Both the position numbers and the translations under genes were made by a program. A DNA stretch of 39,780 nucleotides, taken from NCBI RefSeq assembly GCF_016862635.1, contig NZ_BONI01000083.1, forward strand, positions 1 through 39,780, written 5' to 3'. The DNA is from Catellatospora coxensis (GTDB lineage Bacteria > Actinomycetota > Actinomycetes > Mycobacteriales > Micromonosporaceae). Position 1 is the first letter of the stretch. Each line of letters begins with the position of its first letter. Shown piece by piece: positions 1 through 39,780 of the stretch. The notes under the pieces were generated by a model. The model was not told the DNA's origin and searched no databases. It saw nothing but the letters and a program-made list of their open reading frames with translations.

Positions 1-45
1 GGGCTCGGACATGCCTGCGACGAGCGGAGCGAGGAGCGGGCATGA
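1..45 (+). CDS. Partial copy of 23-codon repeat micro-ORF (3' end only)
   Basis: The window opens inside a copy of the 68-bp coupling repeat. Positions 1-45 read in frame as the last 14 codons plus TGA of the same micro-ORF that follows in full at 42-113. The C-terminal part reads GLGHACDERSEERA. Its TGA (43-45) overlaps the ATG (42-44) of the next copy as ATGA. Bases 1-46 are identical to 69-114, so the two units are a recent tandem duplication. Whether the peptide is made is unknown. Confidence 0.5.
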   Translation, partial: GLGHACDERSEERA

Positions 46-113
46 GCGAGCTTTGCGAGCGAATCAGCGGGCTCGGACATGCCTGCGACGAGCGGAGCGA
101 GGAGCGGGCATGA
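42..113 (+). CDS. 23-codon micro-ORF of the 68-bp coupling repeat, copy 1
   Basis: Open frame of 23 codons beginning MSELCERIS and ending DERSEERA. Its start ATG overlaps the TGA of the preceding partial copy, and its own TGA (111-113) overlaps the ATG of the SGNH hydrolase at 110 (ATGA). The codons for the C-terminal Glu-Glu (GAGGAG) are the purine-rich Shine-Dalgarno stretch in front of that gene. Segment 79-111 can fold with CATGCCTG pairing to CGGGCATG, which hides the hydrolase start. The same design recurs at three other junctions in the window. Function as a coupling leader is inferred. Confidence 0.55.
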   Translation: MSELCERISGLGHACDERSEERA

Positions 114-913
114 GTTCGGTGGCACGGAGGATCGGGAAGGCCGCCGCGATCACGCTCATCGCCGGGACGGTGGGCGGTGCGGCGCTGCTCGCGGCCGAGG
201 CGGTGGTGGCCCGCAGCCGCCGGTACGCCAAGCCGGGGCTGGGCCTCGCGCTGCGCACCACCGTGGGCGCGGACACCGCCGCCCCGCTGCGGCTGGTCAT
301 GCTCGGCGACTCCGCGGCGCTCGGTGTGGGCGTGGACCGGGTCGCCGACACCGTGGGCGGCCAGCTGGCCGCGCTGCTGTCCGGCGGCGAGTCCGGCAAG
401 GGCGGCCCGGTGCAGGCTGTGGCGCTGTCCAGCGTGGGCGTCGCCGGGTCCCGCTCGTCGGACCTGGCCACCCAGGTGGCGCGCTGCCTGCTCGGCGACC
501 GTCCCGACGTCGCGGTGATCCTGGTCGGCGGCAACGACGCGATCACGCTGCGCCGCCCGTCCGACGCGGCGGCGTACCTGGGCGCGGCGGTGCGCCGGCT
601 GCGTGAGGCCGGGGTCGAGGTCGTCGTGGGCACCTGCCCCGACCTGGGCGCGGCCCGCGCCATCGCGCCGCCGCTGCGCCAGGTCGTCGGCTTCCTGGGC
701 CGCCGGGTGGCGCGGGCGCAGGTGCGCGCGGTGCACGCGGCCGGGGGCGCCGTGGTCGACCTGGCCGCCGAGACGGGGCCGGTGTTCCGCGCCGACCCGA
801 ACACGCTGTCGGCCGATCGCTACCACCCTTCCGCGGACGGTTACCGGGTGTGGGCGTACGCCCTGCTCCCGGCCGTCGCCCACGCCGCCGGAGTCACCCC
901 CCGCCTGCCCTGA
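110..913 (+). CDS. SGNH/GDSL-family hydrolase, membrane-anchored or secreted
   Basis: Predicted 267-residue serine esterase or lipase of the SGNH superfamily. Block I is GDS with nucleophile Ser68 in MLGDSAALGVG. Block III is GGND with Asn142. Block V is DRYHPSADGY, with Asp236 and His239 as the catalytic pair. Residues about 8-30 form one hydrophobic segment after VARRIGK, so the protein is probably a signal-anchored extracytoplasmic enzyme. I place the start at ATG 110, not at the in-frame ATG 11, because 11-109 is repeat DNA and ATG 110 has GAGGAG upstream. It is translationally coupled by ATGA to the preceding micro-ORF. The substrate cannot be read from sequence; lipids and acetylated cell-wall glycans are common for the family. 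Confidence 0.85.
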   Translation: MSSVARRIGKAAAITLIAGTVGGAALLAAEAVVARSRRYAKPGLGLALRTTVGADTAAPLRLVMLGDSAALGVGVDRVADTVGGQLAALLSGGESGKGGPVQAVALSSVGVAGSRSSDLATQVARCLLGDRPDVAVILVGGNDAITLRRPSDAAAYLGAAVRRLREAGVEVVVGTCPDLGAARAIAPPLRQVVGFLGRRVARAQVRAVHAAGGAVVDLAAETGPVFRADPNTLSADRYHPSADGYRVWAYALLPAVAHAAGVTPRLP

Positions 914-945
914 CCCGACCCTGCGCGGGCGCGGGCGCGCGTCAA

Positions 946-1019
946 GATCGGCCGACTTGCAGGCAGGTGGGCGTATCTTGAGCGCTCTTTCGCCCACCTG
1001 CCAGGCAAGTCGAACGATC
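946..1019 (+). repeat. 75-bp palindromic intergenic repeat, copy 1 (74 bp here)
   Basis: Imperfect inverted repeat opening GATCGGCCGACTTGC and closing GGCAAGTCGAACGATC, around a non-symmetric core GCGTATCTTG...TTTCGCCCA. The core gives it an orientation (plus here). It shares arms and core with copies at 23092, 30494 and 33601; this copy lacks one base in the left arm. It lies just after the SGNH hydrolase gene. It has no coding potential of its own and could fold as a long hairpin in RNA or as a cruciform. Confidence 0.85.
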
Positions 1020-1082
1020 ATGCGGCGCGGGCGGGGCTGATGACTTTCTCACCCGGTCTGGTGGGGCAAGTTACCGGCGAGT

Positions 1083-1088
1083 TAACGT
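1083..1088 (+). promoter_or_regulatory. -10 box TAACGT for leaderless thiolase mRNA
   Basis: TAACGT ends 6 nt before the ATG at 1095, matching the actinobacterial TANNNT -10 placed so that transcription starts at the start codon. No Shine-Dalgarno sequence is present. Inferred from spacing only. Confidence 0.5.
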
Positions 1089-1094
1089 TCGTTC

Positions 1095-2342
1095 ATGTCA
1101 GATGCTGTCATCGTCGCCACCGCCCGGTCCCCCATCGGCCGGGCCGGCAAGGGCTCCCTGAAGGACCTGCGCGCGGACGACCTCACCGCCACCATCATCC
1201 AGGCCGCCCTGGACAAGATCCCGGGCCTGGACCCGGCCGAGATCGACGATCTCTACCTGGGCTGCGGCCTGCCCGGTGGCGAGCAGGGCTTCAACATGGG
1301 CAAGGTGGTCTCCACCCTGCTGGGCCTCGACTCGCTGCCCGCCGCCACGGTCACCCGGTACTGCGCGTCGTCGCTGCAGACCAGCCGGATGGCGTTCCAC
1401 GCGATCAAGGCCGGCGAGGGCGACGTGTTCATCTCGGCGGGCGTCGAGATGGTCTCGCGCTACGCCCGCGGCAACTCGGACTGGCTGCCCCCGGACGCCG
1501 CCGCGGCCGTCGGCGGGAGCTGGAACAACCCGCGCTTCGAGGCGGCCCAGGCCCGCTCCGCGCAACGCGCCGGGGCCGGGACGCCGGTCTGGACCGACCC
1601 GCGCGAGACCGGCGAGCTGCCCGACATCTACCTGACGATGGGCCAGACCGCCGAGAACCTGGCCCAGGTCCACGGGGTGACCCGCGAGGACATGGACGCT
1701 TTCGGCGTACGGTCGCAGAACCTCGCCGAGCAGGCGATCAGGGACGGCTTCTGGGCCCGCGAGATCACCCCGGTGACCCTGCCCGACGGCACCGTGGTCA
1801 GCCAGGACGACGGCCCCCGCGCCGGAGTGACGCTGGAGGGCACCGCCGGGCTCAAGCCGGTGTTCCGCCCCGACGGCCGGATCACCGCGGGCAACTGCTG
1901 CCCGCTCAACGACGGCGCCGCCGCAGTCGTGATCATGAGCGGTAGCCGGGCCCGCGAGCTGGGCCTCAACCCGCTGGCGCGGATCATCTCCACCGGCGTG
2001 ACCGCGATGAGCCCCGAGATCATGGGCATCGGCCCGGTCGAGGCGACCCGGCAGGCGCTCAAGCGGGCCGGCATGACCATCGACGACATCGACCTGGCCG
2101 AGATCAACGAGGCCTTCGCCGCGCAGGTCATCCCGTCGTACCGGGAGCTGGGCCTGCCGCTGGAGAAGGTGAACGTGATGGGCGGGGCGATCGCCGTCGG
2201 CCACCCGTTCGGCATGACCGGCGCCCGCATCACCGGCACGCTGATCAACAACCTGCAGTGGCACGACAAGAGCATCGGCCTGGAGACCATGTGCGTGGGC
2301 GGCGGCCAGGGCATGGCGATGATCATCGAACGCCTCAGCTGA
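1095..2342 (+). CDS. Acetyl-CoA C-acyltransferase (thiolase)
   Basis: 415-residue thiolase that condenses or cleaves acyl-CoA thioesters (fatty-acid beta-oxidation or acetoacetyl-CoA formation), in the cytosol. The sequence shows both thiolase halves. The nucleophilic Cys90 is in RYCASSLQTSRMA, the NEAF motif is at 338-341, His370 is in GHPFGMTGAR, and the second catalytic Cys400 is in CVGGGQGMAM. The length is typical for the FadA/AtoB family. ATG 1095 directly precedes the canonical N-terminus (DAVIVATARSPIGR) and has a TANNNT box 6 nt upstream, so the message may be leaderless. No partner beta-oxidation gene is adjacent, so degradative versus biosynthetic use cannot be decided. Confidence 0.93.
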   Translation: MSDAVIVATARSPIGRAGKGSLKDLRADDLTATIIQAALDKIPGLDPAEIDDLYLGCGLPGGEQGFNMGKVVSTLLGLDSLPAATVTRYCASSLQTSRMAFHAIKAGEGDVFISAGVEMVSRYARGNSDWLPPDAAAAVGGSWNNPRFEAAQARSAQRAGAGTPVWTDPRETGELPDIYLTMGQTAENLAQVHGVTREDMDAFGVRSQNLAEQAIRDGFWAREITPVTLPDGTVVSQDDGPRAGVTLEGTAGLKPVFRPDGRITAGNCCPLNDGAAAVVIMSGSRARELGLNPLARIISTGVTAMSPEIMGIGPVEATRQALKRAGMTIDDIDLAEINEAFAAQVIPSYRELGLPLEKVNVMGGAIAVGHPFGMTGARITGTLINNLQWHDKSIGLETMCVGGGQGMAMIIERLS

Positions 2343-2357
2343 CCCACCGGCGTAGAG

Positions 2358-2411
2358 CCGTTAAGAAGGGCACCTTCTACAACGCGGAGCGTTGTGAAGG
2401 TGCCCTTCCTT
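2358..2411. repeat. GTTAAGAAGGGCACC hairpin repeat, copy 1 (likely bidirectional terminator)
   Basis: Inverted repeat AAGGGCACCTTC...GAAGGTGCCCTT with an inner ACAACGC/GCGTTGT continuation (one unpaired T). It lies between the convergent thiolase and the minus-strand gene ending at 2415. A second copy with the same outer arms but a different inner loop is at 17491-17545. Its position between converging ends suggests a terminator; recurrence makes it a repeat family. Confidence 0.8.
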
Positions 2412-2414
2412 TGT

Positions 2415-2711
2415 TCAGGTGAGGGTGTGGCGGAGGGCGGCGATCTCCTCGGCTGCGGCTGTGGTGAGTTCGGGCGGCGGGGCGGCGGCGGCGAGGTCGG
2501 CGGCCACGACCTTCAGCTGGTCGGGCAGGGCCAGATCGGACAGCCGGGGCACGTCGCGGCGCGGGGCGCCGGCGAGGTCCGCGGCCTGGTCGGCGAGGCG
2601 CTGGACCAGCTTGTGCACCTGGTCGCCCTGGTCGCGCCAGCGCGCGGGGGTCCAGTGTCCGACCTGGTTGGCCAGGAGGTCGACGGCGCGCGTCAGCTGC
2701 TCGATGCTCAC
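2415..2711 (-). CDS. Hypothetical small protein
   Basis: 98-residue soluble protein without signal peptide or membrane segment. It is predicted largely helical and rich in Ala, Leu and Asp, with a WTPARWRDQGDQVHKLVQRLAD stretch near residues 20-41. GTG 2711 is the only reasonable start. Its stop codon abuts the hairpin repeat at 2358-2411. I do not recognise a family. Codon use (G/C in third positions) fits a real gene and there is no overlapping better candidate. Confidence 0.6.
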   Translation of the reverse strand: MSIEQLTRAVDLLANQVGHWTPARWRDQGDQVHKLVQRLADQAADLAGAPRRDVPRLSDLALPDQLKVVAADLAAAAPPPELTTAAAEEIAALRHTLT

Positions 2712-2777
2712 CCCGCGATTGTCCCGGGCCGGAAAACCGACCGCCGCCCCGGGGCGTCCCCGGAGCGGCGGTGGTCG

Positions 2778-2801
2778 GGTGCGCCCCGTTCGGGGCGCAC
2801 C
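2778..2801 (-). terminator. Hairpin terminator after the Bax-inhibitor-like gene
   Basis: Perfect 10-bp stem GGTGCGCCCC/GGGGCGCACC with loop GTTC, starting 1 nt past the minus-strand stop codon. There is no U-tract, as is usual for high-GC actinobacterial terminators. Confidence 0.6.
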
Positions 2802-2802
2802 G

Positions 2803-3600
2803 TCAGTCTTCCGAGAAGTACGAGATCAGGCGCAGGATCTCCAGGTAGAGCCAGATCAGCTCGACGAGGATGCCGAACGCGCCCAGCCAGCCGTACTTGC
2901 GCGGCAGGCCGGCGGCGATGCCGTCCTCGATCTGCTTGAAGTTGACGACGAACATCAGCGCCGCGACCACGATGCAGACCAGGCTGAAGATGATCGCGAT
3001 GCTGCCGCCGTCACGCAGCGGGCCCGCCGCGCCGGTGATCATGCTGATCACGAAGTTGACCAGGATGACGATGCCCAGACCGGCCGCGGCTCCGATGACC
3101 ACCTTCAGGAACTTCGGGGTGGCCCGCACGATCTTGAACTTGTACAGCGCGGCCATGATGAAGAAGACGCCGAGCGTGGCGACGACCGCCTGCGTGACGA
3201 TGCCCTCGAAGAGGTGGTTGTAGAGCTTGCTCACCACACCGAGGAACACGCCCTCGACCACGGCGTACGAGCTGATCACGATGGGGTTGGTGACCTGGGC
3301 GAACGAGATGACGAGGCCGATCGCCACCCCGACGAACATCGAGGTGTACCAGACCGGCGACAGCACCTCCCACGGCACGACGGCCGCGGAGATCGCCGCG
3401 GAGATCGCCGTCAGCGCGATCAGCGTCACGGTCTTGACGACCACGTCGTCGATGCTCATCCGGTCGACGTGTCCGGACTGGACGACCTCCGGGTAGCCGC
3501 CCGCCGGATAGTCCGCCGGGTAGCCCTGGCCCGGCACCGAGTACCGGGGCTGCTGCGCGGCCGCGCTGATGCGGCTGAGCACCGGGTTGGAACTCTTCAC
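2803..3600 (-). CDS. Bax inhibitor-1/YccA family membrane protein
   Basis: 265-residue polytopic membrane protein. After a Pro/Tyr/Gly-rich cytosolic N-terminus (QPRYSVPGQGYPADYPAGGYP) come about seven hydrophobic segments from residue ~55 to the C-terminus. The C-terminal YGWLGAFGILVELIWLYLEIL and ISYFSED tail are typical of the actinobacterial Bax1-I family. The family is thought to act as ion channels or protease-interacting proteins, but the role in actinobacteria is not established. I chose GTG 3600 (KSSNPVLSR start), which has GGAGG 12 nt upstream; the in-frame ATG 3657 lies in the promoter region. It is followed at once by a hairpin terminator. Confidence 0.88.
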   Translation of the reverse strand: MKSSNPVLSRISAAAQQPRYSVPGQGYPADYPAGGYPEVVQSGHVDRMSIDDVVVKTVTLIALTAISAAISAAVVPWEVLSPVWYTSMFVGVAIGLVISFAQVTNPIVISSYAVVEGVFLGVVSKLYNHLFEGIVTQAVVATLGVFFIMAALYKFKIVRATPKFLKVVIGAAAGLGIVILVNFVISMITGAAGPLRDGGSIAIIFSLVCIVVAALMFVVNFKQIEDGIAAGLPRKYGWLGAFGILVELIWLYLEILRLISYFSED

Positions 3601-3637
3601 AGCGGGTTCTCGCCTCCTCCACAGGGAATGTGCGGAC

Positions 3638-3643
3638 AGAGTA
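3638..3643 (-). promoter_or_regulatory. Candidate -10 TACTCT for the Bax-inhibitor-like gene
   Basis: TACTCT on the minus strand lies about 38 nt upstream of GTG 3600 and ahead of the GGAGG ribosome site. The -35 is not clear. Weak, by pattern only. Confidence 0.3.
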
Positions 3644-4121
3644 GCGGATCGGCGCACCTGCGGAGATCACGATTCTCGCGCCTTCGGCAGGCCGCGGCCA
3701 CGGCCGGCGAACCGCAGGCATGCTCCGTGGTGTCCGAGGTCACCTCGGGCGGGCGGCACTCCCCGGCCGCCAGCGCGCGGATGCGGCCGCGACTGGACCG
3801 GAGCGCCCCGAAGAATTCACCACGCCCGATCCTTAATGAAACCTTATGAAAAGCCTGCGAATTCGCGCCGCGACAGGGGGTCCATCGACCGTTACCGCAC
3901 CTCGTGAAATTCGGAACGAAAAGCAGGCAACCAGGGGGTGACAGACCGTCGGGTGCTCGCTATGCTCGTCCACAACGCGCTCCAATCGCCCGCTTCCCCC
4001 GTGGCAGGCGATCGGAGCGCGTCACTATTTCCGGAGCTTTTCGCCGCGCCATTCGCGCGTTGCCTGCCGGACCGCGGAAAACGCCATTCGACACACCCGC
4101 GGCGACCACCGCACAACCTGC
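3644..4121. other. Non-coding stretch, relatively AT-rich
   Basis: About 480 bases between the Bax-inhibitor promoter and the tRNA gene. It contains locally AT-rich tracts (for example TTAATGAAACCTTATGAAA near 3833-3852). I see no convincing gene: the frames crossing it lack start signals and typical codon bias, and one of them runs through the tRNA. It probably holds the tRNA 3' trailer and divergent or convergent regulatory DNA. Confidence 0.5.
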
Positions 4122-4205
4122 TGGTGCCCGGGGCGGGACTCGAACCCGCACGCCTTTCGGCAGTCGCTTTTAAGGCAACCGTGTCTGCCGTTCCACCACC
4201 CGGGC
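4122..4205 (-). tRNA. tRNA-Leu (anticodon UAA), bldA-type
   Basis: 84 nt with 3' CCA encoded. On the minus strand it begins GCCCGGGTGGTGGAA and ends in acceptor strand CCCGGGC plus ACCA. The anticodon stem GTTGC/GCGAC encloses loop CTTAAAA, giving anticodon TAA. A long variable arm (TGCCGAAAGGCG) marks it as class II tRNA-Leu. The T-arm has GGTTCGAGTCC. It decodes UUA, the rarest leucine codon in such genomes; its Streptomyces counterpart bldA controls development and secondary metabolism. By eye, the only in-frame TTA in the window's real genes is in moxR. Confidence 0.95.
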
Positions 4206-4232
4206 GCGTTACGCACGTTGCCGTGCCCTGAC

Positions 4233-4238
4233 ACGGTA
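4233..4238 (-). promoter_or_regulatory. Candidate -10 TACCGT for tRNA-Leu
   Basis: TACCGT on the minus strand lies 27 nt before the mature tRNA 5' end. A GCTTCG about 16 nt further upstream may serve as -35. Pattern only. Confidence 0.3.
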
Positions 4239-4328
4239 GCGGTTCGTCCCGGCCCGAAGCACGCCCGTTGTCACTATCCGGAGAACATGAGCACAGCGGC
4301 CGATCGGCCACGGACGCACGTGAAGCGC

Positions 4329-4334
4329 TAGGGT
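4329..4334 (+). promoter_or_regulatory. -10 box TAGGGT for leaderless mRNA
   Basis: TAGGGT ends 7 nt before GTG 4342 and there is no Shine-Dalgarno sequence between them, the classic leaderless layout of actinobacteria. Confidence 0.55.
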
Positions 4335-4341
4335 CAAGCGC

Positions 4342-6165
4342 GTGACGAGCACCGCGCCCGCCCTCACCACCGCCCCGAAAGACGCCGAACTGCCTGGCCA
4401 ACGGGGTGGTGCGGACGCGTCCGCGGCGGGGCGGCCCAGCCGCCGGCACGAGTGGGCGCGCGACGTCCTGGTGGGCCTGGCCTTCCTCGCCCTGGCCGGA
4501 TGGCTCACCCTCGGGCTCTGGCCCGACCCGGAAACCCGCACGCTCGCCCTGAACCCGCCCGACCAGATCCTCTACGAGTGGTTCCTCGCCCACGACACCA
4601 TGCTGTGGAGCGGCGACTTCTCTCTGGTCACCGACCGCCTGAACGCCCCGTACGGGGTGAACCTGCTCGCCAACACCACGGTCATCCTGCTCGGCGGCCT
4701 GCTCGCCCCGGTCACCGCCGCGTACGGCGCGGCCACCACGTTCGCGCTGCTGGTCGCACTCAACCTGGCCGGCACCGCGCTCGCCTGGTACCTGCTGCTG
4801 CACCGCACGCTGGGCGCGAACCGGATCGCGGCCGCCGTCGGCGCGGCGTTCTGCGGCTTCGCCCCGGGCATGGTCTCGCAGTCCAACAGCCACCTGCACA
4901 TGACCGCGCAGTGGCTGATCCCGCCGATGCTGTGGTGCGTCGTCGAGCTGGCCCGCGCGGCCCGCTCCGGCACCGCCCGGCCCCGCCGGGTCGTCGGCTG
5001 CGGCGCGCTCTTCGGCGTACTGGTCAGCCTGCAGGTGTTCATCGGCGAGGAGACCCTGTTCCTCACCGCGCTCGCGCTGGCCGTGGTGACCGTGGCGTAC
5101 GTGGCGATGGTCCGGCCGCCGCGCGCCGTGCTGGCCCGCTTCGCCGCCGGGCTGTCCATCGCCGTCGCGGTCGCCGTGGCGCTGCTGGCCTATCCGCTCT
5201 GGGTCCAGTTCAAGGGCCCGCAGTCGGTCTCCGACGGGGTGTTCAGCCCCTTCTACTTCTCCGCCGACCTGGCCGGGTTCACCGCGTTCTCACCGCTGAC
5301 GGCGGCCGGCGACGAGGCGGCGGCGAAGCTGACCACCGGGCCGGCCGAGTACAACACGTTCCTGGGCTGGCCGCTGGTGCTGCTGTCGCTGGGGCTGCTG
5401 GTCTGGCAGCGGCGGGACGCCCTCGCGGCGGCCTGCGGCGTGGGCGCGCTGGTCATGTGCTCGCTGGCGCTCGGCCCGCAGGTCATGCTGCACGGCGAGC
5501 GCACCCCGCTGCCGGGCCCGTACCGGCTGCTCATGCACCTGCCCGTGGTCGACGGCGCGCTGCCGATGCGCTTCGCGCTGGCCGCGATCCCGCTGCTCGC
5601 CGTGCTGCTGGTGCTGGCGCTGCGGCGGGCCGGGCAGTCGGCGCAGCGCGGCGTACGGATCGCCGTCCCGGCGCTGGTCGCCGCGGCGCTGCTGCCGCTG
5701 TTCCCGACCCCGCTGCCGACCGCCGACCGGGCCGCGGTGCCGGCGTTCTTCGCCGACGGCCTGTGGCGGCAGTGTGCCACCGACGGCGACGTCATCGTGC
5801 CGGTGCCGCTGCCGACCCCGGAACAACCCCAGCCGATGCGGTACGCCACCGCGGCGCTGACCGCGTTCGCCCTGCCCGAGGGCTTCTTCATCGGCCCGCA
5901 CGGGTCGAACGGCAAGGCGACCATGGGCATCGGCAAGCGGACCACGTCCTGGGTGCTGTCCGAGGTGGCCCGCACCGGCATCGTGCCCCCGATCAACGAC
6001 GACCACCGCCTGGACGCCCGCAAGGACCTGACCAAGTGGAACGCCGCATGCGTCGTCCTGTCCCCCGGACACCCCCGCCACGCCGAACTCCAGCGCGCCC
6101 TGGAAGCCCTCCTCGGCCCCGGCACCCCCTCCGGCGGCGTCCTCTACTGGCCCCGCACCTGGTGA
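4342..6165 (+). CDS. Large polytopic membrane protein, GT-C glycosyltransferase-like
   Basis: 607 residues. A ~45-residue Ala/Pro-rich cytosolic start is followed by about ten transmembrane segments to residue ~460, then a ~140-residue extracytoplasmic tail ending in SGGVLYWPRTW. After the first segment comes a loop PPDQILYEWFLAHDTMLWSG with acidic residues, followed by NAPYGVNLL, the arrangement seen in GT-C type polyprenyl-phosphate-sugar transferases. That assignment is by topology and general resemblance, not by a diagnostic motif. It stands alone between the tRNA and ndh. The GTG start is supported by a TANNNT box 7 nt upstream. An alternative is an uncharacterised actinobacterial membrane family. 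Confidence 0.7.
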   Translation: MTSTAPALTTAPKDAELPGQRGGADASAAGRPSRRHEWARDVLVGLAFLALAGWLTLGLWPDPETRTLALNPPDQILYEWFLAHDTMLWSGDFSLVTDRLNAPYGVNLLANTTVILLGGLLAPVTAAYGAATTFALLVALNLAGTALAWYLLLHRTLGANRIAAAVGAAFCGFAPGMVSQSNSHLHMTAQWLIPPMLWCVVELARAARSGTARPRRVVGCGALFGVLVSLQVFIGEETLFLTALALAVVTVAYVAMVRPPRAVLARFAAGLSIAVAVAVALLAYPLWVQFKGPQSVSDGVFSPFYFSADLAGFTAFSPLTAAGDEAAAKLTTGPAEYNTFLGWPLVLLSLGLLVWQRRDALAAACGVGALVMCSLALGPQVMLHGERTPLPGPYRLLMHLPVVDGALPMRFALAAIPLLAVLLVLALRRAGQSAQRGVRIAVPALVAAALLPLFPTPLPTADRAAVPAFFADGLWRQCATDGDVIVPVPLPTPEQPQPMRYATAALTAFALPEGFFIGPHGSNGKATMGIGKRTTSWVLSEVARTGIVPPINDDHRLDARKDLTKWNAACVVLSPGHPRHAELQRALEALLGPGTPSGGVLYWPRTW

Positions 6166-6216
6166 CCGCCCCGCCCACCGCCCGGCAGGCGGGCCCTTCC
6201 TGTGCGAGAAAGCCGG

Positions 6217-7542
6217 TTAGGGCTGTTGGGTGGGTTGGGTTACTTGGGCGAAGGGGTCCATGGGCTGGTGGAGGGCGCCTAGGGAGACGACTTCGCGCTT
6301 CAGGAACAGGGCCAGGGTCCAGTCGGCGATCACGCGGACCTTGCGGTTCAGCGACGGGATGCGGCTCATGTGGTACGTGCGGTGCATGAACCAGGCGACC
6401 CAGCCCTTGGCCTTGAAGCCGTACACGTGCGCGACGCCCTTGTGCAGGCCGAGGCTGGCCACCGAGCCGACGTGCTTGTGCCGGTACTCCCGGATGCCCT
6501 TGCCGCGCACGGTGGCGATCAGGTTGTCGGCCAGCAGGCGCGCCTGGCGAACCGCGTGCTGCGCGCTCGGCGAGCACATCTCACCGGCGGCGGCGGTCAG
6601 GTCGGGCACCGCGGCGCAGTCGCCCGCGCTCCACGCGCCCTCGACGAGCGAGTCCCCGTCGACGACCCGCAGCGTCGGGTCGCAGGTGAGCTTGCCCTGC
6701 GCGTTGCGGGGCAGGTCGGTCGCGGCGATCATCGGGTGCGCCTTGACGCCGGCGGTCCACACGATGGTGTCCGCGGCGAACTCGCCGCCGTCGGACAGCT
6801 TCACCACGCCGTCGACGCAGGACTCCAGCCGGGTGCCCAGACGCAGGTCCATGTTGCGCTTGAGCAGCGCCTCGACCGTGTACGCGCCCATCTGCGGCCC
6901 GACCTCGGGCAGCACCCGCTGGGTGGCCTCGACCAGCACCCAGTGCATGTCGTCGGCCTTGAGCTCCGGGTAGTAGCGCAGCGCGTCGCGGGCCATGTCC
7001 TCCATCTCGCCCAGCGCCTCGACCCCGGCGAAGCCCGCGCCGACGACCACGAAGGTCAGGGCGCGCGCCCGCGTCTGCGGGTCGGTGGTGGCGGCGGCGA
7101 TGTCCAGGCATTCCAGCACGTGGTTGCGCAGCCAGATGGCCTCACCGATGGTCTTGAAGCCGACCGCGTGCTCGCGCAGGCCCGGGATGGGCAGGGTCCG
7201 GGAGACGCTGCCGGGCGCGACGATGATGTGGTCGTACGGGATCTCCCGGGACGGGCCCACCACCGGCTGCACCGTGGCGACCTTGCGGGAGTGCTCGACC
7301 TTCGTCACCGCCCCGTGGACGATGTTGCAGTCGCGCAGCTCCCGGCGCAGCGGCACGACGGTGTGCCGGGGGGAGATGTTGCCGGCCGCGGCCTCGGGGA
7401 GGAACGGCTGGTACGTCATGTGCGGCTGCGGGTCGACGACCGTGACCTCGGCCTCGGTCGAGCGCAACTTGCTGGACAGGCGCAGGGCGGCGTAGAGGCC
7501 GACGTGGCCGGCGCCCACCACCAGGATCCGTACAGGCTTCAC
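6217..7542 (-). CDS. ndh: Type II NADH dehydrogenase (NDH-2), FAD-dependent
   Basis: 441-residue peripheral membrane flavoprotein that passes electrons from NADH to menaquinone without pumping protons. It has two Rossmann folds: FAD-binding VVGAGHVGLYAA at ~8-20 and NAD-binding VVVGAGFAGVEALGEM at ~165-180. The flavin-contact motifs are TIVWTAGVKAHP (~260) and EGAWSAGDCAAVPD (~300). The C-terminal region (YGFKAKGWVAWFMHRTYHM) is amphipathic, as expected for membrane attachment. GTG 7542 has TAGCGT 6 nt upstream, suggesting a leaderless message. It is monocistronic, with its end facing the end of the membrane protein gene at 6165. Confidence 0.9.
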   Translation of the reverse strand: MKPVRILVVGAGHVGLYAALRLSSKLRSTEAEVTVVDPQPHMTYQPFLPEAAAGNISPRHTVVPLRRELRDCNIVHGAVTKVEHSRKVATVQPVVGPSREIPYDHIIVAPGSVSRTLPIPGLREHAVGFKTIGEAIWLRNHVLECLDIAAATTDPQTRARALTFVVVGAGFAGVEALGEMEDMARDALRYYPELKADDMHWVLVEATQRVLPEVGPQMGAYTVEALLKRNMDLRLGTRLESCVDGVVKLSDGGEFAADTIVWTAGVKAHPMIAATDLPRNAQGKLTCDPTLRVVDGDSLVEGAWSAGDCAAVPDLTAAAGEMCSPSAQHAVRQARLLADNLIATVRGKGIREYRHKHVGSVASLGLHKGVAHVYGFKAKGWVAWFMHRTYHMSRIPSLNRKVRVIADWTLALFLKREVVSLGALHQPMDPFAQVTQPTQQP

Positions 7543-7548
7543 GCATTC

Positions 7549-7554
7549 ACGCTA
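7549..7554 (-). promoter_or_regulatory. -10 box TAGCGT for leaderless ndh mRNA
   Basis: TAGCGT on the minus strand, 6 nt before GTG 7542, with no Shine-Dalgarno sequence between. Confidence 0.5.
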
Positions 7555-7626
7555 CCGCTGCGGCATCGCTCTGATCAGCGCCGATACCTGTGATCCCGAA
7601 CAGCGACGGCCGTCACGCCGTCCTGA

Positions 7627-8172
7627 TCAGGGCCGCCTGCCCAGCCGAGTGAGCAGCGCCACGGCCACCGCCACGACGGCCAGGCCGACCACCAGCGCCA
7701 CCGTGGGGGTGGTGATGTACATGCCGGGCAGCACCGTCACCAGCAGCACCGTGAGCGCCCCGGCCGCGGCCAGCACCAGCCCCGAGCGCACCGCCCAGCG
7801 CAGCAGCACCTGGTTGTCCACGATCGCGTCGTACGGCAGCACCGCCGCCAGCGCCGCCGCGTTGTGCAGCAGGTAGAGAGCCACGGCGGTGCCCAGCAGC
7901 CGCCCGGTCGACGGCTCGGCCAGGAACAGCACCGTGTCGACGAGCCACATCCCGACCGTGGCCAGCATCACCAGGGTCACCACCACCCCGCCCGGGGCGA
8001 GCGCGGGCACGGCGGCCAGCGCCAGGAAAGCGAGCATCATCCGCGCGGGCAGCCCGCCCGGCGCGGCCAGCAGCAGGCCGGTGAACGCCGCCACGAAGAC
8101 CACCCCGCGCACCAGCAGCGGACCGCCGGTGATCCGGCCCAGGTCGCGGACCTGACTGAGCAGCTGCTTCAC
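7627..8172 (-). CDS. Small membrane protein of the MoxR/DUF58 operon
   Basis: 181-residue protein with about five or six hydrophobic segments and very short loops (for example LVRGVVFVAAFTGLLLAAPGG and VALVVGLAVVAVAVALLTRL at the C-terminus). I place the start at GTG 8172, which overlaps the DUF58 stop as GTGA; longer readings run back through the DUF58 gene. It is the last gene of the five-gene operon starting at 12018. No enzymatic motif is visible. Role unknown; position suggests a membrane partner of the DUF58-MoxR system. Confidence 0.7.
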   Translation of the reverse strand: MKQLLSQVRDLGRITGGPLLVRGVVFVAAFTGLLLAAPGGLPARMMLAFLALAAVPALAPGGVVVTLVMLATVGMWLVDTVLFLAEPSTGRLLGTAVALYLLHNAAALAAVLPYDAIVDNQVLLRWAVRSGLVLAAAGALTVLLVTVLPGMYITTPTVALVVGLAVVAVAVALLTRLGRRP

Positions 8173-9554
8173 CGCAGCACCGCCTTCGGGGCCGCGGCCA
8201 GCCGGGACACGTCCCGCAGCACGGCGTCGAGGCTGCCCGCGCCGGCCCAGGCGACCACCGGCACCCCGTGCTCGGCGAGCTGGCCCATGGTGTTCTCTCG
8301 TTCGGCCTTCCACAGCCGGTACGACACGTCGCTCCAGGTGTTCACGGGCGGCGAGACCAGGTCGGTGGGCAGCGTGTCCACGGCGACCACGAAGCGCCCC
8401 GAGCGGGCCAGGCCGGCCAGCATCGACGCCGACCGGGCGTCCAGCAGCGGGGTCAGCACGACGACCAGCGCCGCCGCGGAGATGCCCGCCGCGAGCTGCG
8501 CGCCGCCCCGCTCCTGCGCGGTCGGGCTCGGGTGGGCGTCCAGCAGCCACTCCAGCACCGTCAGGTACTGCCGCCGGCCACTGGCCGGGCGCAGGCGGCG
8601 GGCCTGCGCGCCGTACTCGAGCACCGAGACGCGGTCGCCGCGGTGCAGGTAGTGCTCGGCGATCGCCGCCGCCGCGCGGACGGAGCGGTCCAGCACCGAG
8701 GACGCGCCGCCGATGCCGCCGGAGCGGCCCGCGTCGGCCAGCAGGTCCAGCAGGACCACCACCTCGGCGTCACGGTCGGACAGCGTCGCCGCCACGTGCA
8801 GCCGCTCGGTGCGCAGCGAGACCCGCCAGTCGACGCGGCGCAGCCGGTCACCGGGCCCGAACTGGCGTACGCCCGCCAGCTCGCCGCCCTCGCCGGGCCG
8901 CCGTGAGCGGTGCTGGCCGACCAGGCCGGCCGCCCGGGGCATCGCCTCGTCGGCCTTGAACGGGTCGGTCAGCGGGTACACCTTCACGCCCAGCGCGCCG
9001 GTGACCACGGCCCGGCTGACCAGCAGCCCGTCCGCGGCGACCGCGTGCGCCGACGCCGGGCCCAGCCAGTGCCGCCCCCAACGCACCGCGGGGCCGGCCA
9101 GCTCGACGGCAGTCGCCACGCCCCGGGGCACCAGGGTCACGTACGGGCGGTTGCCGCCGCGCCGGGACGGGCCCGCGTCGGCGGCCCCGCCCTCCAGCCG
9201 CAGCCAGGGCGAGTGCTGCAGGTGCACCACCGTCAGGTCGTACCCGGTGATGTCGCGGTTCTCCACCTCGACGGTCGCGCCGAGGTCACCGCCCTCGACC
9301 GGGAACGACTCGACCGTCGACAGCCGCAGCCCCGGCAGCGTCCGCGGCCGCTTGGCCAGGGCGAACGCCACGCTCAGCGCCAGCGGCGCGGCGAGGATCA
9401 CCAGGTCGGTACGGCCCAGCAGCACGGCGGCGACCAGCAGCAGTCCGGCCACCAGCACCGCCCGGCCCAGCGCCCGGGTGGGCGCCCAGTTCTCGCCGGT
9501 GTCGGTGGACGCGACGGGCTCCAGGTCGCCCTCGGGGGAGGCTCCCTGGGACAT
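8169..9554 (-). CDS. DUF58 domain-containing protein
   Basis: 461 residues. Two adjacent hydrophobic segments near residues 30-65 anchor the protein. The DUF58 signature GVRQFGPGDRLRRVDWRVSLR is near residue 225, followed by a von Willebrand A-like fold starting EVVVLLDLLADAG. DUF58 proteins are regularly encoded with MoxR AAA+ ATPases and are thought to be their substrates or metal-binding partners in envelope-related assembly. The start ATG 9554 is 1 nt after the moxR stop (TGAGATG), so the two are translationally coupled; the next gene overlaps by GTGA. The exact substrate is not known. Confidence 0.88.
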   Translation of the reverse strand: MSQGASPEGDLEPVASTDTGENWAPTRALGRAVLVAGLLLVAAVLLGRTDLVILAAPLALSVAFALAKRPRTLPGLRLSTVESFPVEGGDLGATVEVENRDITGYDLTVVHLQHSPWLRLEGGAADAGPSRRGGNRPYVTLVPRGVATAVELAGPAVRWGRHWLGPASAHAVAADGLLVSRAVVTGALGVKVYPLTDPFKADEAMPRAAGLVGQHRSRRPGEGGELAGVRQFGPGDRLRRVDWRVSLRTERLHVAATLSDRDAEVVVLLDLLADAGRSGGIGGASSVLDRSVRAAAAIAEHYLHRGDRVSVLEYGAQARRLRPASGRRQYLTVLEWLLDAHPSPTAQERGGAQLAAGISAAALVVVLTPLLDARSASMLAGLARSGRFVVAVDTLPTDLVSPPVNTWSDVSYRLWKAERENTMGQLAEHGVPVVAWAGAGSLDAVLRDVSRLAAAPKAVLR

Positions 9555-9555
9555 C

Positions 9556-10635
9556 TCAGCCTCGCAGCCCGGTCGACCGGTACGGCGGGTCCAGCAGCTC
9601 GTCCTCTAACTCCGCCAGCCGCCGCCCGGGGGCCGGCTGGCGGCCCGGGGCCGCGGCGTGGCTCGGCAGCGCGCCGCTGACCGGGGCCGGCGTCGCGGCG
9701 AGCACCTCGGCCACCACCGAGACGGGGTCGATGCGCTTGAGCCACATCTCCGGCCGCAGCGTGATCCGGTGCGCCAGCGCGGGCAGCGCGACCGCCTTCA
9801 CGTCCTCCGGGATGACGTAGTCGCGCCCGGCCAGTGCGGCACGGGCCCGGGACAGCAGCAGCAGCGCCAGCGAGCCGCGCGGCGACGAGCCGACCAGCAC
9901 CGCCGGGTGCTCGCGGGTGGCCGCGGCCAGCGACACCAGGTAGCGGCAGATGGAGTCCTCGACCTCGATCTGCTCCAGCCCGGCCTGCATGCGCAGCAGG
10001 GTGGCCGCGTCGACGACCGGCTCGACCTCGGACTCCTCCTGGCGGCGGACCATGCGCCGGCGGAGCACGTTCAGCTCCTCGTCGGCCTCCGGGTAGCCGA
10101 ACGACACGCGCAGCATGAAGCGGTCCAGCTGCGCCTCGGGCAGCGGGTAGGTGCCCTCGTACTCGATCGGGTTGGCGGTGGCCAGCACGTGGAACGGGGC
10201 CTCCAGGCGGTACGTCACGCCCTCGACGGAGACCTGCTTCTCCTGCATCGCCTCCAGCAGCGCCGCCTGCGTCTTCGGCGGCGTGCGGTTGATCTCGTCG
10301 GCGAGCAGCAGGTTCGTGAAGACCGGGCCGGCCCGGAAGGTGAAGTCGTGGGTGCGCTGGTCGTACAGGAACGAGCCGGTCACGTCCGCGGGCAGCAGGT
10401 CGGGGGTGAACTGCAGGCGGCGGAAGTCCAGGCCCAGCGCCTGGGCGAAGGTGCGCGCGGTCAGCGTCTTGCCCAGACCGGGCAGGTCCTCCAGCAGCAC
10501 GTGGCCCCCGGCGAGGATGCCCGCCAGCACCAGCTCCAGCGAATCCCGCTTGCCCACCATCACGGTGCCGACCCGGTCGAGCACCTGCTGGGCGAGACGG
10601 CCCACCTCAGCGGCGGGGATCGGTTGCATGCTCAC
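9556..10635 (-). CDS. moxR: MoxR family AAA+ ATPase
   Basis: 359-residue AAA+ chaperone-like ATPase. Walker A is LPGLGKTLT at ~51-59 and Walker B is LLADEINR at ~110-117. Sensor 1 is ATANP, followed by GTYPLPEAQLDRFMLR, typical of the MoxR branch. Family role: assembly or maturation of a partner protein, here presumably the DUF58 product. The start GTG 10635 overlaps the previous stop as GTGA; ATG 10629 is an alternative. Oddity: Leu343, in the poorly conserved tail (RRLAELEDE), is encoded by TTA (9609-9607). This is the only TTA codon I found among the window's genes, so full translation may depend on the tRNA-Leu(UAA) at 4122-4205. Confidence 0.92.
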   Translation of the reverse strand: MSMQPIPAAEVGRLAQQVLDRVGTVMVGKRDSLELVLAGILAGGHVLLEDLPGLGKTLTARTFAQALGLDFRRLQFTPDLLPADVTGSFLYDQRTHDFTFRAGPVFTNLLLADEINRTPPKTQAALLEAMQEKQVSVEGVTYRLEAPFHVLATANPIEYEGTYPLPEAQLDRFMLRVSFGYPEADEELNVLRRRMVRRQEESEVEPVVDAATLLRMQAGLEQIEVEDSICRYLVSLAAATREHPAVLVGSSPRGSLALLLLSRARAALAGRDYVIPEDVKAVALPALAHRITLRPEMWLKRIDPVSVVAEVLAATPAPVSGALPSHAAAPGRQPAPGRRLAELEDELLDPPYRSTGLRG

Positions 10636-11249
10636 AGTTTCTCCAAGGCATTGACGATCACATCGAGTTCGCGAGGGCTGGGCGGGCGCTTGGCCGGCAC
10701 CGTGAGGAGCGTCCAGAGCGGATCACCGAGCAGCCTACGCGCGCGTTCGGGCTCGGTCGCGCGGTTCACGCCGTGGCGCTGGCGCAGCCGCTCGTCGACC
10801 ACCTCGGCCAGGCGCGGCTGCACCCGGCGCTGGAAGCGGGCGGCGTCGGTGTGGCTCCACTCCAGGATGGTCTCCCAGCGGGCCACCGCCAGCCGCAGGC
10901 CGTCGGTGACCTCGGACTGGTCGTCGGCGACGGCCCGGCCCGCGCGCCGGGGCGGTAGCGGGGCCTTGAGGGAGCGGGCCATCCGCCACACCCCCACCAC
11001 GGTCAGCGCCACCGCGAAGACCAGCGGCAGCGGCATGGTCAGGCTGAACACCTGCAGGGTGAGCCAGCCGGCGGCGGTCCAGGCGATCGCGAAGCCGAGC
11101 AGGCTCAGCCAGCGGGTCGCCTTCGGCCGGGGCGGGCGCGCCGCGACGGGGCCTTCCGGCCGGCTGAACCCGCCGAGCAGGTCACCCAGGGTCGCACCCT
11201 CGTCGACGTCACCGTCCACGTAGTCGTCATGCTCGCTGCGCTCGGTCAT
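10632..11249 (-). CDS. Hypothetical membrane protein of the MoxR operon
   Basis: 205 residues. An acidic N-terminus (MTERSEHDDYVDGDVDEGATLGDLL) precedes two close transmembrane segments near residues 48-85, then a basic, Arg-rich cytosolic domain of ~115 residues ending LDVIVNALEKL. I do not recognise a named domain. It lies between the DUF4129 gene and moxR, joined upstream through the 68-bp coupling repeat and downstream by a GTGA overlap. The first codons (ATG ACC GAG CGC AGC GAG) themselves resemble the start of the repeat micro-ORF, so the N-terminus may derive from a second, partial repeat unit. Confidence 0.75.
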   Translation of the reverse strand: MTERSEHDDYVDGDVDEGATLGDLLGGFSRPEGPVAARPPRPKATRWLSLLGFAIAWTAAGWLTLQVFSLTMPLPLVFAVALTVVGVWRMARSLKAPLPPRRAGRAVADDQSEVTDGLRLAVARWETILEWSHTDAARFQRRVQPRLAEVVDERLRQRHGVNRATEPERARRLLGDPLWTLLTVPAKRPPSPRELDVIVNALEKL

Positions 11250-11317
11250 GCCCCCTCCTCGCTGCGCTCGTCGAGGGCATACCCGGAGCTCATGATTCGC
11301 TCGCGAAGCTCGCTCAT
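11246..11317 (-). CDS. 23-codon micro-ORF of the 68-bp coupling repeat, copy 2
   Basis: Minus-strand frame beginning MSELRERIM and ending DERSEEGA. Its ATG overlaps the TGA of the DUF4129 gene (11314-11316), and its TGA overlaps the ATG at 11249 of the next gene; the start-to-start distance is exactly 68 nt. The 3' half can pair ATGCCCTC with GGGGGCAT (one G-U), burying the downstream start. GAGGAG within the DERSEE codons serves as ribosome site for the downstream gene. Confidence 0.6.
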   Translation of the reverse strand: MSELRERIMSSGYALDERSEEGA

Positions 11318-12018
11318 GCCTTCACCTCACCGCGGGTGGCGGCGGTCAGTTCGTCGCGCAGGCGGTGCAGGGAGGCCCTGGCCTGCAGGCGCATGTCGTC
11401 GTCGACGCGGTGGGTGGCGTAGCGGGCGCGGCGGTACACGTCGGCGAAGCCGTTGAGCACCCCGGCGTCCAGGCGGCGGCGGTGCAGCATGCGTACGACC
11501 AGGTCGGTGGCGGTGTCGTCGGGCAGGCGCGGCACGCCCGCGGCGGCGGCCGCCTGCTCCAGGCGCACCCAGCAGGCGATGACGGCGGTACGCGGATCGG
11601 CGGCGTCGTCGTCGAGGTCGAGCAGGCCCGCGTCCAGTGCCGCGACGACCTCCTCCTCGTCGGTCAGCTGCGCGATGCGCACCGGCGGCTTCTCCCGGAT
11701 GGCCCGGCGGCGGAACTTCGTGGTGGACTTCGCGGCGGCCTTGAGCAGCACCACCAGCACGGCCGCGCCGATGGCGAGGAGCACGACCAGCCCGACGACG
11801 CCCAGCCAGCCGGTGTCGGCGGCCTCCTCCGGCGGCGCGGACGGCGACGGGGTGGGGGTGCGCGGCGACGGCGAGGCGGTCGGGGTGGGGTTCGGCGACG
11901 CGGACTGCTCCGGCGCGGCCCGGCCGATCGGCAGGACCGAGACCGAGGCCGTCGCGGCCGCGAGCATCAGCAGCGCGGCCACGGCCAGCAACGGCCACCA
12001 GCGACGCAACGCTCCCAT
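11314..12018 (-). CDS. DUF4129 domain-containing membrane protein
   Basis: 234 residues. A signal-anchor segment (LLAVAALLMLAAATASVSVL) is followed by an extracytoplasmic Ser/Pro/Thr linker (SASPNPTPTASPSP...) and a second transmembrane segment at ~72-93. The cytosolic C-terminal DUF4129 domain (AVIACWVRLEQAAAAAGVPR ... RRRLDAGVLNGFADVYRRARYATH) follows. DUF4129 proteins co-occur with MoxR and DUF58 in actinobacteria; the molecular role is unknown. ATG 12018 is the first gene of the five-gene operon running to 7627. Confidence 0.85.
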   Translation of the reverse strand: MGALRRWWPLLAVAALLMLAAATASVSVLPIGRAAPEQSASPNPTPTASPSPRTPTPSPSAPPEEAADTGWLGVVGLVVLLAIGAAVLVVLLKAAAKSTTKFRRRAIREKPPVRIAQLTDEEEVVAALDAGLLDLDDDAADPRTAVIACWVRLEQAAAAAGVPRLPDDTATDLVVRMLHRRRLDAGVLNGFADVYRRARYATHRVDDDMRLQARASLHRLRDELTAATRGEVKA

Positions 12019-12086
12019 GTTCCCCGCTCCGATTTTCGCTTCTGCCCGGCGGCGTCAGGTCGCGGCCCGACGCGGTCGAGGTCGAC

Positions 12087-12863
12087 TCAGTCGAGGCCGG
12101 CGAGGTGCCGGGCCTGGCTCAGCACGTCGTCCAGCATGGCGGGTGTGAGCCGCCCGGTAAAGGTGTTCTGCTGGCTGACGTGGTACGAGCCGAGCAGCGC
12201 CGGTCCCCGCGACGAGCTGGCGGCGCCGCCCTCCGGGAGGAAGACGGCCCCGTGCCCGAACTTCGGACGCGGCACCGGCGGCTTGACGCCGTACACCGTG
12301 GACAGCGTAGGCCACCACGCCGCCCACGCGAACGCGCCGAGCGCGATCACCACCCGCAGAGTCGGCCGCAGCAGCGTGACCTCGCGGTGCAGCCAGGGGG
12401 CGCAGGTGTCGCGCTCGACCGGCGTCGGCTTGTTGTCCGGGGGCGCGCAGCGCACCGCCGCGGCGATGCGGACGTCGGTCAGGTGCAGCCCGTCGTCGCG
12501 GGACACGCTGGTGGGCTGGTTGGCCAGGCCCGCCCGGTGCAGCGCGGCGAACAGCACGTCACCGCTGCGGTCACCGGTGAAGATGCGCCCGGTGCGGTTG
12601 CCGCCGTGCGCCGCCGGGGCCAGCCCGAGGATGAGGATGCGGGCGTCGGCCGCGCCGAAGCCGGGGACCGGGCGGCCCCAGTACACCTCGTCGCGGAACG
12701 CGGCCCGCTTGGTCGCGGCGACCTCCTCCCGCCACGCCACCAGCCGGGGGCAGCGGCGGCAGCGGGAGACCTCCTCGTCGAGCGCGGCCAGCTCGGCCGC
12801 GCGCGAGGACGGGGTGCCGGCCGTCCCGGCGGGCCGCCGGGACGAGCCGTCGGCCGAGGTCAC
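12087..12863 (-). CDS. Uracil-DNA glycosylase, family 5 (UDGb) type
   Basis: 258-residue DNA-repair glycosylase removing uracil, and probably other deaminated bases, from DNA. Four cysteines (C35 and C38 in SRCRRCPRL, C139, C154) match the 4Fe-4S cluster of thermophile/actinobacterial UDGs. The active-site block ILGLAPAAHGGNRTGRIFTGD (~78-98) has AP-A-HG instead of the GEAPG of family 4, pointing to family 5. The C-terminal LLGSYHVSQQNTFTGRLT is the second conserved block. The start GTG 12863 overlaps the dienelactone hydrolase stop as GTGA; longer readings run through that gene. Confidence 0.9.
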   Translation of the reverse strand: MTSADGSSRRPAGTAGTPSSRAAELAALDEEVSRCRRCPRLVAWREEVAATKRAAFRDEVYWGRPVPGFGAADARILILGLAPAAHGGNRTGRIFTGDRSGDVLFAALHRAGLANQPTSVSRDDGLHLTDVRIAAAVRCAPPDNKPTPVERDTCAPWLHREVTLLRPTLRVVIALGAFAWAAWWPTLSTVYGVKPPVPRPKFGHGAVFLPEGGAASSSRGPALLGSYHVSQQNTFTGRLTPAMLDDVLSQARHLAGLD

Positions 12864-13540
12864 AGCTTGGTGCGCAGCAGCTCCACCGTGCGCGCCCAGG
12901 CGCTGGCCGCCGCCGAGGCGTTGTACACCTCGGGCCGGTCGTCGTTGACGAACGCGTGGTGGGTGCCGGGGTAGTCGTGCACGATGCAGGTGCCGCCGGC
13001 CTCCTCGATGGCGGCGCGGGCGGTCTTGATGCCGGGAGCGGCGGAGGTGCCGTCCTCCTCGCTGCAGTGGATCATCGCGGTCTTGCCCTGGTAGTTCGAC
13101 CACTGCGGGGCCATCCGCTCCCACGGCAGCGCCGGGTAGAAGCCGACCGCGGCCGTGATCTCGTCGCTGACCGTGGCCGACCACAGGGCGAGGCTGCCGC
13201 CCATGCAGAAGCCCACCGCGCCCACGCCGCCGGTGGTCTCCGGGCGTCCGGCCAGGTACGACGCGGCGCCGGCGATGTCCTTCGCGGCCTGGTCCATGGC
13301 CAGGCCCATCATCAGCTTGCCGGCCTCGTCGGGCTCGGTGGTGTGCGCGCCGTGGTACAGGTCGGGCGCGAGCGCCACGAACCCGGCCTCGGCGAACCGG
13401 TCGGCCAGCGAGATGATGTGCGGGACCAGCCCCCACCACTCCTGGATCACGATGACCGCGGGTCCGCTGCCGCTCCTGGGCAGCGCGAGGTAGCCCTCAC
13501 TGGTCCCCCCGTTGCTGGGGTAATCCACCATTTCACCCAT
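12860..13540 (-). CDS. Dienelactone hydrolase family protein
   Basis: 226-residue alpha/beta hydrolase. The catalytic triad is visible: nucleophile Cys112 in GFCMGGS, Asp163 in SEEDGTS, and His195 in PGTHHAF. The N-terminal half holds the oxyanion motif QEWWGLVPH. The family hydrolyses dienelactones in chlorocatechol degradation, but many actinobacterial members act on other esters, and no catabolic partner is nearby. ATG 13540 has a GGAGG 8 nt upstream. It is transcribed with the overlapping uracil-DNA glycosylase gene. Confidence 0.9.
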   Translation of the reverse strand: MGEMVDYPSNGGTSEGYLALPRSGSGPAVIVIQEWWGLVPHIISLADRFAEAGFVALAPDLYHGAHTTEPDEAGKLMMGLAMDQAAKDIAGAASYLAGRPETTGGVGAVGFCMGGSLALWSATVSDEITAAVGFYPALPWERMAPQWSNYQGKTAMIHCSEEDGTSAAPGIKTARAAIEEAGGTCIVHDYPGTHHAFVNDDRPEVYNASAAASAWARTVELLRTKL

Positions 13541-13635
13541 TGGTCGTCCTCCTGACGGTCAGTCGTCATTGGCTGGTCGCACAGTCGTGGCGTTCCGGGT
13601 AGCCAACCACACCGGACGGTACCGGGGAAGACGAC

Positions 13636-13684
13636 GGCGGCGTGGCGAAAGTTACGACTTATGGTCGTAACTCACCACGCCGCC
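13636..13684 (-). terminator. Two-tier hairpin downstream of an LppU-like gene
   Basis: Outer stem GGCGGCGTGG/CCACGCCGCC (10 bp), then a small internal loop, then inner stem GTTACGAC/GTCGTAAC (8 bp) with loop TTATG. It begins about 30 nt after the minus-strand stop at 13716. Probably a terminator; no U-tract. Confidence 0.55.
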
Positions 13685-13715
13685 GCAGAAGTGATATAGC
13701 GGACGCGAGCTCAGC

Positions 13716-14174
13716 TCACTTGGCAGCCAGGCACCAGACGTCGCCGGTGCCGGTGCCGGTGCCGTACCAGATGGCGGCGATGGCGGTGGGGAACGCGCTG
13801 CACGGGTTGCCCACGGCCATCTGCGCGCTGAAGGCGGTCTTGGTGAACTTGTCCTCGACCAGGCCGACGACCTTGTTCTTCGCCGCCGGGTCGGCGCAGT
13901 CGACGACCTTGGCGTCGTCCACGTCCTGGAACTCGTTGACGCAGTCGCCCACGCTGGCCGTGGTCACGCTACCGGTGATGTTGTCCCACAGCTCGCCCAG
14001 CCCGGCGCCCAGGCCGACCTTGACGGCGATGACGACGGCGGCGACGACCACCAGGCCGAGCACCTTCTTGATCGCTCCACCGGACTTCTTCGGCGGCTCG
14101 ACGGCCTCCGGCACAGCGGGGGTGAACTGCGAACCCGCGGCGGCGGGCGCCGCAGCAGCTTCCTGCTCGCTCAT
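13716..14174 (-). CDS. LppU/SCO3897-like membrane-anchored protein, paralogue 1
   Basis: 152 residues. A short cytosolic Ala/Pro-rich start (MSEQEAAAAP) and a Lys-rich stop-transfer precede one transmembrane segment (VLGLVVVAAVVIAVKVGLGAG, ~45-65). The extracytoplasmic domain follows, with pattern VGDCVNEF-DVDDAKVVDC...KVVGLVED...NPCSAFP...DVWCL. The four cysteines probably form two disulfides. The pattern resembles the LppU family known in mycobacteria and streptomycetes, whose function is unknown. ATG 14174 has GGAAGGA 7 nt upstream. The next gene upstream, at 14404, encodes a paralogue with the same cysteine spacing. Confidence 0.78.
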   Translation of the reverse strand: MSEQEAAAAPAAAGSQFTPAVPEAVEPPKKSGGAIKKVLGLVVVAAVVIAVKVGLGAGLGELWDNITGSVTTASVGDCVNEFQDVDDAKVVDCADPAAKNKVVGLVEDKFTKTAFSAQMAVGNPCSAFPTAIAAIWYGTGTGTGDVWCLAAK

Positions 14175-14403
14175 TGCACATTCCTTCCGAGGGGTGCCCT
14201 CGTCCGGATCGGGTCGCGGCCGGGGCGGGAATCTCACGCAAGGTCACGGAGACGGCGTTACCTTAGCGTTGGCTGTGAATCTTCGCGACCCGGTTGACGG
14301 GCACCCTCGGCATGCGGTACGTACGGCCAGGCAGCGCCGCCGGTTCAGCGGCGCGTGCTCCACCGTTCAGCGATGACGGATCCTGGTCCGTGACGCGGGC
14401 CGC

Positions 14404-14850
14404 TCACTTCTTGACCGGCTCCAGGCACCACACGCTGCCCCGGCCGCCCTTGCGGCCGATCCAGATCGCGGACTCCGTCGTGGGGTACGGGTCGCAGGCG
14501 CTGTCGGCATTGAACTCGGTCTCGGTCTTGTCCGGCAGGACCCCGGCGACCCGGTTCGCCGCCTCCGCCGAGGTGCAGTCCACCACCCGCGCGTCGTTCA
14601 CGTCGGCGAAGGAGTTGACGCAGTCGCCGACCTTCGCGTTCGCCACGTTGCTCTCGACGGCCTCGACGATGTCCTTGAAGAAGCCGCTGACCGCGTCCGG
14701 CTTCACGGCGAGCACCAGTCCACCCCCGCAGCAGCACAGCAGCAGCACAGCGGCGATGACGATGGCGATGGTCTTACCGGTCTTGCGGCGCGGGGGCGTC
14801 GGAACGGCGTAGTGGGACGACGGCGCCTGCTGGCCGGGCTGCTCGTACAT
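14404..14850 (-). CDS. LppU/SCO3897-like membrane-anchored protein, paralogue 2
   Basis: 148 residues, same architecture as its neighbour. It has a Pro/Gln-rich N-terminus (MYEQPGQQAPSSHYAVP), a basic patch, and one transmembrane segment containing a CCC run (AIVIAAVLLLCCCGGGLVLAV). The outside domain reads VGDCVNSFADVNDARVVDC ... DSACDPYP ... GSVWCL. The conserved cysteines and the final WCL match paralogue 1, so the pair is a tandem duplication that has diverged strongly. ATG 14850 is chosen because upstream residues are poorly coding. The spacing of 229 bp suggests separate promoters. Confidence 0.78.
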   Translation of the reverse strand: MYEQPGQQAPSSHYAVPTPPRRKTGKTIAIVIAAVLLLCCCGGGLVLAVKPDAVSGFFKDIVEAVESNVANAKVGDCVNSFADVNDARVVDCTSAEAANRVAGVLPDKTETEFNADSACDPYPTTESAIWIGRKGGRGSVWCLEPVKK

Positions 14851-14984
14851 GGGGAACCTTCGTGATCGAGGGGTGGTGGTGCGGTCATTCTGTCGTGGCC
14901 GCCCGCTCTCCGCCGACCCGTCGCCGCGCCGTCCGGCGGTTCCCGCAGCCCGCCGGACGGCACCGGCCGCAGTCCCGACCGAAA

Positions 14985-15020
14985 GGACGGCCCGCACGAG
15001 CCACATCGTGCGGGCCGTCC
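14985..15020 (-). terminator. Perfect hairpin terminator after the HAAS gene
   Basis: 15-bp perfect stem GGACGGCCCGCACGA/TCGTGCGGGCCGTCC with loop GCCACA. On the minus strand it is followed by TTTC. It lies about 50 nt after the stop at 15072. Confidence 0.8.
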
Positions 15021-15071
15021 TGGTCGTTCAGCTGCGTTGCCGTCCGCTGTCCCGCCGAGGCGCGCCCGCTC

Positions 15072-16118
15072 TCACCGGCTGGGGCTCGGCAGCGGTGCGG
15101 GAGTTCCCGACGGGGTGACCGAGGGGGTCACGGCCGGGGACGGGGTGCCCGACGGCGACGGTCCGGCCGACGGGACGCCGGCGGCCGGCGTCTGCCACGG
15201 CAGCGGCTCCGGCGACACCGCCACCCAGGGCAGCTGCGGCGCGGTGAGGTCGGGGCAGGACGGGTAGACGACCCGCCACTCCCAGCCCCGGCCACCTCCG
15301 TTGGGGCCCTCCCAGCCGAAACGCTGCGCGCAGTAGCCGAGCACGATCGGGCTGCCGTCCTGGTCGACCAGGCGCGCGCCCTGGATGATCTGGCCGTCCG
15401 GGCCGAGCACGAAGATGTCGTTGACCTGCTGATACGGGTCGGGTGCCCAGGACGTCGGCGACGACTCCCGCCAGAACGAACCCATCAGGCGGTCGTCCGC
15501 CGCGACCCACAGCCCCAGCCCGAACACCGCCACCACCGCCGTCACCGCGCCCAGCGCCACCCGATCCCGGCGACGGGTGGGCGGAGCCGCCGCGGTGCGC
15601 CGGCCGAGCCAGATCGAGCCGATCACGAACACGGCCAGCACCAGCAGGCCGAGCACGGTGCTGCCCTCGAAGCGCGGCAGCAGGCCCAGCCCGTCGCCGT
15701 CCCGCCACAGCTGCGCCACCAGCATCGCGGCCAGCCAGCCGCGCACGACCCACCAGGCCGGGCGCAGCAGCGCCAGGAACTCGCCGAGGCGCGCGTACCC
15801 GATGACCGGGCCGAGCCGGCGGTCCAGCCCCGACCAGCGCGCCCGCACGCGGGACACGGCCCGCCCGGCCCAGGCGAACGTCCGGCTGGGACCCCCCGTG
15901 TGGCCCAGCGTCGCGCGCAGTTCGGCGGCGTACGCGCTGGGCGGCCCGAGCCGCTCGGTCAGCGTCGCGCCACCGCCCTCGGCCTCGATCTCCGCCGCCA
16001 CCTCGGCCAGGTGCGCCGGCAGGTCCTCGAGCAGGTCGTTGCGTGCCTGCTCGGGCAGATCAGCCAGGGCCGCGCCGACCTGCGCCGCATACTGTGCGAT
16101 CTCGACTTGCTCGCTCAT
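15072..16118 (-). CDS. HAAS-domain membrane protein, partner of PadR
   Basis: 348 residues. The N-terminal ~65 residues (YAAQVGAALADLPEQARNDLLEDLPAHLAEVAAEI ...) form the helical HAAS/DUF1700-type domain that typically partners with PadR regulators. After that come three or four transmembrane segments between ~115 and ~210, an extracytoplasmic domain, and a Ser/Pro/Thr-rich tail (PSPSGTPSPAVTPSVTPSG). The start ATG 16118 is coupled to padR through the 68-bp repeat. HAAS proteins are thought to bind the PadR partner at the membrane and so signal envelope state; that is inference here. Confidence 0.8.
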   Translation of the reverse strand: MSEQVEIAQYAAQVGAALADLPEQARNDLLEDLPAHLAEVAAEIEAEGGGATLTERLGPPSAYAAELRATLGHTGGPSRTFAWAGRAVSRVRARWSGLDRRLGPVIGYARLGEFLALLRPAWWVVRGWLAAMLVAQLWRDGDGLGLLPRFEGSTVLGLLVLAVFVIGSIWLGRRTAAAPPTRRRDRVALGAVTAVVAVFGLGLWVAADDRLMGSFWRESSPTSWAPDPYQQVNDIFVLGPDGQIIQGARLVDQDGSPIVLGYCAQRFGWEGPNGGGRGWEWRVVYPSCPDLTAPQLPWVAVSPEPLPWQTPAAGVPSAGPSPSGTPSPAVTPSVTPSGTPAPLPSPSR

Positions 16119-16186
16119 GCCCTCTCCTCGCTGCGCTCGTCGTCGGCATGACCCAGACTCATGACTCGCTCGTAGAACTCGCTCAT
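16115..16186 (-). CDS. 23-codon micro-ORF of the 68-bp coupling repeat, copy 3
   Basis: Minus-strand frame beginning MSEFYERVM and ending DERSEERA. Its ATG overlaps the padR stop (16183-16185) and its TGA overlaps the ATG of the HAAS gene at 16118, again 68 nt start to start. CATGCC/GGCATG pairing covers the downstream start codon. Confidence 0.6.
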   Translation of the reverse strand: MSEFYERVMSLGHADDERSEERA

Positions 16187-16506
16187 GCCGGCTCCCTCAG
16201 CAGGGTGTTCATCGTGGAGGCGAACTCGCGCCAGACGTCGCCGCCCTGCTTGAGCTGGGTGCGGCCGGCCGGGTTGAGCGCGTAGTACTTGCGGTGCGGG
16301 CCCTCCTCGGAAGGCACCACGTACGTGGTGAGGTAGCCGGCCGCGAACAGCCGGCGCAGGGTGCCGTAGACGGAGGCGTCGCCGATCTCGGTCAGCCCGG
16401 CGGTGCGCAGGCGGCGGAGGATGTCGTACCCGTAGCCGTCGTCGTCGCGCAGCACGGCGAGCACGGCCAGGTCGAGGACCCCCTTGAGCAGTTGGGTGGT
16501 ATCCAC
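16183..16506 (-). CDS. PadR family transcriptional regulator
   Basis: 107-residue winged-helix repressor (MDTTQLLKGVLDLAVLAVL... start). The recognition region is DASVYGTLRRLFAAGYL, and the wing reads VVPSEEGPHRKYYALNPAGR. The protein is almost all DNA-binding domain plus a short C-terminal helix, as in PadR-s2 proteins. I prefer GTG 16506 over GTG 16515 because TACTGT lies 7 nt before it (leaderless pattern). The TACTGTGC direct repeat over the promoter suggests autoregulation. Its product probably responds to the HAAS membrane partner encoded just downstream. Confidence 0.88.
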   Translation of the reverse strand: MDTTQLLKGVLDLAVLAVLRDDDGYGYDILRRLRTAGLTEIGDASVYGTLRRLFAAGYLTTYVVPSEEGPHRKYYALNPAGRTQLKQGGDVWREFASTMNTLLREPA

Positions 16507-16511
16507 GCTCA

Positions 16512-16537
16512 GCACAGTAGTTCGCTATGCACAGTAC
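16512..16537 (-). promoter_or_regulatory. Direct-repeat operator and -10 of padR
   Basis: On the minus strand, TACTGTGC occurs twice, separated by 9 nt (ATAGCGAAC). The downstream copy contains TACTGT, placed 7 nt before GTG 16506 like a leaderless -10, so a regulator bound to the repeat would block RNA polymerase. Autoregulation is inferred. Confidence 0.5.
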
Positions 16538-16576
16538 CGCAAGCAGCGGACTACCTCGTGGCGCGTAATGTGCTGG

Positions 16577-17476
16577 TCAGTCGTGGATGGAGGCGGCGAT
16601 GCCGTCGAGGATGTCGTGTTCGGAGACGACGATCTCGTCGAAGCCGGTCTGCCGCATGATCTCTCGCAGGATCAGCCCACCCGCGATGATCACGTCTACC
16701 CGGCCCGGGTGCATCACCGGGATCGCCGCCCGCGTGCCGTGGTCCATCGCGGACAGCTCCGCGGCCAGCCGCTCGATCGTCACGGCGGGCAGCACCGAGT
16801 GGTGGATCCGGGCCGGGTCGTAGCGGTCCAGGCCCAGCGCGATGCCGGCCAGCGTGGTGACCGTGCCCGCCACCCCGACCAGCGTGGCCGGGCCGGTGCC
16901 CACGTGGGCCAGCGCCCGCGCCACGGCGGCGTCGATGTCGGCGGTGGCCGCGTCGAGCTGCGCGGATGTAGGCGGATCGGTGGGCAGGTGACGTTCGGTC
17001 ATGCGTACGCAGCCGATGTCCATGCTGATCGAGCTGTCCACCGTACGGTGGCCCCGGACGAACTCGGTCGAGCCGCCGCCGATGTCCACCACCAGGTACG
17101 GCCCGCTGCCGTCCAGCCCGCTGACCGCGCCCCCGAAGGACAGCGCGGCCTCCTCGGTGCCGGTGATGACCTCGGCCGGCTGCCCGAGCGTGGCGCGCAC
17201 CATGTCGTGGAAGTCCGCCGCGTTCGCCGCGTCGCGGGTGGCGCTGGTGGCGACCATGCGGATGCGGCTCACCCCGTGCGACTCGATGAGCCCGCGGTAC
17301 TCGGTCAGCGCGACCCGGGTGCGCTCGATCGCTGCCGGGTCGAGGCGGCCGGTGCGGTCCACGCCCGCGCCCAGGCGCACGATGCGCATCAGGCGTTCGA
17401 CGTCGCGGCCGTCGGCGGTGATCAGCAGGCGGATCGAGTTGGTGCCACAGTCGATCGCGGCGACGGCATCTCCCAC
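16577..17476 (-). CDS. ppx: Ppx/GppA phosphatase (exopolyphosphatase)
   Basis: 299-residue member of the ASKHA-fold Ppx/GppA family that hydrolyses polyphosphate or pppGpp. Phosphate 1 motif: AAIDCGTNSIRLLI (6-19). Phosphate 2 motif: LVVDIGGGSTEFV (~130). The adenosine-region GVAGTVTTLAGIAL is near ~200. The short form lacks the C-terminal HD domain, as in mycobacterial Ppx1. GTG 17476 has TAGGGT 6 nt upstream. It belongs to the eno-FtsB-DUF501 neighbourhood common in actinobacteria but is separated from argA by a hairpin repeat. Confidence 0.88.
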   Translation of the reverse strand: MGDAVAAIDCGTNSIRLLITADGRDVERLMRIVRLGAGVDRTGRLDPAAIERTRVALTEYRGLIESHGVSRIRMVATSATRDAANAADFHDMVRATLGQPAEVITGTEEAALSFGGAVSGLDGSGPYLVVDIGGGSTEFVRGHRTVDSSISMDIGCVRMTERHLPTDPPTSAQLDAATADIDAAVARALAHVGTGPATLVGVAGTVTTLAGIALGLDRYDPARIHHSVLPAVTIERLAAELSAMDHGTRAAIPVMHPGRVDVIIAGGLILREIMRQTGFDEIVVSEHDILDGIAASIHD

Positions 17477-17482
17477 GTCACC

Positions 17483-17488
17483 ACCCTA
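17483..17488 (-). promoter_or_regulatory. -10 box TAGGGT for leaderless ppx mRNA
   Basis: TAGGGT on the minus strand ends 6 nt before GTG 17476. It lies directly beside the hairpin repeat at 17491, so a new transcript can start right after the upstream one is terminated. Confidence 0.5.
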
Positions 17489-17490
17489 CA

Positions 17491-17545
17491 GCCGTTAAGA
17501 AGGGCACCTTCCACTACGTATAACGATGTGAAGGTGCCCTTCCTT
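17491..17545. repeat. GTTAAGAAGGGCACC hairpin repeat, copy 2
   Basis: Outer arms AAGGGCACCTTC/GAAGGTGCCCTT (12 bp) are identical to copy 1 at 2358. The inner part (CACTACGTATAACGATGT) differs and pairs only partly. It abuts the argA stop codon at 17546, as copy 1 abuts the stop of the gene at 2415. Likely a mobile-like repeat used as terminator. Confidence 0.8.
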
Positions 17546-18049
17546 TCACAAGTGGAGGAGCATGCGGGTGTTGCCGAGGGTGTTGGGTTTGACGCGTTCG
17601 AGGCCGAGGAATTCGGCTACGCCTTCGTCGTAGGAGCGGAGGAGCTGCTCGTAGACGGGTGGGGGGACGGGGGCGCCGTCGATCTCGGTGAAGCCGAAGG
17701 AGGCGAAGAAGCGGGTCTCGAAGGTCAGCACGAAGACGCGGCGTACGCCGAGCTCGCGGGCGTCGTCGAGGAGGGCTTCGACGATCTGGTGGCCGACGCG
17801 GCGGCCGCGCCAGGTCGCGTCCACGGCGACGGTGCGGATCTCGGCCAGGTCCTCCCAGAGCACGTGCAGCGCGCCGCAGCCGACGACCGCGCCGTCGTCG
17901 TCGACGGCCACCCGGAACTCCGGCACGTCCTCGTATATCGCGACGGTGGCCTTGCTCAGCAGCCGGCGCTCACCGCTGTAGGTGTCGATCAGGCGGCGGA
18001 TGCCGCGCACGTCGGCGGTGCGGGCCTTGCGTACGGTCAGCTCACTCAA
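17546..18049 (-). CDS. argA: Amino-acid N-acetyltransferase (short N-acetylglutamate synthase)
   Basis: 167-residue GNAT enzyme making N-acetylglutamate from glutamate and acetyl-CoA, the first step of arginine synthesis. The sequence closely follows the mycobacterial stand-alone ArgA pattern: VVGCGALHVLWEDLAEIRTVAVD (~55-77), acetyl-CoA loop WRGRRVGHQIVEALL, VFVLTFETRFFASFGF, and the C-terminal VAEFLGLERVKPNTLGNTRMLL. It lacks the kinase-like domain of classical ArgA. It starts with TTG 18049, overlapping the DUF501 stop by 8 nt, so translation is coupled. No other arg gene is adjacent. Confidence 0.85.
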   Translation of the reverse strand: MSELTVRKARTADVRGIRRLIDTYSGERRLLSKATVAIYEDVPEFRVAVDDDGAVVGCGALHVLWEDLAEIRTVAVDATWRGRRVGHQIVEALLDDARELGVRRVFVLTFETRFFASFGFTEIDGAPVPPPVYEQLLRSYDEGVAEFLGLERVKPNTLGNTRMLLHL

Positions 18050-18560
18050 CGCAGGGACCCGCCGTCCACCACGGCTCGACCAGCGCGATCACCTCGTCGC
18101 CGAACGGGTTCACCCCCGGGCCGGCGGCCAGCGCGTGGCCCAGGTGCACGTGCAGGCACTTGACCCGGTCGGGCATGCCGCCCGCGGAGACGTTCTCGAT
18201 CTCCGGCACGTTCCCGATCGCCTCGCGGCGGGTCAGGTAGTCCTCGTGCGCCTTCAGGTACGCGGCGCGCAGCTCCGGATCGGTGCGCAGCTGCTCGTTC
18301 ATCTCCTTCATCAGCCCGGCCGACTCCAGCCGGCTGCACTCCGCGGTCGCCCGCGGGCAGGTCAGGTAGAACAGCGTCGGGAACGGAGTGCCGTCGGGCA
18401 GCCGGGGCACCGTCTCCACCACGTCGGGCTTGCCGCACGGGCAGCGGTGCGCCACCGCCCGGGTGCCGCGCGTGGGGCGGCCGAGCTGGGCGCGGACCGC
18501 GGCGAGATCGGACTCGGTCGCCTCCTGCCGCGTCGGCGCCGGCACGAGGTCGCGATCCAT
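18042..18560 (-). CDS. DUF501 domain-containing protein
   Basis: 172 residues. Conserved cysteine/histidine motifs are HRCPCGKPDVVET (~37-49), YLTCPRATAECSRLES (~68-83) and VKCLHVHLGHALAAG (~142-156). These suggest metal binding. The family is found in actinobacteria and some Firmicutes next to eno and ftsB; its function is unknown. ATG 18560 is 8 nt after the FtsB-like gene's stop, so the genes form an operon with argA. Confidence 0.87.
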   Translation of the reverse strand: MDRDLVPAPTRQEATESDLAAVRAQLGRPTRGTRAVAHRCPCGKPDVVETVPRLPDGTPFPTLFYLTCPRATAECSRLESAGLMKEMNEQLRTDPELRAAYLKAHEDYLTRREAIGNVPEIENVSAGGMPDRVKCLHVHLGHALAAGPGVNPFGDEVIALVEPWWTAGPCVE

Positions 18561-18568
18561 GGGTGCTC

Positions 18569-19132
18569 CTAGTTCTTCTGCTCCGGCTCCGGGTCCAGGC
18601 GGGTCCAGAGCTTGCCGTACCAGCTGTCGGGCTCGGCGGGCGGCGGCGGTTTCGGGGTCTGGTCCTGGTCGGTCTTGCCGTCCGGGTCCCAGATCGGGAT
18701 CAGCGGGGTCTGCCCCGGGGAGACCCAGAAGAAGCGGCGGCGGACCTGAGCCTTGATGTACTCGTCGTCCTTCCACTTCTCGGCCTGGCGCTCCAGCCCC
18801 GCGATGCGCTCCTGCTGCTCCAGCTGCGACTGCCGCATCGCATCGATCTCGGCGAGCTGGGTGAGGTAGACGCGCACCGGGTAGGCGTAGCCCAGCGCCA
18901 GCGCCGCGAGGATCACCAGCAGCGCGGTGGCCCGGCCGGTGAGGCCGTGCGGGTTGGGGGCGCTGGTGCGTTTGGCCGCTCCGGCGGCGGCGGCGCGGCG
19001 GGCGGCGGCGGGACGGCTCTGCGAGCGCTCGCCCTCCCGGGTGCGCACGGAGGCGGTGCCGCGGGCGCTGCCCCGGGCGCCGCCCTGGGGGCGGCGCACC
19101 GGCCCCTGTCCTCCAGGCTGTCGCCGCTGCAT
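18569..19132 (-). CDS. Septum formation initiator (FtsB/DivIC family)
   Basis: 187 residues. A long basic, Gly/Arg/Ala-rich cytosolic start (~60 residues) precedes a single transmembrane segment (ATALLVILAALALGYAYPV, ~68-86). An extracytoplasmic coiled coil (LAEIDAMRQSQLEQQERIA...) and the family block YIKAQVRRRFFWVSPGQTP follow, then a Pro-rich tail. FtsB/DivIC bridges the FtsQ-FtsL complex of the divisome. I take ATG 19132, which follows GGGGGGAGG; the longer frame to 19171 enters the hairpin at 19153-19204. Conserved position next to eno supports the call. Confidence 0.87.
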   Translation of the reverse strand: MQRRQPGGQGPVRRPQGGARGSARGTASVRTREGERSQSRPAAARRAAAAGAAKRTSAPNPHGLTGRATALLVILAALALGYAYPVRVYLTQLAEIDAMRQSQLEQQERIAGLERQAEKWKDDEYIKAQVRRRFFWVSPGQTPLIPIWDPDGKTDQDQTPKPPPPAEPDSWYGKLWTRLDPEPEQKN

Positions 19133-19152
19133 CACCCCTCCCCCCTGCGCGA

Positions 19153-19204
19153 TGATCGAAGCTCCTTCCACGTCCGGCGTGGAGCATGAAAGGAGCTTCG
19201 ATCA
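19153..19204 (-). terminator. Hairpin between eno and the FtsB-like gene
   Basis: 15-bp perfect outer stem TGATCGAAGCTCCTT/AAGGAGCTTCGATCA encloses a second small stem CCACG/CGTGG. It lies 58 nt past the eno stop and 20 nt before the FtsB-like start. It may terminate eno transcription partially or act in the ftsB leader. Confidence 0.65.
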
Positions 19205-19261
19205 CATGCTAGGCCCTGTGCCGCGACAGCGTCACAGACCCGCGCGGTTGCTTACGTTCGC

Positions 19262-21407
<2,146 letters not shown>

Positions 21408-21448
21408 GGGCGACAGCTTCCCCCATCGCGCCTGCGCCGCGCAAACCT

Positions 21449-23065
21449 TCACAGGCCGAGCAGTGTGCGCAGGTGGCGAGGGGCGGGCGAGCCGTACGAC
21501 AGCATGCGGTCGTGCCATTCACGCGGCGTGACGCCGGCCGGACGTCGCCTCGCGATCTCGGCGACCTCCGCCCAGCCCACGAAGTACGTCGAGAGCTGTG
21601 TCGAGGACAGCAGCGAGCGCCGCCACTTGCCGGCCGCCTCGCCCTCCTCCTGGAAGCCGCGGTCCAGCATGAGCGCCATGCCGTCGGCCTCGCTGAGGTC
21701 CTCGCAGTGCACGAGCTGGTCGAGGATCGCGTTGATGCTGCTGCGCAGCTGCATCTTCAGCTGGGTGGCCCGCACCGGCAGGCCGCCGTATCCACGTTCG
21801 ACCATCGCCTGCTCCGCGTAGACGGCCCAGCCCTCGATGAACGTGCCGGAGCGGCCCAGCGCCCGCACCCGGGTGCTGCCCCGGTAGCGGCGGGCGTGCG
21901 CCAGCTGCAGGAAGTGCCCCGGCATGGCCTCGTGCACGGTCAGGTTGCGGATGGCGTGGTCGTTGTACTCGCGGTAGAACGACTCGACCCGCTGCGCGGG
22001 CCAGCCCGCCGGGGTCGGCGCGATGCAGTAGAACGTGGGCACCACCGCGGTCTCCAGCGCGCCCGGCGGGTCGCAGTAGGCCACCGCCACGCCCCGCGAG
22101 AACTCGGGCATCTCCTCGATGACCAGCGGATCGTCGATGAGGGTGATCAGGTCGTGCTCGCGGACGAACGCGGTGGTCTCCTCGACCGCGTGGTACGCCA
22201 GGCCCACGATCGAGTCGTTGTCCGGGTGCTCGGCGGCGATCAGGTCCAGGGCGCGGCGCACCGTCTCGTCGTCGGCCTTGCCGCCGACCAGCTCGACGGC
22301 GACCTCGCGCAGCTCGGCGGTGACCCGCTCGAGGTTGTCCTGCGCCCGCTTGAGCACCTCCGCGGCGCCCAGCTCCGTGTCCAGGGTGTGCCACAGCTTG
22401 GCCTCCCAGAGCCGGCGGCCCAGCCGCGGGTCCCGGCCCTCGCCGCGCTCGGCCTGCGTGGCGCACCAGGCCGCGAAGTCGTCGAGCGCCAGCACCGCCT
22501 CCGCCGCGACCAGCTGCATCTGCTCGGCCAGGCCCGGCTCCTGCAGCAGCAGCCGGGGCAGCTCCTCGCGCACCAGCGCGGCGGTGCCCGCGAACTGGCC
22601 GGCCGCGGTCTCCAGGTGGATCCGGGGCGCGTCGCGCAGCACCGTACGCGCCGTGGCCAGCGCGTCGGGCACCTGGAGCAGCCGGCCCGCCAGCGCGTGC
22701 AGGCGCTGCTCGACCGGGGCGAACGGCCGGGCCATCAGCGCGTGCAGCAGCGCGCCCGGGTTGTGCCGCAGCGGGTTCCACTGGTGCGAGCGCACCTCGG
22801 TCAGCTCGAACAGCTGACGGTCGACCAGTGAGCTGAGGATGGCGTGGTCGACTCGCTCCTCGTCGTCCAGCGAGTCCGCGTCCACCTGCGACAGCGCGTC
22901 GGCCGCGTCTCGCAGCATGTTGACGTCGGCGGTGGTGCCGTCGGGCGACAGGTCCGGCAGGCGGTCGTCGAAGCGGTGGTCACCGGCCGAGGCGGCCAGC
23001 TCGGGCGACGACTCCAGCAGGGCGTCGGCGATGTGCTCCGCCAGCGGTGCGAACTCCAGCGTCAT
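21449..23065 (-). CDS. DUF885 domain-containing protein (putative zinc peptidase)
   Basis: 538 residues. The DUF885 signature HEAMPGHFLQLAHARRY (~375) carries histidines and a glutamate of the HExxxGH type, and a downstream FIEGWAVYAEQAMVE provides the third metal ligand. This is a gluzincin-like arrangement also seen in carboxypeptidase Taq relatives. No signal peptide is seen, so it is probably cytosolic. ATG 23065 is preceded 6 nt upstream by TACGTT, a leaderless pattern; the longer frame enters the 75-bp repeat. The substrate is unknown. Confidence 0.85.
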   Translation of the reverse strand: MTLEFAPLAEHIADALLESSPELAASAGDHRFDDRLPDLSPDGTTADVNMLRDAADALSQVDADSLDDEERVDHAILSSLVDRQLFELTEVRSHQWNPLRHNPGALLHALMARPFAPVEQRLHALAGRLLQVPDALATARTVLRDAPRIHLETAAGQFAGTAALVREELPRLLLQEPGLAEQMQLVAAEAVLALDDFAAWCATQAERGEGRDPRLGRRLWEAKLWHTLDTELGAAEVLKRAQDNLERVTAELREVAVELVGGKADDETVRRALDLIAAEHPDNDSIVGLAYHAVEETTAFVREHDLITLIDDPLVIEEMPEFSRGVAVAYCDPPGALETAVVPTFYCIAPTPAGWPAQRVESFYREYNDHAIRNLTVHEAMPGHFLQLAHARRYRGSTRVRALGRSGTFIEGWAVYAEQAMVERGYGGLPVRATQLKMQLRSSINAILDQLVHCEDLSEADGMALMLDRGFQEEGEAAGKWRRSLLSSTQLSTYFVGWAEVAEIARRRPAGVTPREWHDRMLSYGSPAPRHLRTLLGL

Positions 23066-23071
23066 CGCCTC

Positions 23072-23077
23072 AACGTA
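23072..23077 (-). promoter_or_regulatory. -10 box TACGTT for leaderless DUF885 mRNA
   Basis: TACGTT on the minus strand ends 6 nt before ATG 23065; no ribosome-binding site lies between. It lies 14 nt from the 75-bp repeat copy at 23092. Confidence 0.45.
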
Positions 23078-23091
23078 CCCGCCGCCCCCGC

Positions 23092-23166
23092 GATCGCTCG
23101 ACTTGCCAGGCACCTGTGCGTATCTTGACCGCTCTTTCGCCCACTTGCCGGGCAAGTCGGACGATC
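23092..23166 (+). repeat. 75-bp palindromic intergenic repeat, copy 2
   Basis: GATCGCTCGACTTGCC...GGGCAAGTCGGACGATC with core GCGTATCTTGACC. It lies between DUF885 and mazG. The mazG stop codon (23165-23167) overlaps its last bases, so the unit may also act as the mazG terminator. Same orientation as copies 1 and 3. Confidence 0.88.
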
Positions 23167-24100
23167 AAGACCCGTTCGTGACCGTGTCGGCGTAGTGGTG
23201 GAGTTCCTCGCGGAGGGCGGCTTCGGGGTCGGCGCCGGCGCCGGCGGCGGCGACCAGGGCGAGCAGGCGGCCGCCGAGGGTGTCGGACGGCGCGGGTTCG
23301 GGCAGGCCGTGGCGGCGGGCGCGGGAGAGCAGCTTGGCGGCCAGTGTCAGGGAGGGCAGCGACCAGGTCACCCCGTCCAGCGGTGCGCGCTCGCCGCCCT
23401 TCTCCTCGGCCTTGACGCGCTCCCAGGTGGCGATGATCTCCTCGATGTCCTCGGCCGGGGTGTCCGCGAACACGTGCGGGTTGCGGCGGATCATCTTGGC
23501 CACGAAGTCACCGGCCACGTCGTCGACGTTCCAGCGCTCGTCCTCGGGCAGCTCCTGGGCGAGCTGGGCGTGGAACAGCACCTGCAGCAGCACGTCGCCC
23601 ATCTCGTCGCGCACCGCCGCGTGGTCCCCGGCGACGATCGCGTCGTACGCCTCGTACGCCTCTTCCAGCAGGTACTTCGCCAGGGTGCGGTGGGTCTGCT
23701 CGCGCCGCCAGGGATCGCTGCTCTGCAACCGGTCGGTGACCGCCACCGCGTCGAGCAGGCGCGCGCCGGGCGGGTCCCAGGAGCCGTACATCAGCTCCAG
23801 CTCGGCGAGGCCGGGTTCACGGGCCAGCCGCAGGCCGAGTTCGCGGGCGAGGGACTCGTCGCCGCCCGGCCCGGCCAGCCACACGGCCACCGGCTGCGCC
23901 GCGTCGAGCAGCGTCGCCGCGCTCGCGTCCGGGACGACGGCGACCGCCGCGCCTGAGGCACGCAGGGCGGCGGTGTGCTCGTTCTCCGCGCCGGTCAGCA
24001 CCGGATGTGCCCGTACGACGTCCCACGCGGCTGCCGTGAGCAGCCCCGCGGGCATCCGCGGGGACGTGACGAGCAGGATGATCCGGCGGTCAGCCGTCAC
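23165..24100 (-). CDS. mazG: Nucleoside triphosphate pyrophosphohydrolase MazG
   Basis: 311 residues. The MazG helical domain (~130-260) contains LEEAYEAYDAI and the second metal-binding block DEMGDVLLQVLFHAQLA, and IRRNPHVFADTP follows. It cleaves (d)NTPs to NMP and PPi, clearing damaged nucleotides. An N-terminal ~125-residue extension (LLVTSPRMPAGLLTAAAW...) is the Rossmann-like domain usual in actinobacterial MazG. The start GTG 24100 overlaps the preceding stop as GTGA, giving an operon with the SurA-N-like lipoprotein. Confidence 0.92.
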   Translation of the reverse strand: MTADRRIILLVTSPRMPAGLLTAAAWDVVRAHPVLTGAENEHTAALRASGAAVAVVPDASAATLLDAAQPVAVWLAGPGGDESLARELGLRLAREPGLAELELMYGSWDPPGARLLDAVAVTDRLQSSDPWRREQTHRTLAKYLLEEAYEAYDAIVAGDHAAVRDEMGDVLLQVLFHAQLAQELPEDERWNVDDVAGDFVAKMIRRNPHVFADTPAEDIEEIIATWERVKAEEKGGERAPLDGVTWSLPSLTLAAKLLSRARRHGLPEPAPSDTLGGRLLALVAAAGAGADPEAALREELHHYADTVTNGS

Positions 24101-24780
24101 TGCTGAGGCTGGGGCTCGGCGGCCGCGTCCGTCGGGAGCACGCCGTCCTCGACCGCGTCGGCCGGCTGGCCGAGGCCGAGGCTGAGCGCCGGACCCTGGT
24201 TGAAGCTGAGCACGGCGAAGTTCATCGGCCGGTAGCGCGGGTTGACCGAGACGTTCATGGCCTCCGCGGTGTCCTTCAGCACGTTGCGCTTGGCCAGCGC
24301 ATCGCCCAGCTCGCCGCTCTGGGCCAGCTGCGGGGCGACCTTGTCGAAGCTGTTGGCCGGGTCGGCGGCGTTGATCGCGCCGACCGCCACGCCGTTGTCG
24401 TAGACCTCGCGCAGCTCCGCGGGGGTCGGCTGGACGCCCTTGACCGGCAGGTTCTCGCGGCAGTTCTGCAGGCTCTGCTGCAGGCCGGCCAGCGCGGGCT
24501 GGCCCGGCTGGGTCTGCACGGGCGGCAGGGTCGCCTTCAGATCCGCGGCGGCGCGCTTGCAGACCTCGTCGAGCACCAGCAGCTGCACGACCTGGTAGCG
24601 GTCGGGCACGGCCTGCGGATCGATGTTCGGGATCTTCTTGACCTCGTCGATCAGGTCCGTCACCTGCTCCTCGGTGAACGTGGTGTCCCCCGCGTACGCG
24701 GCGACGTTCGGATTCGACCGGCAGGCGGTCAGGGCCAGCAGGGCGACGGCGATGCCGGCCGCGGCGGTCAGACGGCGCAC
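24097..24780 (-). CDS. SurA N-terminal-like lipoprotein (chaperone/foldase-related)
   Basis: 227 residues with signal peptide and lipobox ALTAC (~16-20). The mature part VAAYAGDTTFTEEQVTDLIDEVKKIPNI matches the start of SurA_N/PrsA-type foldases (a short substrate-binding helix set). No parvulin PPIase domain follows, so it is at most a chaperone. The C-terminus is Pro/Gln-rich. GTG 24780 with GGAGG 5 nt upstream is preferred to the longer 24822 start. Location next to mazG and near mfd is conserved in related actinobacteria as far as I recall. Confidence 0.75.
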   Translation of the reverse strand: MRRLTAAAGIAVALLALTACRSNPNVAAYAGDTTFTEEQVTDLIDEVKKIPNIDPQAVPDRYQVVQLLVLDEVCKRAAADLKATLPPVQTQPGQPALAGLQQSLQNCRENLPVKGVQPTPAELREVYDNGVAVGAINAADPANSFDKVAPQLAQSGELGDALAKRNVLKDTAEAMNVSVNPRYRPMNFAVLSFNQGPALSLGLGQPADAVEDGVLPTDAAAEPQPQQ

Positions 24781-24893
24781 GGAATCCTCCAGTGACAGGC
24801 GCTTACGCCGCCACTCTCTCACGAACGGCGACTCCGGGAGATCTCAGGGTGGATTCAGGTGTTCGGAGGGCGCGTAGACCCCCTCCGGCACGG

Positions 24894-24899
24894 CAGAAT
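24894..24899 (+). promoter_or_regulatory. Candidate -10 CAGAAT, leaderless spacing
   Basis: CAGAAT lies 7 nt before GTG 24907. It deviates from TANNNT at the first base, so this is the weakest member of the leaderless set. Confidence 0.3.
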
Positions 24900-24906
24900 T
24901 CCGCCC

Positions 24907-26085
24907 GTGACGACGCAGACGCTTCCTCGTACCACCTCGGGCTGGGTGGGCCTGGCCCGCAGTGGGCCCGACGCAGGCCAGGGCCCCGCGGTGGTCGCCG
25001 CCGTCTACCGGCTCTGGCTGGTCGCCTTCGCGCTGAAGATGCTGGGCTCGACCTGGGACATGTCGTGGCACTTCAAGTGGCTGCGCGACGACGCGGCCCC
25101 GCCGCACCTGCTGAACACCGCGGGTACGGTCATCGTGGTGGCCCTGGTGCTGTTCCAGGCGTACCACAACGTGGGCGTCGACAAGGCCGCGAAGCGTCTG
25201 ATGGTCGGCGGCACGGCGACGTTCCTGATCGCCATCCCGATCGACATCCTGAACCACCGGATCAACGGCCTGGACATCACGGCCTGGAGCGCCAGCCACG
25301 CCCTGCTGTACATCGGCACCGCGTTCATGCTGCTCGGCGTCGCCCGCGGCTACTGGATCTCCACCCCGCCCAGCCGCGCCCGCACCGTGGTCAGCGCCTT
25401 CATCTGGGGCTTCTTCCTGGAGAACGTCCTGTTCCCCAGCCAGCACCAGGAGTACGGCCAGCTCTCCCTGGAGAGCTGGCTGGCGGGCAAGCCCACCGCC
25501 GAGCCGATCCTGCTGCAGTTCGCTGCCGACCAGATCGGCCGCCCGGTCGACAAGATCGCGGTCACGGGCTTCGCGCTCCCGGTCGACTCCTGGGTCTACC
25601 CTGCCTGGATCACCGGCGCGGCGCTGCTGACGCTGGTCGCCGCCCGCGCGATCATCGGCGCGCGTTTCACCGCCACCGCCATCGCCGCCTCCTACGTGGC
25701 ATACCGCCTGGTCATGTGGGGGCTGCTGGCCGGCACGGGCTTCCCGAAGTCCATCCCGCCGCTGCTGCTGCTCGCCGGCGCGATCGCGATCGACATCGTC
25801 TTCCTCGCCTTCGCCGGTTCGCGCGGTAAGAAGTCGCTGATCCCGCAGCAGGCCGGGCCGGAGCGGGTCGCCGTCGCGAAGGGCTCGTCCGGGCTCGGCG
25901 TCGCTCTGGTCGCCGCGGTCTTCGGCGCCGCGGTCGCCACCGCGGCCACCGCGGGTGCGACCTGGCTGCAGGACTTCTTCATCGGCACCCCGCCGATCGA
26001 CTACCCCGCCTTCGGCTACGGCTTCGCCGTCCTCGCCCTCGGCTGGGCGATCATCGCCGTGGTCACCAACCGCCAGCGGGCCTGA
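24907..26085 (+). CDS. Uncharacterised polytopic membrane protein with histidine motifs
   Basis: 392 residues with about nine or ten hydrophobic segments. Conserved-looking blocks at membrane edges carry His, Asp and Trp: STWDMSWHFKWLRDDAAPPHLLNT (~45-68) and NHRINGLDITAWSASHALLY (~113-132). The two blocks echo one another (WD..WH...PPHLL and NH..GLD..WS.SHALL), as expected for an internally repeated metal- or heme-binding unit. I do not know a function. GTG 24907 is chosen, as the upstream ATG 24859 reads through the promoter region. It is divergent from the SurA-N-like gene and convergent with ogt, so it is an island between surA/mazG and mfd. Confidence 0.75.
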   Translation: MTTQTLPRTTSGWVGLARSGPDAGQGPAVVAAVYRLWLVAFALKMLGSTWDMSWHFKWLRDDAAPPHLLNTAGTVIVVALVLFQAYHNVGVDKAAKRLMVGGTATFLIAIPIDILNHRINGLDITAWSASHALLYIGTAFMLLGVARGYWISTPPSRARTVVSAFIWGFFLENVLFPSQHQEYGQLSLESWLAGKPTAEPILLQFAADQIGRPVDKIAVTGFALPVDSWVYPAWITGAALLTLVAARAIIGARFTATAIAASYVAYRLVMWGLLAGTGFPKSIPPLLLLAGAIAIDIVFLAFAGSRGKKSLIPQQAGPERVAVAKGSSGLGVALVAAVFGAAVATAATAGATWLQDFFIGTPPIDYPAFGYGFAVLALGWAIIAVVTNRQRA

Positions 26086-26098
26086 CCCCCCAGCTCGA

Positions 26099-26156
26099 CA
26101 ACTCTTAAAAACGTGCGGCCTCCCCGTCCTGGGAGGCCGCACGTTTTTAAGAGTTG
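26099..26156. terminator. Perfect bidirectional terminator
   Basis: 26-bp perfect inverted repeat with a 6-nt loop CGTCCT. Each arm carries GTGCGGCCTCCC next to a five-A/five-T tract, so both strands give a GC stem flanked by A and U runs. It lies between the convergent membrane-protein and ogt genes. Confidence 0.92.
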
Positions 26157-26174
26157 CGGCGTATGGCGAGCGGG

Positions 26175-26657
26175 TCAGGCGAGCCAGTCGTGTTCCATGC
26201 GGACTCGGGCTTCGAGTTCGAGGAGGTGGCGTTTGGCGGGCAGGCCGCCGCCGAAGCCGACGAGCTTGCCGCCCGCGCCGACCACCCGGTGGCATGGCAC
26301 CACCACGGCGACCGGGTTGCGGTTGCAGGCCACACCGACCGCGCGGGCCGCGTCGGGCTCGCCGACCGCCCGGGCCACCTGGCCATACGTGTGCGTCTCC
26401 CCGTACGGGATGCGGGACAGCTCGGCCCAGACCGCCCGTTCGAAGTCGCTGCCCCGGCGCACCGACACGGGCAGCGTGAACTCCACCAGCTCCCCGGCGA
26501 AGTAGGCGCGCAGCTGCTCGGCGATGTCGTCGAGCAGCGGGTCCACGTCCTGGGCGACCTCCAGCGCCCCGAACTGCACCCCGCACAGCCCGAGGTCGTC
26601 GATCGCGCAGCTCAGCGGCCCGATGGGCGTGTCCACGACGGTCCAGCGGCGACTCAT
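26175..26657 (-). CDS. ogt: Methylated-DNA-[protein]-cysteine S-methyltransferase
   Basis: 160-residue suicide DNA-repair protein that takes the alkyl group from O6-methylguanine. The active-site motif PCHRV is in VVVPCHRVVGAGGKLVGFGGGL (~115-135). The helix-turn-helix precedes it (PYGETHTYGQVARAVGEPDAARAVG), and the Asn hinge GVACNRNP is intact. ATG 26657 is coupled to mfd by the 68-bp repeat, so an alkylation-repair protein is co-expressed with the transcription-coupled repair factor. Confidence 0.95.
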   Translation of the reverse strand: MSRRWTVVDTPIGPLSCAIDDLGLCGVQFGALEVAQDVDPLLDDIAEQLRAYFAGELVEFTLPVSVRRGSDFERAVWAELSRIPYGETHTYGQVARAVGEPDAARAVGVACNRNPVAVVVPCHRVVGAGGKLVGFGGGLPAKRHLLELEARVRMEHDWLA

Positions 26658-26725
26658 GTCCTCTCCTCGCGACGCTCGTCGAGGACATCTGCCAGGTTCA
26701 TGATTCGCTCGCTGCGCTCGCTCAT
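26654..26725 (-). CDS. 23-codon micro-ORF of the 68-bp coupling repeat, copy 4
   Basis: Minus-strand frame beginning MSERSERIM and ending DERREERT. Its ATG overlaps the mfd stop (26722-26724) and its TGA overlaps the ogt ATG at 26657; the start-to-start distance is 68 nt. ATGTCCTC pairs perfectly with GAGGACAT, which contains the first bases of the ogt start codon. Compared with copy 2, the T-A pair is replaced by C-G, a compensatory change. Confidence 0.62.
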   Translation of the reverse strand: MSERSERIMNLADVLDERREERT

Positions 26726-29700
26726 GACCCCAGCACGTCCTTCAGGAGCTGGGCGCACCAGTCGAGCAGCGCCTGGTCGCGCAGCGGCTCGCCGCCGACC
26801 CGGCGGTTCATCGGCGTGGGCACGCTGACCTGCGAGTTCGCTGTCTTGTAGACCGAGTCGGGGTGGTAGCGCTTGAGCCGCAGCTGCTTGGAGTCGGCCA
26901 GTTCCAGCGGGCCGAACCGCACGTGCCTGCCCTGCAGCGAGATCTCGGTGAGGCCGTACGCCCGGGCCGTCATGCGCAGCTTGGCGACCGCGACCAGGTT
27001 GGCCACCGGGGCGGGCGGCTCGCCGTACCGGTCGGTCAGCTCGGCGACGACCTCCTGCAGCGCCGCCTCGTCGCGGGCCGAGGCGAGCTTGCGGTAGATC
27101 TCCAGGCGCAACCGCTCGGAGTCGATGTAGTCGTGCGGCAGGTGCGCGTCGATCGGCAGGTCGATCTTGACTTCGGCGACCTCCTCCTGCGCCGCGCCGC
27201 CGCCCTTGAACTGCTGCACCGCCTCGCCGACCATGCGCACGTACAGGTCGAAGCCGACGCCCTCGATGTGCCCGGACTGCTCGCCGCCGAGCAGGTTGCC
27301 CGCGCCGCGGATCTCCAGGTCCTTCATCGCCACGTACATGCCCGCGCCCAGCTCGGTGTGCTGGGCGATGGTGGCCAGCCGCTCGTGGGCCTGCTCGGTG
27401 AGCGGCTTCTCCGGCGGGTAGAGGAAGTAGGCGTAGGCGCGCTCGCGGCCGCGGCCGACCCGGCCCCGGATCTGGTGCAGCTGGGCCAGGCCGAGCAGGT
27501 CGGCCCGCTCCAGGATGAGCGTGTTCGCGTTCGGGATGTCGATGCCGGACTCGATGATCGTGGTGGCGACCAGGACGTCGTACTCCTTCTCCCAGAAGCC
27601 GACCATCACCTTCTCCAGCGCCTCCTCGCCCATCTGCCCGTGCGCGGCGACGACCCGCGCCTCGGGCACCAGCTCCCGCAGCCGGCGCACCGCCTTGTCG
27701 ATCGTCTCGACCCGGTTGTGCAGGTAGAACACCTGGCCGTCGCGCAGCAGCTCGCGGTGGATCGCGGCGGCGACCTGCTTGTCGTCGTACGCCCCGACGT
27801 AGGTGAGCACCGGGTGACGCTCCTCCGGCGGCGTGGTGATCTGGGACATCTCCCGGATGCCGGTGATCGACATCTCCAGGGTGCGCGGGATCGGCGTCGC
27901 GGACATGGTCAGCATGTCCACGTTGGTGCGCAGCTCCTTGAGGCGCTCCTTGTGCTCGACGCCGAAGCGCTGCTCCTCGTCGACGATGACCAGGCCGAGC
28001 CGGTTGAACCGGGTGCTCTTCTGGATCAGCCGGTGGGTGCCGATGATGATGTCGGCGCGGCCCTCGGCGGCCATGTTCAGCGTCTCCTCGGCCTCCTTCG
28101 GGGTCGCGAAGCGCGACAGCTGCCGCAGCACCACCGGGAACTGCGCCATCCGGTCGGAGAACGTGTTGTAGTGCTGCTGCGCCAGCAGCGTCGTCGGCAC
28201 CAGCACGGCGACCTGCTTGCCGTCCTGCACCGCCTTGAACGCCGCCCGCACCGCGATCTCGGTCTTGCCGTAGCCGACGTCGCCCGCGATCAGCCGGTCC
28301 ATCGGGGCCGACTTCTCCATGTCGGCCTTGACCTCCTCGATGGCCGAGAGCTGGTCGGGCGTCTCCTGGTAGGGGAACGCGTCCTCCAGCTCGCGCTGCC
28401 AGGGGGTGTCCGGGCCGAACGCGTGGCCGGGCGCGGCCTGCCGGGCGGCGTAGAGCTGGATGAGCTGCGCGGCGATCTCGCGGACCGCCTTGCGGGCGCG
28501 GGCCTTGGCCTTCTGCCAGTCGGCGCCGCCCATCTTGTGCAGCGTCGGCTGCTCCCCGCCGACGTAGCGGGAGAGCTGGTCGAGGGCGTCGGTGGGCACG
28601 AACAGGCGGTCGCCGGGCTGGTTGCGCTTGCTGGCGGCGTACTCGATGACCAGGTACTCGCGGTCCGCGCCGTTGACCTTGCGCTGGACCAGCTCGACGT
28701 ACTTGCCGATGCCGTGCTGCTCGTGCACCACGAAGTCGCCCGCGCGCAGCTCCAGCGGGTCGATGGTGTTGCGCCGGCGCGACGGCATACGCCCCAGCTC
28801 GCGGGTGGTCGCCCCGCGCCCGCCGGAGATCTCCGCGCCGGTCAGCACGGCGAGCTTCGCGGCCTCGTCGACCAGGCCCAGCCGCAGCCGGCCGCAGCTC
28901 ACCACGACCTGGCCCGGGTCGGGCAGCTCGGCGATCTCGTCGACGAGCACCGCGCCGACGCCCGCGTCACGCAGCACCTCGACCGAGCGCTGCGCCGGGC
29001 CGTGGCCCTCGAAGACCAGCGCCACCCGCCAGCCGTCGGCCAGCCAGCCCTTCACGTCGGCGATCACCTTCGCGGTGTCCCCGTGATACACCGTCGGCTG
29101 GGTCGCCGACCAGGTCAGCACCGCTCCGGTGTCCGGGGCGACCTCGACCTCGGGGGTGTCCAGCCACGGCTCGTCGGCGGCCTTCTCGGTGGCGACCAGC
29201 CCGAACGGGGACGTGGTCCACCAGGGCAGATCCAGGGTCGCGGCGTGCCCGCGTACCTCGGCCAGGGTCTTGAAGGCGGCGGCGCCGAGGTCGATCGGGG
29301 CCTTGCCGCCGACGGCGGCCGCGGCCCAGCTCGCCTCCAGGAACTCCTCCGAGGTGCGGACCAGGTCGTGGGCCCGGGTGCGGATGCGCTCCGGATCGGC
29401 CAGCAGCACCAGGGTGTCGCCGGGCACGCAGTCGAGCAGCAGCTGCATCGACGCACTTGCCGTCTCGCCGGGCGGAATCGCCGTTTCAGGCGATCCGCCG
29501 CGAGACGGCTGGTGCGCAGCGGGCATGACCAGCGCCGGGGACAGCGACTCCATGCCCTCCACCGGGATGCCCTCGGCGAGCTTGGTCAGCATCTCCTCCA
29601 GCGCCGGGTGCTCGGCGGCGAGCTGTGCCGCGCGTTCCCGCACGTCGGGGGTGAGCAGCAGCTCCCGGCACGGCGGGGCCCACAGCCGGTCGACCTTGGC

Positions 29701-30345
29701 GATGGTGCGCTGGTCGGCGACGGCGAAGGTGCGGATGTCCTCCACCTCGTCGCCCCAGAACTCGACCCGGGACGGGTGCTCGTCGGTGGGCGGGAAGATG
29801 TCGAGGATGCCGCCGCGCACCGCGAACTCGCCGCGCTTGGTGACGAGATCCACCCGGGCGTACGCGAGATCGTGCAGCGTGTGCGTCAGCTCGTCCAGCG
29901 GCGCGACCGAACCCTGGCCCAGGTCGATCGGTTCCAGGTCGCCGAGGCCCTTGAGCTGGGGCTGCAGCATGCTGCGCACCGGCGCGACGAGCACCCGCAG
30001 CGGCTGGCCCGCGGGGTGGGCGAGCCGGCGCAGCACGGCCAGCCGCCGACCGACGGTGTCCGAGCGCGGCGACAGCCGCTCGTGCGGCAGCGTCTCCCAG
30101 GCCGGGTACACCGCGACCGTGGCGGGGTCGAGGAACTCGCCGAGCGCCTCGGCCAGGTCCTCAGCCTCGCGGCTGGTCGCGGTGACCACGAGCACCGGCC
30201 GCTGCCGGGCGGCGCTCGCCACCAGGAACGGGCGGGCCGACGCGGGCGCGGTCAGGTCGAGCTGTGGTTCGGTGCGGGCGAGTTCGGTGGCCCGGGCCAG
30301 CGCGGGATCGACCGACGCCGCTTGGAGGAGTCCGGTGAGGTTCAC
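26722..30345 (-). CDS. mfd: Transcription-repair coupling factor
   Basis: About 1207 residues. The protein removes RNA polymerase stalled at DNA lesions and recruits UvrA. Domains in order: UvrB-like N-terminal module (YPAWETLPHERLSPRSDTVGRR); RNA polymerase-interacting domain (~535, LRAGDFVVHEQHGIGKYVEL); RecG-like translocase with Walker A GDVGYGKTE (~686), DEEQ box (~788) and GRVGRGRERAYAYF; then the C-terminal TRCF domain (~1020 onward). I chose GTG 30345 (NLTGLLQAAS start) with AGG ~10 nt upstream; ATG 30381 in frame is an alternative. It is coupled downstream to ogt. Confidence 0.96.
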   Translation of the reverse strand: MNLTGLLQAASVDPALARATELARTEPQLDLTAPASARPFLVASAARQRPVLVVTATSREAEDLAEALGEFLDPATVAVYPAWETLPHERLSPRSDTVGRRLAVLRRLAHPAGQPLRVLVAPVRSMLQPQLKGLGDLEPIDLGQGSVAPLDELTHTLHDLAYARVDLVTKRGEFAVRGGILDIFPPTDEHPSRVEFWGDEVEDIRTFAVADQRTIAKVDRLWAPPCRELLLTPDVRERAAQLAAEHPALEEMLTKLAEGIPVEGMESLSPALVMPAAHQPSRGGSPETAIPPGETASASMQLLLDCVPGDTLVLLADPERIRTRAHDLVRTSEEFLEASWAAAAVGGKAPIDLGAAAFKTLAEVRGHAATLDLPWWTTSPFGLVATEKAADEPWLDTPEVEVAPDTGAVLTWSATQPTVYHGDTAKVIADVKGWLADGWRVALVFEGHGPAQRSVEVLRDAGVGAVLVDEIAELPDPGQVVVSCGRLRLGLVDEAAKLAVLTGAEISGGRGATTRELGRMPSRRRNTIDPLELRAGDFVVHEQHGIGKYVELVQRKVNGADREYLVIEYAASKRNQPGDRLFVPTDALDQLSRYVGGEQPTLHKMGGADWQKAKARARKAVREIAAQLIQLYAARQAAPGHAFGPDTPWQRELEDAFPYQETPDQLSAIEEVKADMEKSAPMDRLIAGDVGYGKTEIAVRAAFKAVQDGKQVAVLVPTTLLAQQHYNTFSDRMAQFPVVLRQLSRFATPKEAEETLNMAAEGRADIIIGTHRLIQKSTRFNRLGLVIVDEEQRFGVEHKERLKELRTNVDMLTMSATPIPRTLEMSITGIREMSQITTPPEERHPVLTYVGAYDDKQVAAAIHRELLRDGQVFYLHNRVETIDKAVRRLRELVPEARVVAAHGQMGEEALEKVMVGFWEKEYDVLVATTIIESGIDIPNANTLILERADLLGLAQLHQIRGRVGRGRERAYAYFLYPPEKPLTEQAHERLATIAQHTELGAGMYVAMKDLEIRGAGNLLGGEQSGHIEGVGFDLYVRMVGEAVQQFKGGGAAQEEVAEVKIDLPIDAHLPHDYIDSERLRLEIYRKLASARDEAALQEVVAELTDRYGEPPAPVANLVAVAKLRMTARAYGLTEISLQGRHVRFGPLELADSKQLRLKRYHPDSVYKTANSQVSVPTPMNRRVGGEPLRDQALLDWCAQLLKDVLGS

Positions 30346-30493
30346 GGGTGAGCGCCTTCCCGCCCGGTGCGCACGGGCCATGGGCAAGCCACGGCGAAAG
30401 CCCCGCAACCAGGCAGGTACGGGGTTTCGTCGTCGAGCCTACTCCTGCCCGCCGACCGGTTCACGCGCCCGACGCGCGGCGCGGCCCCGCCTT

Positions 30494-30568
30494 GATCCTC
30501 GGACCTGCCGGGCCCCTGTGCGTATCTTGTGGCGCCATTCGCCCAGGTGCCTGGCAAGTCGAGCGGTC
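30494..30568 (+). repeat. 75-bp palindromic intergenic repeat, copy 3
   Basis: GATCCTCGGACCTGCCG...GGCAAGTCGAGCGGTC with core GCGTATCTTG. It lies between mfd and the lipoprotein gene. It is the most diverged copy, with changes in both arms that mostly preserve pairing. Plus orientation. Confidence 0.83.
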
Positions 30569-30574
30569 TTGGTG

Positions 30575-30602
30575 CGCCCGCCCGCCCAGCTGCGGGCGGG
30601 CG
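30575..30602 (-). terminator. GC-rich hairpin terminator after a lipoprotein gene
   Basis: 11-bp perfect stem CGCCCGCCCGC/GCGGGCGGGCG with loop CCAGCT, 14 nt past the stop codon at 30616. Confidence 0.75.
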
Positions 30603-30615
30603 GGGCGCAGCGGTG

Positions 30616-31068
30616 TCAGCCGCAGTACTTGTCCAGCTTCTCGCCCGCGGCGGTGACGGTGGCACCGTCAGTGATCTTGTCGGCGTCGTCCACCTTCTTG
30701 ATCTTCTCGACCTCGGCCTTGAGCGCGTCGGCGAAGCCCTTGATGTCGGCCTTGAACTGCGGGTCCTCGGCCTTGGCCCCCTCCGCCTCGATGCCCGCCG
30801 CCCAGTTGGTGAAGACGTCCTTCATCACGGCGATCGAGGCCTTCTCGATGTCGGCCTCGGTCTTCTTGTCCTTGAGCGCCACGGCCAGCGCGTCGGTGGT
30901 CTCCTTCTCCAGCGTCTTGCCGGAGAGCACCTCCTCCAGCGCGGTGCAGACGGTCTTGGTGTTGGCCGAGTAGTCGGGGGCCGCGGCCTCCGGCTCCGCC
31001 TCGGTGCCGCAGGCGGCGGTGGCGAGCAGCGCACCGCTCAGGAAGACGGCCGCGAGCACACGACGCAT
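30616..31068 (-). CDS. Small secreted lipoprotein, helical
   Basis: 150 residues. A signal peptide with lipobox ATAAC (~15-19) precedes a Lys/Glu/Ala/Asp-rich, strongly helical mature part (VCTALEEVLSGKTLEKETTDALAVALKDKK..., ending EKLDKYCG). Two cysteines near the mature ends could form a disulfide. I recognise no family; similar small helical lipoproteins are common in Micromonosporaceae. ATG 31068 has GAGGAA 7 nt upstream. Upstream lie five phased CTGC units (31189-31239), which may be regulatory. Confidence 0.75.
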   Translation of the reverse strand: MRRVLAAVFLSGALLATAACGTEAEPEAAAPDYSANTKTVCTALEEVLSGKTLEKETTDALAVALKDKKTEADIEKASIAVMKDVFTNWAAGIEAEGAKAEDPQFKADIKGFADALKAEVEKIKKVDDADKITDGATVTAAGEKLDKYCG

Positions 31069-31188
31069 GGGGTTCCTCTTTCGTGCAGGGGGATTCGCCC
31101 GGCGGACCGTCTGCGCAGGTGGCGACCGGTCGGGGCGGTTGACGACGACGATCGTGCGGCATCGCGCTGCCGGACCACGGCGCACCCA

Positions 31189-31239
31189 CTGCCATACGCT
31201 GCCGAAACGCTGCCGTACACTGCCCGACCTGCGAAAACG
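31189..31239. repeat. Five CTGC-type units spaced 9-11 bp
   Basis: Units starting CTGC at 31189, 31199, 31210, 31220 and 31229, with consensus CTGCCG(A/T)AACG and spacings of 10, 11, 10 and 9 bp, about one helical turn. They lie 120-170 bp upstream of the lipoprotein start and just past the ATPase stop. This could be an array of binding sites on one DNA face; no regulator is known. Confidence 0.5.
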
Positions 31240-31253
31240 TCAGCCCTGCCGGC

Positions 31254-32702
31254 TCATTGCCACGCGCCGAGCACCTCGTTCGGACCCCACACCACCTGGA
31301 CCCGGGTACGTTCCACGTCTGGTGCGAGGCCCGACAGAGAGACGACTGCCAGGCCCGCCGACGCCGGATCGAATCCGGGAATCTGGGCCGCACTGGTGAC
31401 GAGGGCCGACAGATCGCGGTTCTCGAACGGACCGGACAGCCATTTGATCGAACCGGCGAAGGCCACCTCCCGGGCCACCGGCGCGCGGTCGACGCCGACC
31501 AGGTCGACCTCGGGGTCGAACTGCCGATTCCACCACCCGCCCACTGCGGTGACCTGGGACCACGGCAGGTCCCCCGCCGCGGCGGCGAGTTCCATCGCCT
31601 CCCGCACCAGTGGCTCCACCGCCCGGCCCCGCCAGGACGACCAGCGTCGCGCCACGGTCGCCAGCGCGGTCTGCGGACGGCCCCGACGCGCCTGGTCCTG
31701 CGCCGTACGCAGGGCCGCGAGGTAGAACCGGAGATTGCTGTCGGCGATCCGGTAGAGGGCCGGTTTTCCCGGTTTGGTGGCGCACGGTTCGTCGACGGCG
31801 ACCACCCGTTTCTCCTCTGTCAGGCGGCGCAGCAGCGGAGACAGCGAACCCGAGGCCAGCGGCCCCTGCCGGCCTCCCGCCGAGGCGGCGATGTTCGCCT
31901 GCGTCCGGTCCCCGCTGCCGATGGCCTCCAGCACCCGGCGCGCCTGGTCGGGTCCTGGGAACTCGGCGAGCAGCGTCGACTCCGGGATGCTGAACAGCGG
32001 GGACGCCGGGTCCTCACATTCGCGCTCCATGAACGGCAGCGCGGGCGTCCCGTGTGGCCAACCCCGCAGAATGCCCGGTAGGCCGCCGCAGACCAGGTGC
32101 GCGTCGAGGGCGTCGACCCCGTCCAGCCCGAGCGCCTGCGCGGTGTCGGCCGGGGTCAACGGGCCCAGGATCATGTTGTCCGCGCGGCCGAAGAACGGCC
32201 GGTCGTACGCGGTCAGCCGCTCCATCATGTGCAGGTCGCTGCCGAGTAGGAGGAGCAGCACCGGACGATCCCGGAGCAGCCGGTCCCAGGCTGCCTGCAA
32301 CGCCCCGTCGAACATCTCGTCCTGCTCGGTCAGCCAGGGCACCTCGTCCAGGACGACCACCGACGGACTCTCGGGCAGCACCGCGGCGAGCGCCCGGAAG
32401 GCGTCCGGCCAGCTGCCCGAGGTGACCTGCGCGACTAGTTCCCGGTCGGCCGGAAGCGACGAATCACGCAGTTCACGACAGAAAGCCTCGACGGCCTCGA
32501 CCGGTGAGGCGCCCTTGACCGCGGTGTGGAACAGATGAGGTCGCTGCGCCCGATCACAGAACTCCTGAACCAGCCGGGACTTGCCGACCTGCCGCCGTCC
32601 GCGCAACGCGACAGCGACTCCCGATCCACTCTGCGTGACGCGTTCGAGCCGTTTGGACAGCAGCCTCAGCTCCGTCTTCCGGCCCACGAAGTCATCGGCC
32701 AC
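31254..32702 (-). CDS. Archaeal-type P-loop ATPase with DUF234-like C-terminus
   Basis: 482 residues. The N-terminal ATPase reads DDFVGRKTEL, Walker A RGRRQVGKSRL (Lys41), Walker B VVVLDEVPWL (~116-125), and sensor LLLGSDLHMM. A winged-helix region follows (~270-320), then a C-terminal DUF234 module (FYLAALR ... VGGWWNRQFDPEVDLVGVD ... GSIKWLSG), a restriction-nuclease-like fold. The usual acidic residue before the Lys of that fold appears to be Ser (SIK). GTG 32702 with GGAGG 5 nt upstream is preferred to TTG 32714. The 38-bp palindrome lies 13 nt upstream. Role unknown; such genes are often isolated and horizontally spread. Confidence 0.85.
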   Translation of the reverse strand: MADDFVGRKTELRLLSKRLERVTQSGSGVAVALRGRRQVGKSRLVQEFCDRAQRPHLFHTAVKGASPVEAVEAFCRELRDSSLPADRELVAQVTSGSWPDAFRALAAVLPESPSVVVLDEVPWLTEQDEMFDGALQAAWDRLLRDRPVLLLLLGSDLHMMERLTAYDRPFFGRADNMILGPLTPADTAQALGLDGVDALDAHLVCGGLPGILRGWPHGTPALPFMERECEDPASPLFSIPESTLLAEFPGPDQARRVLEAIGSGDRTQANIAASAGGRQGPLASGSLSPLLRRLTEEKRVVAVDEPCATKPGKPALYRIADSNLRFYLAALRTAQDQARRGRPQTALATVARRWSSWRGRAVEPLVREAMELAAAAGDLPWSQVTAVGGWWNRQFDPEVDLVGVDRAPVAREVAFAGSIKWLSGPFENRDLSALVTSAAQIPGFDPASAGLAVVSLSGLAPDVERTRVQVVWGPNEVLGAWQ

Positions 32703-32714
32703 GGATGCCTCCAA

Positions 32715-32752
32715 TTATGTAGATTGAATCTACGTAGATTCAATCTACATAA
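32715..32752. promoter_or_regulatory. 38-bp perfect palindrome, candidate operator
   Basis: TTATGTAGATTGAATCTAC is followed by its exact reverse complement. It holds two abutting 13-bp sites, TAGATTGAATCTA and TAGATTCAATCTA, each near-palindromic by itself. It is about 29% GC in a ~72% GC region. It lies between the divergent ATPase (start 32702) and SDR (start 32808) genes, just upstream of the ATPase ribosome site. Likely operator; the binding factor is unknown. Confidence 0.75.
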
Positions 32753-32794
32753 CTGGGCGACCAAATGGCGTTGCCTGCGGGACGCGGCCGCTTC

Positions 32795-32800
32795 TACTGT
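32795..32800 (+). promoter_or_regulatory. -10 box TACTGT for leaderless SDR mRNA
   Basis: TACTGT ends 7 nt before GTG 32808 with no ribosome site between; leaderless layout. Confidence 0.5.
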
Positions 32801-32807
32801 TCGCCCG

Positions 32808-33581
32808 GTGACTCACGATCTTGCCTATCGACCAGTGGCGCTGGTCACCGGTGTCGGGCGAACCACGAACATCGGGGCGGCCGTGGCCCGGCGACTGGTC
32901 GCCGACGGCCACCGTGTGCTGATCACCGGCCACCCGTCGTACGACGCCGAGCAAGGGCTTGCCGGCGGCGACCCGGCCGGACTGGCCGACGAGTTCGGTC
33001 CGGATATGCACTGGCAGCCGTTCGACCTGACCGCGCCCGGCGGGCCGGAGGCGCTGGTCGCGGCCGCCGTCGAGCGGTTCGGCGGGGTCGACACGCTGGT
33101 GTCCTGCCACACGTACTCCACGTCCACGTCGCTGGGCGAGCTGGACGCCGCCGAGATCGACCGGCACCTGACCGTCAACGTGCGGGCGAACATGCTGCTG
33201 GTGCAGGCGTACGCCGCCGCGCACGACGACGCCCGGCCGGGCCGGATCGTGCTGTTCACCTCCGGCCAGCGGCTCGGCCCGATGACCGGTGAGCTGGCGT
33301 ACGCCGCCAGCAAGGCCGCGATCGAGTATCTGACCCGGGACTTCTCCGTCCTGCTCGCCGGGCGCGGCATCACCGTGAACGCGGTCAACCCGGGCCCGAA
33401 CGACACCGGCTGGGCCGACCCGGAGACCCACGCCTGGGTCCGCGACCGCTTCCCGGCCAAGCGCTGGGGAACCCCCGCCGACACCGCGAAGCTCGTCGGC
33501 TGGCTCTGCTCCCCCGACGCCGAATGGATCACCGGCCAGATCGTCGACTCCGCCGGCGGCTGGGGCGCGCACGTCGCCTGA
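32808..33581 (+). CDS. Short-chain dehydrogenase/reductase (SDR)
   Basis: 257-residue NAD(P)-dependent oxidoreductase. The coenzyme motif is TGVGRTTNIGAAVA (~14-27), a variant of TGxxxGxG with Thr-Asn-Ile-Gly as in enoyl-ACP-reductase-like or FabG3-like members. The catalytic Ser152, Tyr165 and Lys169 (TSGQ...YAASK) are intact and correctly spaced. The C-terminal PNDTGW and WITGQIVDSAGGW are typical. GTG 32808 is the start; upstream sequence is promoter DNA. Substrate unknown. It is divergent from the ATPase across the palindrome, so the two may share regulation. Confidence 0.9.
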   Translation: MTHDLAYRPVALVTGVGRTTNIGAAVARRLVADGHRVLITGHPSYDAEQGLAGGDPAGLADEFGPDMHWQPFDLTAPGGPEALVAAAVERFGGVDTLVSCHTYSTSTSLGELDAAEIDRHLTVNVRANMLLVQAYAAAHDDARPGRIVLFTSGQRLGPMTGELAYAASKAAIEYLTRDFSVLLAGRGITVNAVNPGPNDTGWADPETHAWVRDRFPAKRWGTPADTAKLVGWLCSPDAEWITGQIVDSAGGWGAHVA

Positions 33582-33600
33582 TCGCCGGCCGAGCGACCTT

Positions 33601-33675
33601 GATCGCTCGACTTGCCCGGCACCTGGGCGAATGCGGGGTCAAGATACGCACAGGTGCCGGGCAAGTCGGACGATC
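33601..33675 (-). repeat. 75-bp palindromic intergenic repeat, copy 4 (reverse orientation)
   Basis: GATCGCTCGACTTGCCCGGC...GCCGGGCAAGTCGGACGATC; the two 29-nt arms differ at only three positions. The asymmetric core reads as the reverse complement of the other copies (AAGATACGC). Best-preserved palindrome of the four. It lies between the SDR and ppc genes. Confidence 0.9.
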
Positions 33676-33803
33676 ACGGGGGTGGGGCGGAGATGATCGC
33701 GAATAATGGGATGGCCCGCGTCACACCGCCGCATAGGCCACCAGGGCAGTAGCATCCACCGCAGGACAGCGCCGTCCTTCGTACCCACGGAAGGAACAGC
33801 GCG

Positions 33804-36605
<2,802 letters not shown>

Positions 36606-36617
36606 ACGGACCAAATG

Positions 36618-36670
36618 TTTCGGCGAAGTCACGCCTACCGGACATATCGGTGGGCGTTACTTCGCCGAAA
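36618..36670 (+). terminator. Long hairpin terminator after ppc
   Basis: 23-bp stem with one mismatch and one G-U pair (TTTCGGCGAAGT / ACTTCGCCGAAA outer part, ACCG/CGGT inner), loop GACATAT, starting 12 nt past the ppc stop. Confidence 0.85.
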
Positions 36671-36688
36671 CCGCGGCACGATCTCATC

Positions 36689-36754
36689 ATGGGCGTGATG
36701 CACTCGACCGCGGTGCGCGCTGCTGCCACACTTGTCACCTGCGGAACACGGTGA
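36689..36754 (+). CDS. Candidate 21-codon leader peptide upstream of Sat-CysC
   Basis: ATG 36689 opens a 21-codon frame beginning MGVMHSTAVR and ending TLVTCGTR, stopping 103 nt before the sulfur-assimilation gene. A single Cys codon lies four codons before the stop. Downstream, CGCCGC/GCGGCG (36767-36782) can pair. Small Cys-containing leaders that sense cysteine-tRNA charging are known upstream of sulfur genes in actinobacteria. No Shine-Dalgarno sequence is clear. Inference from context. Confidence 0.4.
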   Translation: MGVMHSTAVRAAATLVTCGTR

Positions 36755-36857
36755 GTCGCTTGGGCGCGCCGCGACAGCGGCGGTCAGCCGGGCAGAAGTC
36801 ATGGGCAACAGCGGAGCGTCGCCGTGCGATGCGGGCGCTGGGGAGGCAGGAGCAGAC

Positions 36858-38378
36858 GTGAGCGAGCGGAGCGAACGGGTGATCGGCGACGAGGCGCTGC
36901 GCGGCGCCCCCACGTGGACCCCCAACCCGACCGAGCTGTCCGACCTCGAACTGCTGCTGGCCGGGGCGTACGCGCCGCTCGGCGGTTTCCTCGGCCGCGA
37001 CGACCTGCGCTCGGTGGCGGCCACCTCCCGGCTCGTCGACGGGCGCCCCTGGCCGCTGCAGGTGAAGCTGGAGGTGCCGGCCGGGATGCTGGACGGCATC
37101 GAGGTCGCCGACGCCCCGCCGCTGGTGCTGACCGACGCCGAGGGCGCGCCCGTCGCCCGGCTCGACGTCGCCGAGGTGTGGCCGACCCGCGAGGGCTGGT
37201 GCGGCGTCGCCGGGCCGGTCACCCGGTACGGCGACGGCGGGCGGGCCCCGTTCGACCGGCTGCGCCTGCCCACCGACGCCGTCCGCGAGCTGCTGACCGC
37301 GCAGCGGGTGCTCGGCTACTTCGCCGACCGGCCGCTGCACCGGCCGCAGCTCGCCCAGCTCAACCATGCCGCCCGCCAGCTCAACGCGCAACTCGTCGTG
37401 CTGGTGCCGGTCGGCGCGCCCGGCCCCGACGGCCTGACCTCCGAGTCGCTGGTGCGCTGCGTGCTCGCCGCGCGGGACCGGATGAACGAGCCCGTCATCG
37501 TCGCGATCCCGCTGACGAGCCGCGGCAACGAGATCACCGACGCGCTGGTCCGGGCCCGGGTCGCCGCCGCGTACGGCGCCACCCACCTGCTCGGCACGGC
37601 CACCACCATGTCCGGCGGCGGCCCGCGCGTGCTGATCCCGCGCGAGCTGGTCTACGACAGCCGGGACGGCCAGTGGCGCGACCGCGACGAGGTGCCCGAG
37701 CGCTTCGAGCGCATCGCGCTGACCGACGAGGAGATCGCCGGGCTGCTCGACGACGGCCTGCCGCTGCCCGAGTGGCACACCCCGCCGGCGGTGGCCCGCG
37801 AGCTGTCCAAGGCCCGCCCGCCCCGCCGCCAGCGCGGCGTGGTGCTGTTCTTCACCGGTTTCAGCGGCTCCGGCAAGTCCACGGTGGCCCGCGGCGTCGC
37901 CGACGCGCTGCTGGAGACCGGCGAGCGCAGCCTGACCGTGCTCGACGGCGACGTGGTGCGCCGCGAGCTGAGCGCCGGGCTCGGTTTCAGCAAGGCCGAC
38001 CGCGACCTCAACATCCGCCGCATCGGCTGGGTCGCCGCGGAGACGGCCCGGCACGGCGGCATGGCCATCTGCTGCCCGATCGCGCCGTACGCCAGCGCCC
38101 GCGCCAACGCCCGCGCCATGGCCACCGCCGCCGGGGCCGACTTCGTGCTGGTGCACGTGGCGACCCCGATCGAGGTGTGCGAGCAGCGCGACCGCAAGGG
38201 CCTCTACGCCCGCGCCCGCGCCGGGCAGATCACCGGGATGACCGGGATCGACGACCCGTACGAGGTGCCGACCGACGCCGAGCTGGTGCTCGACACCTCG
38301 GAGGGCACCATCGAGGACGCTGTCGACACCGTGCTCGTGTTCCTCGGCGAAGAGGGCTGGATCAACCCCCGCAGCTGA
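36858..38378 (+). CDS. cysC: Degenerate ATP sulfurylase - APS kinase fusion
   Basis: 506 residues. The N-terminal ~320 residues follow ATP sulfurylase (SDLELLLAGAYAPLGGFLGRDD, DGRPWPLQVKLEV, and the end LPLPEWHTPPAVARELSK). However, the catalytic QTRNPxHxxH region reads FADRPLHRPQ, so the second His is Gln164, and the GRDHAG motif is replaced by GTATTMSG. The C-terminal APS kinase (~325-506) is intact: Walker A FSGSGKST, then LDGDVVRRELSAGLGFSKADRDLNIRR. It should make PAPS from APS, while the N-terminal half is probably structural or regulatory. The start GTG 36858 encodes MSERSERVI, resembling the 68-bp repeat micro-ORF. Confidence 0.85.
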   Translation: MSERSERVIGDEALRGAPTWTPNPTELSDLELLLAGAYAPLGGFLGRDDLRSVAATSRLVDGRPWPLQVKLEVPAGMLDGIEVADAPPLVLTDAEGAPVARLDVAEVWPTREGWCGVAGPVTRYGDGGRAPFDRLRLPTDAVRELLTAQRVLGYFADRPLHRPQLAQLNHAARQLNAQLVVLVPVGAPGPDGLTSESLVRCVLAARDRMNEPVIVAIPLTSRGNEITDALVRARVAAAYGATHLLGTATTMSGGGPRVLIPRELVYDSRDGQWRDRDEVPERFERIALTDEEIAGLLDDGLPLPEWHTPPAVARELSKARPPRRQRGVVLFFTGFSGSGKSTVARGVADALLETGERSLTVLDGDVVRRELSAGLGFSKADRDLNIRRIGWVAAETARHGGMAICCPIAPYASARANARAMATAAGADFVLVHVATPIEVCEQRDRKGLYARARAGQITGMTGIDDPYEVPTDAELVLDTSEGTIEDAVDTVLVFLGEEGWINPRS

Positions 38379-38380
38379 AC

Positions 38381-38417
38381 GACGCGACGGCCCGCCACCT
38401 GGGCGGGCCGTCGCGTC
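38381..38417. terminator. Perfect bidirectional terminator
   Basis: 16-bp perfect stem GACGCGACGGCCCGCC/GGCGGGCCGTCGCGTC, loop ACCTG, between the convergent Sat-CysC and glycosidase genes. Confidence 0.85.
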
Positions 38418-38423
38418 CGTGAC

Positions 38424-39780
38424 TCAGTAGGCCGGGCCGGTCACGATGTCGAAGGCCGGGTGCTTGCTGAACTGCTGGAACGAGGACAGCCCCGACGAGG
38501 TCATGTCGATCATCGAGCTGCGGCCCTCCTCGGCGCTCGGCGACTCGAAGTAGACCAGTGCCTTCAGCCGCGGGAACAGCTCCAGCTGCAGCCGGGCCGA
38601 GTCGAAGAAGCGCGCCTGGTGCTGCGGGTTGTTGCGGGAGTGCCACACGCCCCACTCGCCCAGCATCAGCGGCTTGTCCGGGAAGGACGTCGCGGCCCAG
38701 TTGTAGAAGCCCGGCCAGTCCTTGCGGCTGCCCGACCTGCGGTTCATCATCTCCGCGAAGTCGCCGTAGCCGTAGCCCGGGTCGCTGTAGGCGTAGGTGT
38801 CCCAGGCGACCCAGTCCACCACGTCGTCACCGGGGTACAGGTCCTCGAACCAGTCCTTGACGTTCCACGGGACGAAGGCCATGTAGCACATCACCGAGAC
38901 CAGGTTGCTCACCCCGCGGGCGCGCAGCCCGGTCACCACGTGCCGGTACGCCGCGGCATAGTCCTTCGCGGTCATGCCGCTGCCCGGCCGTGCGATGACG
39001 TCGTTCTCCGGCTCGTGGTTCATCGTGAAGAAGAACTGGTCCTGCAGCGAGCCGCGGATGTGCACGGCCAGCCGGTCCAGGTAGGCCTCGGTGCGCGCGT
39101 CGCCGCGGGCGATGCCGGCCCAGCTGACGCCCTGCGGCTTCCAGTTCAGGAACAGCACCCGCTTGTGGGCCGGGTCCCTGGTGATGGCCAGCTCCTCCAC
39201 GGTGGGGAACAGCGAGGCGCCGCGGTGGTACGCGTGGTAGACGACCTGCTGGCGGTTGGTGCGCCGCTCGAACTCGTACAGCGCCTGGATGCGGTTCTGC
39301 GAGGTGTGCGCGCCCGGCGCGACGCCCCACAGGGCCCCGCAGGTCGGCACCAGCGCCTGCCCGATCACGCACTCGACCGGCAGGTTCGGGTCGGTCGACG
39401 GCGACGGCGAGGCGGGCGGCAGGCTCGGTCCGGCCGACGGCGGGGCGCTCGGGTCCGTGCCGGGCGGAACGCTGGGATCGGTTCCGGGCGGGGAGCTCGG
39501 GTCGACGACCGGCGGGACGCTCGGGTCGGTGCCGGGCGGGGTGCTCGGGTCCGTGGCCGGTGGCGTGCTCGGGTCGGTCGCGGGCGGCGCGGTCGGGTCG
39601 ACCGGCGGCAGGCCCGGGTCGGTCGGGTCGACGACCGGCGGGATGCCGGGGCTCGGCTCGGGGCCGGGTTCCGTGCCCGGGTCGGGCTGGCCGGGGCCGG
39701 GGTCGGGACCTGGCGCCGGACCGGGGTCGGTGCCGGGGTCAGGGCTCGGCTGCGTGCCGGGGCCGGGGCCCGCACTGGGC
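38424..39780 (-). CDS. Secreted GH26-like glycoside hydrolase, 5' end outside the window
   Basis: The frame stays open to the window edge, so at least 450 C-terminal residues are present and the N-terminus (signal peptide) is missing. The catalytic domain starts near CVIGQALVPTCGALWGV. The probable acid/base Glu is in FFTMNHEPEND and the nucleophile Glu in LMLGEWGVWH, the two-Glu layout of GH26 and related (beta/alpha)8 enzymes. Upstream is a long linker of octapeptides DPSxPPxx. The start GTG 39368 inside the linker is not the true start. Substrate (mannan, glucan or other) unknown. Confidence 0.75.
   Translation of the reverse strand, partial: PSAGPGPGTQPSPDPGTDPGPAPGPDPGPGQPDPGTEPGPEPSPGIPPVVDPTDPGLPPVDPTAPPATDPSTPPATDPSTPPGTDPSVPPVVDPSSPPGTDPSVPPGTDPSAPPSAGPSLPPASPSPSTDPNLPVECVIGQALVPTCGALWGVAPGAHTSQNRIQALYEFERRTNRQQVVYHAYHRGASLFPTVEELAITRDPAHKRVLFLNWKPQGVSWAGIARGDARTEAYLDRLAVHIRGSLQDQFFFTMNHEPENDVIARPGSGMTAKDYAAAYRHVVTGLRARGVSNLVSVMCYMAFVPWNVKDWFEDLYPGDDVVDWVAWDTYAYSDPGYGYGDFAEMMNRRSGSRKDWPGFYNWAATSFPDKPLMLGEWGVWHSRNNPQHQARFFDSARLQLELFPRLKALVYFESPSAEEGRSSMIDMTSSGLSSFQQFSKHPAFDIVTGPAY
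39385..39700 (-). repeat. 24-bp tandem repeats encoding DPSxPPxx octapeptides
   Basis: On the minus strand the linker reads as degenerate octapeptide units such as DPSVPPVV, DPSSPPGT, DPSVPPGT and DPSAPPSA. I translated about five in frame, and the nucleotide pattern continues to near 39700. It is a flexible extracellular linker and a likely site of length variation. Confidence 0.7.

Follow-up and report, generated by a model that had tools for sequence, protein, structure and literature searches.

A probable MIRU-type mobile repeat at the stop/start overlaps of Catellatospora genes

A short repeat that occurs four times in full in a 39,780-nucleotide stretch of the Catellatospora coxensis genome (hereafter, the window) belongs to a dispersed family whose units sit between stop and start codons of neighboring genes, are present or absent at orthologous junctions of related species, leave reading frames unbroken, and carry hairpins that covary, including with the start codon of the next gene. 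From these comparisons, and by analogy with the published descriptions of MIRU (mycobacterial interspersed repetitive units, which reportedly go back to Supply et al. in 1997), we consider the repeat to be probably a mobile unit of the MIRU type that inserts at start codons and keeps coupling intact, a reading that we place at a probability of roughly 0.7. In that case, ribosomes can probably cross the unit from one gene into the next.

Units in the window and their geometry elsewhere

The four full copies lie where the first-pass annotation had placed them, each running over 72 nt of open frame between its ATG and its TGA, both included. The upstream TGA overlaps the unit ATG in all three units whose upstream gene is inside the window, the unit TGA overlaps the downstream ATG in four of four, and the joined genes are by Pfam of the kinds it had named (GDSL/SGNH, DUF4129, PadR, HAAS, Mfd, and Ogt):

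1..45, + strand, 3′-terminal 45 nt of a preceding tandem unit, truncated by the contig end (100% identity with 69–113)
42..113, + strand, unit 1 micro-ORF MSELCERISGLGHACDERSEERA*, with ATGA at each end
46..60, + strand, hairpin H1 of unit 1 (GC-GA-GC-NNN-GC-GA-GC), with two-sided changes, alone not unusually stable
78..112, + strand, hairpin H2 of unit 1, with the start codon of the next gene within its 3′ arm
110..913, + strand, GDSL/SGNH hydrolase gene 3′ of unit 1 (Pfam PF13472)
10632..11249, − strand, 205 aa gene downstream of unit 2, without a Pfam family
11246..11317, − strand, unit 2 micro-ORF MSELRERIMSSGYALDERSEEGA* (junction J2)
11247..11281, − strand, hairpin H2 of unit 2
11314..12018, − strand, DUF4129 gene upstream of unit 2 (Pfam)
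15072..16118, − strand, HAAS domain gene downstream of unit 3 (Pfam)
16115..16186, − strand, unit 3 micro-ORF MSEFYERVMSLGHADDERSEERA* (junction J3)
16116..16150, − strand, hairpin H2 of unit 3
16183..16515, − strand, PadR-like gene upstream of unit 3 (Pfam)
26175..26657, − strand, O6-methylguanine-DNA methyltransferase (Ogt) gene downstream of unit 4 (Pfam)
26654..26725, − strand, unit 4 micro-ORF MSERSERIMNLADVLDERREERT* (junction J4)
26655..26689, − strand, hairpin H2 of unit 4, in a GTCC/GGAC stem version
26722..30408, − strand, Mfd (TRCF) gene upstream of unit 4 (Pfam)

Only a tRNA reaches the Rfam gathering score within the window, and a known structured RNA family was rejected for the repeat on this ground. 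The genome as a whole returned 52 BLAST matches and 120 model matches (partial ones included), which speaks against chance, and the ten other Catellatospora genomes hold from 8 to at least 124 model matches each, some units standing in tandem arrays. An order-wide survey found model matches in at least 81 of 200 genomes, with up to 31 genera besides Catellatospora carrying the unit by this measure; the open-licence papers listed contained, by their titles and opening lines of abstract, no earlier report of the Catellatospora family. The 57 named loci were chosen with a search pattern in which the conserved blocks are invariant, so their conservation is inflated in mixed sets.

Outside the window the geometry is looser at its upstream end and in length. 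Among near-full units that no other unit precedes (n = 102), 74 have an ATGA that closes a frame of at least 60 codons, in 25 the closed frame is shorter, and three lack DTGA; the upstream overlap, true of the window, is therefore not universal. Downstream, 112 of 119 near-full units have a micro-ORF that terminates precisely where the unit does, and at 20 further sites of the same genome the DTGA end opens at least 131 codons in 19 of 22 units, leads into another unit in two, and is fused in one (units fused into genes: L287 and L290, two of the 20 sites). The length of 68 bp given in the first-pass annotation likewise stands for the window only, since units measure 68, 71, or 74 in Catellatospora and mostly 71–80 in other genera, and both shorter and longer derivatives exist. 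Its claim that the frame is kept fares better: the length is a multiple of three in 102 of the 106 units with an ATGA start and a DTGA end. Broken units occur as well (L029, of 76 nt, L113, and L234). Genus g4 (40 loci from 12 genomes, taken from the listed full-length matches) has lengths in multiples of three in 45 of 45 units and an intact micro-ORF in 44. The same geometry recurs in other genera, with a nested ORF at 23 of 30 loci (L259 and L262 doubtful), although these ORFs were sought directly and their multiples of three are thus no test. ORF length was itself rejected as proof of position, because 1,413 of 2,553 control ATGAs in the same loci (55%) also open at least 60 codons; orthology and Pfam were used instead.

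Filled and empty orthologous junctions

Seven junctions were read in 6–11 genomes (K2 and K4 in 6 of 11), giving 67 instances, of which 28 are filled, 34 are empty with a direct stop/start overlap, and 5 are neither. Junctions J2 and J3 each have 5 filled and 6 empty instances among 11 genomes, and J4 has 4 and 7; K1 is filled solely in the genome of the window (1 of 11), and five near relatives have TGATG there instead of ATGA. All 28 filled instances carry micro-ORFs (34 altogether) that chain stop-to-start, unbroken, into the next gene. The inserts vary in length and sequence, 14 of the 34 micro-ORFs differing from 72 or 75 nt, and even K3 inserts that retain little unit sequence preserve the chain. 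This unbroken linkage in every filled instance, together with the plain overlap of empty ones, argues for insertion at start codons in a manner that keeps translational linkage. The earlier proposal, that a cassette slips into operon junctions and leaves the stop-to-start link intact, is thus upheld by the empty sites and the frame-keeping lengths, and absence of the unit does coincide with a plain overlap, as had been anticipated.

Copy number at one locus also varies, with 0, 1, or 2 units at J3 and 3 in a row at K3. Presence and absence at a single junction alternate between close species; G001, for example, is empty at J3 though the flank tree groups it with filled genomes, which requires losses or repeated gains.

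Hairpins and the downstream start codon

The conserved feature of the unit is nucleic acid, in the form of two hairpins (H1 and H2) with compensatory changes. When no structure was given, covariation among 128 unique units (146 rows minus gappy ones) ranked three adjacent H2 pairs 2nd, 4th, and 9th of all column pairs, with column pairs that are not base-paired at ranks 1, 3, and 5–8. With the structure given, two-sided changes occur in 6 of 12 pairs, a level reached by 0 of 500 shuffles and compared with at most 2 in slid controls; those in H1 are seen in both the Catellatospora and the g4 comparisons. Alignment A1 comprised 37 of 42 units, leaving aside two identical copies, the near-identical tandem L033, the frameshifted L010:5637, and the 76-nt L029. 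Pairing is incomplete at the margins: the outermost H2 pair is formed in just 20 of 37 units, and pair −32/−6 in 20 of 43 g4 units and 6 of 23 from other genera.

The start codon of the downstream gene takes part in this covariation, a GTG start going with a partner C and an ATG start with a T. The partner is C for 10 of 16 GTG starts versus 7 of 129 ATG starts (P = 1.4e-7), for 3 of 4 versus 0 of 39 in g4 (P = 3e-4), and, across the other genera (24 of 30 loci, after exclusion of the six weak ones), for 4 of 6 versus 2 of 17 (P = 0.02), all three values ignoring the relatedness of the copies. In folding stability, 6 of the 7 whole units examined do not exceed their dinucleotide shuffles; against mononucleotide shuffles H2 is more stable (median z −1.75), whereas H1 is not (−0.24). 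Predicted openness of the start codon is 0.29 at units versus 0.42 at 52 control overlaps (P = 0.006), a modest closure. Predicted openness of the Shine–Dalgarno region exceeds that of the controls (0.587 versus 0.437), so that part of the ribosome site is left uncovered by the hairpin, and full masking was rejected.

We infer the following course of events from these features. The unit would insert at a start codon, usually within an ATGA stop/start overlap, leaving one ATGA on either side, with the frame of the left ATGA running stop-free to the right one. A ribosome ending the upstream gene would restart at the left ATGA and read a micro-ORF of typically 23–27 codons; termination at the right ATGA would be followed by a second restart, this time on the downstream gene. 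Folded as RNA into H2, the unit's 3′ half would hold the downstream start codon in a hairpin arm with a Shine–Dalgarno-like GAGGAG directly 5′ of it, an arrangement that should be opened best by a ribosome arriving on the micro-ORF. The unit itself would be moved by some activity supplied in trans.

Related repeats and alternative readings

The first-pass annotation knew of no name for such a repeat; the type has one in mycobacteria, MIRU (PMC12548453). Those portions of the MIRU literature drawn on here describe short repeats at operon junctions, with 77- and 53-bp units in senX3–regX3 and variable copy number, which are apparently mobile, insert at start codons, and contain an internal ORF coupled at −4 nt (PMC12548453, PMC2734929, PMC4213456, PMC9392950); the senX3–regX3 MIRU is there confined to M. 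leprae and the M. tuberculosis complex (PMC4213456). The Catellatospora units resemble MIRU in being interspersed repeats of about 40–100 bp (120 matches, unit 68/71/74), in having lengths that become multiples of three once 4 is added (77 + 4, 53 + 4), in the internal ORF overlapping the neighbors' stop and start, and in copy number that varies by locus. They also share insertion at a start codon or DTGA, the MIRU insertion target, as judged by the empty sites of relatives. They differ in host, which is Catellatospora rather than a mycobacterium, with further genera of the order by model match, and in the covarying hairpin that pairs with the start codon, which the MIRU accounts, in the portions cited, do not describe. 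In translational coupling by termination–reinitiation and in bicistronic designs, a short leading ORF likewise passes the ribosome on to a start codon coupled to it (PMC12548453), but here that short ORF is a dispersed, spreading repeat.

Other repeat classes are more distant. REP/BIME elements are short, hairpin-forming, dispersed, and non-autonomous, as is the Catellatospora repeat, but lie in untranslated spacers and are associated with RAYT (Y1) transposases, whereas our units occupy the stop/start overlap, keep frames, and are not tracked by Y1 transposases. Y1_Tnp (PF01797) is present in 6 of 11 Catellatospora genomes, with no match in G002, G005, G006, G008, and G009, a match with an internal stop in G000, and two partial matches in G010; G006 nevertheless has at least 83 model matches and G010 at least 123. 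A RAYT/REP origin was rejected because these repeat-rich genomes lack a cognate Y1 transposase, and phage carriage because a search of viral_contigs with the strict unit pattern gave 0 exact matches. Rickettsia palindromic elements, small repeats that insert inside genes with reading frames staying open, share the open frames, but our units lie between genes, fusions aside.

The repeat might instead be mobile purely as DNA, its hairpins being recognized as folded single strands by a transposase or the replication machinery, with coupling tolerated rather than aided and the nested frames merely what survives selection. GC-NNN-GC and GNA-loop hairpins with tandem GA steps are expected to fold as DNA too, and both the tandem arrays and the wide swings in copy number within the genus would suit such an element. 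Against it stand the covariation of the stem with the start codon, the K3 inserts that keep the micro-ORF chain with little unit sequence, and the lack of a matching transposase in the one family searched, Y1_Tnp; we regard this reading as rather unlikely.

Less probable still is that each unit is a selected regulator, an attenuator-like coupler kept for its benefit in tuning the downstream gene. A hairpin at the start codon and frames preserved across species would be expected of one, but one and the same junction can be filled in one species and empty in a close relative, and the joined genes (20 proteins, Pfam) have no evident common function.

The conserved 23-residue micropeptide proposed at first, produced from many junctions, we find highly improbable; the peptide is incidental. 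The coincidence of micro-ORF end and unit end, similar end residues among units, and third positions that vary somewhat more within the variable central part of this genome's 72-nt units (entropy 1.43 vs 1.11 and 1.00) speak for it. Against it, the conserved blocks (0.37/0.49/0.41 by codon position) and the middle of 75-nt units (1.11/0.95/1.09) have no third-position excess, and compensated frameshifts alter the peptide middle in three Catellatospora units among 91 parsed of 113. In g4, 19 units with a four-base loop stand beside 25 with a three-base loop, the frame being rebalanced elsewhere in 44 of 44 unique units. Micro-ORFs at orthologous junctions range from 9 to 46 residues, and a hairpin-preserving paired substitution in L021 (GCC..GCA to GGC..CCA) is non-synonymous on both sides. 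An ordinary GC-rich repeat unconnected to gene ends, for which the control ATGAs might speak by making ORF position weak proof, has a negligible chance of being correct given the orthologous filled and empty sites at seven junctions, the Pfam-confirmed neighbors, the long frames opened at further sites, and the shared geometry in other genera.

Returning to the MIRU-type reading, the repeat may, at slightly less than even odds, represent a superfamily of portable translational couplers that spans the order, with MIRU as one branch, evolved to be invisible to operons by virtue of a frame-neutral micro-ORF and a start-codon hairpin, spread by some activity, and a source of new extensions at the N- and C-termini of proteins. 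The MIRU-type reading extends a type of repeat familiar from mycobacteria to other, more varied genera of the order, and a route is suggested by which a mobile element could enter operons without polarity. The natural pairs of filled and empty junctions make translational coupling, micro-ORF hand-over, and start-codon hairpins directly measurable in a genus of soil-type actinomycetes, and annotators of these genomes should reckon with a possible repeat origin of MSERSER-type N-termini and tiny ORFs. As a minor observation, a search for PPE as a marker of mycobacteria was positive in 0 of 6 f4 genomes, weakly positive in G165 of f15, and positive in both f8 genomes; matches in the PPE-bearing genomes G083 and G044 offer no more than a lead toward homology with the mycobacterial MIRU.

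Copies of the repeat in the window and beyond

The positions that the first-pass annotation had given for four units, their 72 nt from ATG to TGA and the ATGA at either end were all borne out, and a cut fifth copy came to light.

1-45: cut copy of the unit, ahead of unit 1
42-113 (+): unit 1
11246-11317 (-): unit 2
16115-16186 (-): unit 3
26654-26725 (-): unit 4

The window is contig C83, entire or its left end, in a genome of 9.35 Mb. Because an array identical to that of window positions 1-113 closes the right end of contig C7 (L009:2574-2693), a break of the assembly at the repeat is likely, C7 and C83 probably being neighbours.

Unit 1 as BLAST query returned 52 matches in its own genome, and a sequence-only model built from 37 units (alignment A1) returned 120 at E≤0.01, partials counted. 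Across the genus, model matches in its ten other genomes numbered 31, 8, at least 104, at least 124, 23, 83, 26, 9, 8 and at least 123 (with some 121 candidates scored in each, the high counts may be capped). A pattern scan of named genomes found 57 stretches, every one from Catellatospora and from four species. Matches at E≤0.001 occurred in 22 of 41 genomes and, at the level of the order, in 81 of 200 genomes or 32 of 61 genera (own counted in each case), although weak lone matches may be chance; micro-ORFs of other genera are mostly 75-84 nt long, with ends alike.

Several further repeats were noticed.

933-1019, 23080-23166, 30482-30568, 33589-33675: another dispersed family, ~87 nt, with inverted matches too
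2345-2412, 17479-17546: 68-nt repeat, the two copies sharing 84% identity; visual inspection suggests a palindrome resembling a terminator
26096-26160: ~60-nt repeat in the Ogt region, with both-strand matches in many places of the genus
39415-39651: 24-nt tandem repeat
L028:6200-6297 (another extracted locus): repeat of ~90 nt with many matches, including the window's genome (G000) and G001, G004 and G008

Gene junctions with and without the unit

The micro-ORF stops exactly at the unit end in 112 of 119 near-full units from the extracted loci, and downstream of these 119 lie another unit (17), an ORF of at least 60 codons or one running off the locus (97), or a short ORF (5). The overlap of the upstream gene's stop with the unit ATG, claimed for the window, held for 74 of the 102 near-full units without a preceding unit (frame of at least 60 codons), but 25 close a shorter frame and three lack a DTGA; control ATGAs close an upstream frame of at least 60 codons in 600 of 2,553 cases. 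At 37 of 39 own sites the downstream ORF reaches at least 142 codons, the remaining two being cut by a contig end or broken (L029). Twenty further own matches hold 22 units: 19 with a DTGA end opening at least 131 codons (one of the 19, L287, shares the frame of the ORF that follows it), two leading into another unit and one fused (L290). Units form N-termini, in frame with the downstream ORF, at L287, L290 and L010:6847-7953. In these loci 55% of random ATGAs open 60 codons, and orthology was therefore added as evidence.

The presence/absence check proposed for orthologous junctions was run at seven of them, J2, J3 and J4 from the window, K1 (L028) and K2-K4 (L010), in 11, 11, 11, 11, 6, 11 and 6 genomes, respectively (67 instances). 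The junction is filled in 28 instances; in 34 the upstream stop overlaps the start directly (ATGA, GTGA or TGATG), and in five (K1 in G002, G005, G007, G008 and G009) there is neither insert nor overlap. In all 28 filled instances a chain of micro-ORFs, linked by DTGA or TGATG, leads from the upstream stop to the gene's own frame, upholding the earlier picture of a cassette that enters junctions without breaking stop/start linkage. These chains comprise 34 micro-ORFs of 12 different lengths (30 to 141 nt); at filled junctions the frame outlasts the sequence.

At J3 (PadR/HAAS) G000, G003 and G006 have a single unit, G004 has two, G010 has one together with a remnant of 30 nt, and the other six genomes are empty. 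Only in the window's genome is K1 filled. K3 holds three units in G000 and a 51-nt micro-ORF plus a unit in G003; at L191, L192, L196 and L197 it holds micro-ORFs with little unit sequence (48 nt in G001 and G006, 141 nt in G002 and G007), and five genomes are empty. The K4 N-terminus (MSEHRERISGRIV in the own genome) varies among species by unit-like residues, and ERSEEQA-like tails occur at some upstream C-termini.

Taken with the copy numbers, the filled/empty pattern argues for movement of the repeat, which is most likely mobile; the candidate mobilising enzymes examined were Y1 transposases only. The empty J3 of G001 demands, on the flank tree, loss or repeated gains. Where the inserted DNA begins and ends is left uncertain by the shared ATGA and, at K1, also by changed bases around it.

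Reading frame versus peptide

Constancy of length and frame stood in part. Among 106 units bounded by an ATGA start and a DTGA end, 102 had a length divisible by three (72 nt in 59, 75 in 42, 78 in one; exceptions 73 twice, 74 and 76), but the constant 72 nt was found in 59 only. Three Catellatospora units (91 of 113 parsed) offset an indel in the first loop by one in the variable middle. In g4, another genus of the order (probably Micromonospora; 40 loci, 12 genomes), all 45 full units are multiples of three and 44 are intact; the first loop has 3 nt in 25 unique units and 4 nt in 19, with the frame rebalanced in 44 of 44, yielding MSERSERI.. versus MSERQRANH..-type peptides.

Entropy by codon position in the conserved blocks of own 72-nt units is 0.37/0.49/0.41, without third-position excess; the variable middle gives 1.11/1.00/1.43 in 72-nt units (third position somewhat in excess) and 1.11/0.95/1.09 in 75-nt units (excess absent). 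Because frameshifts are compensated and the conserved blocks lack a third-position excess, both of which speak against the conserved 23-residue micropeptide of the first-pass annotation, we conclude that the peptide is not the thing kept.

Likeness to MIRUs, and the hairpins of the unit

The repeat at start codons is real, frequent and frame-neutral. Its working principle is already known, since mycobacterial interspersed repetitive units (MIRUs) are described in a 2025 review as apparently mobile elements inserting at start codons with an internal ORF coupled at -4 nt, their effect on the gene likely minimal (PMC12548453). Two further papers give senX3-regX3 MIRU units of 77 and 53 bp (PMC4213456) and 41 MIRU locations in M. 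tuberculosis (PMC2734929). By analogy, the repeat is MIRU-like in mode of working, and we infer that it most likely acts through translational hand-over. Among the papers listed by literature searches, no earlier report of such a repeat in Catellatospora's family appeared. Relative to MIRUs the unit is a wider variant, and its start-codon covariation is the new point.

The first hairpin, H1, reads GC-GA-GC-NNN-GC-GA-GC, its free NNN comprising the last two positions of one codon and the first of the next. The second, H2, reads CAUGCC..C-GA-C-GA-GC-GNA-GC-GA-G-GAG..GGCAUG(A), with the downstream start codon in its 3' arm and GAGGAG ahead of it. When column pairs were scored by mutual information across 128 unique units, with no structure given, the H2 pairs 37-63, 36-64 and 38-62 came second, fourth and ninth, and the remaining top ranks are not base pairs. 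With the structure given, two-sided changes occur in 6 of 12 pairs, a number reached by none of 500 shuffles (slid versions, at most 2); the outermost H2 pair is formed in only 20 of 37 units. The same helices show other compensations in g4, for example at the loop-closing stem, where 4 of 44 units have C-G for G-C, and in H1, where 4 have U-A for C-G. The strongest point for the hairpin, as judged from sequence, is the partner of the start codon, which is C at 10 of 16 GTG starts versus 7 of 129 ATG starts (p=1.4e-7), at 3 of 4 versus 0 of 39 in g4, and at 4 of 6 versus 2 of 17 in other genera.

Four observations speak against a simple lock on the start codon. Compared with 52 controls, the SD region of units is predicted to be more open, and the start codon is predicted to be less open to a moderate degree only. 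Of 7 whole units tested, six do not exceed dinucleotide shuffles in stability, and the inner pair -32/-6 fails to hold outside Catellatospora, forming in 20 of 43 units in g4 and 6 of 23 in other genera.
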